Of a DNA stretch of 64,000 nt, positions 1 through 64,000 are shown piece after piece. A program made the position numbers and the translations under genes. Location: assembly GCA_905181965.1 (NCBI GenBank), contig CAJIZY010000003.1, positions 62,001 through 126,000 on the forward strand, written 5' to 3'. The DNA is from Akkermansiaceae bacterium. GTDB taxonomy: Bacteria > Verrucomicrobiota > Verrucomicrobiia > Verrucomicrobiales > Akkermansiaceae. The notes beneath the pieces are model-generated. The model saw nothing but the letters and a program-made list of their open reading frames with translations, did not search any database and was not told the DNA's origin. The number at the start of each line of letters is the position of its first letter. Positions within the stretch are counted from its first letter, which is position 1.

Positions 1-165
1 ATGATTTTATCGCTAGTTTAACCCACTACAAAAACCTATTTTAGGTTTCGATTATTGTAAGGTCTCCCAAACGGTAACAGCCAATCTCAAAGAAATCAAA
101 AAGCGGTATTGAAGAAATGCAATATCCCCCCGTATTAAAGAGCCACAAATCATGCCCTTCAACCG

Positions 166-906
166 ATGGTAAGCCAGTTCCCTTTCTTCAACAAAAGCCT
201 AGTCACTAATCTCGTCGCCATTCTCTTCGCGGTCACAGGCTACTTTCTTCCCGCTCCTTTTAGCGATCCATTTCTAAATATCGGATTATTCGCCTTCTCA
301 GGAGCCCTCACAAACTGGCTAGCAATTCACATGCTATTTGAAAAGGTTCCCGGCTTTTACGGATCAGGTGTTATCCCCGCCCGCTTTGAAGATTTTAAAG
401 AAGGCATACACCGCCTCATCATGAAACAGTTTTTCACGACAGAGAACGTGGCCCGGTTCTTCAAAGGGAATCAAACCGGAGACAAATCCGGAGTCGACCT
501 TTCACCCTTGATTGATTCGGTTGATTTAGACCCAACTTTTGAAGCTTTAAAAAAGGCTGTCATGAATTCTAAATTCGGGGGCGCCCTCGCCATGTTTGGA
601 GGGGCCGCTGCGCTTGACCCCATCAAGCCCGACTTTGTTGAAAAAATGAGAAGCTCCGTAAAAGAGATCGTTTCATCCCATGACTTTCAGGAAAAACTTC
701 AAGCCCTTGCAACCGGAGGAGCGAGCGATCACTCCGAGCTCCTGGACCGCGTCAGCGCCATCGTCGAAAAACGACTTGAAGAGCTCACGCCAACCATGGT
801 CAAAGAAATCATCCAACAAATGATCCGCACTCACTTGGGTTGGCTCGTCGTCTGGGGTGGAGTCTGCGGAGGTCTCATTGGCCTCATTGCTAGCCTATTT
901 CGCTAA
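166..906 (+). CDS. DUF445 family inner-membrane protein
   Basis: A 246-residue protein. A hydrophobic segment lies near the N-terminus (about residues 14-32), followed by the conserved stretch GALTNWLAIHMLF, a predicted soluble middle section, and a C-terminal membrane segment (about 224-245). The N-terminal motif around TNWLAI, together with a membrane anchor at each end, is typical of DUF445/YheB-type proteins, whose biochemical role is not established. The upstream ATG at 152 is closed after six codons, so 166 is the first usable ATG. It is on the same strand as the PSD1 gene but 172 bases away, so a shared transcript is uncertain. Confident on the family, no function proposed. Confidence 0.75.
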   Translation: MVSQFPFFNKSLVTNLVAILFAVTGYFLPAPFSDPFLNIGLFAFSGALTNWLAIHMLFEKVPGFYGSGVIPARFEDFKEGIHRLIMKQFFTTENVARFFKGNQTGDKSGVDLSPLIDSVDLDPTFEALKKAVMNSKFGGALAMFGGAAALDPIKPDFVEKMRSSVKEIVSSHDFQEKLQALATGGASDHSELLDRVSAIVEKRLEELTPTMVKEIIQQMIRTHLGWLVVWGGVCGGLIGLIASLFR

Positions 907-1052
907 GCCTGGCTGCCTCCGCTCAAAACCCGGAATCTCCAGCCGATGGCCCAACGCTCATTTTAAAATTCTCTGCTACAACTGTTCTAAAACCTCTATC
1001 TCCTCGGCGAAATTAGCCCGCGCTTTCAAGAAATACCCGTGGTATTATTTCC

Positions 1053-1065
1053 CAGTCAGTAGGAT
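1053..1065 (+). repeat. Possible tail of the TTCCTAGCAG leader repeat
   Basis: The 12-mer CAGTCAGTAGGA here is identical to the tail of the repeat copy at 47126-47137 and nearly identical to 33207-33219. It lies 14 nt before the PSD1 start codon, the same kind of position as the full copies. The 5' part of the repeat is not recognisable here, so this is at best a remnant. Confidence 0.35.
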
Positions 1066-1078
1066 CGTAAATTATACT

Positions 1079-3155
1079 ATGCCGTCAATATTTCGAATCC
1101 TCCTATCCTCGATTTTCTTTGCGGGTTCAGGAACTGCTCAGAAAGTCAGCTTTAATCGCGATGTCCTGCCCATTCTCTCAGATGCTTGCTTCACTTGCCA
1201 TGGACCCGACTCTGAAACCCGCGAAGCCGACCTAAGGTTAGACCTTGAGAGGGAAGCCAAGGCTAATCGTGATGGCTTTCCTGCCATTGCTTCAGGCAAT
1301 CCCGATGAAAGCGAGTTGGTCTTCCGCATTCTAAACGAGGATCCGGAGGAGATTATGCCTCCCCCTGATGCACATCGTCAACTTACTGACAGCGAAAGAC
1401 AAACTCTACAAAAGTGGATCAAGGAAGGAGCTAGGTGGGAAAACCACTGGGCCTTTGTAAAGCCACTTTCACCTCCGCTGCCAAAACCCTCTAACTCAGA
1501 GTGGCCGAGAAATCCTATCGACCACTTCATTCTTCACACACTCGATCAAGAAAACCTTTCACCATCCCCCGAAGCCTCCCGCGAAAAAATCATCCGCCGC
1601 GTCACCCTCGATCTTACTGGCCTCCCTCCTACTCTTGAAGAAATCCGATCTTTTCTCTCAGATAAAGAAAGCGGCGCTTACGAACGCACCGTCGATCGAC
1701 TCCTCGCCTCTCTCCGCTATGGAGAAACAATGGCTCTCCCTTGGCTCGAAGCAGCCCGATTCGCAGACACTGATGGATACCAATTTGACGGCCCACGTTT
1801 CATGTGGCGTTGGCGCGACTGGGTGATCAAAGCTTACAACAAGAACAAACCATTCGATGAATTTGCCATCGAACAAATTGCAGGCGATCTCCTCCCCAAG
1901 GCCACTCTCGATCAAAAAATTGCAACCGGCTTTAACCGAAACCATCGCTACAATTCAGAGGCCGGCCTCGTTCCCGAGGAATTCCTGCTCGAAAACGCGG
2001 TCGACCGCGTTGATACCACAAGCACCGTTTTCCTCGGTCTTACGATGGGCTGCGCCCGCTGCCACGATCATAAATACGACCCAATCTCGCAGAAAAACTA
2101 CTACGAGATGCTCGCCTTCTTTAACAACATCCCCGAATTCGGACGCGCCATTAAAGCAGGGAACTCGGAACCCTACATCCCAGCTCCCACTAAACCCCAG
2201 CAGGCTCAACTTGCGCTTCTCGAAGCGAAAGTGTCGACCACTCAAAAAGAAATCGACGCCATCGCAAAAACACTAAGGACCCAGCAACCGGATCTCGATA
2301 AAGCCAAAACTTTAGTTACCCGCGGGCTCAATTACCAACATCCTCCCGAAGTGCTTTCCTTCGATGGCACTCAATCCATCGATATTAAGAGCGCGGCACT
2401 CACAAAGAAAAAAAATGCTCCCACCCGCTTCCAAGTCTTCACCCCACTCAGTCGCTACTCTGTTTCCCTCTGGGTTAAACCTTCTAAGGTAAAATCAGGG
2501 ACCATCATCTCTCATCAAACCGATGAAAATGCACGCGGCACCGGGATGAACTTGCAATTCAAAAATGGTCATCTCCGATTCAGCGTGATCACCCGATGGA
2601 TCGCCGGAGTTGCTCAGGTCGAAACTATTGAAAAAATCCCAGCAAACGAGTGGACCCACCTTACCCTGACCTTCCACGGACAACTTCGTGCTACCAACCA
2701 GCACATCTTTATTAACGGGAGAGAAGCCCGACTAAAAGTCCTGCACAACACCAACAGCAATACAGGATCAGCTAAGAAGACTGCTCCTTTACGGCTTGGC
2801 GGATATCCCGAAGATTACCTTAAAGGTGATCTCCATGGCGTCCGCGTCTACGATCGACCGTTAAAGCCCCGAGAAATTCTCACTCTAGCCGGAAACCCGG
2901 AAGCCAAAGCCAAAACCATTTTCCTCGAGCAAGGCGCTGCCCTAGAAGCTTACCGGAAACTGATCGATGCTGAAACCAAACGGGATCAGTTTATTCGGAC
3001 CCTTCCAACCACCATGGTCATGAAGGAGAACCCCACGATCAAGGAAACCCACATTCGTAAACGCGGTGTCTATCATGCCCTCGGTGAAAAAGTGCACCGA
3101 AACGTTCCTGATATCCTGCCTCCACTCTCCAAAAACCTTCCTCGTAATCGCCTTG
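1079..3155 (+). CDS. PSD1/DUF1549 cytochrome protein, N-terminal part of a frameshifted gene
   Basis: The open frame extends upstream to 857, but ATG 1079 directly precedes a signal peptide (about residues 1-20), so it is taken as the start. Residues about 22-110 form a PSCyt1 domain with a c-type heme motif CFTCH (about 37-41). A DUF1549 domain follows, with the internal motif CARCH, then a LamG/concanavalin-like insert (about residues 420-600). The family is PVC-specific, extracytoplasmic and probably redox-active; its substrate is unknown. At 3155 the reading frame leaves the homologous sequence: removing one G from the GG at 3155-3156 restores a continuous DUF1553 sequence in the next entry. 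Without that correction the frame runs to 3283 with unrelated residues. The corrected product is about 998 residues, normal for the family. Confidence 0.8.
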
Positions 3156-4076
3156 GATCTCGCCGAGTGGTTCGTCGATCCGGAGAACCCGTTGACCTCT
3201 CGGGTCGCGGTCAACCGTATCTGGCAGCAATTTTTCGGCGTCGGCCTGGTGAAAACCTCCGAGGATTTCGGAGCTCAGGGTGAAGTCCCGAGCCACCCCG
3301 AACTCCTCGACTGGCTCGCCACCGAATTCATTCGTTCGGGCTGGGACATAAAGCATCTTCAAAAGCTCATTGTGACGAGTGCCACCTACCGGCAGCAATC
3401 CAACCTCACCCCCAAACTCCTTGAGGTTGACCCTCACAATCGACTGCTCGCTCGCGGTCCCCGACAACGACTCCCTGCCCACGTCATCCGTGACCAAGCT
3501 CTCTCTCTTAGCGGGCTCCTCGTCGAAAAGATCGGAGGCCCATCAGTCAGCCCCTACCAGCCCAAAAATCTTTGGATCGAAATGTCAATGGGACAAAAAT
3601 ACAAACAATCGACCGGTGACGATCTTTTCCGCCGAAGCATTTACACCATCTGGAAAAGGACCGTGAATCCGCCATCCATGGCCCTGCTCGACGCCGCCGA
3701 ACGCGAAGCCTGCTGGGTCGGAACCAAACGAACCAACACTCCACTTCAAGCGCTCACCCTGCTGAACGAAACCGCCTTCGTCGAGTCCGCACGTAAACTC
3801 GCTGAACGCATCCTCCGCGAAAACCCTGACGACCCAGTCACTCATGCCTTCCAAATTGTGACCCAGCGGACCCCTCGACCTGACGAAAAAGAACTCCTAA
3901 CGCAGGGGCTTCGTGATTATCTCGCTCACTTCAAAGCCAATCCAGATGCCGCCAAATCTCTGATAAAAATCGGCACTTCCTCAGTCCCCAAAGACCTCAA
4001 CCCTGTCGAGCTCGCTGCTCATACTACTCTCGCCAATGTCCTTCTCAACCTCGACGAAGTGATCACCAAGGAATAG
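3156..4076 (+). CDS. PSD1/DUF1553 C-terminal part of the same frameshifted gene
   Basis: This frame begins exactly where homology in the preceding frame stops, reading [20 protein letters not shown], the diagnostic opening of DUF1553. It continues through [10 protein letters not shown] and the [13 protein letters not shown] motif to a natural end. No start codon with a ribosome-binding site lies close to the junction (an ATG at 3066 is in this frame but reads non-homologous sequence up to 3155), so it is unlikely to be translated as a separate gene. The stop codon lies 2 nt before the DUF1501 start, the usual arrangement for this gene pair. Either this is one gene with a one-base assembly error or a recently damaged gene. 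Domain identity is secure; integrity is not. Confidence 0.8.
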
Positions 4077-4078
4077 CC

Positions 4079-5476
4079 ATGAATGAAATGACACGACGCC
4101 ATTTTCTTGAAAGGAGTTCACACGGATTAGGCTCGGTGGCACTTGCCTCATTGCTCAATCAATCGCTCCTTGCCGAAAGATCAAGAACCCTACCAGGGAA
4201 AGCCAAGCGTATCATCTACTTGTTTCAAAGCGGAGGACCTCCGCAGATGGACCTCTTCGACCCCAAGCCACAACTCGAAAAATTTCATGGCAAAGAAGTT
4301 CCTGACTCGGTCTTCAACGGCCAGCGCCTCACCGGCATGACCGCTGGACAGGCCTCTTTCCCAGTCGCCAAATCAACATTCAATTTTAAACAAGCTGGGC
4401 AAAGCGGCCAGTGGCTCAACTCCGACCTCCTGCCACACCTCTCCAAAGTTGCTGACGACATCAGCGTCATCCGCTCCATGCACACCGAGGCCATTAACCA
4501 CGACCCGGCTATCACCTTTTTTCAGACTGGATTCCAACTTGCCGGACGCCCCTCCATCGGCTCCTGGCTTTCCTACGGGCTTGGCAGCGAAAACGCCAAC
4601 CTTCCCGCCTTTGTGGCCATGACATCCAACCGATCCGGCCAAGCTCTCTACGACCGGCTCTGGGGAGCAGGTTTCCTTCCTTCAAAACATCAGGGCGTCC
4701 GCTTCCGCTCTGGAAAAGATCCAGTCCTCTACCTCAATAACCCCGAAGGTATTTCTACTGATCTTCGCCGTAAAACCCTCGATCAGATCGGCGCGCTTAA
4801 TCGTATTCATCATCAAGAATTCTACGACCCTGAAATCGAAACTCGGATTGCCCAATATGAGATGGCCTATCGCATGCAGATGTCAGTACCCGAACTCACC
4901 GACGTCTCCAGCGAACCCGACAGCACTTTCAAGCTTTACGGCGAAGATGCTCGTAAGCCTGGCACCTACGCTCACAACGCTCTCATGGCACGCCGGCTCA
5001 GTGAACGCGGGGTCCGCTTCGTGCAACTTTTCCACCGTGGCTGGGATACTCACAGCGGGCTCGCCAAGCAATTAACGCAACGTTGCAAGCACACGGACCA
5101 AGCGACCTACGCCCTCCTCACCGATCTCAAACAACGCGGACTCCTTGACGACACCCTCATCGTCTGGGGAGGAGAGTTTGGCCGAACCGTATACAGTCAA
5201 GGAAATCTCACTCCGAACGGGTTCGGGCGCGACCACCATCCACGTTGCTTCTCAATGTGGCTCGCTGGGGGAGGGGTCAACCCAGGCCAGTCGATCGGAG
5301 AGACTGACGAATATTCTTACAACATCACTAAAGATCCAGTCAGCGTTCACGACCTACACGCCAGCATTCTCCACCTCCTCGGGGTCGATCACAAACGACT
5401 CACCTTTAAGTTTCAAGGCCGCCACTATAGACTAACCGATGTCCATGGAGAACTCATCAAACCTCTCATTGCCTAA
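4079..5476 (+). CDS. DUF1501 family Tat-exported protein (paired with PSD1)
   Basis: A 465-residue protein with an N-terminal twin-arginine motif ([10 protein letters not shown]) and hydrophobic stretch, so Tat export is expected. The body has the DUF1501 landmarks: [45 protein letters not shown] and the C-terminal [12 protein letters not shown]...LTDVHGE. The fold is related to the alkaline phosphatase/sulfatase superfamily, but no substrate is established. It starts 2 nt after the PSD1 stop, so the two genes are almost certainly cotranscribed. Of the four DUF1501 genes in the window, this one and the copy at 16538 are intact. Confidence 0.88.
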
Positions 5477-5509
5477 ACACAATGATCTGACCCCTAGAGG
5501 AATCTTCAA

Positions 5510-6175
5510 CTACTTTGAGATGCAATACACCGCATTGTTTGAGCGCAAGTAAATCGCGTCGCTCGCCAAAGCCGGAGTGCCATTGAAATCCGAATCATCA
5601 TCTAAGGTGTTTACTCTGATCAATTTCATCTCTCTACCGGCTTCGAAAATAAAGGTTCCATTTCTCCGACTCACTGCAACGAGCCTCTCACCCACTCGCA
5701 GAGTCGACGCATAGAAGCTAAACTTCTTTCGCTTTTTGATCGCTGCAACACTGCGCTTGGTCACAGTTTCGCCTTTGAGCAAATCCATCGCAATGACACT
5801 GGCCTCGTCATTCACCCAAAAGAGGAGACCGTCTTTGTAAACCGAACTTGGCACGTAAGAGAAGGTCTTGCTCTTCCAGAGAATCTTATCGGTCACGTCG
5901 CCCGAACCACCCCCTTTGATCGCAATCGAGCCCTTCCGCGGATAACCACCGGTCGTAAAAAGAATCTCTCCCTCACTGATGACACACGGCGAAATATTCC
6001 CCGGGATTTCAGACTTTGCCCACCACAGCTTCTTGCCAGTCTTGGGATCGAGCGCGAATATTTCATTGGGAGCTGCGATCACCAACTCAATCTTTCCGGA
6101 CTTTGGAGTGTGGACGGTTGGCGTATTATAAGTCAGCTCCAATTGTTTCGCTTCATAGCGCCATTTTTCATCTAA
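5510..6175 (-). CDS. PQQ-type beta-propeller protein, C-terminal part (frameshifted gene)
   Basis: Contains repeated propeller-blade motifs (IFALDPKTGKKLWW, VIAMDLLKGET, AIYLRSNNAVYCI) typical of BamB/PQQ-like repeat proteins. The frame is homologous from about 6175 (LDEKWRYEAKQ), but the only in-frame start is a TTG at 6142, inside a blade. It is therefore the tail of the gene whose N-terminal part lies immediately upstream. Inserting one T at about 6175 (CGTTAG to CGTTTAG on the coding strand) joins the parts into a protein of about 434 residues. The role of the family here is unknown; PQQ cofactor binding is not implied by the repeat alone. Confidence 0.75.
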   Translation of the reverse strand, partial: LDEKWRYEAKQLELTYNTPTVHTPKSGKIELVIAAPNEIFALDPKTGKKLWWAKSEIPGNISPCVISEGEILFTTGGYPRKGSIAIKGGGSGDVTDKILWKSKTFSYVPSSVYKDGLLFWVNDEASVIAMDLLKGETVTKRSVAAIKKRKKFSFYASTLRVGERLVAVSRRNGTFIFEAGREMKLIRVNTLDDDSDFNGTPALASDAIYLRSNNAVYCISK

Positions 6176-6813
6176 CGTTCGGAATCAAAAGCGATGATCG
6201 CCCGCGCCTCATCAGCGGCATTCACAATGAGAAAATCGCCTACTAAAATCGGACTCGCCGCGGACCCCCAGCGACGATTGCTAGAAGAACTCCCCACCTG
6301 CTCACTCCAAACTTTATCACCAGTAACCGTGAAGGCGTGGATGCCTGACTTACCGAAGAAGGCATAAACATGCTTACCGTCAGTCACCGGTGTGGCACTC
6401 GCGTATCCATGTTCGGTCAAATAGCCACGGTAGTCATCCTCTGGATTTACTAAAGGCACCTCCTCTTTCCAAAGAATCTTTCCAATCTTGCGATCAAGAC
6501 ACAAAAGGGTGCGGCTCAGCTTATTAGCATTACCAACCTCTTTCTCATCAATACCATATCCGGTATAGCAAGTTACAAAGAGCTTGTTGCCCCAGAAGAT
6601 CGGACTGGAGCTCCCTGGCCCTGGTAACTCAGTCTTCCATCTGACATTTTCATTAGCGCTCCACTTCAAAGGTAAAGTCGCACTATCGATCGCCGCAACT
6701 CCCTGACTCCCTCGAAACTGAGGCCATTTTTCTCCGCTTAACACAAAGCCAGAAGACAGGAAAATAATGCATAGGATCCCTGGGAATTTTTTCACTCCGT
6801 GAGAGTAACTCAC
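6175..6813 (-). CDS. PQQ-type beta-propeller protein, N-terminal part (frameshifted gene)
   Basis: Starts at ATG 6813 with a hydrophobic signal segment (about residues 9-27), then WPQFRGSQGVA, the usual opening of secreted PQQ-like propeller proteins in PVC bacteria. Blade motifs include LLCLDRKIGKILWKEE, YASATPVTDGKHVYAFFG and WGSAASPILVGDFLIVNA. A TAG at 6172-6174 ends the frame in mid-blade at FDSER, where the downstream frame continues the sequence without loss. It starts 19 nt after the stop of the YWTD propeller gene on the same strand, so it may be the last gene of the ExbB/ExbD run. Its Sec signal places it outside the cytoplasm. Confidence 0.78.
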
Positions 6814-6832
6814 TCTGATTTTCAGGCAATTT

Positions 6833-8086
6833 TTATCGGCTTACCCTTAGCCTCGCCAAAATTTTGGGAAGCAATGCCAAATTAGCTTCCATCGTAATGA
6901 ACTGATAAGAATGATCTCTTGGATCAGGAACCCGCTTCCCAACTTCTTCAAATAGATCACGATTCCAAGGACCGGAAGAAAGATCATCGGTCGCTTCAAA
7001 AGTGAAAGTTAAATCCGGATCATCAGACCTTACCCGAAAGACAATTTGAGCCTTCTGACCACCTACCACCGACATCATCCCGGTTTCCCTTACCACAGAG
7101 TTAGGATCAGTTCCTTGGGCATACTCAAGAAGGTTGTTAGCTCCATCGCCATCTGGATCGGCAGTATCTCCCCATACCAAAAGTTCCTTCCTCGGATCAG
7201 TGAGATCATCACTCAGAAACTGTTCTTTTTGCCAAGCCTCATAAGGGTTAGCCAAGGAAATGGGCCGGGCTAAATCAATTGCCCAAGGACCATCTAACCC
7301 CGCCGATACGATAGAAATCGTCGAACCACTTCCATCCATAGAGCTAGAACCAATTAATTGAGTCTCGGTATCTGTCCAATACATCGTCCCGGATACCGGG
7401 TCGATTACTAGCCCGTGCGGACGATCTAGAATTCCCCCCGAAAATAAGATGGTTCCACCGCCGGCCCCGTTCACCTCACGACTGCGTAGCTCACTGCTAT
7501 TGCGGTCACACCAATAGATCACCCCATCAAAGACTTCAATATCCCGCACCCGTTGTTGCCCCGAAATTACAACTACCCGATCTGCACCACTCTCGGCTGA
7601 GGCCCGCTCAATTATACCGGTATTAAAATAACTCCAATAAACGAATCCATCGGCTAGAGCGAGGTAATAGGGTCTGATTAGCCCACTTAGAACAACCGTC
7701 ACTTCTCGATCATCATCAAGATTGGCCTTTTGAATCTGCCCTGATCCTTCTGAAATCCAATAGATCACGCCATTCTCAATATCAAGTTCGAGATCTGCTG
7801 GTTCATCTAATGAGCCAATGAAGACTTCAGCGTTCGTTCCATCGCAATTGGCCCACCAAATCGCCCCATTCACTTCATGAACTGCCCAAAAAATCTTCTC
7901 CTGATCTGTATCAACGGCAATCCCGCGCGGATCAGAGAGACCGCTCAGAATAGTCTCTCTATTTCCGCCATTAGGATCGGACGCTTGGATCAAGCCCAAG
8001 TCCTTATCCGTCCAGTAGAGCCGCAGTAAACTCGAGTCAGCCAATAAATGACTCACAAAAAGTGAAGCAAGGGCCAAAAACCTCAT
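6833..8086 (-). CDS. Secreted YWTD (LDL-receptor class B type) beta-propeller protein
   Basis: A 417-residue protein with a signal peptide (MRFLALASLFVSHLLA). Residues about 20-270 contain about six blades with the YWTD-like signature: LYWTD, IFWAV, IYWIS, VYWSY, IYWCD and MYWTD, each followed by GLxxPxGLxxD-like loops. The C-terminal part has a DPDGDGANNLLEYAQGTDP segment and ends in ILARLRVSR, the arrangement seen in many verrucomicrobial secreted proteins. YWTD propellers are usually protein-binding or structural; no catalytic residues are evident. It lies 78 nt downstream of the second ExbD-like gene and 19 nt upstream of the PQQ propeller on the same strand. That placement suggests a link with the envelope motor genes, as TolB (also a propeller) is linked with TolQR, but this is inference. 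Confidence 0.72.
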   Translation of the reverse strand: MRFLALASLFVSHLLADSSLLRLYWTDKDLGLIQASDPNGGNRETILSGLSDPRGIAVDTDQEKIFWAVHEVNGAIWWANCDGTNAEVFIGSLDEPADLELDIENGVIYWISEGSGQIQKANLDDDREVTVVLSGLIRPYYLALADGFVYWSYFNTGIIERASAESGADRVVVISGQQRVRDIEVFDGVIYWCDRNSSELRSREVNGAGGGTILFSGGILDRPHGLVIDPVSGTMYWTDTETQLIGSSSMDGSGSTISIVSAGLDGPWAIDLARPISLANPYEAWQKEQFLSDDLTDPRKELLVWGDTADPDGDGANNLLEYAQGTDPNSVVRETGMMSVVGGQKAQIVFRVRSDDPDLTFTFEATDDLSSGPWNRDLFEEVGKRVPDPRDHSYQFITMEANLALLPKILARLRVSR

Positions 8087-8164
8087 AAGACCCCCATTTT
8101 CGGATCAAAAAAAATCGATAGCAAGAGACATTAAAAAAAAATCGTCCAAAACTCTCCCCCGCTT

Positions 8165-9265
8165 CTAATCAATCTTAGTGGGTAAATTGGGCGGCCTTTC
8201 CGGTCCGGGCTTCGCCGGAGTCGGTTCTTGCTGTCTCTCAATCTCGATATCGTTAATTCGTATTACAAAATTACTCGAACCATTCACCTCCCAGCCCGCT
8301 GTCACTTTTTCACGATCAGCCAGCTGCCTCGCCCTCAGGTAGGTATTGAACGAATTGGGATGCACGTTGAAAATCAAGACCGCCCTGCGATTAAATCTGA
8401 GCTTATCAAGAATCCTTCCGAAATCAGAACGAGGCTCACCCAATTCCTCGAGTGAAGTCCCTCCATTCTTGAGATTTGGGGAAACCCGAATGTGTAAGCG
8501 AGTCGAAGTGGGGGAAGCCGTAAGTTCGTGCTTTTGTTGATTTGAATTCTTAAAATCAAAACCCTTAAAATGCTTCAGAATGGGGGGGGCTTGGTAAATG
8601 TATCGGTCAGATCCCCGACGTTTGATTCTCTGATTCGGAAAATCTCTTTTTGCTTTTTTAAACTCCGCTTTGAACAATTCAAGAGGGGTGATCGGATCAA
8701 TAAAATGAATTCGATTATGGATCACGATTGCACGATAGATCGAAGCATTATTCGGAATAGGGCGGCTTGCCGGTATCCCTACAATAGTCGGCTCAATCTT
8801 GAGAACGGGAGTTTCATCCAAGAGCCCCTCTAGCTCTGCAATTCGATCCTGAATCTTCTCAGTTTTTTGCGCCTCAACATCCCGCTCTTCTTGGGCTTCC
8901 TTCGCCGCTTTTTTTAATCCCTCGAGTTCAACCAGAAGATCTTTCTGCTCCTTCACATCCTTTTCCAGGAGAGCGAGTTGACGCTTTTCCACCTCGATTT
9001 CCACTTGAGTCGGCGCATCTTTCTGCAGCAATTGATCCAACTCAGCCACCCTCTTTACGAGAATTTCAACCTCTTTCTTCGAAGCCTCAACTTGCTCTGA
9101 GGTCGCAGGCTCTAGACCTTCCAAAAAATCAACCACCTTCTTGCTGACATCAGCTTGCACTAGGATTAAAACAAGAATTAAAACTGCCACCACATTGGTG
9201 AGCGCATCCATGAGGGAATCCAAATTGACACCCTCTTCTAAATTGGATTTACGCCGACGTGCCAT
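8165..9265 (-). CDS. ExbD/TolR-like protein with long coiled coil (second subunit, keeps membrane Asp)
   Basis: A 366-residue protein. A short basic N-terminus (MARRRKSN) precedes one membrane helix with the motif LMDALTNVVAVLILVLILV, in which D20 sits where ExbD, TolR and MotB carry their essential proton-path aspartate. Residues about 50-150 are strongly heptad-like (E/K/L-rich coiled coil). The C-terminal domain (about 170-350) includes VHPNSFNTYLRARQLADR and GWEVNGSSNFVI, a pattern shared by hypothetical proteins of PVC bacteria. Topology should be cytoplasmic N-terminus with a large periplasmic part. It starts 2 nt after the stop of the first ExbD-like gene, so the two are translated as a pair. 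No peptidoglycan-binding OmpA domain is visible. Confidence 0.7.
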   Translation of the reverse strand: MARRRKSNLEEGVNLDSLMDALTNVVAVLILVLILVQADVSKKVVDFLEGLEPATSEQVEASKKEVEILVKRVAELDQLLQKDAPTQVEIEVEKRQLALLEKDVKEQKDLLVELEGLKKAAKEAQEERDVEAQKTEKIQDRIAELEGLLDETPVLKIEPTIVGIPASRPIPNNASIYRAIVIHNRIHFIDPITPLELFKAEFKKAKRDFPNQRIKRRGSDRYIYQAPPILKHFKGFDFKNSNQQKHELTASPTSTRLHIRVSPNLKNGGTSLEELGEPRSDFGRILDKLRFNRRAVLIFNVHPNSFNTYLRARQLADREKVTAGWEVNGSSNFVIRINDIEIERQQEPTPAKPGPERPPNLPTKID

Positions 9266-9267
9266 TC

Positions 9268-10086
9268 TTACTTATCTCTAAAAAGCGCTGGGTCAATATC
9301 ACCATCATTTGGAAGAGGTAACTTTCCAATTGGGAGCTTATACTTTAACTCAGCCATTCCAGCCGCCCACCGGTAAGCCTCATTTCCGGTCTTTCGGATA
9401 AGGAACAAAACCATCGAATCTTCGGTCTTCTTCACCCGGTCTAGATACTTTGCGTAACCCCCACTCGTCTTAATTGCGGCCGTAGAGATCTTCTTCTGCC
9501 CACCTTGCGAATCAAGTAAGACAATTCCCGTTGAGTTACATTCAACAAAGAAAATCACGTCCGCCGCCCCCCCTAAAACACCCCTTGGCTGCACCTTGAC
9601 AGAGTCTTTTGGCTTAGGCTTTTCCTCCCTTCTCTTCAATTCATCCTCCAGATCTTTTAAGCGTTTCGCGAGGGGTGGACGTTCCTCCTTTATCGCAATA
9701 ATTTCATTCCTCATGTTCTCGACCTGCTTCTGCAACTCGGCATCCGAACGACTTTTATTCTTCGCTTTATTCAAGCCCTCCAGTTCCATCGTGAGTGCGA
9801 TCTTGCGATCCTTAATTTTTTCCATCACGGACACCGTGGCCTTCTCTTTCTGGAGCTCCTTTTTTTTAAGATCACCCTCTTTTAATAACTTTTCAGCCTT
9901 CTTGATGAGTGTCCGATTCTTCATCGCCAGAGCCATCTCCTCCTCGGTCCGGCCAGCTTTCTTCATCTGCTGGACCTGTATCACCACGCTGATCATAAGC
10001 GTCAAAATTCCGATGAGGCATGCCAAGATGCTCATGAAGGGGAAAAGGGAAACCCCATTATCGGAATCTTTCGATCGGCGGGCCAC
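9268..10086 (-). CDS. ExbD/TolR-like protein with coiled coil (first subunit, lacks membrane Asp)
   Basis: A 272-residue protein built like its downstream neighbour: basic N-terminus (MARRSKDSDNG), one membrane helix (about 14-36), a Lys/Glu-rich coiled coil (about 40-150) and a globular C-terminal domain (about 165-272). The globular domain includes DVIFFVECNSTGIVLL and SMVLFLIRKTGNEAYRWA. Aligning the two helices by eye, VSLFPFMSILACLIG against VNLDSLMDALTNVVA, puts S19 where the other subunit has its Asp. No other acidic residue is in the helix. It lies 10 nt downstream of the ExbB-like gene. Most likely it forms a heteromeric stator or rod with the second subunit; direct evidence is lacking. 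Confidence 0.68.
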   Translation of the reverse strand: MARRSKDSDNGVSLFPFMSILACLIGILTLMISVVIQVQQMKKAGRTEEEMALAMKNRTLIKKAEKLLKEGDLKKKELQKEKATVSVMEKIKDRKIALTMELEGLNKAKNKSRSDAELQKQVENMRNEIIAIKEERPPLAKRLKDLEDELKRREEKPKPKDSVKVQPRGVLGGAADVIFFVECNSTGIVLLDSQGGQKKISTAAIKTSGGYAKYLDRVKKTEDSMVLFLIRKTGNEAYRWAAGMAELKYKLPIGKLPLPNDGDIDPALFRDK

Positions 10087-10096
10087 GGCTCAAAAT

Positions 10097-11392
10097 TTAG
10101 AACTTGGAAAAGAATCCACGCTTTTTTTTGGCCTCGTTAGGAATTTGATTTTCTCCGAGCTCCTTGAGCGAACGATTCATCGAATCGATTCCCGTAGCTA
10201 TGCTTTGGAAACTTTTTTCCAGTTGATTATTGGATCGCAGAAAAACATCGCGACTTGTCTCCAGCAGCTTACTCGCCGCATCGGTAAAGGTTTTCTCAAC
10301 CATTTTTTGGTGCCCGGTCAGCCTCACCTGAAGAACCTCGGCTGACTCCGTAAGCATACGGGTAGACTCGTTCAAATTCACCAGGAAGGTCTCATGCGCC
10401 TTGGCCAGAGACGTGACCAATTGCGGTATACTATTGGCCTGCTGGATCAATTCTTCCCCAACCAAAGTACGGCTATCATTAAGTTTAGGGAGCAGCTTCT
10501 CCACACAGAAAGAATCAATCATCGTGAGCGTTTCGTCTTCTTTCTTTTGAACCAATGCGAGCGGAAAGCTCATCAGGATACTCAAAATCAAACCAAGCAA
10601 GGTCGTATCAAATGCGGTTCCCAACCCCCCGGTAAGACTGTTGATCGACTCCTTTAAAGACTCCGGATCCGAAGCATCACCCATCGCGAGCGACCCAACC
10701 GCAACCGAAAGGCCAATCACAGTCCCAATGAAACCGAGAATGGGAATGGCCCACAAGAAAACCTTCACTAACGAATACGAACTACTTGAGCGGTTGGCAT
10801 CGATATCCGATTGCGTGTTGAGAAAATCTGCCACCTCCTGGTTGTTCACCCGTGATTCAAAAAGCTCCAGAGCCTTCCGGATTCGATTCACCATAAGACT
10901 GTCTCGAAGCTTGATGGGAACGTGATAAACATTATCGATAAAGGTGCCCACATTCCCAACGTGAATCTCCCGCCCAAGATGCTCAGGGAAAAGGTTGAGT
11001 AGAGTTGCCCGCTCCTGACTCTTATTCTTCTTCCATTTCATCGCGAGCATCACCAAGCCCCAGCAAAAAAGGAAGGTTTCAACCCAATTCACCCAGCCAC
11101 GGTCGAGGAAAAGATCACCGAGCCGACTCCCCAAAAATGGAACCATAAACCCTAAAACGCCCAGCGTTATCAACACTCCAAAAAAGAGACTCTTTCCAAA
11201 GTTAACGTTCGCATGATCGCCCTCCTCCCATCCGGTTCTCTCAGGGTGCTTGGACTTGGCAGCATCACCACCAGAAACAATTTCCGAAGGAATCGTTAAT
11301 CGATTTTGACAAGCCGGGCACTGCACTTGGTGCCCCAAGTGCTCGGGGGTAACATCCAGCGCGGTCGAACAATGAGGACAAGAAATTTGCAT
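10097..11392 (-). CDS. MotA/TolQ/ExbB-family proton channel with N-terminal zinc ribbon
   Basis: A 431-residue protein. Residues 1-30 form a zinc ribbon with two CPxC pairs (C5, C8, C25, C28). Two membrane helices follow (about 68-90 and 102-120), then a cytoplasmic stretch. Next come the two conserved channel helices: SLVKVFLWAIPILGFIGTVIGLSV-type (about 205-235) and LGTAFDTTLLGLILS (about 255-285), which carry the TolQ/ExbB signature. The last 130 residues look like a long cytoplasmic helical tail. Members of this family use the ion gradient to drive rotation around an ExbD/TolR/MotB dimer. It is the first gene of a same-strand run with two ExbD-like genes (gaps 10 and 2 nt) and two secreted propellers. 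The zinc ribbon is not part of classical TolQ or ExbB. Confidence 0.78.
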   Translation of the reverse strand: MQISCPHCSTALDVTPEHLGHQVQCPACQNRLTIPSEIVSGGDAAKSKHPERTGWEEGDHANVNFGKSLFFGVLITLGVLGFMVPFLGSRLGDLFLDRGWVNWVETFLFCWGLVMLAMKWKKNKSQERATLLNLFPEHLGREIHVGNVGTFIDNVYHVPIKLRDSLMVNRIRKALELFESRVNNQEVADFLNTQSDIDANRSSSSYSLVKVFLWAIPILGFIGTVIGLSVAVGSLAMGDASDPESLKESINSLTGGLGTAFDTTLLGLILSILMSFPLALVQKKEDETLTMIDSFCVEKLLPKLNDSRTLVGEELIQQANSIPQLVTSLAKAHETFLVNLNESTRMLTESAEVLQVRLTGHQKMVEKTFTDAASKLLETSRDVFLRSNNQLEKSFQSIATGIDSMNRSLKELGENQIPNEAKKKRGFFSKF

Positions 11393-11608
11393 GGGAAATT
11401 AAACTGGAAAGAACGCCGAAACAGAATCGGCCTTTGTTGATAACTTCTAGACGAACCTATGCCAATTCGCATTTTACGTCTCTTTGAGCCAAACTCTCAT
11501 AAACTAACCGAGGGTCACTAACATTACTCGATATTTCACCTTGCGCTCTAACTTCTAGTTTGCTCAGTAAAAGAAAAGCTCTAGGATTGGGAGGTGAGGA
11601 GGGAAATA

Positions 11609-13627
11609 ATGGGATTGGGAGTAAGGCAGACCATCATATTTCTTTTCGGCTTTTTGGGATTTTCATCCGTCGCGCAAGCAAAAAGCGTAGCTCGACACTG
11701 GAACGAAGAAAACCTCGCCGCTATCCGTCTAGACTTTCCCGCTCCAACCGTCCACGCGCGGAACCTTTTCCATCTTTCCGTGGCAATGTGGGATGCTTGG
11801 GCGGCTTTTGACGATGAGGCTACTAGCTATCTCTACAATGAAAGCGCGCTAGTTCCAGTTGGTTCGACAGTTGAAGCTGCACGCCATGAAGCGATCAGCT
11901 ACGCAGCCTACCGTGTGCTCAAGCATCGCTATGCTTTTTCAACGAATTCCTCCACCACTCTGGCTGCTCTCGATCTTCGTTTGAGCGACCTCGGATATGA
12001 CAAGGCTGAGACCTCAACTATCGGGGCCTTACCTTCAGCTGTTGGGAACAGGATTGGGGCTGCAATCATCAGCTACGGTAGGGAAGACGGGGCCAATGAA
12101 AGCACACTTGCCGGCTACCGCGATGACACAAATTATATCCCCGCGAATTCACCGCTCATTTTGGCGACAAATGACACTGCTTCCTTCTTTCCCAACGGCT
12201 GGTCTGATCTGAATCGATGGCAGCCTCTAGCCTTCAGCGTTGCCTTCACTCAGAATGGTCAAATCGCTTCAAAAATTCAACGATTTGTCAGCCCACACTG
12301 GGGAAGTGTGAAGGCCTTTGGTCTATTTTCCTCCGACCGAGATTCCGACGGTCTTTACTTCGACCCAGGCGCCCCACCTAAGTTGGGAGAAAACGGTGGC
12401 CTTGATTACAAGACTAATGCAGTTGAGGTTTTGGAGTATTCGGCACTCCTTGACCCTACTAACCCGTCCACCATCAATCTCTCACCATCAGTACGTGGAA
12501 ACAATCCTCTCGGAACAAATGATGGGACCGGCCATCCGATCAATCCGGAAACTGGGCTTCCTTATCCCGATAATGAAGTTCTGCATGCTGATTTTGGGCG
12601 CTGTGTCGCTGAATTCTGGGCCGACGGTCCAGACTCGGAAACTCCTCCCGGCCACTGGAATATCCTCGCCAACGAAGTCACTGACATCATAGCCGCGGAT
12701 CCGTCCCTTGATCTAAAAATCGCCCGTGATGGTCCAGTTTTAGATATTCTCGAATGGGAATTAAAACTCTACTTCGCGCTCAATTCAGCTCTCCATAATA
12801 CAGCAGTCGCGGTTTGGGGTGTGAAAGCGCACTACGATTACGTCCGCCCTATTTCAGCGATCCGCTACCTCGCTCGCCTTGGCGAATTACCTCTTATTCC
12901 TGGATTGATTGAAGAAATCACCGCTTCAACCGGCGAAAGCTACCACAGCCATCTCTCTTTCTACGTTGGTAGTATCGCGGTCAATGTGTGGCCCGGTGAA
13001 CCAGATGATCCAGAAACCGAGGCCGGAGGCCGGGAGTGGATTCTCGCACAGAACTGGCTTCCCTATCAACAGGACGTCTTCGTCACTCCCGCCTTCGCCG
13101 GGTATGTCTCCGGACACTCAGGATTTAGCCGAGCCGCCGCAGAAGTGATGACGCTTTTCACTGGCTCATCCTTCTTTCCTGGCGGACTGTTCTCCCACAC
13201 TATCCCCGCTGGTTATCTCAAATTCGAAGCGGGGCCTACCCGTGACCTCACTCTACAATGGGCCACCTATTACGACGCTGCAGATGAAGCAGGCGAATCG
13301 CGGATCTACGGCGGTATCCACCTCTCACCCGATGATGGTCCAGGACGTATCATGGGACAAAAAATTGGGGAAGCCGCCTATAAGCATGCCAAAAAATACT
13401 GGGGAGGTGATATTTTGAGGCATCCCTCTCTCGTCTTGAATGATACGGGTAAGCTGTGGTTTCAGACTATTCCGGGCTATCAACACACGATCGAAAGCGG
13501 AACGGATCTTCTCACCTTCCCGACGATCGAAGCTGCTTCCATTCCGGCGACGGGACACGAGGCGACGTTGAACGTCCCGGTCTCTGGGCCAAGTCGCTTT
13601 TTTCGGCTGAAAATTACCCCGCCTTAA
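11609..13627 (+). CDS. Secreted vanadium-dependent haloperoxidase family protein
   Basis: An upstream GTG (11594) is in frame, but a strong ribosome-binding site (GAGGAGGGA, 11596-11604) sits just before ATG 11609. That ATG directly begins a signal peptide (MGLGVRQTIIFLFGFLG...AQA). The PAP2/vanadium-haloperoxidase core is complete by eye: KAHYDYVRP (about 407-415) as the first phosphate/vanadate motif, YVSGHSGFSR (about 498-507) as the SGH motif, and SRIYGGIHLSPDDG (about 565-578) with the catalytic His. The C-terminus (LWFQTIPGYQHTIESG... FFRLKITPP) is the secreted-protein tail seen elsewhere in the window. Family members either oxidise halides with peroxide or act as phosphatases, and the sequence alone does not decide which. 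The gene stands alone, divergent from the ExbB run and convergent with ileS. Confidence 0.82.
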   Translation: MGLGVRQTIIFLFGFLGFSSVAQAKSVARHWNEENLAAIRLDFPAPTVHARNLFHLSVAMWDAWAAFDDEATSYLYNESALVPVGSTVEAARHEAISYAAYRVLKHRYAFSTNSSTTLAALDLRLSDLGYDKAETSTIGALPSAVGNRIGAAIISYGREDGANESTLAGYRDDTNYIPANSPLILATNDTASFFPNGWSDLNRWQPLAFSVAFTQNGQIASKIQRFVSPHWGSVKAFGLFSSDRDSDGLYFDPGAPPKLGENGGLDYKTNAVEVLEYSALLDPTNPSTINLSPSVRGNNPLGTNDGTGHPINPETGLPYPDNEVLHADFGRCVAEFWADGPDSETPPGHWNILANEVTDIIAADPSLDLKIARDGPVLDILEWELKLYFALNSALHNTAVAVWGVKAHYDYVRPISAIRYLARLGELPLIPGLIEEITASTGESYHSHLSFYVGSIAVNVWPGEPDDPETEAGGREWILAQNWLPYQQDVFVTPAFAGYVSGHSGFSRAAAEVMTLFTGSSFFPGGLFSHTIPAGYLKFEAGPTRDLTLQWATYYDAADEAGESRIYGGIHLSPDDGPGRIMGQKIGEAAYKHAKKYWGGDILRHPSLVLNDTGKLWFQTIPGYQHTIESGTDLLTFPTIEAASIPATGHEATLNVPVSGPSRFFRLKITPP

Positions 13628-13651
13628 TCACGAGCACACTTAAAAGAATTC

Positions 13652-16369
13652 CTAAGAGACCGCATCCGCACAACGCTGACAGAGACCATCGCTATTGACG
13701 GCGGGTTCGTATTTACGGCAGCGGGGACACATCGGATGTGAAGTTCTCTCCACAGCCGCAGACATCACATCACCCTCTTCTATCTTCAGTTCGCTCACAA
13801 TGAAGAATTCGGAAGAAAATTGATGATCCTTAAGCAATTCAAAGCACGGATTGCTCGATGGAATAGTTAGAGTGACGCTTGCTTCATTATTCTTTTTGAA
13901 TTCCTTCCCCTGAACCTTCTCCTCAATTGCAGCCTGCATAACAGCCTTGATCTCAAGAAGTCTGTCAATCGTCTCTATCGCATCGGTGGTAGCGTATTTG
14001 GGGTTTACCTTTGGGAAATCCTGTTCATGGATACTCCCTTCACCACCCGCATGCTCCCAGGCTTCCTCACTGGTGTAGGCTAGAACCGGCGCGAGAAGTT
14101 TTACGAGAGCATCAAATAGCTGCCCCATCACCCAAACACTCGCTTTGCGTTGCTCACTTCCCTCGGTGTCGCAATAGAGGCGGTCTTTGGTAATATCGAT
14201 ATAGTTAGCGCTGAGATCGCTCGCGGCAAACTGATTAACCAGCGTAAAAACCTTACGGAAGTCATACTTTTCATAAGCCTCTCGCACTTCAGCGATAATG
14301 ACCTGCAAGCGCTCCATGATCCACTGATCAATCAGCGGAAGTGATGCTGGTTCTGCTACCTTTTCATCCCGCATGTTGCCAAGGAGAATTTTAAAGGTGT
14401 TGCGGAGTCGACGATAGGGCTCTCCAACTTGCTGGAAGAGCTTCTCACTGAAAGGGACCTCATTTTGCCAATCCACCGAACTCACCCAAAGACGAAGGAT
14501 ATCAGCGCCATATTTCCCATAGAAGTGCGCCGCATCAGTCGGCTTCCCTTTCTTCTTGGCATCCTTGGTAGAAGTTTTCTTCCCAGTTTCGGTATCCACC
14601 ACAAAGCCGTGAGTCATCACTGTTTTATAAGGTGCTTTGTCTCGCACTCCGACACTCAGCATGAGCGAGCTTTGGAACCACCCACGGTGCTGATCGGTCG
14701 CCTCGAGGTAGAGGTCGGCCGGAACATTGAGCTCAGGATGAGCCTCGAGAACTGCAACGTGGGACGAGCCAGAATCGATCCAGACGTCCAAGGTATCGCG
14801 GCATTTTTTAGACCCCTTGGGTAAATCGAGAAGGGTGGCCCATTCAGCATCAGATTTTTCAAACCAGACGTTGGTGCCTTCCTTCTCAACGAGATCGGCA
14901 ATTTTCTTGGCAAGATCAGCCGAGACGATGGGCTCACCATCTTCCTTAAAGAAAACAGGAAGCGGAACACCCCAAGTTCTCTGGCGCGAAATACACCAGT
15001 CAGGCCGAGCTTCGACAGTTCCGTAAATACGATTACGACCCCAATTGGGAAGCCACTCAACATCATCAATCTCACTGAGAGCTTTTTCGCGAAGCCCCTC
15101 CATAGAGATGAAGAACTGTTCTACCGCGCGGAAGATGATGGGTGTCTTGGAGCGCCAGCAGTGCGGGTAACTGTGCTCGTAGGTTTCCTCGCCTAGAAGC
15201 GCTCCTTTTTCAGTAAGAATCTCAACAATCCGAGCATTCCCTTTGAAGACGTGTGTTCCGACCAACTCGGGCAGACCACATTCGTCAGTGAAGAGTCCAT
15301 CGTCATCAACCGGGCTGAGCACAGCCAGGCCGTTTTGCTGCCCGATAGAGTAGTCATCAGCTCCATGACCGGGAGCGATATGAACTGCCCCTGTTCCTGA
15401 CTCGGTGGTGACGAAAGAAGCAAGAATCACTTTGGAAGAACGGTCTAAGAAGGGGTGCTGTGCTTCTAAGCCTTCGAGCTCTGCTCCCTTGATTTCGCCC
15501 AATTCCTCTTCTAAAGTCAGGCCAGTTTTTTCCTGAAAATCGACAAGAAGATCACGGACAACGATAATTGTTTCACCATTCGAATATTTCCCGATGGTGT
15601 AAGTGAAACGCTCATGCACTGCGATTCCGAGATTCGCTGGAAGCGTCCAAGGCGTCGTAGTCCAAATTGCGATCGAGCTCCCGGCAGGTAAAGTGTCGTG
15701 CGAGGGAAGATTGAATTTCACGAAAACGGCAGTCGATCTCTTGACCTGATACTCGACCTCAGCCTCGGCAAGCGCAGTCTTAGCCCCGAAGGACCACTGG
15801 ACTGGCTTCTTTGATTGATAAATGCAGCCCTTCTCGATCAATGCCGCAAACGTCCTGAGAATATTAGCTTCGTAACCGGGATCAAGGGTGAGGTAGGGGT
15901 TATCCCAATCGCCAAAAACCCCAAGCCGCTTAAAAGATTCACGCTGAGTATCAATCCAGCCTCTTGCGAAGGTTTCGCAACGACGTCGGATTTCAGCGGG
16001 TTCGATATCGCGAGCATCCTCATCCTGCATCACCTTAAACTCGATCGGAAGACCATGGCAGTCCCAACCTGGGATGTAAGGCGTTTCAAATCCGGCCATT
16101 GTCTTTGATTTCACCACAAAGTCTTTAAGGACTTTGTTGAGACCGGTTCCCATATGAACGTCCCCGTTTGCAAATGGAGGGCCATCATGAAGGATGAACT
16201 TCTCAGCATTTTCAGCTTTTCTTTTAGCAATAATTCGCGCGTAGAGATCTTCGGAGTTCCACTTGTCGAGGCGAGCCGGCTCCCGCACGGTCAGATTCCC
16301 CTTCATGGGGAAATCTGTTTTCGGCAGAAACAGGGTGTCTTTGTAGGATTTTCCTTCAGGAGTGCTCAT
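13652..16369 (-). CDS. ileS: Isoleucine--tRNA ligase
   Basis: A 905-residue class I aminoacyl-tRNA synthetase charging tRNA-Ile. The HIGH signature is HMGT (residues 72-75, in PPFANGDVHMGTGLNKV). The editing (CP1) domain follows, with TTTPWTLPANLGIAVH and GTGAVHIAPGHGADD. DWCISRQRTWGVPLPVF and HRGWFQSSLM are diagnostic for IleS. The KMSKS loop reads KKTSTKD (about residues 596-602), so the canonical fourth-position Lys is Thr. A four-Cys zinc site closes the protein (CPRCRKYEPAVNSDGLCQRC). Length is normal. It is alone on the minus strand, 168 nt downstream of a DUF1501 gene, and no leader or T-box-like structure was recognised upstream. Confidence 0.95.
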   Translation of the reverse strand: MSTPEGKSYKDTLFLPKTDFPMKGNLTVREPARLDKWNSEDLYARIIAKRKAENAEKFILHDGPPFANGDVHMGTGLNKVLKDFVVKSKTMAGFETPYIPGWDCHGLPIEFKVMQDEDARDIEPAEIRRRCETFARGWIDTQRESFKRLGVFGDWDNPYLTLDPGYEANILRTFAALIEKGCIYQSKKPVQWSFGAKTALAEAEVEYQVKRSTAVFVKFNLPSHDTLPAGSSIAIWTTTPWTLPANLGIAVHERFTYTIGKYSNGETIIVVRDLLVDFQEKTGLTLEEELGEIKGAELEGLEAQHPFLDRSSKVILASFVTTESGTGAVHIAPGHGADDYSIGQQNGLAVLSPVDDDGLFTDECGLPELVGTHVFKGNARIVEILTEKGALLGEETYEHSYPHCWRSKTPIIFRAVEQFFISMEGLREKALSEIDDVEWLPNWGRNRIYGTVEARPDWCISRQRTWGVPLPVFFKEDGEPIVSADLAKKIADLVEKEGTNVWFEKSDAEWATLLDLPKGSKKCRDTLDVWIDSGSSHVAVLEAHPELNVPADLYLEATDQHRGWFQSSLMLSVGVRDKAPYKTVMTHGFVVDTETGKKTSTKDAKKKGKPTDAAHFYGKYGADILRLWVSSVDWQNEVPFSEKLFQQVGEPYRRLRNTFKILLGNMRDEKVAEPASLPLIDQWIMERLQVIIAEVREAYEKYDFRKVFTLVNQFAASDLSANYIDITKDRLYCDTEGSEQRKASVWVMGQLFDALVKLLAPVLAYTSEEAWEHAGGEGSIHEQDFPKVNPKYATTDAIETIDRLLEIKAVMQAAIEEKVQGKEFKKNNEASVTLTIPSSNPCFELLKDHQFSSEFFIVSELKIEEGDVMSAAVERTSHPMCPRCRKYEPAVNSDGLCQRCADAVS

Positions 16370-16537
16370 AGCGCTAGAAATCAGGGCGGACGCTAGGCTT
16401 GAGGACTCAAAAGGTCAAGGTCGGGCCAAAGCACCTTCTCTTTTAGCAATTCAGCCTACTTTCGGATTATGACGACACACCAACAACGAGGCCGCTTAAC
16501 GAAATCACGTCACAAGCAAAATCTCGGCAACAACATG

Positions 16538-17929
16538 TCACGCCAAGATATCCTTCACGACATGTCCGTGGACATCGGTGAGGCGAAAATCCCGGCCGGA
16601 GTATCGGTAGGTCAGATTTTCGTGATCCAGTCCCATGAGGTGAAGAATGGTGGCGTGGAGATCATGGACATGGACCTTATTTTCCATGGCCGCGAAGCCA
16701 AACTCGTCGGTCGAACCGTAGGTCATGCCGCCCTTGACTCCTCCGCCGGCGAGCCAAACGGTAAATCCATGGTGATTATGATCGCGCCCACTTCCTCCCT
16801 CAGACACCGGGGTGCGACCAAACTCACCTCCCCATAAAACCAAAGTGTCTTCGAGGAGGCCTCGAGATTTCAAATCACGAAGCAAGCCGGCAACGGCCTG
16901 ATCACTTTGCTGCCCCTTTGTTCGGTGCCCATTTTCGATATTGCCATGATCATCCCAAGGTTGACCGCCACCAAAATAAACCTGCACCATGCGAACCCCA
17001 CGCTCGACGAGACGGCGGGCCGCGAGACAAGAATCGGCAAACTGCCCTTTCCCATAAAGCTCGCGAGTCGCTTTGGTTTCCTTGCTCACATCAAAAGCCT
17101 CCTGAGCTTCGGTCTGCATTCTGAAGGCTACTTCAAGCGACTGGATCCGTGACTCAAGCTTGTCATCTCCCGCGCGTTGATCCGAGTGAAGGCCGTTGAG
17201 CCGGTTAATCAGATCAAGCTGTTGACGCTGGGTCCGAGGAGTGAGGTGCTTGTTGCTGATATGATCAACGATCTTTTTGGGATCGAGCTTACCTATGTGG
17301 CAGCCCTGATGAATTCCGGGAAGGAAACCGTTACTCCAAAGTTGTGGCCCTACGACCGGTTTACCCGGACATAAGACAACAAAACCCGGAAGATTTTGAT
17401 TTTCGGTCCCCAGACCATAACTTAGCCAAGACCCCATGCTGGGGCGAATTGGCTGAGTGATCCCCGAATTCATCATAAGCAGGGAAGGCTCGTGATTGGG
17501 CACATCAGTGTGCATGGATCGAATGACGCAGATGTCATCGATACACTTTGCAACCTCGGGAAAAATTTCGCTGACCGGAATCCCAGACTGCCCCGATTGC
17601 TTAAACTTGAAGGGCGATTTGAAAAGTCCTCCGGTTTGTCTTTCTGTTTTACGTTCAGCTCCCGGCGGGCGCTGCCCATGATATTTCTCGAGAGCCGGCT
17701 TGGGGTCAAAGGTATCGACCTGGGAAGGGCCACCATTCATGAAGAGATGGATGATACGCTTAGCCCTAGGTTGAATATGAGGAGATTTTGGAACGAGCGG
17801 ACTTTCCGCAGCTAACAAGCCTTGATCGGCAAGAACTCCGGCAAGCCCGAGCGACGCGAATCCTCCTCCCGCGCGTTTCAGCATATCGCGGCGATTCATC
17901 ATGGGCTGGTCGAAGGTTCCGTTTTGCAT
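16538..17929 (-). CDS. DUF1501 family Tat-exported protein (paired with PSD1)
   Basis: A 463-residue intact DUF1501 protein. The twin-arginine motif is NRRDMLKRAGGG at residues 12-23, followed by a hydrophobic stretch. An inner ATG 10 codons in (MNRRDM) is an alternative start; the first ATG is kept because it begins 1 nt after the PSD1 stop codon, implying coupling. Landmarks are [40 protein letters not shown] and [13 protein letters not shown]...LTDVHGHVV. It shares the alkaline-phosphatase-like architecture of the family; the substrate is unknown. Confidence 0.88.
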   Translation of the reverse strand: MQNGTFDQPMMNRRDMLKRAGGGFASLGLAGVLADQGLLAAESPLVPKSPHIQPRAKRIIHLFMNGGPSQVDTFDPKPALEKYHGQRPPGAERKTERQTGGLFKSPFKFKQSGQSGIPVSEIFPEVAKCIDDICVIRSMHTDVPNHEPSLLMMNSGITQPIRPSMGSWLSYGLGTENQNLPGFVVLCPGKPVVGPQLWSNGFLPGIHQGCHIGKLDPKKIVDHISNKHLTPRTQRQQLDLINRLNGLHSDQRAGDDKLESRIQSLEVAFRMQTEAQEAFDVSKETKATRELYGKGQFADSCLAARRLVERGVRMVQVYFGGGQPWDDHGNIENGHRTKGQQSDQAVAGLLRDLKSRGLLEDTLVLWGGEFGRTPVSEGGSGRDHNHHGFTVWLAGGGVKGGMTYGSTDEFGFAAMENKVHVHDLHATILHLMGLDHENLTYRYSGRDFRLTDVHGHVVKDILA

Positions 17930-17930
17930 G

Positions 17931-20723
17931 TTAATCGAGATACATCAATTCGTTGCTCGCAAGGAGCGCCTGACCATACTGCTCCCAACGGGAGAGTTTG
18001 TCGTCCTTTTCTTTTTCGATACTAAGATAGGCCTCCGCAACTTGCAATTCGGCTTTCGAGGGTGAACGCCCAAAAACAAGGCGATAGGCAAATTCCACCT
18101 GCTCTGGAACTTCATCATATTTACCAGTCACCCGTTTGGTAAAAGCCTTAGCCTGATCGATAATGAAATCACTATTCAGAACGAAAAGTTGTTGTTGCGG
18201 AACAGTCGTCTCCGTTCGAGAAGCTGCAGAAACATTTGCGTCGGGAAAATCAAAAATCCTTAACATCCCATTGAGCTGATGACGACTGATACTCGCATAT
18301 ACCGTGCGACGTGTTTTGTTTTTACTGAGCTCGATCGTCGGACCACCCATCGCCGGGTCGAGATTCCCAGAGATTGCAAGTAGGGCATCCCTCCAGGCTT
18401 CGACTTCTAGGCGACGACGATCGAATCGCCAACGAAAGCGATTATCACCATCGAGTTCTTCGTTCTTAGAACTTCGCTGACTAGCAAGTTGGTAAGTCGA
18501 TGATTTGAGGATCTCGCGATGCAACCACTTAATCGACCATCCGTTCTTTATAAAATTGACGGTCAACCAATCGAGCAATTCAGGATGAGTCGGGGCTTCA
18601 CCCAAAAGACCAAAATTGCTTGAAGTCGTCACCAGGCCTTTTCCGAAGTGCCACTGCCAAACGCGATTTACGATCACCCGCGCGGTAAGAGGGTTCTGCG
18701 AGGAAGCAATAGCCTCAGCAAGGTCAAGACGTGAAAAAGGATGCTTCTTGGCGGCTTCGGGATTAGTCGGTCGAGGTTCATCTTCCAAAATTTCAAGAGT
18801 CCCCCGAGCAACCCATTCACCTTTGCTCGCCGGATTACCACGAATGTAGACCTGCATCGCCTTACCTCCTCCCTGGACTGCATGGGCTAGGGGATACTTG
18901 GGCTTGGCCTTCTTACGAAGAGCCTCAAATTCGGTCTTCATTCGATCTGCTTCCGCTTTTTGCTCCTCATTCAAAAGCTTCGCATATGCATCATTTTCAG
19001 AGGCGTAGAGAGGAGCATGACCATCGACCCAAATATTTTTAAGAAGGCGCTTCTGATCATTCTCCATCTTCCCGATGATTTTATTCACTCGGTCTTCTAC
19101 ATTACGGGCTTTTGCCAACTCCTCTGCTTTCTCAGTCTCAATCTGCGAAATAGCTTCTTCAGCCCGATCTACGAAGTTTTGAAATTGATGAGACAATTCT
19201 ACGATTTTATCTGGAACCTTGAGGGTTTCGACCGTGGGCTTCTCTGTAAAATTCACCACCACATCATGCCATCCTTTCAACTCAGGCAAACGCTTCATCA
19301 GGTCATTCTTGCGACCTTTCTCCAGCATTTCCCGGAATCGCTTTGTATAATGGCGATGGAGCCCCACTTGCTCTGCGAACTCATCGTCCGAAATTTTTAC
19401 TCCTTGAGATTTCAAGGTCACCAATCGCCAACCCTCCTGTAAATATCGACTCACTTGACCAAGCCTCTTTTGACCCTCTTGTTTGCCGATTCCTCTAAGG
19501 TAACTACGATGTATTGATTCTAAATCCTTGATGGCTCGCTGTTCATCATTGTAAGCCTTCACCTCCTCTTCTCCAGCCAAAGGAATTTCAGAATATCTTC
19601 GGCCGTTAAACACTCCTGCTAAAGCGTAATAATCACGGGTCGGAATAGGATCAAATTTATGATCGTGGCATCGCGCACACGAGACCGTTAGCCCGAGGAA
19701 TCCGCGAGTCACGGTATCGATCGTGTCATCAAGCTCATCTGCCTCAGCTTGAGCCTTGTCGGAGTTTTTATAATACTGAGCCCCGAGACCTAAAAAACCA
19801 AGACCGGCAAACTGGCGGAAACGATCTTCCGATTCATTCTCTATTAGATCACCTGCCAATTGGAATTTAATGAACTTATCGAATGGTAGATCTTCATTAA
19901 ACATCTTGATGACCCAGTCGCGGTATTGATGGGCGTTTGCTCGCTTCTTAACTCCAAAAGTGTGAGCCTGATCCTCGGCGTAGCGCGCCACATCGAGCCA
20001 ATGCCGCCCCCAACGTTCACCGTAATGGGAAGAGTTTAAAAGTGAATCAACGAGCCTCCCAATCGCACTGTCCTGATCCTTTGCAGAATTCTTAAGAAAC
20101 TCGTCGACCTGATCGGGCGTCGGAGGCAGCCCTAAAAGGTCGAAGTATATTCTCCGCACTAAAACCCGAGACGAAGCGGCAGGCACCGGACTCAAATTCT
20201 GTTCTTCGAGTTGGCGCAAGATGAAACTATCAATCTCCGAGCGACCCCACTTGGAATTCTTTACCTCAGGAAGCTTCGGTTCTTTGGGCGGCTGAAAGGC
20301 CCAGTGGCTGGAGGCATCAATTTTAGCGATCTTGAGTTTACTCTTGGATTGTTCCCGCGGATCAATTGCACCCGCCTCGATCCATTGGGAAAAATCGGAG
20401 ATAATTTCGTTGGAAAGCTTTCCCTTAGGAGGCATCTCCAATTCTTCCTGCCTCAATGCTTTTAAAATGAGACTTTCAGAAACATTCCCTGGAACAACCG
20501 CCGGCCCGGTATCCCCGCCTTTTCGGATCCCTTTCTTAGTATCCAAAAACAACCCCCCCTTTAGCTTATCTCGATTGGCCGCCTCCACGGAGTGACACCC
20601 GTAACACTTATCGACCAAAACCGGGCGGATCTTGGCCTCAAAGAAATCGAGCCCGACTTCCGCCGCCGAAACCCCGCTGACGCACAAGACAGCGAGAAAT
20701 TGGAGGCGTAACTGTAAGAGCAT
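17931..20723 (-). CDS. PSD1 protein: cytochrome c, DUF1549 and DUF1553 domains
   Basis: The open frame reaches 20819, but the internal ATG at 20723 begins a clean signal peptide (MLLQLRLQFLAVLCVSGVSA) and is taken as the start. Residues about 22-120 form a PSCyt1 domain with heme motif CYGCH (40-44). DUF1549 follows (about 160-370), with CARCHDHKFDPI as a second CxxCH. A Lys/Glu-rich helical insert covers about 390-590, and DUF1553 (about 650-930) opens with NPLTARVIVNRVWQWHFG and contains VPQQQLFVLN. The gene is intact and its stop is 1 nt before the DUF1501 start. It is expected to be an extracytoplasmic heme protein; no substrate is established. Confidence 0.87.
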   Translation of the reverse strand: MLLQLRLQFLAVLCVSGVSAAEVGLDFFEAKIRPVLVDKCYGCHSVEAANRDKLKGGLFLDTKKGIRKGGDTGPAVVPGNVSESLILKALRQEELEMPPKGKLSNEIISDFSQWIEAGAIDPREQSKSKLKIAKIDASSHWAFQPPKEPKLPEVKNSKWGRSEIDSFILRQLEEQNLSPVPAASSRVLVRRIYFDLLGLPPTPDQVDEFLKNSAKDQDSAIGRLVDSLLNSSHYGERWGRHWLDVARYAEDQAHTFGVKKRANAHQYRDWVIKMFNEDLPFDKFIKFQLAGDLIENESEDRFRQFAGLGFLGLGAQYYKNSDKAQAEADELDDTIDTVTRGFLGLTVSCARCHDHKFDPIPTRDYYALAGVFNGRRYSEIPLAGEEEVKAYNDEQRAIKDLESIHRSYLRGIGKQEGQKRLGQVSRYLQEGWRLVTLKSQGVKISDDEFAEQVGLHRHYTKRFREMLEKGRKNDLMKRLPELKGWHDVVVNFTEKPTVETLKVPDKIVELSHQFQNFVDRAEEAISQIETEKAEELAKARNVEDRVNKIIGKMENDQKRLLKNIWVDGHAPLYASENDAYAKLLNEEQKAEADRMKTEFEALRKKAKPKYPLAHAVQGGGKAMQVYIRGNPASKGEWVARGTLEILEDEPRPTNPEAAKKHPFSRLDLAEAIASSQNPLTARVIVNRVWQWHFGKGLVTTSSNFGLLGEAPTHPELLDWLTVNFIKNGWSIKWLHREILKSSTYQLASQRSSKNEELDGDNRFRWRFDRRRLEVEAWRDALLAISGNLDPAMGGPTIELSKNKTRRTVYASISRHQLNGMLRIFDFPDANVSAASRTETTVPQQQLFVLNSDFIIDQAKAFTKRVTGKYDEVPEQVEFAYRLVFGRSPSKAELQVAEAYLSIEKEKDDKLSRWEQYGQALLASNELMYLD

Positions 20724-20913
20724 CGGGTAGAAGTAAAGGTCTATAACTATGCTTAACGTCCGAACGATGCGAGATCTTACAAGGGGTAATATTTGGATGC
20801 AATCTCCCGCTACAAGCACTCAAATCCCCTAAAATTTATTGGTCCCTCCGCTGGAGATTCAGTTCTGCTCAAACTTGCCCTGAAATTACCGGCCGGGAAC
20901 GGGAGCCATGGTT

Positions 20914-22236
20914 CTACCCAAAAATCTCGATGATTGGGCCAGCATCTTCTTTGTCAGGGCCAGCCATGCGGAAAGGTCGCTTACTCGGGGACTCGATGAC
21001 TTTTGCATGATCAAGTGCGATGCTAGAGTTGATGAGTTAATTAAGGTCATGGAAGGTGACGGGATTCTCAATCACTTTCCGAGCATCCTTGTCAGTCTTC
21101 CCGTAAGTCATGCCACCTTTCACCCCCCCACCTGCAAGGAGGCTGGTGAAGGCTCCGGGGTGATGACTGCGACCGTTACGATGCTGTTTTTGGATCTCAG
21201 GAGTTCGCCCAAATTCTGAGCTTAACACGACCAAAGTGGATTCGAGCAAGCCGCGCGCGCTGAGGTCAGTGATCAGTGAGCTATAAGCTGAGTCAAGTAA
21301 CTGGCAGCGGGCTTGCACTCCAGTAAAGTTGTCATAGTGAGTGTCCCAATCACCGAGAGTAACCTCGATAAAACGAACGCCATGTTCCACAAGCCGGCGG
21401 GCGAGAAGACAACCTTGTCCGAAAGAATGGCGACCATATCGATTTCGAATCGTCGGGCTTTCTTTAGTAAGATCAAAGGCGGCCAGGTCCTCGCTCTTCA
21501 TGACCCGCACTGCTTCATCAAAAAGCATTCCGAAATTCTTGGCATTGGGCGAGGGATTCTCACGGTGAAAGCGCTTATTGATGGCGTCAGTAAGGCTAAG
21601 TCGGCGTTCAAAGTCCTCTTCATTCACAGAAGGATGCCTGCTCGTTCCTTCCAGTCCCTTTTCGGGATTCGTCACCACTGCCGGGGCAAACTTGGCTCCC
21701 ATCCAACCCGCACCAATCATGTTGGCCGGACTATTCACCGCAATGTATCCGGGAAGGGTATCGTTATCAGTACCCTTTAACCGGGTAACCCAACTGCCAA
21801 GCGAGGGATGAACAATTGTGCCGAGTTGGTTGTAGCCCTTATGAAGAAGGTAGCTGGCTTGATCATGATCACCTTGCTTAGACTGCATCGAGTGGATGGT
21901 GCAAACCTCCCTCATGACCTTCGCCGTTTCGGGAAGATAATTGGCAATCTGAAGCCCATCGGCCGTTGTAGGGATTCCTTTAACCGGCCCTTGGACATCC
22001 TGCCCGGGCTTCAGATCAAAGGTATCGATGTGGCTCATCCCACCAGCCATGTTGAGAAAAATAACGTGGGTCGCCGGATTCGGTCTTTCTGCGGAAATTT
22101 TCTCGCCAAAAGCTTCGGAAGCAAGGCTCCCTCCAAGCATGGGGGCAAGGCTGACCCCTAGGAATTTTTGGGAGGCATCTCGAAGGAATTCGCGACGAGA
22201 AAATTCATCGCTCAGCTTTTGATTAAAGGAGTTCAT
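20914..22236 (-). CDS. DUF1501 family protein interrupted by an in-frame TAA
   Basis: The frame opens at ATG 22236 (TAATG overlap with the upstream gene's stop) and encodes a typical DUF1501 protein. It has a twin-arginine-like FSRREFLRDASQ, LNMAGGMSHIDTFDLKPG, LGDWDTHYDN and LVVLSSEFGRTP. It reaches ENPVTFHDLN and then TAA at 21037-21039. The same frame continues for 40 codons to TAG at 20914. The continuation LINSSIALDHAKVIESPS keeps the spacing and the GLDH-like motif of intact relatives, where the stop position holds Ala or Thr. So this is a point nonsense change, not a frameshift. The protein as read is 399 residues; the expected one is 440. Confidence 0.82.
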
Positions 22237-24161
22237 TAATAGATGAAAAGAAATTCAGGACTACAGACGAGAGCAGAAACGATGTTGGCCAGCCCCTTGC
22301 CCTCGCGATCAACCAGCTCCTTATTACACATTGCACGTTCCTGGTCAGTAGGCATTCGGGTGAGGATAGACTGGAAGACTAGCGCTCCCTTTTCGTCGCG
22401 CGAACCAGGGACCTCAAAGATCTTACGAATGGCGGCATCCTCCTTGGTTGCCACCATTGTTTGAGTTGCCCCGTTGAGCATCTGGAGCGTCTGGGTGAGG
22501 CTTCCTTCATTGGTCGCACCATCGATACTAATCCGATCGGATTGGCCGAACTTCCGGAGGAAATGGTTGGGCAGAGCCGGGCTAGGAAGCTCCGAGGCAC
22601 GAGCCATTCCCCGAATTGCCGAAGTCATCAGACGACCGTGACCCGCGATGTAAGTCGGAGGCCTAGAGACAGGTGCCTTTGGGCCGGTTCCGTCGCGCGC
22701 TTCCTCGTATTTTGAGATGATCCACTTCTGATAGTCCTTGATCGTCTTAAAGGAATGAACCTTTTCGATGATGTCCTCGAGGCGGCCAATGTAACGACCG
22801 TGAATGAAAAGGTGCTCCATATCTTCCAGCCGCTGCGGCGCTTCTGGGTCTTCGAGAACGAGCGTGATCAGGGAGTCCCAAATCTGCTCGGCACTCATTC
22901 TCTCGATAGGCCGGCCTAGCAGGCCATGAAAGGAAGCCTCGGCATCCGGAGCTGACTTTACAGCAAAGGTCTTAGTCAGCATGAGAGTCTGTTGGAAGGC
23001 GCGAAGATCGTAGTCGTAGTCCTTGATGAGCTTCATCAACGCACCACTAAGAGCACCGGTGACGGAATCTTTTGGATCTAGGAATTCTTCGTTGTCCTTC
23101 TTGTGCAATTTGGCACCCATCACCCGCAGCCACATTCTCGCCGCGATGGAACCACCAAAGGTCGGGTTTTCCTCACCCACCACCCAGGCCGCAAATCGAT
23201 CAAGACTATCCGGGTTGGTCTTTTTTGATTCAAGGCGCACCTTCCCTCCAAAGGGAGTTCGGCCCTCTACCATCTCGCCCGGATCACCATCTTCGTATTG
23301 GTAATCATCAGGGAGCTTGATCCGCCCTGTCCCCTTACCGGGCTCGATCCCACTGGCGGCATACTGGCCAATCGCATCGCTAAAGAAGTGCAAGTGATGA
23401 AGACCCGGCACATTAAACTTTTTATCCGACGACATTTTAACGAACAAACCCCTACCTCTTAAAAAATCGAGGCGCCCGTAATTGCTTTTGCCGTGGGTGA
23501 AGGCAGCAAGATTGAAAAAATCAATCCGTTCCCAGCTCGAACCTGGATCATCGTGGCACTGGGCACACTCCATGCGAACCCCCAAAAAAGCCCGCATGGT
23601 ATTGGCAGAGTTATCTAGCGGCATTCCAATATCCCGAGTGTAATAGTGGGAAGCCCCCGAGCCGGTCCAACCATTGCCACGGCTCGACAGCAATTCAACG
23701 GTCATCGCTTTCCAGCTTTTGTTTTCGCGAACCGCCTGCCGCGTCCAATTGATGAGGGGAGTATTAGAACTAAAATACCCTCCCTGTAATTTCACCTCGT
23801 TGAGCCTCAGATGATCTTGAAACCAATTATTCATATGGCTTTGATGGCCCTTCGAACGATAAAGCCGATCGACAAGGCGATTGCGTTTATTGGCAGCCGG
23901 ATCGTTGGCAAACTCCTTGATCTCAGCTAAAGTAGGAATTCGCCCGATGGCCACTAAGGAAGCGCGGCGTAGAAAGGTGAAGTCATCAACCGGAGCCGGC
24001 TTGGTCTTTCCGGATTTTTCAAGGACGGAACTGATGAGAAGATCGAGATTTGCGGCCTCCTTTTTCATTCTCTCGGGAGTGATCTCCACCGCGAATAGAA
24101 AAGACCCCGAAAAAAAAGCCCCAAACACCAAGAGGTGGGAAGCGAGTAAGAGACGGGACAT
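22236..24161 (-). CDS. DUF1549 domain protein without N-terminal cytochrome
   Basis: A 641-residue protein with a signal peptide (MSRLLLASHLLVFGAFFSGSF). It opens directly with the DUF1549-like region (FLRRASLVAIGRIPTLAEI) and lacks the N-terminal PSCyt1 domain of the other three PSD1 proteins here. One CxxCH remains in MECAQCHDDPGS (about 198-208). The C-terminal half carries DUF1553-like sequence (MSAEQIWDSLITLV, LTQTLQMLNGATQ, PEFLFIY). The stop TAA overlaps the ATG of the DUF1501 gene by one base, so translational coupling is likely. It is a distinct subfamily of the PSD1/DUF1501 pair. Confidence 0.82.
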   Translation of the reverse strand: MSRLLLASHLLVFGAFFSGSFLFAVEITPERMKKEAANLDLLISSVLEKSGKTKPAPVDDFTFLRRASLVAIGRIPTLAEIKEFANDPAANKRNRLVDRLYRSKGHQSHMNNWFQDHLRLNEVKLQGGYFSSNTPLINWTRQAVRENKSWKAMTVELLSSRGNGWTGSGASHYYTRDIGMPLDNSANTMRAFLGVRMECAQCHDDPGSSWERIDFFNLAAFTHGKSNYGRLDFLRGRGLFVKMSSDKKFNVPGLHHLHFFSDAIGQYAASGIEPGKGTGRIKLPDDYQYEDGDPGEMVEGRTPFGGKVRLESKKTNPDSLDRFAAWVVGEENPTFGGSIAARMWLRVMGAKLHKKDNEEFLDPKDSVTGALSGALMKLIKDYDYDLRAFQQTLMLTKTFAVKSAPDAEASFHGLLGRPIERMSAEQIWDSLITLVLEDPEAPQRLEDMEHLFIHGRYIGRLEDIIEKVHSFKTIKDYQKWIISKYEEARDGTGPKAPVSRPPTYIAGHGRLMTSAIRGMARASELPSPALPNHFLRKFGQSDRISIDGATNEGSLTQTLQMLNGATQTMVATKEDAAIRKIFEVPGSRDEKGALVFQSILTRMPTDQERAMCNKELVDREGKGLANIVSALVCSPEFLFIY

Positions 24162-24281
24162 GAATTTGAGTTACGAAACTAAACTCGGAAAATTTTCACC
24201 ATTCGAAAACTCGAAACCAAAAACTTAAAACAAAATGAAATGACATCGCTCTCTCAGGAAGCTTTAGCTAGTCTCCTCAAA

Positions 24282-24860
24282 ATGACAAGGTGGTTCCTCT
24301 CGATTCTATTTCTCCTAGGGGGAAGTCTCGTCTTCTCAATCGAACCTCATCCCGATGCAGCACCAAACACTCACGCGCCAGGTGAAGTCGACCTCAAGGC
24401 CAACCTGAAATTCATCATCCCCAACCCAGATGCTCTCCCTGGAATTGTTCTCGATGAAACCAGCGCTATTCTCAAGGGAAAATGGCAATACTCAACCCAC
24501 ACCCCACCCTATGTTGGCATCGGATACCTCCATGACCAAAAATCGGACAAAGGGAAGAAATCCGCGACCTTCATTCCTGATTTCCCGCGATCTGGGAAAT
24601 ACGAAGTCCGTCTCTCCCATTGCTACAATTCAAGACGCTCGACCGCTACCCCCGTGACGATCGTCCACGCGAACGGGAAATCCACCATTCGGATTAATCA
24701 ACAAGATGTCCCCAAGCATGGGAGACTCTTTCGCTCCTTGGGAACCTACGAATTCAAGAAAGGAAAAAACGGATCAGTCATCATTTCAAACGAAGGAACC
24801 GAAGGAAGATACGTCATCGCCGATGCCGTGCAATTCTTGCCAAAACACCAAAGAAAATAA
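24282..24860 (+). CDS. Secreted golvesin/xanthan-lyase C-terminal-like domain protein
   Basis: An in-frame ATG at 24240 would add 14 residues; ATG 24282 is preferred because it begins a clean signal peptide (MTRWFLSILFLLGGSLVFS). The remaining about 165 residues form one beta-sandwich domain: STHTPPYVGIGYLHD, KYEVRLSHCYNSRRSTATPV, VTIVHANGKSTIRINQQ, FRSLGTYEFKKGKNGS and ADAVQFLP. This domain usually sits at the C-terminus of PVC FAD-dependent oxidoreductases or lyases and probably binds carbohydrate; here it stands alone. The methyltransferase gene follows after 9 nt in the same frame. Confidence 0.7.
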   Translation: MTRWFLSILFLLGGSLVFSIEPHPDAAPNTHAPGEVDLKANLKFIIPNPDALPGIVLDETSAILKGKWQYSTHTPPYVGIGYLHDQKSDKGKKSATFIPDFPRSGKYEVRLSHCYNSRRSTATPVTIVHANGKSTIRINQQDVPKHGRLFRSLGTYEFKKGKNGSVIISNEGTEGRYVIADAVQFLPKHQRK

Positions 24861-24869
24861 CTCACTACC

Positions 24870-25496
24870 GTGTCTCTCGAACAACTTAATGTGATCTCCA
24901 AGCCCTGCGAGATACCGGACAAAGTCACCTCGATGCTTGCCGAGGCCGAGCAACGATGTGACGCCTTCTTCGAGGCCGGACTGGATCGGCGCTACCCGCG
25001 TTACCTTCCCAGTAATCCTGAAAAAGTCTTTGCCGCCATCGCCACTCTTAAAGAATCTGGAATCCTTCGCGGTGACGTTTTCTGCGAATGGGGCTCCGGC
25101 TTTGGGATAGCAACCTGCATGGCCTCTCTCATAGGTTTTAAAGCCTATGGGATCGAAATCGAAGATGGCCTTGCAAAGCTCTCCACCGAACTGGCTCGAG
25201 ACCTCTCCATCCCCGCCGAATACCTTTGCACCAGTTACCTTCCTGAAGGTTATGAAGAATGTGAGGGCATCGGCGGCAAGGACCTCCTTCCTCCACAGGC
25301 CACCACTTCGGGGGGAGCAATCATCGACACTACTCCGCTCTATGATGGTCTTGACCCTGGCGAAGTCGATCTCTTCTTTGTCTACCCTTGGCCCGGTCAG
25401 GAGGAGTTCATGATGGACCTGTTTGATGAAATCGCCAGCGAAGATGCCATTCTTTTAATCTACCAGGCCGACGGAGAAACCACCGTCCATCGGTAA
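24870..25496 (+). CDS. Class I SAM-dependent methyltransferase-like protein
   Basis: A 208-residue cytoplasmic protein starting at GTG 24870. Motif I is CEWGSGFGIATCMA (about 72-85), followed by an acidic end of strand 2 (AYGIEIEDG), which is the normal SAM-binding arrangement. A short acidic-rich motif (GEVDLFFVYPWPGQEEF) takes the place of the usual motif IV region. The substrate is not predictable. No upstream ATG is in frame after the previous stop, so the GTG start is inferred from position. It is probably cotranscribed with the golvesin-like gene. Confidence 0.65.
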   Translation: MSLEQLNVISKPCEIPDKVTSMLAEAEQRCDAFFEAGLDRRYPRYLPSNPEKVFAAIATLKESGILRGDVFCEWGSGFGIATCMASLIGFKAYGIEIEDGLAKLSTELARDLSIPAEYLCTSYLPEGYEECEGIGGKDLLPPQATTSGGAIIDTTPLYDGLDPGEVDLFFVYPWPGQEEFMMDLFDEIASEDAILLIYQADGETTVHR

Positions 25497-25575
25497 TGAC
25501 GGGGGAGGCCCAGAGGGGTTCGCCGAGTTCCATTCTGGCGACTTGTTGAAATTCCTTTCCAGGTTTTCTCCGGAG

Positions 25576-26985
25576 TTACTCAGACTGCCCTCCCGGATCT
25601 TCAGCTGGAGCTGGCGCTTCATTTCTTCCAAAGACTTGGTTGAGCTCGCGGCGTTGCTCAGGCGAAACCTCTGCGCTTTGAAGTGCGGCATTCGCGGAAG
25701 CAAAGTCGCGGGAGCTCCAACGATGAAGCACCTCCCGCATCATCCCGGTCCTATGTCCATCGTCACTGAGACTGTTTGCCCAGTCGAATGCTGCCGCGGG
25801 GTCGGTAGGAAGCATCGTTCCAACCACTCGTTCCGCCGCCGCATCACGAACCCTTCCTTCCGGAAGCTGTAGGATCCACTCACCGGCAGCCATGCTATCA
25901 ATCCGCAACCAACGCTCAGCCACCTCTCCAACCGCGGAGCGACGCACCTCCCCGGACTCCGGAAGACCCAACGCCCAATCCGCAGCTTCTTGAGGACTAG
26001 CCGCGGACCAAGCCGAAGCAATTTCTTGCGCCATCCGTCGATGTTCGTGTGTTGCCCGCAACTGGGGTGGGAGAGATGCTGTTAGCTCCCCGTAGATCGC
26101 AGCTGCTTTTCCCGGAGCATTTTCAGCCACTCCACGTAAGATTGATTGAGTAGCTCGGTGACGATCTACACCAGCCAAGCCTTGCGCCCATTCCATCGCC
26201 GCAGTCGTATCTTGGCTTGCCCAACGACGAGCCGCAATCTCAAGGGCTTGATGCTTCACGAAGAGGTTGCCGATCGTCGAAGCAAAATTAGCGGCGGCAG
26301 CGGGATCTGTCTCAGCCCATGAACTTACGACCCCACCCATCGCCCGGCTGCGTATCGCGGCATCACCTTGAGACGCTCCCCATTCCATCGCAGCAGTTCG
26401 GTCGGTCTCAGCCCAACGATGGGCCATTGCATGCACCAAATGCAAATTTTGCTCAGAGGTCGGGAGCTCCGCCACATATTGAGCGGCACTCGCAGGATCC
26501 TCTTCCGACCAACCATGCAAAGCGCTCTCTAAGGCCCTCCGGCGATCGTTTCCCTCCAAACTTTCGGCCCATTCCACCGCTACCTGACCATTCCGGCGAC
26601 CCCAAACATTGGCGAGATGCTCCAACATCTGTCGCCGCTCCCGGCCAGCCGGAAATGATTGTAAAAGCTGACTCGCGGTTTTTGCATCCATGCTCCCACC
26701 CTCTTGGAGCTTTTCCATCACCTCTCGAAAGGATCCCAAAACTCCATCAGCTCCCTCTTCACTTGACTCTCGGGGCTCTCGATCAGAATCGCTTCGACCA
26801 GACTGAGAAGACATCGTCCGCTTTCTTGATCCCCTCGAAGAGGAGCTGCTGGACTCCTTGTTTCTGCTTGAGACGCCTTCCACCGCGGCCATGTCCTCCA
26901 CAGGGGAAAGTACAGCACGGTCAACCGCGATTCCTGCAGCAAAGGCAGCAGCTGCGATGAGACAAGAGCTTAGGTTAAATTTCAT
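25576..26985 (-). CDS. Membrane-anchored alpha-helical repeat protein
   Basis: ATG 26985 is chosen over 27012 because it starts a hydrophobic N-terminal segment (FNLSSCLIAAAAFAAGIAV). A Ser/Arg/Glu-rich low-complexity linker (about 35-75) follows. From about residue 80 to 460 there are roughly ten copies of an about 33-residue unit with the pattern W..DP.AAA.WA..L....R..A...V...W. Similar Trp/Ala-rich repeats are common in verrucomicrobial proteins of unknown function and should form a helical solenoid for protein contacts. The C-terminus is Pro/Glu-rich. No catalytic motif is seen. It is divergent from the PSD1 gene at 27185. Confidence 0.6.
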   Translation of the reverse strand: MKFNLSSCLIAAAAFAAGIAVDRAVLSPVEDMAAVEGVSSRNKESSSSSSRGSRKRTMSSQSGRSDSDREPRESSEEGADGVLGSFREVMEKLQEGGSMDAKTASQLLQSFPAGRERRQMLEHLANVWGRRNGQVAVEWAESLEGNDRRRALESALHGWSEEDPASAAQYVAELPTSEQNLHLVHAMAHRWAETDRTAAMEWGASQGDAAIRSRAMGGVVSSWAETDPAAAANFASTIGNLFVKHQALEIAARRWASQDTTAAMEWAQGLAGVDRHRATQSILRGVAENAPGKAAAIYGELTASLPPQLRATHEHRRMAQEIASAWSAASPQEAADWALGLPESGEVRRSAVGEVAERWLRIDSMAAGEWILQLPEGRVRDAAAERVVGTMLPTDPAAAFDWANSLSDDGHRTGMMREVLHRWSSRDFASANAALQSAEVSPEQRRELNQVFGRNEAPAPAEDPGGQSE

Positions 26986-27184
26986 TGAATGACACGCAGG
27001 ATACTCCACCAAAGAGTCAAACGAAACACTCTTTTTATGAACCTCCTCAGGGCAAGAAATTGCCTATGGAAAAGCAATCGTAAATTCCAAGCGATTTTCT
27101 ACCCATTAAAGGGATCCTGAGCCGTCCAACTTTGATGCTTGTTTATTGCCTCGGCCCCGATCCGCGTTATAAATATCACTAGAA

Positions 27185-29992
27185 ATGGCGCGCCTCTCTG
27201 TTCTTCTCACCTTCGCACTGATCTCAGTCGCTTTCTCCCAAGAAGTGGTCTTCAACCGCGACATTAGGCCTATCCTTTCAAACAAGTGCTTCTTCTGTCA
27301 CGGCCCCGACGAAAAAACACGCGAGGCCGACCTTCGTCTCGATACCCGAGAGGGCGCGATTGAAGACCGTGACGGATTCTCCGCGATCGTTCCGGGCAAA
27401 CCAGATGATAGCGAATTGATCTACCGCATCGCGGAAGCCACCGGTGATGAAGCGATGCCTCCGCCACATGCCAAAAAAGAAAGCCTCACCAAAGAAGAGG
27501 TCGCTCTCTTTCGTCGCTGGATTGAACAAGGGGCTCCCTACCAAGGTCACTGGTCCTTCGAGCCTCTCGCCAAGACTAACCCGCCAGTGTCTTGGAAAGG
27601 AAATCCGATCGACTACTTTATAGAGGCCTCCCTCGCACGTCTTGACATCAAGCCCTCACCAACCGCCGATCGAGCCACTCTCATCAGACGACTCTCTCTC
27701 GATCTCACCGGCCTCCTTCCGACGCCTGAAGAAACTAACGACTTCATCAACGACAAACGTCCCGACGCATGGGCTCGCCTTACAGACCGACTCCTTGCAA
27801 GCCCGCACTATGGCGAGCGTTGGGGTCGGCACTGGCTTGACCAAGCTCGCTACGCTGATTCCCACGGCTACTCGGTCGATGGCGGTCGCGACATGTGGCC
27901 TTACCGCGACTGGGTAATCAAAGCACTCAACGACGATCATCCCTTCGATCAATTCACGATCGAACAACTGGCCGGCGACCTCCTTCCTGCCCGGAGTAAA
28001 AGCCAGCTCATTGCCTCGGCCTTCCACCGAAACACTCTCATCAATCAAGAGGGCGGATCCGATCGCGAGCAATTCCGCGTGGAGTCTGTCATCGACCGAG
28101 TCAACACCACCGGAGCGGTTTGGCTTGGCCTCACGGTGGGTTGCGCCCAATGCCACACGCACAAGTTCGATCCCATCACACACCGTGAGTATTACGAACT
28201 CTTCGCTTTCTTCAACAACACCGAAGATGCCAACGGCACCGGCCCCACGGTGGAGGTCAAACAATTTGAGATCCTGAACAACGGCGCCAAACCTATCATG
28301 CCTGAAGAGTTGGGATCAGCACAGACCGCCAAGTGGCTTCCCGTTCGTTACGCGCACCATCGTACTTCGTCCAACCTAAGTTTGAAACGTCTCCCCGATA
28401 ACTCTCTCCTCGTGGATAAGTCCGCCAGGCGAAAAGAAGCCTACGACCTCAAAATCTCCACTGATCTCAAGACCGTCGCTGCGCTCCGACTCCGCACCCT
28501 CCCTGACAATTCCCTCCCAAAGAAAGGACCGGGCACTGCGAGCAATGGAAATTTCGTCCTGACTAATCTCACCGTCACGATCGACGGCAAGCCCATCCGT
28601 CTTAAAGCCGCCTTTGCTGATCACGAGCAGCCGGACTACCCAGCTTCCCACATCATCGATCGTGACGAGAAGACTGGGTGGGCCATCAACATCGGTCGCG
28701 GGCAAAAGGCTAAAATGAACGCCGAGCACGAAGTGACTTTTCTTTTCGAAAAACCCATTGCAACCAACGGCAAGCCACTCACCGTCCGCATGGAGCACAA
28801 TCTCCACGATAACTATCTCGTCGGACGTTTCGCCCTCGATCTCTCCGCCACCGCTCCGTCCATTCCGAGAGGTAAAGAACCCGGCAAAGTCACACCCCGC
28901 ACTGGAAAGCTCATGGTGATGAAGGAACTGGCCAAGCCGCGCACCACTTATCTCCTCACTCGCGGTGACTTCACCCGACCCAATAAAGACCTCGGAGAAC
29001 TCACGCCCGGGATTCTCTCCAAAGTCAAACCCGCTCTTCCCAATCCCACCTCGCGCCGCAATCGTCTCGACCTCGCTAAGTGGCTCGTCGATCCCGCCAA
29101 CCCGCTCACACCCCGCGTTACCGTCAACCGAACCTGGATGCGCTACTTCGGACGCGGCCTCGTTGAAACCGAAGAAGACTTCGGCACCCAGGGTTCACCT
29201 CCCACTCATCCTGAACTCCTCGATTATCTTGGCCGCCGTTTCATCGAGGACGGTTGGTCCATGAAGAATCTCCACCGCCTCATCGTCACCAGCGAAACCT
29301 ATCGCCGTTCATCCAAAGCCCGTCCAGATCTCGCCGACCTCGACCCGCGCAATCTCCTCCTCGCCCGCCAAAGCCGCCTTCGCCTCGATGCCGAAATCAT
29401 CCGCGACGCCGCCCTCAGCGCGAGCGGGCTTTTCGCCCCAATCGTCGGCGGACCCGGCGTCTACCCGCCCCAACCCGATGGCATTTACGCCTTCACCCAA
29501 AGCCGCAAAGGTTGGAGCACCAGCACCGGCCCCGATCGCTACCGCCGCGGCATGTATACCTTCTTTTATCGCAGCGCCCCTTACCCGCTTCTCTCCACCT
29601 TCGACGCACCGGACTTCCAAACCGTCTGCACCCACCGCGTCCGCTCCAACACCCCGCTGCAAGCGCTCACCATCGCCAACGATCCCGCCTTTCTCGAAAT
29701 CGCCCAAGGTCTCGCCGCCCGTCTCCTTCGCGACAAACCCAACGGGCTCGAAGCGCTCATTCGCCACGCTTTCCAACTCACCCTCTGCCGTGAGCCAAGC
29801 AGCGAGGAACTCTCCATTCTTAAAAAATACGTTCACCAACAGATCAAGGACTTCGCCGAAGACGAGGAAGCCGCCCAAGCACTCCTTTCCAGCAATCTCC
29901 TTGCTTCCGAAACTCCGCCAACCGAAGCCGCCGCCCTCGTTGGCCTCGCCCGTGCTCTTCTCAATACCGACAACTTCATCACCCGCGAGTAA
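27185..29992 (+). CDS. PSD1 protein: cytochrome c, DUF1549 and DUF1553 domains
   Basis: A 935-residue intact protein with a signal peptide (residues 1-18) and a PSCyt1 domain with CFFCH (35-39), closely similar to the first PSD1 gene (READLRLD, DGFxAIxxGxPD, EAMPPP). DUF1549 (about 135-340) contains GERWGRHWLDQARYADSHGY and CAQCHTHKFDPI. A galactose-binding-like insert (about 390-560) includes WAINIGRGQKAKM. DUF1553 (about 620-910) starts NPLTPRVTVNRTWMRYFG. The stop is 3 nt before the DUF1501 start. The last part of the gene uses strikingly C-rich third positions, which gives long open frames on other frames and strands; these are shadows. Confidence 0.9.
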   Translation: MARLSVLLTFALISVAFSQEVVFNRDIRPILSNKCFFCHGPDEKTREADLRLDTREGAIEDRDGFSAIVPGKPDDSELIYRIAEATGDEAMPPPHAKKESLTKEEVALFRRWIEQGAPYQGHWSFEPLAKTNPPVSWKGNPIDYFIEASLARLDIKPSPTADRATLIRRLSLDLTGLLPTPEETNDFINDKRPDAWARLTDRLLASPHYGERWGRHWLDQARYADSHGYSVDGGRDMWPYRDWVIKALNDDHPFDQFTIEQLAGDLLPARSKSQLIASAFHRNTLINQEGGSDREQFRVESVIDRVNTTGAVWLGLTVGCAQCHTHKFDPITHREYYELFAFFNNTEDANGTGPTVEVKQFEILNNGAKPIMPEELGSAQTAKWLPVRYAHHRTSSNLSLKRLPDNSLLVDKSARRKEAYDLKISTDLKTVAALRLRTLPDNSLPKKGPGTASNGNFVLTNLTVTIDGKPIRLKAAFADHEQPDYPASHIIDRDEKTGWAINIGRGQKAKMNAEHEVTFLFEKPIATNGKPLTVRMEHNLHDNYLVGRFALDLSATAPSIPRGKEPGKVTPRTGKLMVMKELAKPRTTYLLTRGDFTRPNKDLGELTPGILSKVKPALPNPTSRRNRLDLAKWLVDPANPLTPRVTVNRTWMRYFGRGLVETEEDFGTQGSPPTHPELLDYLGRRFIEDGWSMKNLHRLIVTSETYRRSSKARPDLADLDPRNLLLARQSRLRLDAEIIRDAALSASGLFAPIVGGPGVYPPQPDGIYAFTQSRKGWSTSTGPDRYRRGMYTFFYRSAPYPLLSTFDAPDFQTVCTHRVRSNTPLQALTIANDPAFLEIAQGLAARLLRDKPNGLEALIRHAFQLTLCREPSSEELSILKKYVHQQIKDFAEDEEAAQALLSSNLLASETPPTEAAALVGLARALLNTDNFITRE

Positions 29993-29995
29993 CTC

Positions 29996-30700
29996 ATGAA
30001 TGACTTCGAAAACCGCTGGCTCGCCGAGCGCACCCGCCGCCATTTCTTTCGCGACTGTGGAGTTGGCCTTGGCTCTATTGCCATAAATTCCATGCTCGGG
30101 CAACTGCAGGCCGGTGAACTTCCCGCCATCGATCCGGCCAATCCGATGAGCGCTCGAAAATCCACCCTTCCAGCGAAGGCCAAGAACGTCATCTTCCTCC
30201 ACATGGCCGGCGCGCCGAGCCAACTCGAACTCTTCGAAGACAAACCCAAGCTCCGCGAATACCACGGCAAGACTCCGCCCGAAAGCCTCATGGAGGGCAA
30301 GCGCTTCGCCTTTCTCAAAGGCAACGAAACCCTCCTCGGCAACCAACGCGAGTTCGACCGCTACGGAGAATGCGGCATGTCACTCAGCGAACTTTTCCCC
30401 CACCACCGCAAAATCGTCGACGAAATCGTCTGGCTTCGCGGTATGACCACCGACGTCTTCAACCACGGCCCGGCCAAGCTCTTCATGAACACCGGCTTCC
30501 AGGCCCCGGGGCGACCCAGCATGGGCTCGTGGATCACCTACGGACTCGGCAGCGAATCAGAAAACCTCCCCGGCTTCGTTGTTCTGCAAAGCGGACCACG
30601 CGGACCACGCGCCGGAAATTCCCTTTGGGCCAGCGGCTTCCTTCCGACCTCATTCCAGGGCGTTCCCTTCCGGGGAAAAGGCGACCCCATTCTCCACCTT
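29996..30700 (+). CDS. DUF1501 protein, N-terminal part (frameshifted gene)
   Basis: Begins 3 nt after the PSD1 stop with a twin-arginine motif ([10 protein letters not shown]). It continues [41 protein letters not shown] and [14 protein letters not shown], all colinear with the intact paralogue at 4079. At 30698-30702 homology jumps to another frame. The shift fits either one extra base or two missing bases; two missing would preserve the spacing of the paralogue (LYLNNPEG). The unshifted frame stops at 30730 after unrelated residues. Confidence 0.8.
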
Positions 30701-30701
30701 C

Positions 30702-31439
30702 GATCCCAAAGGCATCACCCGCGAACGTGAGCGAAGCTTTTACGACACCGTCGGCTCTCTCAATCGCGAACGTCTCAAGGAAACCGGCGACCCCGAAATC
30801 CTTACTCGCCTTAACGCCTACGAAATGGCTTATCGCATGCAGACCAGTGCGCCCGAACTCATGGATCTCAAAGGCGAATCCAAGACCACCCTCGATAGCT
30901 ACGGCGTGAAACCCGGCGAATCATCTTTCGCTTCCAACTGCCTTCTCGCCCGCCGTCTGGTCGAGCGTGGCTCCCGCTTCGTGCAACTTTACCACACCAA
31001 CTGGGACAGCCACGGCGGCCCTGGGGAGAACCTCAACAGCGACTTTGAAAAAGTCTGCAAGGACGTTGACCAAGCGAGCGCCGCCCTCGTTCTCGACCTC
31101 AAGGAACGCGGAATGTTAGAAGACACCCTCGTCATCTGGGGCGGTGAATTTGGTCGTACTCCGATGGGCGAAAACCGCAAGACGGTCGGCCGCGACCACC
31201 ACATCGAAGCCTTCACCATGTGGATGGCCGGAGCCGGATTAAAGAGCGGTCACATCCACGGCCAAAGCGACGAACTCGGCTTCGGAGTGGTCGAAAACAA
31301 AGTTCACGTCCACGATCTCCACGCCACCATTCTCCACCTCCTAGGCTTCGATCACGAACAACTCACCTACCGCTTCCAGGGCAGGGACTTCCGCCTCACC
31401 GACGTCCACGGGAAAATCGTGAAAGAAATCTTAGCGTAG
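30702..31439 (+). CDS. DUF1501 protein, C-terminal part (frameshifted gene)
   Basis: Starts [17 protein letters not shown], continuing exactly from the preceding part. It contains [47 protein letters not shown] and [17 protein letters not shown], the complete DUF1501 C-terminus. It has no ribosome-binding site or start of its own at the junction. The joined protein would be about 480 residues, as expected for the family. The partner is the PSD1 gene immediately upstream. Confidence 0.8.
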
Positions 31440-31617
31440 CCAAGAGCACCCGCTTTTGGACGATTCCAATCAGTCTGATCGAGGCGGGCTTCAAGCCGGT
31501 GTTCGCCGGAGGGTAGGGCCCCTCAACTGACCGGGGTGAGCGACGGCTACTTCATCGGCGAGATCAGCTTTGATGTTGTGTGCTAAAGAAGCGAGTGATA
31601 TTCACAAGCACAAGCTT

Positions 31618-32562
31618 ATGTCGATTCACATAATTCCCATTACGCGTCGCCGGTTCCTCCACGTTTCGGCAAGAGGCGCAGTCGCCGCGATCGCCGTGCC
31701 ATCGGTTCGAGCGATACCGGGTAAAGAAGTTCCAGTTGACCCTCACCGCTTCGCATTTCTCTCGGACACCCACATCATGGCGGATCCCACCGCCGTGGCG
31801 CGCGGAATCAACATGGCAGATCACTTACGCCAAGTTGTCGCCGAGATCGCCGCGCAAACCGCTAGGCCGGCCGGCGTCGTTGTCAACGGCGACTTAGCAA
31901 CAGATGGTTCCCCCCCAACAGCTGGCGCGTACCGATATTTAGCCCAGCTTCTTGACCCGCTCAGCAAACAAGGAATGCCGGTCCATCTCACGATGGGCAA
32001 CTGCGACAGGCGCAGTCTCTTCGCGGAGACGCTGACCGAGATGCTACCTGGAACGCCGCCGGTCGCCGGTCGGCTGGTCAACGTGCTTCAGACAGAACGT
32101 GCAAATTTTTTCTTCCTCGATTCTTTGTACAACACCGAGCGCACGGTCACGGAAGGAGACTTGGGGATGAAGCAGATCGAGTGGCTCGCGCGGGCCCTCG
32201 ACCAGCACGACGAAAAGCCAGCCATCGTCATCTGCCATCACAACGTAAACCAACCAGAAGCCACGTCAGGTACTGCAAAGGAGGGGGGACTTCGGGACGG
32301 AGCGGCGCTGGTCGAAGTCCTGCGTCCGCGCAAGCACGTCAAGGCGTTTATTTTTGGGCATACGCACGAGTGGCGGCGCTGGGAGATCGATGGAATTCAT
32401 TTCATCAACCTCCCAACCACCGCTTACATTTTTGACCCCGACGAGCCGCGGGGCTGGGTCGACTTACGGCTCGAGAAAAGCGGAATGAGTCTAATGCTCG
32501 AGTCTCTCGATAAGACACACCCCAAGCACGGGAAGAAGCTCGTTTTCCGCTGGCGAAAATAA
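31618..32562 (+). CDS. Tat-exported metallophosphoesterase
   Basis: The frame is open from 31570, but ATG 31618 opens a twin-arginine signal (TRRRFLHVSARGAVAAIAV) and is preferred. The calcineurin-like metal site is complete: SDTHIMAD (DxH), VNGDLATDG (GD), MGNCDRR (GNxD/E), ICHHN (H) and GHTHEWR (GHxH). Such enzymes hydrolyse phosphomono- or diesters in the periplasm; the substrate is unknown. Unlike its neighbours to the left, the gene is visibly richer in GC and cgc/gcg codons. Its last about 110 coding bases are duplicated immediately downstream. Confidence 0.85.
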   Translation: MSIHIIPITRRRFLHVSARGAVAAIAVPSVRAIPGKEVPVDPHRFAFLSDTHIMADPTAVARGINMADHLRQVVAEIAAQTARPAGVVVNGDLATDGSPPTAGAYRYLAQLLDPLSKQGMPVHLTMGNCDRRSLFAETLTEMLPGTPPVAGRLVNVLQTERANFFFLDSLYNTERTVTEGDLGMKQIEWLARALDQHDEKPAIVICHHNVNQPEATSGTAKEGGLRDGAALVEVLRPRKHVKAFIFGHTHEWRRWEIDGIHFINLPTTAYIFDPDEPRGWVDLRLEKSGMSLMLESLDKTHPKHGKKLVFRWRK

Positions 32563-32743
32563 TAAACGTTATCTTGTATTGCGGTGCAGAACTTCAGCTT
32601 TGCAAGGCTGGGTCGACGTACGGCTCGAGAAACGCGGGATGAGCCTAATGCTCGAGTCTCTCGATAAGACGCACCCCAAGCACGGGAAGAAGCTCGTTCT
32701 CCGCTGGCGAAAAGAATAAACGTTTAACTTGTATTGCAGCACT
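32452..32743 (+). repeat. Tandem duplication of the metallophosphoesterase 3' end
   Basis: Copy 1 (32452-32588) covers the last codons and the stop of the metallophosphoesterase. Copy 2 (32606-32743) repeats it 154 nt later with roughly ten substitutions over the coding part. The similarity continues past the stop into AATAAACGTT and CTTGTATTGC. Copy 2 still reads GWVDVRLEKRGMSLMLESL in an open frame ending in its own TAA, but has no start. It could come from slippage or from recombination with a paralogue's tail. Confidence 0.85.
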
Positions 32744-33130
32744 ACTCCGACTTTTCGGAAGTGTCGTTGGAGATTCTCTTTTTCTCACGCCATGCAGCCA
32801 ACCCCCTTTCGCCCCCTCCCTCATCCTTCATGCGATTCATATGATCAATAATTTCGGGAAGCCGAATAGAAATATACTTCAGTCAATTCCACAGGGGCCG
32901 CATGCTACCAAGATCCAGAATATCTTTTTCTCGCTCATTTGCTTTTTTTTCTGACATCGAAACGCACAATAAAAAGCCACTGCCAGTTCAATGTTAAGTG
33001 GGGTAAACGCCATAACAAGGGAGCAGACCAAGGGTTTCTGGTCAATTGCACCCGGGGGGGGTAGGGGGGTAAGGGCTTTACGCCGTGTGATAATTATAGA
33101 AGCCTCTTCCCAACTTTCGAGGTCATGTCG
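32744..33130 (+). other. Long spacer without a recognisable gene
   Basis: No coding sequence is supported here. It holds a small hairpin (CACTACTCCGA / TCGGAAGTG, 32740-32763) without a clear T-tract, and a pyrimidine-rich stretch AACCCCCTTTCGCCCCC (about 32800-32816). That stretch resembles the 5' end of the leader repeat at 33131 but lacks its 3' half. There is also a G-run (about 33054-33067). Short frames crossing it have no family resemblance. Confidence 0.5.
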
Positions 33131-33220
33131 AACAACCCCCTTTCTCCCCCATGTATTCCGCCAAACCCGGGTTTCCACGACCTTTCCTACAAAAGCAAAT
33201 TCCTAGCAGTTCAGTAGGAT
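33131..33220 (+). repeat. TTCCTAGCAG leader repeat, copy 1
   Basis: A pyrimidine-rich 5' block (CCCCCTTTCTCCCCC) is followed by a middle part and the signature AAATTCCTAGCAGTTCAGTAGG. Positions 33131-33210 match 39014-39093 at 77 of 80 positions in the same orientation. A second, isolated ATTCCTAGCA lies at 33281-33290. The ATG of the isochorismatase gene is 36 nt after the repeat. TCCTA and TAGGA at the 3' end could pair as a small hairpin. Confidence 0.85.
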
Positions 33221-33256
33221 CCCAATCCAATCGCCCCCTTCATCTCTCGCTCGCGC

Positions 33257-34135
33257 ATGAAACCGACGCCCGAAATCAAAATTCCTAGCAATAATAATCC
33301 AACGTCTGAGAATTTGGGCAAATCCACGTGGAAGCCCTTTCGATTTCGACGAATTCCGAGGGCTGTGTGCATTGCCACCTTTCTACTTGCTCTGGCATTT
33401 ACCCCCAATGCGCCAGGGAATAGTAAAGTGTTAGATCTGAAGCTGCGCGGCCTCTCGAAACCCGGCAAAGCAGAAGGGGCATGGCAGAGACACCTTGTTG
33501 AAGAACACTGGGAAGCAAAGCGGACAGCACTCGTCATCTGCGATATGTGGGACTACCACCACTCCCACAACGCGACCAAGCGCGTCGGTGAGATGGCGCC
33601 CAGGATGAACAAAGTGGTGAGCGAGATGCGCAGGCGGGGTGCCCTAGTCGTGCACGCGCCGAGCGATTGTATGGATTTTTACAAGGATCATCCCGCGAGG
33701 AAGAGAGCAATGTCCGCGCCAGTAGCAGCCAATTTCCCCAAGGACATTACTGGCTCGTGCGAGCAGATACCAGGGGAGGAAATGGATTACTACCCGATCG
33801 ATCAATCGGACGGAGGCGACGATGACGATCCGTTGATCCACCAGAAATGGGCCAATCATTTGAAGTCGATCGACCGCAATCCGAGAAGCCCATGGAAGCG
33901 CCAGATCGATGCGATTGATATCGATGGAGGAAAAGACATTATCAGCGACAAGGGGGACGAGATCTGGAACGCGATGGAGGCGCGCGGGATCGAGAATGTG
34001 ATACTCGTCGGGGTGCATACCAATATGTGTGTGCTAGGGAGACCATTTGGTCTCCGGCAGATGGCAAAGAACGGTCGCAACGTGGCGCTGATGCGGGACA
34101 TGACCGACACCATGTACAATCCGAAGATGAAACCG
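33257..34135 (+). CDS. Secreted isochorismatase-like hydrolase domain (N-terminal part of a frameshifted fusion)
   Basis: ATG 33257 is the only upstream ATG. It is followed by a repeat-like tract, so a TTG at 33315, nearer to the signal peptide (PRAVCIATFLLALAFT), is a possible real start. The domain reads ALVICDMWDYHH (catalytic Asp), then GVHTNMCVLGRPFGLRQMAKNG with the nucleophile Cys and ALMRDMTDTMYNP, all standard for secreted cysteine hydrolases of the isochorismatase superfamily in PVC bacteria. At about 34136 one base is missing. Restoring it continues as VSHYRGTDLIVEHIEKY and directly into the ThuA domain of the next entry with no stop. The joined protein would be about 1808 residues. 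The actual substrate is unknown; isochorismate is not implied. Confidence 0.8.
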
Positions 34136-34137
34136 TT

Positions 34138-37100
34138 GTATCCCACTACCGGGGAACGGATCTAATCGTTGAGCACATCGAAAAATACGTTGCCGGTACG
34201 ATCACCAGCGATCAAGTCATCGGGGGTGAGCCATTCAAGTTTAAATGGGATGTGCCGACAAAGGTGGTAATCGCAATCGCGGAACCCGAATACAAGACTT
34301 GGGAGACACTGCCTGCCCTGGCGGAGAAGATCTGGACAGAGGACAGGGGGTTCGAAGTGCAGGTAGTCATCGGAGATCCTAATAAACACACCTTGCCCGG
34401 GCTCGCTGATGCCCTGAAGGATGCGGATGTGTTGGTGTTGAGCGCGCGCCGTCAGGCACTACCGAAGGATCAGTTGGATGCGGTACGCGCGTTTCTTGCA
34501 TCCGGCAAAGGCTTGCTGGCAATCCGCACTTCCAGCCACGCATTTTTCGCACGCGGCAAAGGCCCTGAGGGGCACGCTGAGTGGCCAGAATTTGATGCCG
34601 AGGTGCTCGGCGGGAACTATGTGGGACATTACGGCGGCAAAGAGATTCCGCAGATCACGGTCGCCAAGGGCGCCGAGAAAAGACTAATTCTCGATGGGGT
34701 CAACCTTCCACATATCTCTAATGGCTCGCTGTACAAGGCTAAGCCAATAGCGAGAGATGCCGCTCCTCTACTCATCGGCACCATTGTAGGAAAGGATCCT
34801 GAGCCGGTCGCCTGGACCCGTGTCTATGGCTCCAGCAAGATTTTCTACACCTCTCTGGGGCATGTCAGCGATTTCGAACAGCCGGGATTCCTGAAGCTGA
34901 TCTGGAACGCAATGGAATGGGTGCGCACCCTGCCGAGCGACGCCCATTTGAAAAACGCAGGGAACGCTGTGGTCGAACCGTCGAAGAAGACATCTTCGGC
35001 ACCGGGCGCAAAGCCTCCGGAAGAGTCATTGCTTACACTGAAACCAGGGGCGGGCTTGGCGATCGATCTGGCGGTGGCCGATCACGAGGGCTGGACCGCC
35101 TTGCCGGTCCCCAACGCCACCGGATGGGAAACAGGAGCTGATGGGGAATTCGCAAATCACGATGGGTTCGCCTGGTACCGCGCCTATGTCAAAATCCCCA
35201 AAGAATGGCAGGGGAGCCGGCTACTCCTCATTGCCGGATCGATCGACAATGTCGACGAGGGATTCTTCAACGGTCAGCGGCTCGGTGCGAATGGATCGAT
35301 GCCACCTCTCTACAACAATCCGGCCAGCCCGATCCGGCGTCCGTTTGTGATCGAACCGGATCTCGTCCGATTTGGCGAAGTCAATCTCATCGCCTGGCGC
35401 ATCTACGACAAGGACGGCAAGGGAGGGATCATCGAAGGCCCCATCCACCTGACGCGCGCCGAAGACGCGATCGATCTAAGCGGCCAGTGGCTATTTCATG
35501 CAGGCGATGCCCCCGCATGGGCGTCCTGGTGGCACGACCCAGGCAGCGCGGACGGGAAACTCGAAGCCGAGGCGTTTTTTAATCTCGCCGGGGCGAAACA
35601 CGCTGGCCACCGGGGTCTGGTCGCTGCCGACATCGCCTATCGCGAGCGCATGATCGCCGCCGTCTACAAGCGATTCGAGGGCAACAATAATCCGTTCGCG
35701 AAGAACGATGACAAGGGCGATCCCAAAAGTCCGGAGGATTCGCTGGCGACCCTCAAGATCGCTGACGGGCTCGCGGTGGACAACGTTTTGGCAGAGCCGG
35801 TGATCACGCAGCCGCTGTATGTCGATTTCGATGAGCGCGGGCGCATGTGGGTGGCTGAGTACATTCAGTATCCCAATCCGGCAGGTTTGAAAGTACTCAC
35901 CTGGGATGCCCACTTGCGCAAGGTCTTCGACCAGGTACCGCCTCCCCCGCCCTATCAAAAGCCCGAACAACGGAAGTTCCTTGGAGCCGACATCATTAGC
36001 GTGCACGAAGATCTCGATGGCGATGGCACCTATGAAACGAGCAGGAATGTTCTCGAGGGCCTGAACATGGCGAACTCGATCGTCCGTGGTTGGGGCGGAC
36101 TCTGGGTGATGCACACTCCCTACCTCCTCTTTTATCGCGATCAAGATGGCGACGACATTCCCGAAGGAGATCCCGAAATCCGACTTGCCGGTTTTGGGCT
36201 CGAGGATACCCATAGCGTGGCCAATGGCCTTACCTGGGGGCCCGATGGCTGGCTCTACGGAGGTCAGGGCAGCACCGTCACAGCGCGCATCCGGGCGCAT
36301 CTCTCCGCGTCCGACAAACGGACCACATTCATGGGCCAGGCAATCTGGCGCTACCATCCTGAATCACACTTGTTCGAGCTGTTCGCCGAAGGTGGCTGGA
36401 ACACCTTCGGTGTCGATTTTGACGACCAGGGACGTGTCTACTCCGGAACCAACAGCAACCTGCAAGCGGTCTACTTCGTACAGGACGGGTTCTACCAAAA
36501 GGGATTCGGCAAACATGGCCCGCATACGAATCCGTATGCTTTCGGATACTTTGGCGGCCTGCCGATCAAAGGCGAAAATGTCAGGCTGGTGCACCAGTGG
36601 ATCCATTACAAGAGTGGCGCGATCCCAAGCCTCGAGGGATTGCTCGTCGGCGGGAACTCGCTCGCGAGCAAAGTCCACGCGCTGCGGATGGAACCCGATG
36701 GCAGCTCGTTCAAGACCGTCGAAGCGGCAAACCCGATCAAAACCGATCATAAATGGTTCCGCCCTGTACACTGTACGGCTGGACCGGATGGTGCGATCTA
36801 CTTTTCGGACTTTTACGATGCGCGTATCACGCATGTCGATCCGCGCGACAACTGGGACCGCGAACGCGGCCGCATCATCCGACTGCGCGCCGCCGATGCA
36901 AAACCTGGTAAGGCACCGGACCTGAGCAAGAAAACGAGCCTCGAACTTGTGAAACTATTGGCCGATCACAACCAGTGGGTACGGCGCACTGCACAACGCC
37001 TGCTGGCGGACCGCCGGGACAAATCGGTGCAGCCAGATTTGATCACCGGTCTCGTCTCGCCCGCGGGGCAACTGGCCCTGGAATCGCTCTGGGCACTCAA

Positions 37101-38682
37101 TGGAATCGGAGAATTCACCGACGCCGTCGCCCAGAAGGGAATGAAACATGCCGACCCCCATGTGCGCGCCTGGGCAGTCCGCCTGCTTGGCGATCCCCGA
37201 GCCACACTTCCCTTCGAAACCTACGAGGTGATGTCTGCACTCACTGAGAATGAGAACCACCCAGTGGTCATTTCCCAATTGGCTTCCACCGCACAGCGCC
37301 TGCCAGTGCCCCAGGCATTGCCGATCATCGGCGTGCTCACCAGCCGCGATGCCTTTGCGAGCGATTCGTTCATTCCCCAACAGATCTGGTGGGCGCTTGA
37401 ATCGGCGATCGGACGAGATGCAAAAAGTGCGCTAACTTTGCTCGATCAGGCCGAATTTTGGAACCATGCGATCTTTACTCAAGTGCTCGCCGAGCGCATC
37501 GGGCGACGCTTCATGGCCGATCGCAACGATGCCAACATGACAATCTGCGCCCAACTACTGGAACGCGCGCCTAACGCAGACACCGTCAAACACCTCCTCC
37601 GTGGGATGGAACTGGCACTGCAGGGAATGGCGATCGACTCCGTCCCAGCGGAATTTGACGCCGTGTTCAGCCGGCTCTGGAAAAAGTATCCATCAGACCA
37701 GCAACTGATCAGCTTTGCCCTGCGACTCAACAGCCAGGAAGCGCTCAAGGTTGCGCGCGCGACCATCATCGATACGTCTCGGCCGGAAGCGGAACGCGTG
37801 GGCTACATCGAGAAACTATCGCAGATGGGCGATGCCGACGCGGAACTGGCGCTACTGAAACTTGTCGGGCTGCCTGCGAAGGACGTATCGGCCCGGCTGC
37901 GCATGGCCGCTCTAAACGCGCTCCGGCGCTACAGTGGTAACGGGATCCCGGCCGCTCTGCTGGGAGCCTACGACTCGATGGAACCCGATCTCCGCCAGAC
38001 CGCACAGTCGATTCTATCTGGCCGCCCGAGCTGGGCGACGCAGTTGCTCGAGGCGGTCGACGCAGAAAAAGTCGCGCGGGAAAGCGTCACATTTGATGCC
38101 CTTTTGCTCATTCAGAGCCGCGGTGACGAAAAGGTCAAAGCCATCATCAAAAAACACTGGGGGTCGTTACGCAAGCCTGCCAAGGAAAAAGCCGCGCGCA
38201 TCGATGCGATCAAGAAACTACTGGCCGGCGATGGGGCACGCGGCGACGTCGCACGCGGGCGCACACTTTATACAGCGAGCTGTGCCGCCTGTCACAAGCT
38301 TGGAGACCTCGGGCGAGACATCGCGCCTGAACTCACAGGATACGAGCGCGGGAATCTTGACTTTCTTCTCCCGGCTATCGTCGACCCGAATCTCGGAGTT
38401 CGCGAAGAATATGAGCTCGTAACACTAACATTACGTCAAGACGATGGGGCGGAGGCCGCTGAGACAACTGCCTTGACCGGATTCGTCAGCGACGCGACCG
38501 ACCAGACGGTCACACTGAAGGACCTCGTCGGAAACAAGACCTTGATCGCGAAACGGGACATCGCCGACCAGAGCCGGGCCGCCATTTCGGTAATGCCCGA
38601 AGGTTTGCTCGATGCTCTGACCGACCAGCAGATCCGCGACTTGTTCGCGTTTCTTCAATTGAAGGATGCCACGAAGAAGTAG
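34138..38682 (+). CDS. ThuA domain, GH2-like sandwich, PVC-type dehydrogenase propeller, HEAT repeats and cytochrome c (C-terminal part of the fusion)
   Basis: Reads on from the isochorismatase domain. A ThuA-like domain (34250-34930; VLVLSARRQALPKDQLDAVR, LGGNYVGHYGG) comes first. A jelly-roll sandwich (about 35060-35500; FAWYRAYVKIPKEW, DEGFFNGQRLG) follows, like the sugar-binding domain of GH2 enzymes. The PVC-type membrane-bound-dehydrogenase propeller (about 35740-36900) has VDFDERGRMWVAEY, DLDGDGTYE and HSVANGLTWGPDGWLYGG. HEAT-like helical repeats (36930-38200) are next, then a C-terminal heme domain with CAACHKLG and LPAIVDPNLGVREEYE. PVC heme-binding CxxCH proteins normally have the last three parts; the N-terminal isochorismatase plus ThuA fusion is unusual. 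It is probably periplasmic and oxidises a polyol or sugar derivative (inference). GC content looks higher than in flanking genes. Confidence 0.82.
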   Translation, partial: VSHYRGTDLIVEHIEKYVAGTITSDQVIGGEPFKFKWDVPTKVVIAIAEPEYKTWETLPALAEKIWTEDRGFEVQVVIGDPNKHTLPGLADALKDADVLVLSARRQALPKDQLDAVRAFLASGKGLLAIRTSSHAFFARGKGPEGHAEWPEFDAEVLGGNYVGHYGGKEIPQITVAKGAEKRLILDGVNLPHISNGSLYKAKPIARDAAPLLIGTIVGKDPEPVAWTRVYGSSKIFYTSLGHVSDFEQPGFLKLIWNAMEWVRTLPSDAHLKNAGNAVVEPSKKTSSAPGAKPPEESLLTLKPGAGLAIDLAVADHEGWTALPVPNATGWETGADGEFANHDGFAWYRAYVKIPKEWQGSRLLLIAGSIDNVDEGFFNGQRLGANGSMPPLYNNPASPIRRPFVIEPDLVRFGEVNLIAWRIYDKDGKGGIIEGPIHLTRAEDAIDLSGQWLFHAGDAPAWASWWHDPGSADGKLEAEAFFNLAGAKHAGHRGLVAADIAYRERMIAAVYKRFEGNNNPFAKNDDKGDPKSPEDSLATLKIADGLAVDNVLAEPVITQPLYVDFDERGRMWVAEYIQYPNPAGLKVLTWDAHLRKVFDQVPPPPPYQKPEQRKFLGADIISVHEDLDGDGTYETSRNVLEGLNMANSIVRGWGGLWVMHTPYLLFYRDQDGDDIPEGDPEIRLAGFGLEDTHSVANGLTWGPDGWLYGGQGSTVTARIRAHLSASDKRTTFMGQAIWRYHPESHLFELFAEGGWNTFGVDFDDQGRVYSGTNSNLQAVYFVQDGFYQKGFGKHGPHTNPYAFGYFGGLPIKGENVRLVHQWIHYKSGAIPSLEGLLVGGNSLASKVHALRMEPDGSSFKTVEAANPIKTDHKWFRPVHCTAGPDGAIYFSDFYDARITHVDPRDNWDRERGRIIRLRAADAKPGKAPDLSKKTSLELVKLLADHNQWVRRTAQRLLADRRDKSVQPDLITGLVSPAGQLALESLWALNGIGEFTDAVAQKGMKHADPHVRAWAVRLLGDPRATLPFETYEVMSALTENENHPVVISQLASTAQRLPVPQALPIIGVLTSRDAFASDSFIPQQIWWALESAIGRDAKSALTLLDQAEFWNHAIFTQVLAERIGRRFMADRNDANMTICAQLLERAPNADTVKHLLRGMELALQGMAIDSVPAEFDAVFSRLWKKYPSDQQLISFALRLNSQEALKVARATIIDTSRPEAERVGYIEKLSQMGDADAELALLKLVGLPAKDVSARLRMAALNALRRYSGNGIPAALLGAYDSMEPDLRQTAQSILSGRPSWATQLLEAVDAEKVARESVTFDALLLIQSRGDEKVKAIIKKHWGSLRKPAKEKAARIDAIKKLLAGDGARGDVARGRTLYTASCAACHKLGDLGRDIAPELTGYERGNLDFLLPAIVDPNLGVREEYELVTLTLRQDDGAEAAETTALTGFVSDATDQTVTLKDLVGNKTLIAKRDIADQSRAAISVMPEGLLDALTDQQIRDLFAFLQLKDATKK

Positions 38683-38821
38683 GCTATCGGGCAGTCGTGG
38701 GTAGCACTCTGAGAGCAGTAGATCCGACGGTTGGGGGGAGACGAACAAAAAATTATCACTCACGCGAATGCGCGATAGCATGGGGGATGCCCTTGGAGCA
38801 GATTAGGACTAGGATCCCTCT

Positions 38822-39016
38822 ATGGCCAAGTTCCGTCTTTCCATGTTTCACCTGTCCAAATCCCTTAACGCCATGTTTCGTTTATCTACCTCGATCTCCA
38901 CCTATGTCCTGCTCGCCCTATTGGCCGGAGGCTCTAGCTGGGCTGTGGAGGTCGAGGAGGAGGAAGGGCCCTGGTGGTCGCTACTGCCTCTGGTGAAGCC
39001 GGCAGTTCCCGACGAC
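38822..39016 (+). pseudogene. 5' fragment of a PSD1/DUF1549-like gene cut off at a leader repeat
   Basis: From ATG 38822 or, better, ATG 38873 the frame gives a signal peptide (STYVLLALLAGGSSWAVEV) and then EEGPWWSLLPLVKPAVPDD. The last part is the typical bridge just before the NPIDxFI start of DUF1549. Homology stops exactly where leader repeat copy 2 begins (39014), and the rest of the frame is repeat sequence. No other part of the gene is found downstream. I read it as a remnant left by recombination at the repeat; the short length makes the family call moderate. Confidence 0.5.
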
Positions 39017-39140
39017 AACCCCCTTTCTCCCCCATGTATTCCGCCAAACCCGGGCTTCCGCGACCTTTCCTACAAAAGCAAATTCCTAGCAGTGTTTTGC
39101 CAAGAGAAATTTCCTAGCAGTAACAGTAATTTTCTAGCAG
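39014..39140 (+). repeat. TTCCTAGCAG leader repeat, copy 2 with triplicated tail
   Basis: 39014-39093 is 77/80 identical to copy 1. The tail signature then recurs twice more in degenerate form: AAATTTCCTAGCAGT (39107-39121) and AATTTTCTAGCAGC (39128-39141). The start codon of the C25-like gene follows after 10 nt. No copy of the gene upstream of copy 1 is present here, so only the repeat is shared. Confidence 0.85.
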
Positions 39141-39150
39141 CTTTACGATC

Positions 39151-40525
39151 ATGGAATTGAAACACGCTCTGAGGCTTGTCGGCATCGCTATTTTTTTAAC
39201 ATCGCCCGCTAAGCTGCAAGCCGACGACAGCTATGCCATAGTGGTAAGCAAGGACACCCATGCACACGCCGATTGGGCGCCAGTCGTCGAGGCGCTGCGC
39301 AGCAAGCACAGCGGTATTGTAATCGAGTACGAGAAAAATCTTTCGGAAAGCCTCCCAGCGTTACAAGCAGCGTTCCCGAAATATACCTGTATCGTCGCCA
39401 AGCCGGAAGATGCGGGACGTGCCTTCGTAGCCGCCGCCCATCAACTCACCCGTCAACTCGACGCGGATCCCTACCCCGACACCATCTGGGCCATTGTCAC
39501 AGGGTATGAATCGGCTGATGCCTTGCGCATAGCCAAGCATGCCAAACCGCTAACGGTAAAACGCGCTCTTTCCGGGACGGTCGGTTCACCTTTGGACGCC
39601 TATGAGGAAGGCGTCATGTTCAACGAACTAAAAGCCAATGCGATGTGGGAAAAAGTCTTAGGTCAAACCGTTACCCGCAAGTCCTGCCCCCAAGATACCA
39701 CCAAGCTTATTGTCGATTCGCTAAACGACTACAAACCGGACGTCTTCATCACCAGCGGTCACGCTACGGAGCGTGATTGGCAACTGGGCTTCACCTATCG
39801 CAACGGCTACTTCAAATGCAAAAATGGGCAGCTCTTTGGTCAGGATTCGTCGGGCGGACGCCATGACATCAACTCGCCCAATCCAAAGGTTCACCTGCCC
39901 GTCGGCAACTGTCTAATCGCGCACGTTTCCAATCGCGAATGCATGGCGCTGGCGCTGATGCATTCTGCCGGCGTAAATCAAATGGTGGGCTACACCATCC
40001 CCACGGGCTACGGCTACGGCGGTTGGGGCGTAAAGGACTACTTTTCGGAATTGCAGGCGGGGCGCTTTAGCCTATCGGAAGCGCATCACGCCAACCAAAT
40101 CGCCCTCAACTACAACATTGAGATGTTGGCAAAATCCGGTAAGCGCATCCACGGTCTTAGCGGCGATCGCGACGTGGTCGTGCTCTACGGCGACCCCGCT
40201 TGGGAAGCGCGTATGCCAAAACGCCAATTGCCTTGGACCCAGACCCTCAGCAAAAAAGGCGGTATCTATACCTTTACCGTTATCGCCAACCAACGCGGCG
40301 ACTGGGACAATCGGCCCGTTGTCCACCTTCTACCGAAACGCCTCACCAACGTGAAACTTCTTACCGGAGGAGAACTCAACCCCGTCATCGGCGATAATTT
40401 CATTCTCATCAAGTTTTTTAAGTATAGCTCCCATGAAGGGGAATCGCGGCGAGGCAATTCCGATCCGCGGCGACTATGAAAAAGGCCAGACCTTCACCAT
40501 CACCTTCTCGGGAGAAGTCATCTAG
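39151..40525 (+). CDS. Secreted C25/caspase-like cysteine peptidase-fold protein (frameshift near 3' end)
   Basis: Signal peptide at residues 1-24 (up to LQADD). The core resembles the gingipain/caspase fold: a first alpha/beta unit (SYAIVVSKDT, CIVAKPEDAGRAF), then VFITSGHATERDW with the candidate catalytic His (H204) and VHLPVGNCLIAHVSNREC with the candidate Cys (C254). QMVGYTIPTGYGYGGWGVKDYF follows. These features point to C25-like clan CD proteins; activity is not proven. The frame as read ends at 40479 after unrelated residues. Deleting one T from the six T at 40414-40419 gives KFLSIAPMKGNRGEAIPIRG...TFSGEVI and a stop at 40523-40525 (about 457 residues). It starts 10 nt after leader repeat copy 2. 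Confidence 0.65.
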
Positions 40526-40590
40526 TGGAACATCCTCAAACGCCACCACACCACCAAGCGCAACTTCAAGATCGAGACCATGGAGCCCAT

Positions 40591-40630
40591 AACCTCCTTT
40601 TCTCCCCTCCTCCGTTCCAGTTCTCGGAGG
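40591..40630 (+). repeat. Partial leader repeat upstream of the MscS gene, with hairpin
   Basis: AACCTCCTTTTCTCCCCTCC followed by TCCGTTCCAG matches the 5' half of the repeat copy at 42275 (CTTTCTCCACCCTCCGTTCC); the TTCCTAGCAG tail is missing. CCTCCG (40609-40614) and CGGAGG (40625-40630) can form a 6-bp stem with a 10-nt loop. It lies 50 nt upstream of the MscS start. Confidence 0.55.
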
Positions 40631-40680
40631 GAATACCATTGGAATAAAGCGAGATTTGTTGTAGGCAACATAGCACCTTA

Positions 40681-42063
40681 ATGTTCACAGATTTTTTCAA
40701 TTCTCTGGTAGACTTGTTCGATGATCAATCAGATTGGATCCAATGGGCCGTAGTAGCTGGCTGTCTTGGATTCACCTTCGTGATCAAGAAGGCAATAAAG
40801 CACTATTTTAACAAGACGGATACCAAGTTTAAAAGGCACTGTAAATCCGCATTCGATAACTACGACGGACTTCGCACCTATCCCTGTATTCTTGTGTTTT
40901 TCTTGGTGGTAGCATTGAATACTGTCCCTCTCTTTGATCTGGAATCGCGTTACATCAAGGTCATTTCTTATTTGGTGTCAGCCTACTGCGTCTACAATCT
41001 AGTAAACGTATTCTCAAGGGGACATTTTGTTCCCAAAGTACTTGGCTTACTGATCTATATTACATTGGCCCTCTCCTTAATAGGTTGGCTCGAACCACTC
41101 AAGCAAGCGATGTCGAACGCTGCGATTCCGGTCGGTGATATTCGTCTTGATCTCTGGCGGATTCTCTCGGGGATTGTGATTCTATTAGTGCTTCTTTGGC
41201 TCGCCGGAGTGATTAGTAATCTTATAGAGGTAGGGGCTCGGCGCAATAGGTCGCTACCTCCCACGATGCGAGTCCTTGTCATGAAGGCGTCTCGCCTCTT
41301 TCTCTATGTGGTGGCAATTTTAATTTCTTTGAAGACATCTGGCGTCGACCTCAGTGCTCTCGCCTTTTTTTCAGGAGCCCTTGGTTTGGGATTAGGTTTT
41401 GGTTTGCAGAAGGTCATTTCTAATTTGGTTTCAGGTGTGATCATTCTGCTGGATAAATCGATCAAGCCTGGCGACGTCATCGAGATCGACGGCACCTATG
41501 GTTGGATCAATACGCTCCGAACTAGATATGTATCTGTCCTCACACGCGATCGTAAAGAGATCTTGATTCCCAATGAAGACTTTGTCACCAACAAGGTAAT
41601 AAACTGGTCTTTCTCGGATACTTTTGTGCGGATTAAGGCAAATGTGGGGATCTCTTATGACGCGGATGTTGATCAAGCGATCGAGTGCTGCATCACGGCT
41701 GCGGAAAGTATCCCGCGCGTTGTAGGCAATCCTTCTCCCAAGTGCCTGCTGGTGGGCTTTGGAGATTCATCGATCGATTTGCAGATTCGCTTCTGGATCA
41801 ATGATGCTAACGAGGGCGTAGCCAATGTGCGTTCCGCTGTGCTGTTGCAGGTGTGGAGGGAGTTTAAGGCAAACAATATCGAAATCCCATTCCCGCAGCG
41901 TGAGATTCGCATGAAGGATATTTCTGGTGGCGGACAAGTTGGCTTTTCAGGAACGGTGGGGAATTTCGATCCTAACGACCCAGACGATGCGGCGGAAGCT
42001 AGGGAAATCGAGGAAATAATAAAGGCTTCAGAGAACAACTCCGAGGCCGATAAGAAAAAATAA
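40681..42063 (+). CDS. MscS family mechanosensitive ion channel
   Basis: A 460-residue inner-membrane protein with about five membrane segments in the first 240 residues. The pore helix region is LSALAFFSGALGLGLGFGLQ (Gly/Ala-rich TM3), followed by KVISNLVSGVIILLDKSIKPGD and the beta domain (IEIDGTYGWINTLRTRYVSVLTRDRKEILIPNE). These are the hallmark of the MscS channel that releases solutes on hypo-osmotic shock. The C-terminus (residues about 415-460) is acidic and probably disordered. It is a single gene with leader repeat remnants on both sides. Confident on the family, not on which solutes pass. Confidence 0.9.
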   Translation: MFTDFFNSLVDLFDDQSDWIQWAVVAGCLGFTFVIKKAIKHYFNKTDTKFKRHCKSAFDNYDGLRTYPCILVFFLVVALNTVPLFDLESRYIKVISYLVSAYCVYNLVNVFSRGHFVPKVLGLLIYITLALSLIGWLEPLKQAMSNAAIPVGDIRLDLWRILSGIVILLVLLWLAGVISNLIEVGARRNRSLPPTMRVLVMKASRLFLYVVAILISLKTSGVDLSALAFFSGALGLGLGFGLQKVISNLVSGVIILLDKSIKPGDVIEIDGTYGWINTLRTRYVSVLTRDRKEILIPNEDFVTNKVINWSFSDTFVRIKANVGISYDADVDQAIECCITAAESIPRVVGNPSPKCLLVGFGDSSIDLQIRFWINDANEGVANVRSAVLLQVWREFKANNIEIPFPQREIRMKDISGGGQVGFSGTVGNFDPNDPDDAAEAREIEEIIKASENNSEADKKK

Positions 42064-42440
42064 TAGTGGAGACTAGCTAAGTTCTTCTGTTGCGAGCTCG
42101 AATTACTCGTCTAGACCATATTGCCCATTTCAATGATCATGTCTTGGTTCCATACAGGATCTCAAACAAAGTTCTCAGGGCATCGTCAATACCTTCGACG
42201 CCCAAGATGCGTGATTGTGTATCAGCAGCGATCACTGGCCCCATGCCGGGGCCTTAGCAAAAACGTATCATCTACTTTCTCCACCCTCCGTTCCGGTCCA
42301 AAGGCGACATCAAGGCCCTCCCGCCATAGGAAAACTCCTAACAGTTCAGTGAAAAAACAGCGAAGACCAAGTTTGCGGTGCTGCGTCAGGCTCATTGGAA
42401 ACTCGCCTAGGCGGTCATCTTTGGCCAGTGAGGCGCTGTT
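42064..42440 (+). other. Spacer between convergent genes, containing leader repeat copy 3
   Basis: No coding sequence is supported. 42275-42351 is a diverged copy of the leader repeat: CTTTCTCC, CTCCGTTCCGGTCCAAA, GGCCCTCCCGCC, then AAACTCCTAACAGTTCAG. It is the only recognisable copy with no plus-strand gene just downstream; the next gene is on the opposite strand. This suggests either loss of the former downstream gene or that the element is not strictly a leader. Confidence 0.65.
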
Positions 42441-43742
42441 TCAGGTGGGTCGACTCCGGGTCCGGCCACTCCTTAGGATTAGGAAGGCACTGGCCAGAAT
42501 GAGCCCGGCCGATCCGATCGAAAGGATATAGGTGAAGGAGCGGAAAAATTCCAGGCGGGTGGCCTCGCCTACAACTAGATCTTTGAACAGGAGAATCGCA
42601 ACCGAACCGGTGTAGCCGAGGGCGTCGGCAACATAGATGGCAAAAACCGCTGTTCCGATCACATGAGCTTTGGCGATTATCCGATCGAACAGGATCGAGC
42701 CGTAAGGAACATAGGCAAGGTAGGAGCCAATCCCGATGAGGATCATCCAGGTGAGGCCGTTGATTGCGCCGCGGTCGAATAAGAGAGTGCTGACTCCCAG
42801 CGAGAGGGCGCCGAAGATCATCAGCGAGAATGCAGCGAGCAGCCCGAAAAAATTATCGCGAATACAGAAGAGGAGCGCGAGAGGGACGAGGACTCCGAAT
42901 GCCACCCAAGTCTCACTCTTGGAAAAAATGCCCGGTTTCTCGCCGTAGCCCAGCTCGGAGAATATTTCGACTCCGTAGTTGTCCCTGTAATCGCGGAAGG
43001 CGGTGAGGAAAATGTAGGCAAAGAACAGCATCGTCAGCGGCAGGAAGAAACGTCTGAGGAAGCTGATGCGGTGGGCTCCGTCCATCGGCTCCCGGGGACT
43101 TCGCTCCTCCTCGTCGTCGGCGTCCGGGTCCGGGAGCTGATCGAGCAGGAACGTCGAGACAACAAAGGGTATGAGGAATATCAGACCAGTGGTAAACGGC
43201 ATCCAGAACTCTGATACTCCATGGTGGTCCATGAGCCAGCGACCGACGTCCTTCACGACACCGCTTGCGAGGATAAAGGAACAGGAGAGGCCCGCGAGAA
43301 GGAGCTCCGAGGTCCGGCGCCCCTCCAAGTACCAGACAACCAAACCCCAGACCATTCCCAGGGGGAGACCGTTTGCAAAGAGGGCCAGGATCTTGAGTTG
43401 CGGGGGTAGCACCGCGAAGAGCAACAGCGCGATTTCGGCGACGGTCACCAGGCCAATAAGCATGGCCAGCCTCCTGCCGCGCGTCATCTCCGAGCAGAAC
43501 TTGATGCCCAAATACTTGGACAGAGCGTATCCGATAACCTGGCTGATCACGAATGCCGTCTTCAGTTCGACCTGTGTCCCAAACAGTGCAAGTCCCTCGT
43601 ACTGAGCAGCCGAGAACGGCTTGCGAAAGGCGTACATGCAAAAGTAGGTCGAGAAGGACGTGCCGATGGCAAACACCACCAGCACCCACGCCGGAGCGCC
43701 CGCCAGCCACCGGGTCAAACGTCCACGATCTCCGCGAAGCAC
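42441..43742 (-). CDS. DUF5690 / major-facilitator-like membrane transporter
   Basis: A 433-residue protein with about 12 predicted membrane segments. The N-terminal motif YFCMYAFRKPFSAAQYEG resembles the GlpT/UhpT-type start of MFS transporters and is the signature of DUF5690 proteins. A loop rich in Asp/Glu (about 200-225) separates the two halves. It starts with GTG at 43742, whose first base is the last base of the methyltransferase TAG stop, so the two are translationally coupled. Substrate unknown; the coupling suggests export or uptake of something the methyltransferase modifies. The gene is GC-rich relative to most of the window. Confidence 0.7.
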   Translation of the reverse strand: MLRGDRGRLTRWLAGAPAWVLVVFAIGTSFSTYFCMYAFRKPFSAAQYEGLALFGTQVELKTAFVISQVIGYALSKYLGIKFCSEMTRGRRLAMLIGLVTVAEIALLLFAVLPPQLKILALFANGLPLGMVWGLVVWYLEGRRTSELLLAGLSCSFILASGVVKDVGRWLMDHHGVSEFWMPFTTGLIFLIPFVVSTFLLDQLPDPDADDEEERSPREPMDGAHRISFLRRFFLPLTMLFFAYIFLTAFRDYRDNYGVEIFSELGYGEKPGIFSKSETWVAFGVLVPLALLFCIRDNFFGLLAAFSLMIFGALSLGVSTLLFDRGAINGLTWMILIGIGSYLAYVPYGSILFDRIIAKAHVIGTAVFAIYVADALGYTGSVAILLFKDLVVGEATRLEFFRSFTYILSIGSAGLILASAFLILRSGRTRSRPT

Positions 43743-44572
43743 TACGACGAAGGCTTCCTGCCAATGACGAAGGTTGCCTGTCCGTGCTGCCGGCGGCGTT
43801 CTTCTCGTTCGGCGAGGAACGCTTGAAGCGTTCCTTCTGCGCTCATGCGCTTGATTTCAGCGTTCGCGTTTTCCAATTCTTCAGCCGCGACGAGGGCCCA
43901 GCTGGAGTCTCCATCGCGCCACTCCTGTCGCGTCGGTCCGAGCGGGTCGAGGTAGGTTTCTCCCTGCAGTACTTCGTCAAGGGAAACCAGTCGGCCACCC
44001 GGTTCCAGGCCGGACTCGCTCATGCCCTGCTCTAGAAGGTCTAGGGGAATGAACCGCTTGACCAGTCGGTCGATCGCTTCGGGGATGAGTGCAGAATACC
44101 AATAGCCCTGACGGTACTGCTCGTGGTAGCAAGTTTGGATCACCAAAGTCCCGCCCGGTGCGAGCACCCGTGAGAACTCGGCAACCGAGCTTCGTGTCGC
44201 GGCGAAGCTCTCATCAGATCCATCCTCCAGATGGTGGAGCACGTAGTTCACCACCACCCCATCGCAGGACCCTGATTCAATAGGTAGCTCGAGGACGGAA
44301 CCCTGTTGCAGTGTCACCTCCTGATGATTCGCCATCTTCGTCCGCGCGGTTTCCAGCATACCCGGGTTGAGTTCCACGCCTTCCACTCGTGCCACTTTGC
44401 CGGCGAGGGCAGGCAGGTAGTTTCCCGTTCCACATCCGGCGTCGAGGACGGTTTGATCGCCGAGGGGCCTGGAGCCGCAGGTTAAGGCTCCGAATATTAA
44501 TTCCTGACCGACAGGTCGTCGGGTCAGATCGTAATTCTCGCTGGTGTTCGTGTAGTTTTCAAAAAGGGACAT
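43742..44572 (-). CDS. Class I SAM-dependent methyltransferase coupled to DUF5690 transporter
   Basis: A 276-residue cytoplasmic protein. Motif I is VLDAGCGTGNYLPAL (about residues 42-56), followed by VEGVELNPGML (acidic end of strand 2) and CDGVVVNYVLHHLED (motif IV). This is a UbiE/Methyltransf_11 type fold acting on a small molecule. It continues LAPGGTLVIQTCYHE. The start is ATG 44572, with a spacer of 187 nt before the sulfatase gene upstream on the same strand. The stop TAG overlaps the GTG start of the transporter. Confidence 0.78.
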   Translation of the reverse strand: MSLFENYTNTSENYDLTRRPVGQELIFGALTCGSRPLGDQTVLDAGCGTGNYLPALAGKVARVEGVELNPGMLETARTKMANHQEVTLQQGSVLELPIESGSCDGVVVNYVLHHLEDGSDESFAATRSSVAEFSRVLAPGGTLVIQTCYHEQYRQGYWYSALIPEAIDRLVKRFIPLDLLEQGMSESGLEPGGRLVSLDEVLQGETYLDPLGPTRQEWRDGDSSWALVAAEELENANAEIKRMSAEGTLQAFLAEREERRRQHGQATFVIGRKPSS

Positions 44573-44759
44573 AATAAGAGGTTTTTAATCCGTGGCAGGT
44601 TACTTACCCAAAGCAATGATGAACTTCTCTCCATTTCGCCGGACACAGGAATGAAGAGCGCAATACGGAGATTTCATGGACACGGGCGTCTTCGCCAAGG
44701 ATGAGTCACCCCCCCTTTTTTCCTCCGCCCCCTTCAACGACGCCCTAAGGCGCTCTGGC

Positions 44760-46229
44760 TTATTGAGTTTGCATGAAGGTCTTGTAGTCAAGAGCCTGCT
44801 TCTTTGATGTTCCGGATTCCCGGATCATAGAAAAAAGTTTTCGTGCTATAGCAGGATCCTCCAAGGCATCTCCTGTCCTCTTTTGCCACGACGTTAGTTC
44901 GGCTTTCAATCGACCAAGTATCTCGGCATGCGCAAGGTCTTCAGCCAGATTCTTGAATTCAAAGGGATCCATTTGCAGGTCATACAACTCGTACTTGGGC
45001 GGCTTTCTCATTATTTTATAGGCCATTTGAACCTGTTTTGAAGCGGCCGCCAATAGTTCGGCCTCCGGTGTCTTGAAGAATTTTCTACCCATAGTGAAGG
45101 CATAGCCAGGATTCATCTCTCCTGCGAGTGGGTTATAGATCAGCTTGTATCGTGCATCACGCACCGTTCGCTGAGGCCAGGGATTGTGATTGGAGTGAAC
45201 ATGAAACTCGGTGAAAAGATACTTTCGCCAGTTAGGACTCCCGCCATAGGTGATGGTCTTAAGGGACTGGCCAGGTAGTGACTTGGGTATCGTGACCCCG
45301 GCGATTTCGCAAAAGGTCGGGAAAAGATCGAGCGTGGTGACCAGTTCCTTTTTTTGCTGCCCACCCTTTGCTCCGGGCCAGCGAATAATCATGGGAATCT
45401 TTACCCCGCCCTCATAAGAAGTTCGTTTGCCCCGCAGAAGATCAGCCCCGTGATCACCGATATAAACCACCACGGTATCCTTGGACTTGCCGGAAGCCTC
45501 CAGGGCCTCAAGCAGATCACCGATATATGAATCCAGGCGCATCATGCAGTTGTAGTAGTCAGCGGTCTGCTGGCGCAGCTCAGGATGATTGATTCCCATG
45601 TAGGGAATCGCATCAACATCCTTGCCAGTCAGCGGCTTGGCCGGAAGCTTATCAACTGTCTTTATAAAAGGGCGATGGGCATCAGGATAATTCACATGCA
45701 GATAAAAAGGCTCGTCGCTTTGCTTGATAAACTTTGCTGCATTTTCTACGTAAGCGGCCATATCCTTACGGCTAAAATTGGCACTGGGAATGGCCTTGAA
45801 ATCAAAAGGGAAGGCGCTCTTGGGATTGATGTGCAGTTTACCGATGATACCGGTGCGGTAACCCGCCCTACCAAGGGTCTTCACCACGTTTTTGATTTTC
45901 CCTGAATACATTGCGTAATTCCAGGTGGCCAAGCCGATCTGCCCGTTTTGATGTGGATAGAGACCGGTTAGAAAGGCCGCCCTCGATTGCGAACACCCCG
46001 CCTGTGGAACATAGGCATTGCGAAACAACGTGCCCTGGGTTGCCAGTTTGTCTAGGTGAGGTGTTTTGACCGGCGCACCATAACACCCAATCTCAGGCCC
46101 GTTATCTTCTGAAACAATGAACAGAATATTGGATTTCTTTTTTTGATCCGACGCCTGCCCCCATAATGAGGCGCCCATTACAAAAAATAAAAGTATGGCG
46201 ATTAGAGATACTATTTTGACGAGGCTCAT
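44760..46229 (-). CDS. Secreted sulfatase with CSQSR active site
   Basis: A 489-residue type I sulfatase/alkaline phosphatase superfamily protein with a signal peptide (about 1-26). Metal ligands are DN in IVSEDNGPE (D42, N43) and DHG in VVYIGDHGAD. The active-site sequence is GCSQSRAAFLTGLYPHQNG; C79 would be converted to formylglycine. Position +2 is Gln instead of the usual Pro (CxPSR), a form seen in heparan N-sulfatase-like sulfatases. It should release sulfate from a polysaccharide or glycosaminoglycan-like substrate. It starts 30 nt after the glutathione peroxidase stop on the same strand. Confidence 0.88.
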   Translation of the reverse strand: MSLVKIVSLIAILLFFVMGASLWGQASDQKKKSNILFIVSEDNGPEIGCYGAPVKTPHLDKLATQGTLFRNAYVPQAGCSQSRAAFLTGLYPHQNGQIGLATWNYAMYSGKIKNVVKTLGRAGYRTGIIGKLHINPKSAFPFDFKAIPSANFSRKDMAAYVENAAKFIKQSDEPFYLHVNYPDAHRPFIKTVDKLPAKPLTGKDVDAIPYMGINHPELRQQTADYYNCMMRLDSYIGDLLEALEASGKSKDTVVVYIGDHGADLLRGKRTSYEGGVKIPMIIRWPGAKGGQQKKELVTTLDLFPTFCEIAGVTIPKSLPGQSLKTITYGGSPNWRKYLFTEFHVHSNHNPWPQRTVRDARYKLIYNPLAGEMNPGYAFTMGRKFFKTPEAELLAAASKQVQMAYKIMRKPPKYELYDLQMDPFEFKNLAEDLAHAEILGRLKAELTSWQKRTGDALEDPAIARKLFSMIRESGTSKKQALDYKTFMQTQ

Positions 46230-46259
46230 CTTTGCCCCGTTGTATACGGTCTTAATAAG

Positions 46260-46799
46260 CTACTTCACAAGTTTCTCGATTTTCTCAGTGACCTCAGCTG
46301 AGGTTGGCTCAACCCCTGAATTGAAACGAGCGATGATTTTACCGTCAGCATTGATGAGGAACTTTTCAAAGTTCCAGCCAATGTCACCGGCATGTGGAGA
46401 CTTCTTCCCTGCCAACGCTTCATACAAAGGATGTCGATTTTCACCATTCACCTCAATCTTCGAAAACATCGGAAAACTAACATCATATTTCGTCTTACAA
46501 AAGGCCTTGATATCCACCTCCGTGCCGGGCTCTTGCCCTCCAAATTGATTACAAGGAAAGCCAGCGATCAAAAGCCCCTTTTTCTCATATTTCTTATGGA
46601 GGGCTTGCAGCCCCTCATACTGACGCGTGAAGCCACACTTGGAAGCAGTATTGACGATCAGAACGACCTTAGGTTTGGTGACACCTAAGGTTGTCTTCCT
46701 GCCATCAATGGTTTCCACCTTAACGTCCAGAGGAGAAGCAGCAGCAAAAGATGAAATCAAAAACAAAGAACAGAGTGAGGTTAAATTGGGCCTAAACAT
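46260..46799 (-). CDS. Secreted glutathione-peroxidase family protein (Cys type)
   Basis: A 179-residue protein with a signal peptide (about 1-21). The catalytic tetrad of the thiol peroxidase family is visible: C55 in NTASKCGFT, Q89 in CNQFGGQEPG, and W142 and N143 in GWNFEKFL. Cysteine replaces selenocysteine, so the reductant is more likely thioredoxin-like than glutathione (known for Cys-type members). It reduces peroxides outside the cytoplasm. It is upstream of and probably cotranscribed with the sulfatase, whose Cys-to-formylglycine maturation also involves thiol chemistry, though a functional link is speculation. Confidence 0.88.
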   Translation of the reverse strand: MFRPNLTSLCSLFLISSFAAASPLDVKVETIDGRKTTLGVTKPKVVLIVNTASKCGFTRQYEGLQALHKKYEKKGLLIAGFPCNQFGGQEPGTEVDIKAFCKTKYDVSFPMFSKIEVNGENRHPLYEALAGKKSPHAGDIGWNFEKFLINADGKIIARFNSGVEPTSAEVTEKIEKLVK

Positions 46800-46938
46800 G
46801 ATTAGAAGATCACCCCAATCTCAACTCCGTCAAGAGATCAAATTGCCCTCATAACCGATGACTCCTTAGGCAGGAATAAAGTTTAATTAAGGAAATCCCG
46901 GTAGCGAATCAGAAGCACCGGAATTTAGATAACTTCCT

Positions 46939-47008
46939 CTTTCTCCCCACCAGCTCCAGTACAAATACGGCTCCATGGCCCTGCCACCAAAAGAAAAATC
47001 CTAGCAGC
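46939..47008 (+). repeat. TTCCTAGCAG leader repeat, copy 4
   Basis: CTTTCTCCCCACCAGCTCC, then ACAAATACGGCTCCATGGCC, CTGCCACCAAAAG and AAAAATCCTAGCAGC. The order and spacing of blocks match copies 1, 2 and 5 over about 70 nt. It lies 54 nt before copy 5, so two copies stand in tandem in front of the same gene. Confidence 0.75.
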
Positions 47009-47062
47009 TATCGTTGAAACGTTCCACGTCCAACCACCGTATAATTCAACTAATCCCAACCG

Positions 47063-47140
47063 GTCTTCTCCGGTCCTCTCCGGTCCAAATACAATTCCAT
47101 GGCCCTCCCGCCAAAAAATTCCTATCAGTCAGTAGGAATA
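47063..47140 (+). repeat. TTCCTAGCAG leader repeat, copy 5
   Basis: GTCTTCTCC, CTCTCCGGTCCAAATACA, TTCCATGGCCCTCCCGCC, then AATTCCTATCAGTCAGTAGG. TTCCTA and TAGGAA pair as a perfect 6-bp stem with an 8-nt loop (47119-47138). The ATG inside it (47099) is in frame with the next gene, but the signal peptide begins at ATG 47159, so the repeat is taken as untranslated. Confidence 0.8.
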
Positions 47141-47158
47141 GACCCAACTCACTCCACT

Positions 47159-49804
47159 ATGAAACCCTCTAGCTCACCCCTTGTTTTTGCTGTCGCCGTC
47201 ATGCTTATTACTGCCAACGAAAAGGCTGCAGGGCAATGGGTCGCCTATAACGATTCCGCCGATATTGATCCTGATTTGACAGCTGAAAATATCACATCGT
47301 TTGGACTTGGGCGAGGGTATCAGGGTGATGGTGGAGCAGGTGAGTTATTGGACTTTGAGACGGGAAATCCAACCGGTGTGGAAGTTAAATTTGTGGAAAT
47401 ATTTTCCACGGGTAATACCGTCAACTGGGCAGGAGATCTCTCCAGAGTCGACGAAGATTCTGATGCCGCGCTCACTTTCAGCGAGAATGTCAATCTTACC
47501 GGAAATATGAGCTACAACGATGCACCGGGTTGGTATGTCGATCTAATCATTACCGGACTCGATCCTGAACGCACCTACACGTTTGAAGGAACCGCTAATC
47601 GTGGCGGGGGGGCGTCTTATGCGGACCGGGTGACCAACTGGAGCATCTTGGAAGCCGATGACTTAGTTTATGCGAGCACACTGGCTGCCCATAAGGTCAG
47701 TGATGCTTCGGTCGAGTTTAGCACGGGGGAAAACACTGCGGGATACGTGGCACGCTGGACGGGAATTCAACCAGGGCAAGACGGAAAGATTTTGATCCGA
47801 ACAACCCATGGCATTGGGGAAGCAGCTGGCGGAATGCCGGGTGCTCATGCTTACAAGGGCTACGCTGGCGGAGCGTTTATTGTTCGCGAGGAACCTGCAG
47901 CAAGCGGGTTTGTCTGGCGCGCATTTAACGATAGCGTTATCACCGACCCTGGACTCGTGTCAGAGAACGCTACGAACTTCGGACTTGGGCGAGGGTTCGA
48001 TGGAACTGGTGAGACCGGTGAATTACTCAAGATCAATTCGGGAGATGCTACAGGCGTAACCGTTGAATTTGTCGAAAATTTCTCTACGGGTAACACGATC
48101 AACACTGCGCGTGATTTTTCTGAATTTAATCCTGAAACTGATGCCGCCATGATTTTTGGAGACCATGTCGAAGCATCTGGAAACTTAAGTTACAACGACG
48201 CGCCGGGATGGTACCTGGATCTCATTATCACTGATCTTGATCCGGAGAAAACTTACTCTTTTTCGGGAACTGTAAACCGGGCGGGAGGAGCATCCTATGC
48301 CGACCGTGTCACCAACTGGACCATTCGTGATGCAAAGGCATCCGTCTATGCCTGTTCAACCGGGGCTCACAAAGTCAGTGACACCTCGGTTGAATTCAGC
48401 ACAGGGGAGAATGGAGCTGGGTATGTGGCGCGCTGGACGGATATTCAGCCAAGCGAGGACGGCAAGGTTACGATTCGCACTAGCCATGGTGTCGGTGAAG
48501 CCAATGGGGGGCTGCCCGGCGCCCACGCCTACAAAGGCTATGGCGGTGGTGTTTTCATGTTAGGCGAGCAGTCAGGCGCATCTGTTATTCCAATTGATTC
48601 AGTCGGTGTTTTCCGACTAACTCCAGCCCCAAATTTGGAAAACGTGCATCCCAATGCGCCTGTCGAAATTGTCCTAGAGCATCGTTCCGCGGTGGTCGAT
48701 CCAGCAACGATCTTACTTTCCTTAAATGAAATCAACGTAGTGCCGGAAGTGATTGTCAGTGAAGACGAAACGATCATTCGTTTTATCCCCTCAACAATGC
48801 CGGCCGCTAACTCAACAACGAACGTAGCCCTCAAGTTCAGCGATAACTCTGAACCAGCGACCGACTATGTCCGTGAGTGGTCATTCAAGGTGACGAATTA
48901 TATCGACCAGAATTTATACGGCACGATCCCGTCATCCTGGGCAATGCCCATCGACGGTGCTCGACAACGGGGTATCGCCATGCGTGTTGCTGCTCCCAGC
49001 TTGGATGACGATGTGTTCCTCGAAACCCCCGAGGACGTAGAAGCAATATGGAATGAAACCTTCGTGAACCTCGCAGATCTCAAGGATGCGAATAGTCTCG
49101 GTTATTTCATTGAAACTGGCACCATCAACTACCAAACCGATCTCGAGCCGCGTGGCAACAAGGCTGGTGAAACCAACTTCCCAGGGATTCAAAGCAGCTT
49201 TGAACCGGGGGTTCCATTTGGCCTTGAGATCGATACATTACTCCTCCTCGATCCAGGGTTCCACTTGTTCAATTTTACTGTGCCAGGAGACTTTGAGTGC
49301 TTCATCGGTTTTGGCAGTAACAAGATAAAACTACCGCGAACCTATGCTGAGTGCACGAACTGCGGAGGGGAGGACGGCCCGTGGTTCACCGGTATTGTGA
49401 TAGAAGAGCGCGGCCTTTACCCTTTCAGAGTCATCTACCCAAACCCGGGAGGCTCTGGCAGCCTTGAGTGGTTAGAAGTTGCCCCTGATGGTCGACGCCA
49501 CTTAATCAATGCGCCGAATGAAGATTCGATCCCGGCATTCCTCCCATCGAGCATCTTTCCGGTCGGCTTGCGTGTCCTCAGTATCGAGCGCAATGGCCCC
49601 CTACTAAACTTGATGGTAGAGACCCCAGATCCATCGCTAGCTCACATCGTCGAAATGAGTACGAGTCTTGAGCCCAATTCATGGGGGCCAGCACTGATTG
49701 AGGACACTGAACAAATCACTGGCAACCTCCTGCGAATTGAGCTCGAAATACCAACCAATCCAACTGCTTTTTTTCGTGTCCGGATCGGCGCAGACGGTAA
49801 CTAG
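47159..49804 (+). CDS. Large secreted protein with two tandem beta modules and an Ig-like domain
   Basis: ATG 47159 opens a signal peptide (SSPLVFAVAVMLITANEKAAG). Two modules of about 225 residues follow, each starting W(V/R)A(Y/F)NDS and containing SYNDAPGWYxDLIIT, SYADRVTNW and GAHAYKGYxGG. Next are an SbsA-type Ig-like domain (about 450-580) and a domain with FECFIGFGSNKIKL and ECTNCGGEDGPWF. The tail is SMxTSLEPNSW...AFFRVRIG. It looks like an extracellular binding or structural protein; no catalytic motif is seen. It is preceded by two leader repeats and is convergent with the propeller gene at 49964. Confidence 0.7.
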   Translation: MKPSSSPLVFAVAVMLITANEKAAGQWVAYNDSADIDPDLTAENITSFGLGRGYQGDGGAGELLDFETGNPTGVEVKFVEIFSTGNTVNWAGDLSRVDEDSDAALTFSENVNLTGNMSYNDAPGWYVDLIITGLDPERTYTFEGTANRGGGASYADRVTNWSILEADDLVYASTLAAHKVSDASVEFSTGENTAGYVARWTGIQPGQDGKILIRTTHGIGEAAGGMPGAHAYKGYAGGAFIVREEPAASGFVWRAFNDSVITDPGLVSENATNFGLGRGFDGTGETGELLKINSGDATGVTVEFVENFSTGNTINTARDFSEFNPETDAAMIFGDHVEASGNLSYNDAPGWYLDLIITDLDPEKTYSFSGTVNRAGGASYADRVTNWTIRDAKASVYACSTGAHKVSDTSVEFSTGENGAGYVARWTDIQPSEDGKVTIRTSHGVGEANGGLPGAHAYKGYGGGVFMLGEQSGASVIPIDSVGVFRLTPAPNLENVHPNAPVEIVLEHRSAVVDPATILLSLNEINVVPEVIVSEDETIIRFIPSTMPAANSTTNVALKFSDNSEPATDYVREWSFKVTNYIDQNLYGTIPSSWAMPIDGARQRGIAMRVAAPSLDDDVFLETPEDVEAIWNETFVNLADLKDANSLGYFIETGTINYQTDLEPRGNKAGETNFPGIQSSFEPGVPFGLEIDTLLLLDPGFHLFNFTVPGDFECFIGFGSNKIKLPRTYAECTNCGGEDGPWFTGIVIEERGLYPFRVIYPNPGGSGSLEWLEVAPDGRRHLINAPNEDSIPAFLPSSIFPVGLRVLSIERNGPLLNLMVETPDPSLAHIVEMSTSLEPNSWGPALIEDTEQITGNLLRIELEIPTNPTAFFRVRIGADGN
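47237..48565 (+). repeat. Two tandem copies of a 678-bp coding module
   Basis: Unit 1 is 47237-47914 and unit 2 is 47915 to about 48565, a period of 226 codons. Long blocks are shared at both protein and DNA level (for example the stretch around GCGGACCGGGTGACCAACTGG against GCCGACCGTGTCACCAACTGG). The duplication is old enough for many synonymous and some replacement changes. It lies wholly inside the secreted protein gene. Confidence 0.85.
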
Positions 49805-49963
49805 GAGAGCGTTTACAGCGTCAGCACTGAGGTAGATACTTTCCTCATGTTAATTTTCTTTTTCAGCAGATTGCGATGGTTTCCTTTCTGTTGATTTTCG
49901 ATTGATCTATTGCGTCGCGCTCGGACCGGGTCGCAATCCGAGCGATCTCGACTCCGCTTAACC

Positions 49964-52175
49964 CTATCGAGAAACTTTCAAACGCAGGAAATTCTCCCCC
50001 CCGTTTGCCAATGGAATCGACACCCTCCGTATTTCAACTTCGGCGCGAGCCTCGAGCAATTCATCAGGCGTATCAATCCAGGTTTTCAGATCGGAACTCG
50101 CTTGGACCTGGTAGATGATATCGGTTCGATCGAGAATCTTCCGGTAAGTCAAAACCATCGACTCCCCTTCATGCCCGATTGTAACTCCGTCATCCTCTAT
50201 AATTGTTGATCTTGGATTATTACCGAACGCGTATTCGATCAAAGTCCCCATTTCCATCCCCATCCCCATCCGCAAGATCACCCCATAGTGAGGATTCTAG
50301 ATTAGGATCGGCAAGTTCTTCGATGCTGAAATGTTGATGCCGCCAGATTTCCATCGGCTCCGCATTGAAAAGAATCTTAGCAGGCCGCGGCCCCTCTTCC
50401 AATATGCCATCGCTCACCGTGACAGCGAATCTTGGGGGAGATTCCGGAGCCAGCCTCTGATAACGGAACATCGAAATATCCGTGACCCCAGAGACTCTCT
50501 CTCCGATTGTAAAATAAGCGTCAGCACTTGCCGAAAAGCAAACCGCCTCTCCTTTTGGTTCGCCTCCCGGAACGCGTGCTCCAAAAAAGGGTAACTCTTC
50601 AATAGCACTACCGGTGAGAAGGTCGGCAATAGAGACGCTCAGATCCGGACGCCGAAAATACAAAACGTGCTCGTAGTTTCGAACGATAATTTCGAGCCCA
50701 TCTCGAGAAATATCGGCAGCAGTTGTACTCACTGAAAAACCGTAAAGGCGATCGTGAATGATGGCTGGCGTCTCACCGAGATATTCCAAGGTTTGCACGC
50801 CAATATAGTTTTCCTGATGAGCGAGCCGGAACAGCCGGCCGACTGTTTCGCGCTTAGACAGAATATACACGTCCCCGTTATGTGGATCGACGATCAAAGA
50901 TTCTGCGTCGCGGCGAGCTGGAACACCGGGCACTCCAGGTCCACCTTCACCTCCCGGTGTTACGGGATATTGAAACTCAATTCTCTCGATGTCCGTTTCC
51001 GGAATAATTCCACCCCCATTGGCGACCAGAAGCGGCTCTCTAATTCGAAGAATGTTCAGGTCTGTTCTTACGGCACCGTTATCCCCAAAATCACCAATGT
51101 AGAGCAGGGGCTCGTCGTTCACCGTGGCGGCACCAATATCTTCCCAGTCATTATTAGTCGCACCAGCAAGAATCCACTCGCCTCGATTGCTTCCGTTGGT
51201 TCCCAGCGCGATCAAATTGGTCGGCTTGCCGCTATCTTGATGCGCCCACAAAATCCCCGGGTTTTGAATCGACGCGACCAATCCTGAGATTTCAGTAAGA
51301 CGCGTAGGCTCAAGAAGATTCCCCGCAACATGTCCTGCCCCAAACCGGCCCGGCTCGTAAACGAATTGAATCTCGCCATCGGTGATCTGAACCTGAGAAA
51401 AATCGGCGATCGCAACACCAGGAGCTGAAACTAACTCGAACCGCCCCGACTCAAGATCACTGATCCTAAAATCGAGCTGGCCATCATCGCTCGTAAAATC
51501 AGATGCCCTCAGTTGTTCTGGAGTGATCGCGATGATCGACTCCCCAGTCGAAGCAGCAAGCCAACTGCGCCGAATCACAGGGGCAGTCGGCCCGACGACA
51601 TCCGTCGCACGCAAATCGAAGCTCAAATCGGAGCTCCCCGGCTTGTCCTGATGCACCTCAACGGCGATGATGTTTTCTCCCGGTTTAAGCAAGAGAGGAG
51701 ATACGATGAACTCGTGAATGACAGTCTCGACCACCCCTCCCTGTGAAAGACTGGCCACCGTGTCTTTCGTGATTAACTCATCTTCCGGCATATTTGACCG
51801 CCCGACTTCCACTCCATTCACGAAGAGGACGGCCCCATCATCACGCAACAGCTCGAGTTTGATTCCCGGCAAAGCCGACGGGTCATCCACCATGAACTTA
51901 CGCCGAAAATACGTTGTGATAAACTTACTTCTCGGATTGTCACCAAACCCAACCTGAGTCGTTTCATCCTCACCATAGCCTAGCTCAGCCAATCCGCTTT
52001 TCCACGAACTGTCGTCAAAAAAATCCTGCCTCCACTCGTAACCCTGTTCGCTCCCGTCATCGAGATACTTCCACGTTGAACCAAACGGAATGAGAACTGA
52101 CTGACCACAAGCGAGACCCGTGAGTGCAATCGAAAGTGATACTAAAATAAATGAAGTGAACCCCAACAATCTCAT
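49964..52175 (-). CDS. Secreted galactose-binding-like plus propeller protein (frameshift near 3' end)
   Basis: The frame reaches 52232; ATG 52175 starts the signal peptide (MRLLGFTSFILVSLSIAL) and is preferred. Residues about 25-190 form a sandwich domain (FDDSSWKSGLAELGYGEDE, LRDDGAVLFVNGVEV, GENIIAVEVHQ) also found in the CotH protein upstream. Residues about 290-600 contain propeller-like sequence: NDWEDIGAATVNDEPLLYIGDFGDNG, DAESLIVDPHNGDVYILSKR. At DGDGDGNG the frame ends at 50220. Removing one G from GGGG (about 50249-50252) restores TLIEYAFGNNPRS and the usual tail to 49964 (NFLRLKVSR). The corrected length is about 736 residues. Function unknown. Confidence 0.68.
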
Positions 52176-52380
52176 AAGAACGAATGAACGAAGACACTTC
52201 TTCGCAGGTGAAAGCCTCTTCAGCGAATCCAAAACAACAATTTTCAGATTTTAACTTCGGACGAGATCCTCTCAGACCCCCCAAGAAAAAACCAAAGCTT
52301 CAACGGGGTGGTCCGACTCAGCTCCTTTTCTCTCCAATCAAAACCTGGGTTCCTTCCATTTCCGATTAGAAAGGAAATCA

Positions 52381-55300
52381 CTACTCCGTCAAAACGCGTA
52401 GTCGCATAAAGGATACTTTTTCCTCCTGATTATCGAAGGGTAAGACGCTTCGATATAGAACTACTGAAAGGCCATTTTCTGCTACCTCTTCAGAAACAAA
52501 TATCAGCTCACCGTCAGCCGGCTCCCAATTCTCAAGATTCCTCGACTGCTCAATGACGTAATTATCGAGCACCCCAGTGGTTATTTTCTGAACATGCAAA
52601 GTAGAGAAAGTTACCCTCTTGTTCTTCAACAATAAAATTCATAACTCCTACCTCAGGAATAGCGAACGAACTCGGATCGGCTGGATCCGTTCCCATCGCA
52701 ATTTCGACATCGTCGGGAACACTGTCTCCATCGCTATCATTCCCAACAGCAGGAGGGGCGCCTCCGATCCCAACTCCGGGAGTACCTCCAACTACTAAAC
52801 TAGCGGTCCAACTCGTAGCTTCGTTGTGATCAGAATTACTAAAAGGGCGAACAAGTTCGAGGCTGAAGCCTTGTCCATCCGCTTCCTCTGGCCATGGAGA
52901 GGCATCTTGATAGCGAAAATCTTTTATAACACTTTGAGAAAAATCGCTCAAAAGAAGATGCTCGCCATTATTATCAAGCCGCCCGCTATATGAGCCAGCC
53001 ACAGGAAGTCCGCCACCATAACGGAGTTCAAAGGCCTCCTTATTACTAACTAATAGAATCACTTCTTCTGGTCCGAGAGTCACTCTATCTGCTCCGCGAA
53101 AATCAAACCCAATTCCTGCAAGAAAAGATGACTCGAAAAGATTGACCTGTTTGCCTGCAATATTTTGGAGCTCAAGCCATTCAAAATCATCTTGATTAGT
53201 GAATCCTGCGGCTTTCTCTAATTCACTTGGTGCGGCCGGATGATACATGATCTCCGAAACCACAAGGTTAGCCTCTGAGCCGCGATCTTCGCCAACCACA
53301 AAATAAGCACTCTTGGGAGGGCTCCAGTAGATACGGCCATTCGCTTCTTCCGCCGTTCGAGAAGTGACGAGGGTCGACTTGTTTATCGGAAGGGGATTGG
53401 GAGCGAGCGTCTCATTAATATTAAGCTCTGGAAGAATGAAAAAGTCAGAGCCCCCCGGGGAAGTATTCATCCCTTGAATCGCGAGCACATTACGACCTTC
53501 ACGAACGATTTCCGATCCATTAGCAACACTGAAATCCTCGAAAATAATCGCCTCACTATCCTTATGAGATCTCGTTGCCCGAGAATTCCATGCCAGCGTT
53601 TCTGGAGCATTAGCACGAGCAATTTCGACCCCATTGAGATAAGCTGCGAATCCATCATCATACTTCATTTTAAGCGTCACCGCATTGACGTTTGAGGCCT
53701 TGTTATTGAAGTTGAATTCGACCCTAGCATAAACACTCGAGTTCACGTACCGCATCTCGCTCTGTATATTTGTGTTGATTAAATCGAGGGCTGGCCCGTT
53801 GGTTTCAAATCCCATCGCGGTTGCACCAGAAGCCCAAGAAGAATCATCAAAATCAAATGTGCTCCAACCATTACCAAGAGAGTCATCCAAAGGTATTAAG
53901 TGTTTACTCGGAACAAACGAGGCAACGTAATTATTGGTGAATTGACCACCAGGAAAAAGCTCGCCAGCTACAACGCCATTAAAGTCACGCGGATCCGTTC
54001 CGTCTAATGTGTAAAAGACCGACCCCTTAGGTGATGACATCGCGAGTTCAAAACCTTCCTCCACAATTCCACCTTCCCGATTCATGGTCGCCTCAGGAAG
54101 CCATTGCCGGTCCATAAATTTAACGCGCTCTCTCAACCATCCCTTGAGGTGCTCAACTTCACCTTCCCAACCTCTATCGCCATTGGAGTAACGCCCCCCA
54201 TTCGGAGGCCTAGTCGACCAGCGAAGGAAGTTTCGCGACTGAGCTTCCCTGATCTGAGAAGCCATCCCATCGATGATACTGTTAAAACTTTCTTCTGAAA
54301 AATGCGTCTTCCGGAGACTAAAATAGCGGTCGATATAGGCTTGGTTGAAATCGGGATCACCTCTATCGCTCGCAAGCGGAGGGGCTCCATTCACACCAGG
54401 TTTCCAAATCAGATTATTCCACCAAGGATAAGCCCAAAAATCATTATTAGAAAAAGAGCTCGGAACCCCTGAACGGCTATCCGAATCACAGCCCAGGCAA
54501 CGATCAAAGTCCCAGACGGGGCCATAATGAACCTTTCCTCCGCGAGGTTTAAACAAATAAGTGCTTAAGCGCAAAGCATCGGGATCTTTTGAAAGGATTC
54601 GTAACAAGTGCTCATCCAACCAACTTCCCACATCGATATACTCAGAATAATGTTTTCCAGTTGCGGTATTAACGTAGTCAGGGAAATTACGGATAGCTCC
54701 ATTGAATTCATTGAGATAGTTTCCAAGATATTCCGCTTGGGCATCGGTAACATTCTCTTCTTTTGGATAAATCCATCCTAGGGACCCCATACCCTGAACC
54801 CTGAGACCTCGATCCCCAGGATCGAGTCGATCTTTCTTAAACATGAAGCCTCCTGTGATTGCGGGCTCAGTCGTGTCGGATGGAGAGAGGCGCTCAACAT
54901 CAACGCGATTAGGATCCCTCTTAACTTTTTCAATGAGAGAGTAAACTCCCATATAGTCTTCTGCTTCAAGAACCCCATCATCCGTATTCGAGAAAACTTC
55001 CACAAATCGTGTCCGCGGCGCATAACGACCAATCCTGCGACTCAGCTCATACATGAAGGGGTTACGCATCAGCGCACGATCAAAATCCCAGCGCCCGCTT
55101 AGCACCCAATCAGACTGGGCCGGCATTCCCAGCACGCTCAAATCACGATCTTCATCCACCTCGTCGCGAAACTCCACCGCAAGAGAATACTTTGCCCAAG
55201 AACCCGTGGAAGACCCGCGTTGCCGCATGTTACCCCGGGTTTCCAAGTCAGGCTTATTTCTTACCGACGCCCGCTTCTCCTCACCTTCACCTTTCGGCTC

Positions 55301-56269
55301 ATAAACAGAAATGTGCATATCGCGATTACTACTCGGTCGCCCTCTATCAAAATTGTCGAGAACAACAATGGGGAGATCTGAAGTGAAATCCCGAATGGGC
55401 GCGCCTATGTAACGCTCAGAGTTAGTGACATTCTCCTCCTGCAGATAAATATAGGTGGCACTCAGCGTCTCTCCCAATGTTCCATCCACATCAATGATCC
55501 TAGCCCTTACTTGCAAAGTCCTATCGGAAGACTTCTGAACTGATATAGAATTTTGATAAATTGGACTATCCTCATTAGGTTCTGGAGTGGCCCCACTACT
55601 ACTGATGTTAGTTTCAAAATGAATCGCCTGACCCGGCCCGGCTCCCGATAGGACCAAGTTAAAAGCTTCCGTGAAAGTCTGGCTAGAATGAGAAAAATTA
55701 ACGAGAGGAATAGGATTCTGAAAAGACGCTCCATTCATTACCCCGGGACTCGGAGGAGAGAAATACCCCTCAGTCCCTCCAGCATCCGATTCTTTAAATC
55801 CGTATGAGATATCTGTGAACTGTTTAGGAAAGAAAGGAGCAAATTCTTGGATTACAGTGAGTCCGTCTTTACCGACCAAAGCAAGATATTCCCCATCCGT
55901 CGTAAGTTTAAAATTAGTGTGTAAATTTCCTCCTGGGTTTGATCGGCGCTTTTCGGAGGCAAATACGATCATCGCTTTACCAGCAGCTAACTGCACTGCC
56001 GGGAAAGACCACTTAACTAAATTATCGGACTTATCAGTGAGGTAGTATCCGGCAAGATTAAGAGGATTATTGCTTGGGTTATAGATTTCTATCCAATCAA
56101 CATAATCATTATCTTCGTCCTGAAGGACCGTTGAGTTAGAGGCCGAGAATTCAGAAATGATCGGATGAGAAAAGGAAACCTGACTAAGACAACAAATACT
56201 TAGAAAAGTTATTAGAAAAGATTTATAGCGATTCGAAATACGCACAAAGCGTAAGATTTTCTCCGTCAT
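52381..56269 (-). CDS. CotH-like protein with lamin-tail domains (frameshift near 3' end)
   Basis: ATG 56269 has a GAGG 4 nt upstream and is preferred over ATG 56284. Signal segment (SFLITFLSICCLSQVSFS), then a first lamin-tail domain (ISEFSASNSTVLQDEDNDYVDWIEIYN), a chitobiase-like sandwich, and a CotH kinase-like domain (about 330-680). The CotH region shows RGNMRQRGSSTGSWAKYSL, LSGRWDFDRALMRNPFMYEL and HYGPVWDFDRCLG. A galactose-binding-like domain and a second lamin-tail domain (NLVVSEIMYHPAAPSE) follow, then DSDGDSVPDDVEIAMGTDP. The frame ends at 52562 in unrelated residues. Removing one G at about 52617-52620 gives VTFSTLHVQKITTGVLD and a normal tail to 52381 (MRLRVLTE). About 1295 residues. 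CotH enzymes phosphorylate proteins in spores, but activity here is not shown. Confidence 0.75.
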
Positions 56270-56365
56270 TGGACCTCGAAGCATGTAAGGTTTCCCGCAG
56301 GAATCAATGAAGTAAGTATTTAAAACTCTAAACTATCTTCCGACTGAGAAGGGGCGGTAGAAATT

Positions 56366-56434
56366 CTTCTTCCTAATCCGCTCCAGCCCAAAAATGGCTT
56401 CACTCTTCTTCCACCAAAAGTAAATTCCTAGCAG
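56366..56434 (+). repeat. TTCCTAGCAG leader repeat, copy 6
   Basis: CTTCTTCCTAATCCGCTCCAG, then CCCAAAAATGGCTTCACTC, TTCCACCAAAAG and TAAATTCCTAGCAGCC. The block order is the same as in copies 4 and 5. It lies in the divergent spacer between the CotH gene (minus) and the oxidoreductase gene (plus), 50 nt before the latter's start. Confidence 0.7.
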
Positions 56435-56484
56435 CCAGCTCCGATTTGCCTCGCGCCCTTATCAATTTCTCTCAAAGCTACACC

Positions 56485-57813
56485 ATGCCAAAGACCCTGA
56501 CCTCCCGTCGCCACTTCCTCAAGACCGCCGCCGGCGCGCCTTTGATTTTCAGCAACCTCCGCGCTGCCCCCTCGGCGAACGGAAAGCTCAACCTTGCGGC
56601 AGTCGGCGTCGATGGCAAAGGCTGGAGCGACCTCACAAGTCTCGCCTCCCATCCCAGCGTCAACGTCACCGCAATCTGCGACGTCGATACCGCACGCATG
56701 GCAAAGGCTATGGCAAAGTTTCCCAACGCCCGGGCCTACCAAGACTGGCGCGAAATGCTCGAGACAGAAGGTGACAAGATCGACTCCGTTCAAGTCGCCA
56801 CGCCCGACAACATGCACGCCCCGATTTCAATCGCCGCGATGGAGCAAGGAAAACACGTCTATTGCGAGAAACCGCTGGCGCACGAGGTTGCGGAGACCCG
56901 CGCCATGGTAGAAGCAGCCGCCAAAGCGAGAGTCGTCACGCAGATGGGTAATCAAATCCAATCGACCATCGAATACCGATCCGCCGTCGCACTAATCCAG
57001 CAAGGCGTAATTGGAAAAATAAAAGAAGTTCACGCTTGGTCCGGAGCTTCCTTCCCCGGCAAAGGACGACCTCCGGGAGCCGATCCCATCCCAAAGACGC
57101 TCGACTGGGACAAGTGGCTCGGCGTCGCCCCCGAGCGCCCTTACAAAAAAGGAATTTACCACCCCTTCCAATGGCGTGCCTGGCAAGACTTCGGCACCGG
57201 TCCGCTTGGAGATTTCATGTGTCACATCATGGACTCTCCTTTTAAAGCATTGGAACTAACCGCTCCAACTAGCGTCAAAACCACGAGCGTCCCCGACGAT
57301 TGGGCCTCAAGCGAGGCCGCCAATAAGGAAAACTGGCCGGCATGGGCAACCTACGAATATCTCTACCCGGGAACCAAGTGGACCGTCGGCAACACCATCA
57401 AAGCTTTCTGGTATGACGGCGGCAAAAAGCCCGCGCACGAACTCGCCGGGTTCTCCGATAAAAAACAAAATCTTCCCGGCGGAGGCAGCCTGTTCATCGG
57501 GGAGGGCGGTAACCTCCTGCTTCCTCACGTTGGTGGTCCGCAGCTTTTGTCCCACTCAAAAAACAACAATCTTAAACTACCCAAGCTCGAAAACCGTAAC
57601 CATTACCTTAGCTTCATCGACGCCTGCCTCGGCCGTGGCGCGACCACCAGCCATTTCGCTTTCGCCGGCCCCCTCACCGAGGCCACCCTGCTTGGCAACA
57701 TCGCCAACCGTCATCATGGTAAGGAGCTCAAGTGGGACACCACCGCGCTAGAAATTAGTAACAATGCCGATGCCAATAAGCTGGTGAAGCGCGACTGGCG
57801 AAAGTTCGTTTAA
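56485..57813 (+). CDS. Tat-exported Gfo/Idh/MocA family oxidoreductase
   Basis: ATG 56485 gives a twin-arginine signal (TSRRHFLKTAAGAPLIF); the 13 residues possible upstream do not resemble coding sequence. The Rossmann domain is KLNLAAVGVDGKGWSDL, with AICDVD and the family motif HVYCEKPLAHEVAETR, whose EKP Lys is the catalytic/NAD-site residue. The C-terminal alpha/beta domain contains GPLGDFMCHIMDSPFKAL and the final LTEATLLGNIANRH. These enzymes oxidise or reduce sugars and polyols with NAD(P); exported members carry their cofactor, as in glucose-fructose oxidoreductase. Substrate unknown. Leader repeat copy 6 lies upstream and a metallophosphoesterase follows 148 nt downstream. Confidence 0.88.
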   Translation: MPKTLTSRRHFLKTAAGAPLIFSNLRAAPSANGKLNLAAVGVDGKGWSDLTSLASHPSVNVTAICDVDTARMAKAMAKFPNARAYQDWREMLETEGDKIDSVQVATPDNMHAPISIAAMEQGKHVYCEKPLAHEVAETRAMVEAAAKARVVTQMGNQIQSTIEYRSAVALIQQGVIGKIKEVHAWSGASFPGKGRPPGADPIPKTLDWDKWLGVAPERPYKKGIYHPFQWRAWQDFGTGPLGDFMCHIMDSPFKALELTAPTSVKTTSVPDDWASSEAANKENWPAWATYEYLYPGTKWTVGNTIKAFWYDGGKKPAHELAGFSDKKQNLPGGGSLFIGEGGNLLLPHVGGPQLLSHSKNNNLKLPKLENRNHYLSFIDACLGRGATTSHFAFAGPLTEATLLGNIANRHHGKELKWDTTALEISNNADANKLVKRDWRKFV

Positions 57814-57961
57814 TCCACTTGATTCTAGGAACGGATATTTCACCCAAGGTGAGCATCGAGTGGGAATTTCAGGCACTTCTCTGACTCAGAGTAATACGAG
57901 AACGACTTTTATCCCCCTTCACCGCAAGACCATCTGACTTTTCGTTTTACTCACTGCCACT

Positions 57962-58882
57962 ATGATCGTCACCCGTCATCTAGTCATCGCCCTGCTCACC
58001 AGCATCTTTCCCAACACCCTTCTCGCCGACAATAAAACAACCCCCTTGGTATTCTCCGCCATGGGGTGCGGGCCCTATAATTCGGCTGATCTCCGGGCCG
58101 CGAAAATATACGTGAAGCAGGAGAATAAAGCCCAGACCTCGCAGTTTTTGATTCATCTCGGTGACATCTGCACCGGCGTGGCAGCACGTGACGGGAAGCT
58201 CACCGAAAAATCCTACTCCGACATCAAAGACCTCTTCACAAAAGGTAATACGATCCCCTCTTACATCGTTCCGGGTGACAATGAGTGGAACGACCGGCCT
58301 GACCCCGACGTTGGTTGGGACCTATGGTGTAAACATTTATTAGCACTTGAGAAAAACTTTAAGACCGAATGGCAAAACGTCCGGCAGCGCGAGCGTCCAG
58401 AAAACTTTGCTTTCGTTGCGAACAGCGTGCTAGTTATCGGCATCAATCTTCCAGCTGGGCGCATCCACGACAAAGAAGAATGGGCACGCCGCTTCCGCGA
58501 AAATATCTCTTGGATTAAAGCTCAATTTGGAAAGCACAAATCCGAGGTGAGCGCGGCAGTCGTATGTGCCCAAGCCAACCCTATTGGAGGAAGCGGAGTG
58601 GCAGCAGCAGTCAACAATCGATTCTCTTCGTTCACAAAGCCCTTCGGCAAGCTCGCGGCGGACTTTAAGAAGCCAGTTCTCTTTCTCCATGCCGACGGTC
58701 ATAAGTGGATCGTCGACAAGCCTTGGGAAAATGCTCCAAACATCACTCGGATGCAAGTCGACCGGCTCGAACCAAATTTTCCACCAGTCCAAATCACAGT
58801 CGATACTACGGCCGAAAAACCATTCAGATTTGAGCGGCGTCTCGCGAAGCCCGCTTGGAATATCTCCAAGACAAAAGGGTAG
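57962..58882 (+). CDS. Secreted metallophosphoesterase-like protein
   Basis: A 306-residue protein with a signal peptide (residues 1-22, ending LLADN). Calcineurin-like motifs are visible but atypical at the N-terminus: the first strand reads VFSAMGCGPY rather than DxH. FLIHLGDICTG, YIVPGDNEWND and LHADGHKW supply the later metal ligands. It is a divergent member of the superfamily, so loss of the first DxH may alter metal binding or activity. On the same strand as the oxidoreductase; a common transcript is possible. Confidence 0.65.
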   Translation: MIVTRHLVIALLTSIFPNTLLADNKTTPLVFSAMGCGPYNSADLRAAKIYVKQENKAQTSQFLIHLGDICTGVAARDGKLTEKSYSDIKDLFTKGNTIPSYIVPGDNEWNDRPDPDVGWDLWCKHLLALEKNFKTEWQNVRQRERPENFAFVANSVLVIGINLPAGRIHDKEEWARRFRENISWIKAQFGKHKSEVSAAVVCAQANPIGGSGVAAAVNNRFSSFTKPFGKLAADFKKPVLFLHADGHKWIVDKPWENAPNITRMQVDRLEPNFPPVQITVDTTAEKPFRFERRLAKPAWNISKTKG

Positions 58883-59001
58883 CTGCATTGAACTGAATAT
58901 CTTATTCAACCTATTCTTTCTGGATATTTATCTACTTATGTTGGGGTGCCGAGGATCTGGCAATCAACCTGATTATTTCTGCTCGGAGAGACGGAACCGG
59001 G

Positions 59002-62000
59002 TCACTCTAAAAATTTCTCTGCAATGGTGCGGAGTCTCTTTTTTCCGAGGAACTTAAAGGACGGCATCGGCGCTAACTGAGGATTATTTTTTTTCGGGTC
59101 CATGGCCCATTCAACAATTCCATTTGGATTCCCGGCATATCGACCACGTATAAATTCAAGAGAAGGCCCGACGGTCTGGTCCTTCGGATGATGACAGGCT
59201 CTGCATGCATCCATTAGAACTTCAGGATCATTCAGGTTTGAACTAACTATGACTGGATCAATACCAAACGTTTTTTCAATTTTTTTGTAGCCCTTGTAAT
59301 CAGTGAACGGTTCTCCAAGTTGATGGATCGTTGCAAAGAGCTCGATCCTTTTCTCATCATCAAGATGAAGGTGGAGCTGATGGACCGGCTCGATCTGAGG
59401 AATCTCGATAAAAAGTTTTGGCCCATCTCCGGCCCTCTGAACGGAAAGAATTTCGAGCCAGTCATGGCCAATTCTGTTCGGATCCGAAACCGAATATTCT
59501 CTGGATCCGTAACTCGGTCCATACCTGTAATTCCAGTGCTGAGCATACCATTTCCCCCGCTCTGCCTTAGGAACTGATTTCTCATTGGCAAAAGTTAATA
59601 AGAGACCATTTTCCCGCACCTCAAAATCCACAGGATAGGGAAAGTATTCTGTCTGATTATTATATCTGACCCTCTGCAGGGCCCCATCAGCGATGCCATA
59701 ATTTCCCCACCCCTGAGAACCGGTAACGTAAAGCTGACCATCGTATTGGGAGAACCTACCTCGGTGCGAACCCGCCAAGAACGATCCTGGAAGGACTACT
59801 GCAGCTCCCTGAGAAGACTTGTTCAAAGGTTCTCTCAGCAGAATGAAGTGCTTGGCAAATCCTGAAGAGAAATGGACCCATTGCCCGCTCAAAGGACCCC
59901 ATTTGTCACTGTCGATAAAGACCTGCCCTCCGGAGGAATTATCAACGCCCCTCGGAAGATAAAGCATCGGAGGAACATAGCCCCGTTCCCCTTCGCGTGG
60001 ACCGCCTGCCCCAAAGTGCCCACCAAAGCTCACATCACAGATCGCACTAGCAGGAGTCCAGGTCCCTTCCTGAACACTGGTCAGAACCGTGCTCCCGTTC
60101 GGAGAGATCCCAAGCCCATTTGGGTTGCGTAGACCGGTTCCAAGAACATCGATCCTCTCATTATCAACCCGACAAAGCCCCTGATTTCCTGAGGCAAAGA
60201 ACCACCGCCCCGAAAGATCACGCTCAAGGCCGGTAACAAAATCATGTCCCCCAGCCGAGGTTTGATGAACACGTGACACCGGCTTGTAGTAGTCTGCCTC
60301 ACCATCATTATTACGGTCATGCAGTGCGACGATCTGATCACGGCACATGACATGAATGAGCCCATCCACTACTTTGAGACCGAGAGGTTGATGAAGTCCA
60401 GCTGCGAACCTCTTCCAAGTCAGCTTTTCGAGGCCGGGACCGGAAATGTCACAGACCCAGACATCGCCATGGATTGTGCAAAGGGCGATCCTCTGTTCCG
60501 AGACAAAGTCATGTCCTCCCGGAAAAATGAGAGCGTTCCATGGATTAGTATATGGGAGAGTCAATGTATCAATGGCATAGGGCATTTGGTCCCCGAGTTT
60601 TCCTCGAGTTATGATTCTCTGTATCCACTGAGGCGCCGGATCCTCAGGAATCTCCGCTTCGATTTCATGGACCTTACCATCAATGACGACGGCGGTCCTG
60701 TGATTGACCTTCCCGAGTATGGACCATGAGAAAATGACCCGGTCAGCATCACGGTATAGACCGAGAAATTTGGCCCCCTCAAACTGAGCTTTCTTATCAA
60801 CCAGTTCGACTGGCTCTCCTCCTATTGGAATTCCTTGCATTAAACCACGCCTCACATCGGTCCAAGCCACCAGATCACCTGACCAAGCAGCAGCGAACCG
60901 CATCTTATCCGTATCATAGACCACATTAAGAGGTTCTTTCTGACCAGGCACGGATGGAAGGCGAACGCTCACAGCCCGTGGAATCGTCAGTCCCTGACCA
61001 CGGAAGACACCACTGACCATAGATCCAATCTCCATGTCCTTGACTCTTCCGTCTTTCCAAGTCTCTTGATCGTTCTGATTGCCCCAGTGACCGGTGTGCG
61101 CTCCGTCGAGTCCGGGGAAAGCAGCAGGTTCCCGGTTCCGGGCAATGGCCTGCCTCGCATAAAAATCATAGACTCGGTCACGGTTCACATTCGCATCCCA
61201 GTAGGGATTCGATTCCGGATTCAGTGGCCTGGCATTCATGTCCCGCGGGGCAATCGCCCCCACCTTCGGCTTATTTGGAGCTTTAATCGGTCTCAGGCCC
61301 GCGGATCCAGGCTCGTTATAATCGCGGACGAGCCAGTCTAACCCTTCAAGATTAGACCTTAAAACGACTTCCGTATCGAGATCGGTCCGGTGATCAAGGA
61401 TCCCGATCGGTCCATCATAACCGCTCTCGATGACAAGCTTCAGCATCGCCTGGTCATGCTGACCATGTGACAGGTCAAGGATCTTGGGCTCCGCTCTGGC
61501 ATTCATACCGTTCAGATTCAGGCAAAGGAGGTGAGGCTTCATTAGCTCGAGCGATTCTTTCCAGTCTCCTATGTGCCCATGACCATGGTGCCAGTTATAA
61601 ACAATTCCGACGTTCTTGTGACCCCTCTCATGGAGCTCCTCACAGACCGCGACCAGGTTCCTAGGTTCACCTCCCCAACCTCCGTGATTATAGAGTCCTA
61701 GTTCACAACCTATCTGATCGAGACGCTTAGCGAGCCCCGAAACCGAATCCGCGGCTGCCGAAACCATCTCGTCAACCGACCCCTCAGTCGGTGAACCAAG
61801 CGTTCGCCAGATCTGTGGATGAATGTCATGTTTTTGGAACAACTTGTAAGCCTCCTCATGACCAGCCCAAAAAGCGAAGAACTCAATGCCGTGCTTCTTG
61901 TACTGGAGAATCTCCTCCTCGAAGTCTTTGACGTGCTCGCCGCGCCAGTCATAAGCGCATCTCTTAAAGCCAAGACGAGCCAGCATCTTGGCCCGTGCCT

Positions 62001-62154
62001 CCGGCCCCCTTTTCTTTGCATCGAACGGAACGACGCACCAAGGAGACAAGCTATCAACCTTCATGTTCGCCGGGACTTCGGCATAGACTTGCTCCGCAAA
62101 GAACAAAGAACCTAGGACCATTAGGGGGAAAAAGATGAACTGGAGAAGTCTCAT
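59002..62154 (-). CDS. Fusion of sugar-isomerase-like TIM barrel, DUF6797/propeller region and cytochrome c
   Basis: A 1050-residue protein with a signal peptide (about 1-25, ending VYAEV). Residues about 30-290 form an AP-endonuclease-2/xylose-isomerase-like barrel: MLARLGFKRCAYDWRGEHV, ELGLYNHGGWGGEPRNLVAV, NVGIVYNWHHGHGHIGDW. A DUF6797-like segment (about 340-480; GLDGAHTGHWGNQND, DMEIGSMVSGVFRGQ) is followed by a long propeller with VRGVDNSSGGQVFID-type sequence. The C-terminal 80 residues carry CRACHHP, GPSLEFIRGRY and MPSF, a class I cytochrome c with a plausible Met ligand. PVC genomes often encode these domains in such fusions; the likely role is periplasmic sugar oxidation coupled to electron transfer (inference). 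Single gene, convergent with the metallophosphoesterase. Confidence 0.75.
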   Translation of the reverse strand: MRLLQFIFFPLMVLGSLFFAEQVYAEVPANMKVDSLSPWCVVPFDAKKRGPEARAKMLARLGFKRCAYDWRGEHVKDFEEEILQYKKHGIEFFAFWAGHEEAYKLFQKHDIHPQIWRTLGSPTEGSVDEMVSAAADSVSGLAKRLDQIGCELGLYNHGGWGGEPRNLVAVCEELHERGHKNVGIVYNWHHGHGHIGDWKESLELMKPHLLCLNLNGMNARAEPKILDLSHGQHDQAMLKLVIESGYDGPIGILDHRTDLDTEVVLRSNLEGLDWLVRDYNEPGSAGLRPIKAPNKPKVGAIAPRDMNARPLNPESNPYWDANVNRDRVYDFYARQAIARNREPAAFPGLDGAHTGHWGNQNDQETWKDGRVKDMEIGSMVSGVFRGQGLTIPRAVSVRLPSVPGQKEPLNVVYDTDKMRFAAAWSGDLVAWTDVRRGLMQGIPIGGEPVELVDKKAQFEGAKFLGLYRDADRVIFSWSILGKVNHRTAVVIDGKVHEIEAEIPEDPAPQWIQRIITRGKLGDQMPYAIDTLTLPYTNPWNALIFPGGHDFVSEQRIALCTIHGDVWVCDISGPGLEKLTWKRFAAGLHQPLGLKVVDGLIHVMCRDQIVALHDRNNDGEADYYKPVSRVHQTSAGGHDFVTGLERDLSGRWFFASGNQGLCRVDNERIDVLGTGLRNPNGLGISPNGSTVLTSVQEGTWTPASAICDVSFGGHFGAGGPREGERGYVPPMLYLPRGVDNSSGGQVFIDSDKWGPLSGQWVHFSSGFAKHFILLREPLNKSSQGAAVVLPGSFLAGSHRGRFSQYDGQLYVTGSQGWGNYGIADGALQRVRYNNQTEYFPYPVDFEVRENGLLLTFANEKSVPKAERGKWYAQHWNYRYGPSYGSREYSVSDPNRIGHDWLEILSVQRAGDGPKLFIEIPQIEPVHQLHLHLDDEKRIELFATIHQLGEPFTDYKGYKKIEKTFGIDPVIVSSNLNDPEVLMDACRACHHPKDQTVGPSLEFIRGRYAGNPNGIVEWAMDPKKNNPQLAPMPSFKFLGKKRLRTIAEKFLE

Positions 62155-62468
62155 GGCAGTCGGAAGATTATCAATTTCATGGATAAGAAAAATCCAAATC
62201 TTTAAAGATAATTCTCACTGAAGTGAGCCCGGCTCCCCGTGATGACCTTTTCCTTTCCACTAAAAATTCATCGTAATTAACCAAGACAAAGAACCCCCTA
62301 TTCTGGATGAATAGAGCGACAAGGCAAACTTTCTCGTTCTCGCGTCTCTTCAAATAAGGCGCAACAGTATCCGAATGATTGACGTCTGATACCTTTATAG
62401 AGCTGAATACGTTCCTACTCTGATAAAGTTCATCGCTGCAAAAATAGAACCATCAAACCTTCCCACCT
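62155..62468 (+). other. Divergent spacer, nothing recognised
   Basis: This AT-rich 314-nt region separates the minus-strand fusion gene and the plus-strand sulfatase and must contain both promoters. I see no clear sigma-70 boxes, hairpin, or copy of the leader repeat. Confidence 0.5.
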
Positions 62469-64000
62469 ATGAATCCAGTTTTCATTGATTTTCCTACCAG
62501 TTCCACCTCTATAGATACGCCTCTCTGCCAAATCGGAGACGGCATCAACCAAAGAGGATCCAGATCGATACCATTCTTCTTCCTCTGCCTCTTCGCCCTA
62601 GGCACTTCGCTTTTCGCTAGCGAAAAGAGTCCGAACATCCTCTTCATTGTTGCCGACGACCAATCCCCTTACGATCTTAAAGTCTACGATCCTAACTCAC
62701 CGCTCGATACCCCTGTCCTCGATCAACTGGCCGCCGATGGCATGATCTTCGACGCTGCCCACCACATGGGTTCATTCTCTGGAGCCGTTTGCTCACCCTC
62801 TCGCCACATGATTATGTCGGGTCGCACCGTTTGGCATCTCCCTAACGCTAGAGGCGCCATCAAGAAAGGACTCTGTCCCACCGGCCTCGAACAAAACGTC
62901 ATGGCCTCCGTCTTCAATCGCGCCGGCTACGATACTGTACGTACCTGTAAGAACGGTAACAGCTACAAGGCTGCCAACGAAAAATTTACGATCCGCAACG
63001 ACGCCACCAAGCGTGGTGGCACCGACGAAACCGGAAGCTCATGGCACGCAAACCAAGTCCTCAACTACCTCGAAGACCGCTCCCAAAAAGACAAACGCAA
63101 ACCCTTCCTCATCTACTATGGCTTCTCCCATCCACACGACACCCGCGATGGAAAACCCGAGCTCCTCAAAAAGTATGGAGCTATTAACCACACCCAAAAA
63201 GAAGTCCTTCCCCCGGCCCACCCCAACCAGCCGGAACTTCAAATCAATTACCTCCCAAAGCACCCCTTCCACCACGGTCACCCCGGCCTACGCGACGAAG
63301 TCAGCGTGAAAGGAGTCTGGGGAAAACGGGACGAACGCACGATCCGCAACGAACTCGGTCGTGAGTATGCCTGTAGCGAAAATATCGACATCCAAATCGG
63401 CCGCGTCCTCAAGAAACTCGAAGAGATGGGCGAGCTCGAGAACACCTACATCTTCTACACTGCCGATCATGGGATGGCGATCGGCCGCCACGGCTTGCAG
63501 GGAAAACAAAATCTCTACGAACACACTTGGCGGGTCCCCTTCATCGTGAAAGGCCCCGGCATCAAACCCGGCTCTCGAGCCCCCGGCAATATCTACCTTC
63601 TCGATACTCTTAGCACCCTCTGCGATCTCGCTAGCATCGACGCCCCCCAAACCTCCGAGGGCGTAAGCTTCAAATCTGTTCTAGAAGGAAAAAGAGACTC
63701 CGTGCGAGACACCCTTTTCGGCGTCTACTGCGGCGGAACCAAGCCAGGAATGCGCTCCATCAAAAAAGGGGACTGGAAACTCATCAAATATGACGTCCTT
63801 GATGGCAAAGTCCGCGAAACCCAGCTCTTCAACCTCGCAAAGAACCCCAATGAATTCATCAGCGAACACGGCAAGAAAGATCCCAGTCTCACTGACCTCG
63901 CCGAGAATCCGGACTACGCCGAAAAACTCGCTGAAATGGAAGGTCTTCTCCTCGCTGAAATGCGCCGCCTCGATGACCCCTATCGCCTATGGAACCAACC
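62469..64000 (+). CDS. Secreted sulfatase (CSPSR), runs past the right edge
   Basis: The frame opens at ATG 62469 and is still open at the window end (about 510 residues read). A 30-residue hydrophilic N-terminus precedes the hydrophobic signal segment (SIPFFFLCLFALGTSLFA), so the true start may lie further in. Metal site DD in FIVADDQSPYD (D63, D64), then formylglycine motif VCSPSRHMIMSGR (C108), HPHDTRD, and DHG in YTADHGMAIGRHGLQGKQNLYE. This is a canonical S1-family sulfatase acting on sulfate esters outside the cytoplasm. It is a different subfamily from the CSQSR enzyme at 44760, implying different substrates. Confidence 0.85.
   Translation, partial: MNPVFIDFPTSSTSIDTPLCQIGDGINQRGSRSIPFFFLCLFALGTSLFASEKSPNILFIVADDQSPYDLKVYDPNSPLDTPVLDQLAADGMIFDAAHHMGSFSGAVCSPSRHMIMSGRTVWHLPNARGAIKKGLCPTGLEQNVMASVFNRAGYDTVRTCKNGNSYKAANEKFTIRNDATKRGGTDETGSSWHANQVLNYLEDRSQKDKRKPFLIYYGFSHPHDTRDGKPELLKKYGAINHTQKEVLPPAHPNQPELQINYLPKHPFHHGHPGLRDEVSVKGVWGKRDERTIRNELGREYACSENIDIQIGRVLKKLEEMGELENTYIFYTADHGMAIGRHGLQGKQNLYEHTWRVPFIVKGPGIKPGSRAPGNIYLLDTLSTLCDLASIDAPQTSEGVSFKSVLEGKRDSVRDTLFGVYCGGTKPGMRSIKKGDWKLIKYDVLDGKVRETQLFNLAKNPNEFISEHGKKDPSLTDLAENPDYAEKLAEMEGLLLAEMRRLDDPYRLWNQ

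Follow-up and report, generated by a model that had tools for sequence, protein, structure and literature searches.

The ~77-nt repeat scattered through this DNA is most probably (probability about 0.84) the right end, resembling an oriIS, of a rolling-circle transposon of the IS91 family in Akkermansiaceae and their relatives, present here mostly as solo copies. An earlier sequence-only reading, which had named a non-autonomous mobile element among its candidates, was right in kind, the copies being best read as solo right ends of such a transposon.

Copies in the window and in related genomes

The window, that is, the whole stretch of 64 kb that was analysed, corresponds to contig C3, bases 62001-126000, in a 2.64-Mb MAG that is 61.6% complete. 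A sequence-only model confirmed the six plus-strand copies described earlier, scoring them at 51.7 to 65.8 bits in the window (E 2.2e-19 to 5.5e-15), and found further copies outside its training set. All six were among the 12 sequences used for training, so independent support comes from the non-training copies in the same genome and in 27 other genomes. If the repeat is read as a transposon end, the features of the window are as follows.

33133 to 33210, plus strand: solo right end, full length, left border CAAC (65.8 bits)
39016 to 39093, plus strand: solo right end, full length, left border CAAC (62.8 bits)
39094 to 39121, plus strand: last 28 nt of another element (12.6 bits for 39099-39121; alignments)
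40537 to 40570, plus strand: apparent scrap of an IS91-family transposase gene (read by eye; absent from matches at E ≤ 1e-6)
40591 to 40666, plus strand: apparently a decayed full element bounding the MscS gene block on the left (7.2 bits only; alignment with genomes G020 and G025)
42270 to 42345, plus strand: solo right end, diverged (62 bits)
46934 to 47008, plus strand: solo right end, diverged (62.5 bits; homology to G015 ends at 47009)
47058 to 47129, plus strand: solo right end, diverged (51.7 bits; homology to G015 restarts at 47070)
56361 to 56435, plus strand: solo right end, diverged (60.2 bits; homology to G020 starts at 56418)

The element of which 39094-39121 is a remnant is whole in G025 and G020, where alignment places it before the same gene. 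What had been described as a half copy at 40591 scores 7.2 bits (E 0.44); aligned by eye to relatives, it resembles a decayed full element at ~40591-40666. A possible tail at 1053 was absent from the 32 model matches at E ≤ 10; it amounts to the 8-mer CAGTAGGA, found three times in the window against 0.81 expected, a count reached in 4 of 100 shuffles.

Genome-wide, TTCCTAGCAG occurred 12 times forward and once in reverse (reversed control: 1 and 2). The profile scan of genome and relatives that had been proposed with the first description gave at least 29 own-genome matches at E ≤ 1 (150 of 1,474 first-look candidates scored), located on contigs C3, C5, C9 and C13 with one weak match on C14, and matches at E ≤ 0.001 in 28 of 58 related genomes, the window's own counted. 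Counts in three other genomes, which reached 81 scored candidates, are lower bounds. Eight genomes of the same genus (G001, G007, G008, G012, G013, G016, G019 and G024) had no model match at E ≤ 0.001. Across the order, where 16 candidates were scored in each genome, at least 45 of 288 genomes and at least 17 of 50 genera matched at E ≤ 1e-7. Scanning named genome contigs with a pattern returned at least 104 stretches with titles mostly of Akkermansiaceae or other Verrucomicrobiota MAGs, and the few titles naming other groups are perhaps misbinned contigs. One viral contig contains the element pattern; for the copy at 39016, no plasmid match was found.

Association with an IS91-family transposase

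Locus L235 (JAPKDA010000045.1, an Akkermansiaceae MAG) encodes a 500-aa transposase without stops, with the element 202 nt downstream. The protein has Y2_Tnp (PF04986, 1e-23) and Zn_Tnp_IS91 (PF14319, 2.2e-19) domains and scored 169.2 bits against the NCBIfam IS91 transposase model NF033538 (cut-off 125) and 95.8 bits against the ISCR clade Ia model (cut-off 925). Its translation contains HPHLH and YYGLY, a candidate HUH motif and a candidate pair of catalytic tyrosines. At all six loci with a transposase match reaching the last residues, the element follows on the same strand, at 202, 211, 212, 213, 215 and 223 nt; these loci were fetched for containing the element, so that its presence is selected, its distance and strand unselected. 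Loci with only inner pieces of the transposase gene showed other distances. The alignment of the six loci is conserved through the element to TAGCAG[Y] and diverges directly after, and this stop, together with the distance of 202-223 nt, identifies the element as the right end. P0001, a gene cut off where the element begins, had suggested that the element is the coding 3′ end of the transposase; this was rejected because the L235 gene stops 202 nt before the element.

Most copies examined have no transposase gene alongside. A search of 13 genomes for a Y2 transposase gave matches in two, G015 (cut off) and G006 (with stops), none of them intact, and no match in the other 11. The G015 match is the first gene of an array and ends where the element begins. 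In the window, what looks like a transposase scrap lies directly before the decayed element at 40591; the stretch matching this scrap is 92% identical over 37 nt in L128, and 80% identical over 61 nt in L129, to the L235 transposon. Intact transposases were rare within the genomes searched. Transposase relatives on plasmids numbered at least 5,000 records, the 12 matches listed being 26.9% identical, and none of the viral contigs encodes a confirmed relative.

Enzymes of other kinds were also considered. Target-primed reverse transcription had been suggested by 5′-truncated copies and repeated CAGT tails, and was set aside because RVT_1, matched in 9 of 27 genomes of the genus, is absent from the element-rich G000, G002, G004, G009, G014, G015, G017 and G025. 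IS200/IS605 Y1 transposases (15 of 27 genus genomes) and serine recombinases (9 of 27) were rejected on the same eight genomes, in which neither was found; the MAGs being incomplete, these enzyme absences are not proof. Other tyrosine recombinases gave two matches each in G004 and G017, probably XerC and XerD.

Borders of the copies

The left border is exactly CAAC in 63 of 131 copies (those scoring ≥50 with a C run before TTTC), and about half of the 131 start elsewhere. The base preceding CAAC in the 63 copies varies (A 19, C 7, G 13, T 24); in the transposon, CAAC is internal and preceded by G. On the right, CARY directly follows TTCCTAG in 239 of 274 copies, a count partly imposed, as some loci were fetched by a pattern fixing CAGY. 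Of the 274 copies, 47 had two or more CARY in a row, and 40 of these belong to one variant (earlier count, 43 of 234).

At L166 (CAJJBR010000056.1), a 429-nt block that opens at the CAAC of an element and closes where the following element has its 3′ end appears a second time 1,436 nt on, 99.8% identical and with both flanks different, as one-ended transposition would predict. A segment of ~3.8 kb in G015 is present on two contigs that diverge at the element's 3′ end, a duplication for which two strain haplotypes could be an alternative source. No empty site for a 77-nt insertion was found among 235 collinear pairs, a biased comparison in which loci had been chosen for carrying elements and many pairs were one contig twice.

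One-way arrays

Neighbouring elements lay on the same strand in 108 pairs and on opposite strands in 9; at 74 loci of six genomes, the corresponding numbers were 128 and 13. Median spacing was 1.7 kb, with one to a few ORFs between elements. The 25 commonest of 101 array-ORF families (82 of 92 listed ORFs scanned) included sulfatases, PSCyt, GFO/IDH/MocA and DUF1501; transposases and recombinases were absent from these 25. One-way gene arrays with separators, between which blocks are gained or lost, are also what an integron-type cassette system would produce, with the element as an attC-like site for a tyrosine integrase, and IntI exceeded its cut-off in 18 of 58 genomes, including the carriers G003, G022, G026 and G033. 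We nevertheless consider this very improbable: attC core sites (by pattern search) were found in 0 of 171 copies, fold z on the minus strand averaged -0.07 (-0.25 on the plus strand; DNA folds, 40 of the 171 copies sampled), the eight element-rich genomes named above had no IntI above cut-off, and G001, G013 and G019 have IntI and lack an element match.

The position of the copies relative to genes bears on another possibility, namely that they act as a leader RNA or as some other cis-regulatory element upstream of genes for exported proteins. Four of the six window copies shortly precede plus-strand ORFs, and the sequence-only reading had accordingly proposed a link to start codons. Among 135 copies in array loci, with mechanically called ORFs, no such 5′-flank preference was found, the nearest upstream ORF running in the same direction in 86 of 122 cases and the nearest downstream ORF in 83 of 128. 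Copies are also found where genes end and next to genes on the other strand, the window has no Rfam match, and neither 12 nor 101 copies gave a consensus fold or covariation. The TTCCTA/TAGGAA hairpin noted earlier is strong at 47058 (z -3.99), owing to the flank of that copy, but not in three other copies (0.72, 0.18 and -0.20). A leader RNA is thus extremely unlikely.

Junctions between gene neighbourhoods

Comparison of genomes suggests that the mostly one-way rows of ends mark the spots where gene neighbourhoods differ between related species. Among six close genomes, 84 of 291 ends of homology blocks (≥300 bp, 80%; distinct internal ends, not all independent) fell within 15 bp of an element, compared with 7.0 expected from coverage. 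The earlier candidate of a recombination site was therefore right in effect, as synteny breaks cluster at the copies. Within the window, the similarity switches at 42270, from G025 on the upstream side to G015 on the downstream side; the G015 block ends at 47009 and another restarts at 47070. G020 lacks the MscS gene together with its element and has a single element in front of the same downstream DNA; in G014, 8.1 kb carrying four elements are missing in the same arrangement. At some presence/absence differences between genomes, no element is present. The comparison covers closely related genomes, with loci chosen for carrying elements, and in short-read MAG assemblies misjoins at repeats are possible.

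An early proposal that the element travels with its upstream gene was dropped on a larger set. In pairs of copies sharing only the upstream flank (n = 9) or only the downstream flank (n = 8), the middle third of the element was 0.78 and 0.79 identical, respectively, so neither flank cleanly owns the element; background identity was 0.63, and pairs sharing both flanks reached 0.92 (copies whose flanks were long enough and whose match extended to model position 70, those for the thirds also starting by position 10; pairs partly dependent).

These junctions could also have arisen if the elements are the same IS91 right ends and the shuffling is RecA-dependent homologous recombination between repeats, transposition having only scattered the ends earlier. 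Junctions on both sides of and inside the element, with middle thirds at 0.78 and 0.79 against the 0.63 background, fit such an account, as do present/absent gene blocks flanked by two direct elements and the lack of an intact transposase in all 13 genomes searched; the available text of PMC3189936 likewise reads most natural IS801 fragments as reorganisation. Recombination would, however, leave unexplained the exact CAAC left borders, the copied L166 block with new flanks on both sides, and the junction at 39016 of a full element with the final 28 nt of a second one. We regard recombination as the sole source of the shuffling as possible but rather doubtful; as a contributor, recombination between copies is likely.

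A candidate mechanism

We tentatively favour one-ended transposition. In its most far-reaching form, to which we give somewhat below even odds, a lineage of mostly marine Akkermansiaceae would use the IS91-type right end as a general tag: any gene with the 77 nt behind it would become a rolling-circle cassette, and insertion at CARY behind existing tags would build integron-like one-way arrays, exchanged between species without integrase or attC. What the sequences show is the identity of the element, its solo copies, their borders, the arrays and the junctions, and the borders agree with the prediction of the one-ended model; rolling-circle copying, with CARY as target and the transposase supplied in trans, is what we infer. 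The transposase, whether supplied in trans or active in the past, would start at the right end and copy leftwards until it stops at a target-like tetranucleotide, CARY. A stop at the internal CAAC would yield a solo 77-nt end; read-through to the CARY behind the next upstream element would carry the intervening gene along. Insertion beside CARY, which is also found after most elements, would then give same-strand arrays of gene plus element, with a probable further contribution to the shuffling from homologous recombination between copies.

Discussion

One close comparison in the portions of the literature available to us is with IS801 and IS91. As described in PMC3189936, IS801 derivatives keep the right end, have their start at a tetranucleotide resembling the target and are able to take DNA from upstream with them; the elements described here share an IS91-family transposase, a fixed right end and a tetranucleotide start. 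Unlike the IS801 miniatures of that source (229-679 nt, few), ours are ~77 nt, number tens per genome and form arrays with genes between them, and the candidate target-like tetranucleotide is CARY rather than GAAC, GGAC, CAAG or CGAC (PMC3189936).

ISCR elements similarly carry an oriIS as their right end, downstream of the transposase gene, with a TTCCTA core at the same offset, and capture of genes between two oriIS has been proposed in the parts seen of PMC13393415, PMC6218425, PMC12772301 and PMC13023784. By eye, TTCCTA occurs at one and the same offset in the last 22 nt of our element and in the ISCR1 right end given in PMC13023784, an extract of which describes an oriIS region of ~100 bp as sufficient to mobilise neighbours; the portion available of PMC6218425 states that transposition of an ISCR element had not been demonstrated. 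In contrast to ISCR, the ends described here are mostly solo and lie among ordinary chromosomal genes. Integron cassette arrays and CALIN, as far as PMC8618304 was accessible, also consist of genes with same-strand separators, often without an enzyme; here, unlike there, the separator is probably a transposon end, with no attC core sites, fold or IntI association. Helitrons such as Helraiser are eukaryotic rolling-circle relatives in which passing one end carries neighbouring DNA along (PMC4778049, in part).

Carriage of neighbouring genes is attributed to IS91 and ISCR elements, on bacterial evidence called circumstantial in the section available of PMC4778049. We found no paper on this repeat family in the open-access library searched, which omits most subscription journals. 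As many solo ends lie between ordinary genes and one block has both predicted borders, the family would offer many natural events for testing one-ended transposition, and its solo-end arrays suggest an integrase-free route to cassette-like arrays.

The left edge of the element array lies at a common position in the compared genomes G000, G015 and G014 (window ~31440-33133; locus L078 from 4780; locus L131 from 4267). Collinearity of the three stops directly behind a DUF1501-type gene, beyond which the arrays are dissimilar. A pair of direct repeats occupies the 3′-terminal part of an ORF and the DNA beyond it:

Window 32452-32570 and 32606-32724: direct repeat pair, 119 nt each, 94% identity

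Two element 3′ ends in opposite orientation are joined in G020 (L129 15519-15602; L141 3074), and this join takes the place of 4.1 kb corresponding to window 52276-56418. Presence/absence differences were also found without an element. A 3.1 kb stretch within ORF 52562-56284 (window 52529-55638) is missing from G015, where the join that replaces it has a 12-nt overlap and no element. Likewise, 4.7 kb at window 6888-11550 is missing from G015, with a 17-nt gap and no element at the site.

Genuine integron integrases, with TIGR02249 scores above the cut-off, were observed in 18 of 58 related genomes, including G001, G010, G013 and G019.

The viral sequence collection IMG/VR holds a contig of 4,219 bases (locus L250) with the following feature:

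L250 1048-2291: two elements and fragments of transposase

Here, one element has apparently inserted into another copy.

What the first reader, a model, noticed from the sequence alone, without database searches (positions are those of the whole stretch)
33131..56434. Dispersed intergenic repeat family ending in TTCCTAGCAG placed just before start codons
Copies at 33131, 39014, 42275, 46939, 47063 and 56366, a half copy at 40591 and a possible tail at 1053 share ordered blocks: pyrimidine-rich CTTTCTCC, CTCCGGTCCAAATAC, CCATGGCCCTCCCGCC, then AAATTCCTAGCAGTTCAGTAGG. All are on the plus strand. Full copies 1, 2, 5 and 6 end 10-50 nt before the start of an exported-protein gene, and the half copy precedes MscS. 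The 3' tail can form a TTCCTA/TAGGAA hairpin. This is not a known feature class to me; candidates are a leader RNA element, a non-autonomous mobile element, or a recombination site.
Basis: seen in the sequence. Interest (0 to 1): 0.75.

Follow-up and report, generated by a model that had tools for sequence, protein, structure and literature searches.

The report
Repeats marking shuffled bacterial gene cassettes
An 80-letter repeat found in many environmental relatives of Akkermansia sits at joints where whole genes are rearranged between genomes, looking like an integron but without an integron's enzyme or folded sites; how it works is still unknown.

Summary
The repeat family is real. The window holds six near-complete ~80-nt copies, all on the plus strand, plus fragments. 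The element occurs in 68 of 288 sampled genomes of the order, 24 of 50 genera, with 27, 50 and 100 matches in three genomes. It is not a leader: of 92 downstream genes 56 lie on its strand and 36 on the other, and no fold is conserved. Elements form co-oriented arrays (109 of 118 neighbouring pairs, median spacing 2.3 kb) that divide gene modules. Blocks shared between genomes often end at the element's ...CCTAGCAG terminus: 32 ends against 0.4 expected. Modules are reordered, inserted or missing between genomes. Orientation follows GC skew on 22 of 23 contigs scored, but not in the one single-contig genome examined, which has few copies. attC features are lacking; integron integrase, serine recombinase, reverse transcriptase and Y1 transposase do not track it. 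Best reading: recombination site of an integrase-less, integron-like cassette system. Homologous recombination between the repeats remains a strong rival, supported.

The parts
33132..33211 (+). full element, copy 1; 97% identical to copy 2 over 79 nt
   Evidence: R1 71.5 bits, E 3.9e-21; D5
39015..39094 (+). full element, copy 2; its CAG end is joined to an internal piece of another element
   Evidence: junction compared with L252 and L253
39099..39123 (+). 3' fragment of another element, which is longer in G038 and G020
   Evidence: R1 16.7 bits, E 4.6e-4
39125..39141 (+). second short 3' fragment (weak)
   Evidence: R1 5.1 bits, E 2
42272..42346 (+). full element, copy 3, between convergent genes
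   Evidence: R1 55.8 bits; ORFs
46933..47009 (+). full element, copy 4; blocks shared with G015 and G004 end at its CAG
   Evidence: R1 55.3 bits
47057..47131 (+). full element, copy 5
   Evidence: R1 48 bits
56365..56437 (+). element, copy 6, between divergent genes
   Evidence: R1 49.8 bits; ORFs
32798..32819 (+). 5'-block remnant (CAACCCCCTTTCGCCCCC)
   Evidence: BLAST match (E 0.02), sequence
40591..40620 (+). 5'-half remnant; before the same MscS gene G009 and G017 have elements with an intact 3' end
44707..44755 (+). 5' part of an element, by inspection, at a breakpoint between blocks shared with G015:C2 and G015:C40
33279..33290 (+). possible bare core (AATTCCTAGCAA), weak
   Evidence: R1 6.5 bits, E 0.75
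33257..38682 (+). module 1: isochorismatase-like ORF and ThuA/DUF7133/cytochrome c ORF
39151..42063 (+). module 2: 442-aa ORF without Pfam match and MscS channel; 95% identical block in G038 from query position 94 to 3327 (window = query + 38999)
42441..44572 (-). module 3: DUF5690 protein and methyltransferase
44760..46799 (-). module 4: sulfatase and glutathione peroxidase
47159..56284 (.). module 5: 881-aa ORF (+), cadherin-like ORF (-), CotH/lamin-tail ORF (-)
56446..58882 (+). genes behind copy 6: GFO/IDH/MocA oxidoreductase and 306-aa ORF

Best explanation
The element is the recombination site of an integron-like gene-cassette system that does not use the integron integrase. Shown: genes lie in co-oriented arrays with an element every ~2 kb (median); modules are reordered, inserted and lost between related genomes; shared blocks end at the ...CCTAGCAG terminus far more often than chance; in the genus the arrays have a largely fixed orientation to replication. 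Inferred: an unidentified enzyme recognises the conserved 3' block (CCAAAAGCAAATTCCTAGCAG) and cuts or joins DNA at the CAG|pyrimidine point. It would act mainly on the G-rich strand, which by the skew rule lies in the lagging-strand template, so that [gene(s) + element] is released and re-joined behind another element's CAG end. Which enzyme does this, a strand-specific (HUH-like) nuclease, the host XerC/XerD pair or something unknown, is not shown.
For: (136 loci, 38 genomes, 322 elements, 560 block ends): right-hand ends within 3 nt of CAG 32, control mean 0.43 (max 4 in 400 shifts); left-hand ends at -1..+5, 11 against 0.53 (max 6). L260 (G002) and L193 (G015) carry modules A-B-C and B-A-C, B together with its downstream element. 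L026 is an empty site; L257 has 2.1 kb inserted exactly behind CAG, ending in a second AATTTCCTAGCAG (the insert also holds an inverted full element); four blocks of the window array lie in the same order in G020:C306, the last three directly adjacent, with the intervening window DNA missing; skew polarity on 22 of 23 contigs scored; first base after CAG is T or C in 92% of 147 unique copies; a second core (up to 2 substitutions) within 60 nt after CAG in 11 of 147, against 2 of 147 in the upstream window; 109 of 118 neighbours co-oriented.
Against:: where only the downstream gene is shared, the element is usually shared too (middle identity at least 0.73 in 8 of 10 pairs, mean 0.79; 0.78 for the 19 upstream-shared pairs, 0.63 for random pairs), so the one-sided unit gene+element is not clean. 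The invariant 3' block draws alignments to CAG wherever a crossover fell inside the element. No enzyme was found. G243, a one-contig genome of another genus, shows no polarity, and G004:C166 contradicts it. Several junctions carry no element (the A/B and A/C joints in L260 and L193; E4). Block ends are counted from both partners and some loci overlap (27 distinct right positions).
Confidence: 0.5

Rival explanations
1. No dedicated enzyme: the elements are dispersed direct repeats, and homologous recombination or template switching at stalled forks between them reshuffles the genes. The breakpoints look sharp because the two conserved blocks end sharply.
For: No recombinase tracks the element; elements are retained on either side of breakpoints; a breakpoint at 44707 lies in the 5' block at homologous positions of two elements; some neighbouring copies are near-identical (copies 1 and 2; L036, L068).
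Against: Joins at non-homologous positions: the CAG end of copy 2 joined to a point 28 nt before the end of another element, and the 13-nt core flanking the 2.1-kb insertion in L257. The conserved blocks are short (about 18 and 21-24 nt). It does not by itself explain polarity over many contigs.
Confidence: 0.27
2. A non-autonomous mobile element that inserts by itself with a bias for one strand of the replication fork; gene shuffling is a by-product.
For: Sharp edges with random flanks, many similar copies, replication polarity, pyrimidine/TCA preference behind the CAG end, 3'-anchored tandem fragments.
Against: Copies are clustered in arrays; no clean gain of an element alone among 349 element queries against the fetched loci, the single candidate being a 5' remnant; no terminal inverted repeats by eye; Y1 transposase absent from G000, G002, G004, G005, G009 and G014; no transposase evident by eye among the 25 most widespread of the protein clusters formed from 932 proteins near elements.
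Confidence: 0.15
3. A cluster of attC sites lacking integrase (CALIN) of a classical integron, with unusual attC sequences.
For: Co-oriented array of gene modules with a site of similar size to attC (size recalled); classical integrase genes exist in the genus and order, and G003, G022, G029 and G031 have both an integrase above cut-off and exact element matches.
Against: Of 134 unique copies 2 have the first core box, 2 the second, none both; bottom-strand folds have mean z +0.29 (40 of the 134 sampled), while six attC-like repeats beside the integrase of G028 have z -1.7 to -3.9; no element in 10 fetched integrase regions; ten copy-rich genomes (G002, G004, G005, G006, G009, G014, G015, G017, G018, G020) have no integrase above cut-off, while G001, G010, G013 and G019 have one and no exact element match (G010 has one R1 match).
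Confidence: 0.03
4. A cis-regulatory leader RNA or promoter element of exported-protein genes.
For: Four of six window copies lie shortly before start codons.
Against: 36 of 92 downstream genes are on the opposite strand; no Rfam match at gathering score; no covariation or stable fold.
Confidence: 0.03

Closest known systems
Integron gene-cassette arrays (IntI/attC), including CALINs
   Same: Co-oriented array of sites separated by one or a few genes; block boundary at the 3' end of the site; a relation to replication direction.
   Different: No attC core boxes, no foldable bottom strand, no IntI in the copy-rich genomes listed; median spacing 2.3 kb with genes on both strands; arrays on many contigs share one polarity. 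In integrons the bottom strand of attC lay on the leading-strand template in all 10 sedentary chromosomal integrons first analysed, while a later set of 30 included both orientations (PMC5371416, passages read); here, by the skew rule, the G-rich bottom strand lies on the lagging-strand template.
IS200/IS605-type and other HUH single-strand transposition (PATEs, REP/RAYT)
   Same: Short non-coding ends, preference for one replication strand, a short preferred flank beside one end.
   Different: No hairpin ends, no Y1 transposase in six of the copy-rich genomes tested, genes between copies. That IS608 and ISDra2 target the lagging-strand template is from the abstract start of PMC6006769 (listing).
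pdif modules (XerC/XerD sites around single genes on Acinetobacter plasmids; recalled)
   Same: Genes bounded by short sites without a dedicated recombinase; two strong Phage_integrase matches (E 1.2e-43 or better, 298-430 aa) in each of G002, G004, G006 and G015 could be XerC and XerD.
   Different: pdif sites are 28 bp and alternate in orientation (recalled); here ~80 nt and co-oriented. Resemblance to dif was not tested.
MITEs / dispersed intergenic repeats
   Same: Short, non-coding, multi-copy, sharp edges.
   Different: No terminal inverted repeats by eye, strong co-orientation, association with block ends.

Membership tests
Integron cassette site (attC) | RYYYAAC and GTTRRRY core boxes (motifs recalled) | tested here: not met
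   both in 0 of 134 unique copies in either orientation; 2 have the first and 2 the second
Integron cassette site (attC) | bottom strand folds into a hairpin | tested here: not met
   mean z +0.29 over 40 sampled of 134 copies, against -1.7 to -3.9 for six G028 control repeats, simple shuffles; five copies with dinucleotide shuffles, z -1.24 to +1.44
Integron cassette site (attC) | integron integrase in the genome | tested here: not met
   not above cut-off in ten copy-rich genomes; G003, G022, G029, G031 have both
Integron cassette site (attC) | co-oriented array of mobile modules with a boundary at the 3' end of the site | tested here: met
   with the caveat
Integron cassette site (attC) | excised circular cassettes | not testable with these tools
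   no reads available
REP/RAYT | palindromic unit with a conserved fold | tested here: not met
REP/RAYT | Y1 transposase gene | tested here: not met
   none in G000, G002, G004, G005, G009, G014; G003 and G006 have weak partial matches over cut-off; G015, G017, G018, G020, G038 were not in that search
IS91/Helitron-like (Y2 HUH) end | Y2 transposase gene | not tested
IS110/IS1111 target or end | DEDD transposase in copy-rich genomes | not tested
MITE | terminal inverted repeats and target-site duplication | tested here: inconclusive
   no inverted termini seen by eye in A2 and A3; one insertion flanked by 13-14-nt direct copies can be read as a duplication
Retroelement (target-primed) | reverse transcriptase in copy-rich genomes | tested here: not met
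   RVT_1 in 1 of 10 copy-rich genomes tested (G006, 110-aa frame)
Serine-recombinase site | serine recombinase in copy-rich genomes | tested here: not met
   1 of 12 genomes, G020
Leader RNA / riboswitch | conserved structure upstream of genes on the same strand | tested here: not met

The most novel reading that the evidence does not exclude
A new class of chromosomal gene-cassette system: unstructured ~80-nt sites, cut on one strand at CAG|Y when the G-rich strand is single-stranded in the lagging-strand template, driven by an enzyme unrelated to IntI, which lets these Verrucomicrobiota trade sulfatases and other genes as cassettes.
Probability: 0.35. Interest if true: 0.92.

Novelty: new variant of a known kind. 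Interest (0 to 1): 0.76.

Why it matters
Integrons are the textbook way for bacteria to collect and shuffle single genes. A second system with unfolded sites, no IntI and a relation to replication would suggest that cassette arrays evolved more than once. It could also explain how these Verrucomicrobiota rearrange sulfatase genes: sulfatases lie in the arrays by Pfam (window; L189), and the most widespread protein cluster near elements (41 proteins, 16 genomes, single linkage) has a representative that reads like a sulfatase by eye. Several listed copies lie within 60 nt of a contig end, which fits repeats breaking short-read assemblies, so arrays may be under-counted.

Tried and rejected
Leader RNA; attC/CALIN; RAYT/Y1; serine recombinase; reverse transcriptase. 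Tyrosine recombinases: P0001, behind the last element of G015:C8, sits next to a tRNA-like sequence (by eye) and gives only sub-threshold or borderline matches (Phage_integrase 22 bits, not over cut-off; SAM-like domain 27.7 bits against 27), so it looks like a broken island integrase. G015:C14 has a 375-aa Phage_integrase match (64152-64631) between elements at 61698 and 65075, and G015:C71 a fragment near an element; both were left unfollowed because G004 has only two Phage_integrase matches. Element-only presence/absence: one candidate in 349 queries, a remnant. One copy (L010) searched in the plasmid and phage collections: no match; one viral contig by pattern. A strict one-sided cassette model is weakened. 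Literature: searches listed no paper on this repeat, judged by titles and abstract starts; the library holds open-licence papers only.
Full report
WHAT IS THERE. The window lies in a 2.64-Mb, 61.6%-complete draft genome (G000:C3:62001-126000). A profile of the repeat (R1, 84 positions, sequence only) finds six near-complete copies in the window, all plus strand, and weak fragments; those six copies were among the 47 sequences used to build R1. Aligned on their 3' end, 107 unique copies are conserved from about -77 (CAACCCCC...) to +2, with random flanks on both sides, so the element has sharp edges. The 3' block CCAAAAGCAAATTCCTAGCAG was fixed by the search pattern in that call, but it is also the best-conserved part of alignments A2 and A3. 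The middle comes in several subfamilies, and some copies have a different 5' half.

DISTRIBUTION. Most titles are Akkermansiaceae, Verrucomicrobiales or Verrucomicrobiota drafts, with Luteolibacter, Roseibacillus, Haloferula, Prosthecobacter, Opitutaceae and a draft labelled Akkermansia muciniphila; three name other groups (Deltaproteobacteria, Halioglobus, Mariniblastus) and may be misbinned. In the order, 68 of 288 sampled genomes and 24 of 50 genera have a match at E 1e-6 or better, with strict filters. At E 0.1 there are 27 matches in G000, 100 in G015 and 50 in G002. One copy found no match in the plasmid and phage collections at E 0.01; the pattern hit one viral contig.

ARRAYS. In 41 fetched stretches including the window, 109 of 118 neighbouring elements have the same orientation, median spacing 2.3 kb (hits less than 60 nt apart merged). 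Of 61 loci with two or more elements 55 are uniform (some loci overlap). Gene strand is mixed: of 92 elements scored 22 bits or more with a gene on both sides, the downstream gene is on the element's strand in 56 and opposite in 36 (ORFs picked by length). In the window copy 3 sits between convergent genes and copies 4 and 6 follow divergent minus-strand genes.

MODULE EXCHANGE. A 19.9-kb query of the window array against 27 genus genomes, the own included, gave blocks of up to 96% identity. Several end at elements: G038:C73 matches from the CAG end of copy 2 into copy 3; G015:C40 and G004:C156 end at the CAG of copy 4. G020:C306 carries four blocks in the same order; 1.4 kb of other DNA follows the first and the other three are adjacent, and two of these joints carry no element in the window. 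The region left of the array is about 90% identical and syntenic with G015 over 8.8 kb, so the shared array blocks do not prove recent transfer between those two; they show rearrangement. In G002 and G015 modules A, B and C occur as A-B-C and B-A-C, B with its element; the A/C joint in G015 and the A/B joint in G002 carry no element. L026 against L257 is an empty and a filled site: 2.1 kb lies exactly behind CAG and ends with a second AATTTCCTAGCAG. In the window, the CAG end of copy 2 is joined to the last 28 nt of an element that is longer in G038 and G020.

STATISTICS OF BREAKPOINTS. Over 136 loci from 38 genomes (322 elements with a 3' part, 560 ends of cross-genome alignments of at least 300 nt and at most 99.5% identity, ends within 30 nt of a locus end dropped), 32 right-hand ends fall within 3 nt of CAG; shifting the anchors 400 times gives a mean of 0.43 and a maximum of 4. 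Left-hand ends at -1 to +5: 11, against 0.53 (maximum 6). Most of the 560 ends lie elsewhere. Ends are counted from both partners and some loci overlap, and the invariant 3' block draws alignments to CAG. In one search the variable middle of near-complete elements was compared: 19 pairs sharing the upstream gene have mean identity 0.78, 10 pairs sharing the downstream gene 0.79, random cross-genome pairs 0.63 (sd 0.11); a few pairs are the same place seen in two overlapping loci. So the element is often kept on either side, which weakens a strict gene-plus-downstream-site unit and keeps homologous recombination in play.

REPLICATION POLARITY. In stretches of the same contigs away from the arrays, GC skew read on the element's C-rich strand is negative in 21 of 21 stretches on 11 contigs of G000, G002 and G015, independent of gene strand. 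The contigs were chosen for length, not all were sampled, and the dominant element orientation was used: G000:C5 and G015:C4 also hold minority copies the other way, and G002:C43, which is mixed, was not sampled. On 12 further contigs with one orientation in G006, G022, G009, G004, G262 and G015, 11 agree; G004:C166 disagrees, and two mixed contigs (G009:C199, G004:C4) were not scored. Together 22 of 23. In 112 loci around elements 85 have negative and 27 positive skew. The one-contig genome G243 shows no polarity: of seven matches below 1e-5 four are against, one for, two in regions of unclear skew (my reading). There the single 16S gene lies on the plus strand where skew is positive, as expected if the leading strand is G-rich. 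With that rule, the fork meets the CAG end first and the G-rich strand is the lagging-strand template.

STRUCTURE AND PARTNERS. Alifold gave no consensus pairs on the plus strand and one 6-pair stem on the minus strand; the 30 column pairs of highest corrected mutual information are mostly not complementary. DNA folds are no more stable than shuffles. Integron integrase, Y1 transposase, serine recombinase and reverse transcriptase do not track the element, with the exceptions named in the membership table. G004 has two Phage_integrase matches. Among the 25 most widespread clusters of 932 proteins within 2.5 kb of elements none looks like a recombinase by its printed sequence start. Y2 HUH and DEDD families were not searched.

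READING. The least that is shown: a repeat with fixed edges that marks many joints between gene modules and in this genus mostly keeps one orientation to replication. The most likely mechanism, partly inferred: strand-specific recombination at CAG|Y by an unidentified enzyme. An attractive but unproven detail is that tandem cores behind CAG (11 of 147 copies, 2 of 147 in the upstream window, up to 2 substitutions), TCAGT tails (21 of 147 in the 16 nt behind CAG, 2 of 147 30 nt further) and variable left joins resemble one-ended, single-strand transposition. The profile favours 3' ends, so the excess of 5'-truncated over 3'-truncated copies (34 against 10 of 153 hits) is not strong evidence.

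LITERATURE. Seven searches listed no paper describing this repeat, judged by titles and abstract starts. For integrons I saw passages of PMC5371416, PMC8618304 and PMC8946536; for IS608/HUH only the abstract start of PMC6006769.

Noticed in passing
window 32452-32724: 119-bp tandem duplication, 94% identical, at the 3' end of the metallophosphoesterase gene.
   Followed up: no
L189:14740-16063 (G015:C8): A tRNA-like sequence (by eye) followed by a tyrosine recombinase with weak, incomplete matches, directly behind the last element of an 80-kb array.
   Followed up: partly
G015:C14:61698-65075: A 375-aa Phage_integrase match (64152-64631) lies between two elements; a possible partner in that genome.
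   Followed up: no
L278 (G028:C1, about 2,267,000): An integron integrase above cut-off with an array of ~110-bp attC-like repeats in a related genome; used as a control.
   Followed up: partly
L306:1101-1121: One element on a 4.2-kb contig filed as viral, which has a frame that looks like a terminase small subunit by eye.
   Followed up: partly
window 1053-1064: CAGTCAGTAGGA, shared with the flank of copy 5, without an element upstream; could be an empty target site.
   Followed up: partly
L044 near 2600 (minus strand); L016, L022, L090: A bare core inside an element in L044, and elements with an alternative 5' half CTTCGCCAAGGCT...GGCCGGTCC.
   Followed up: no
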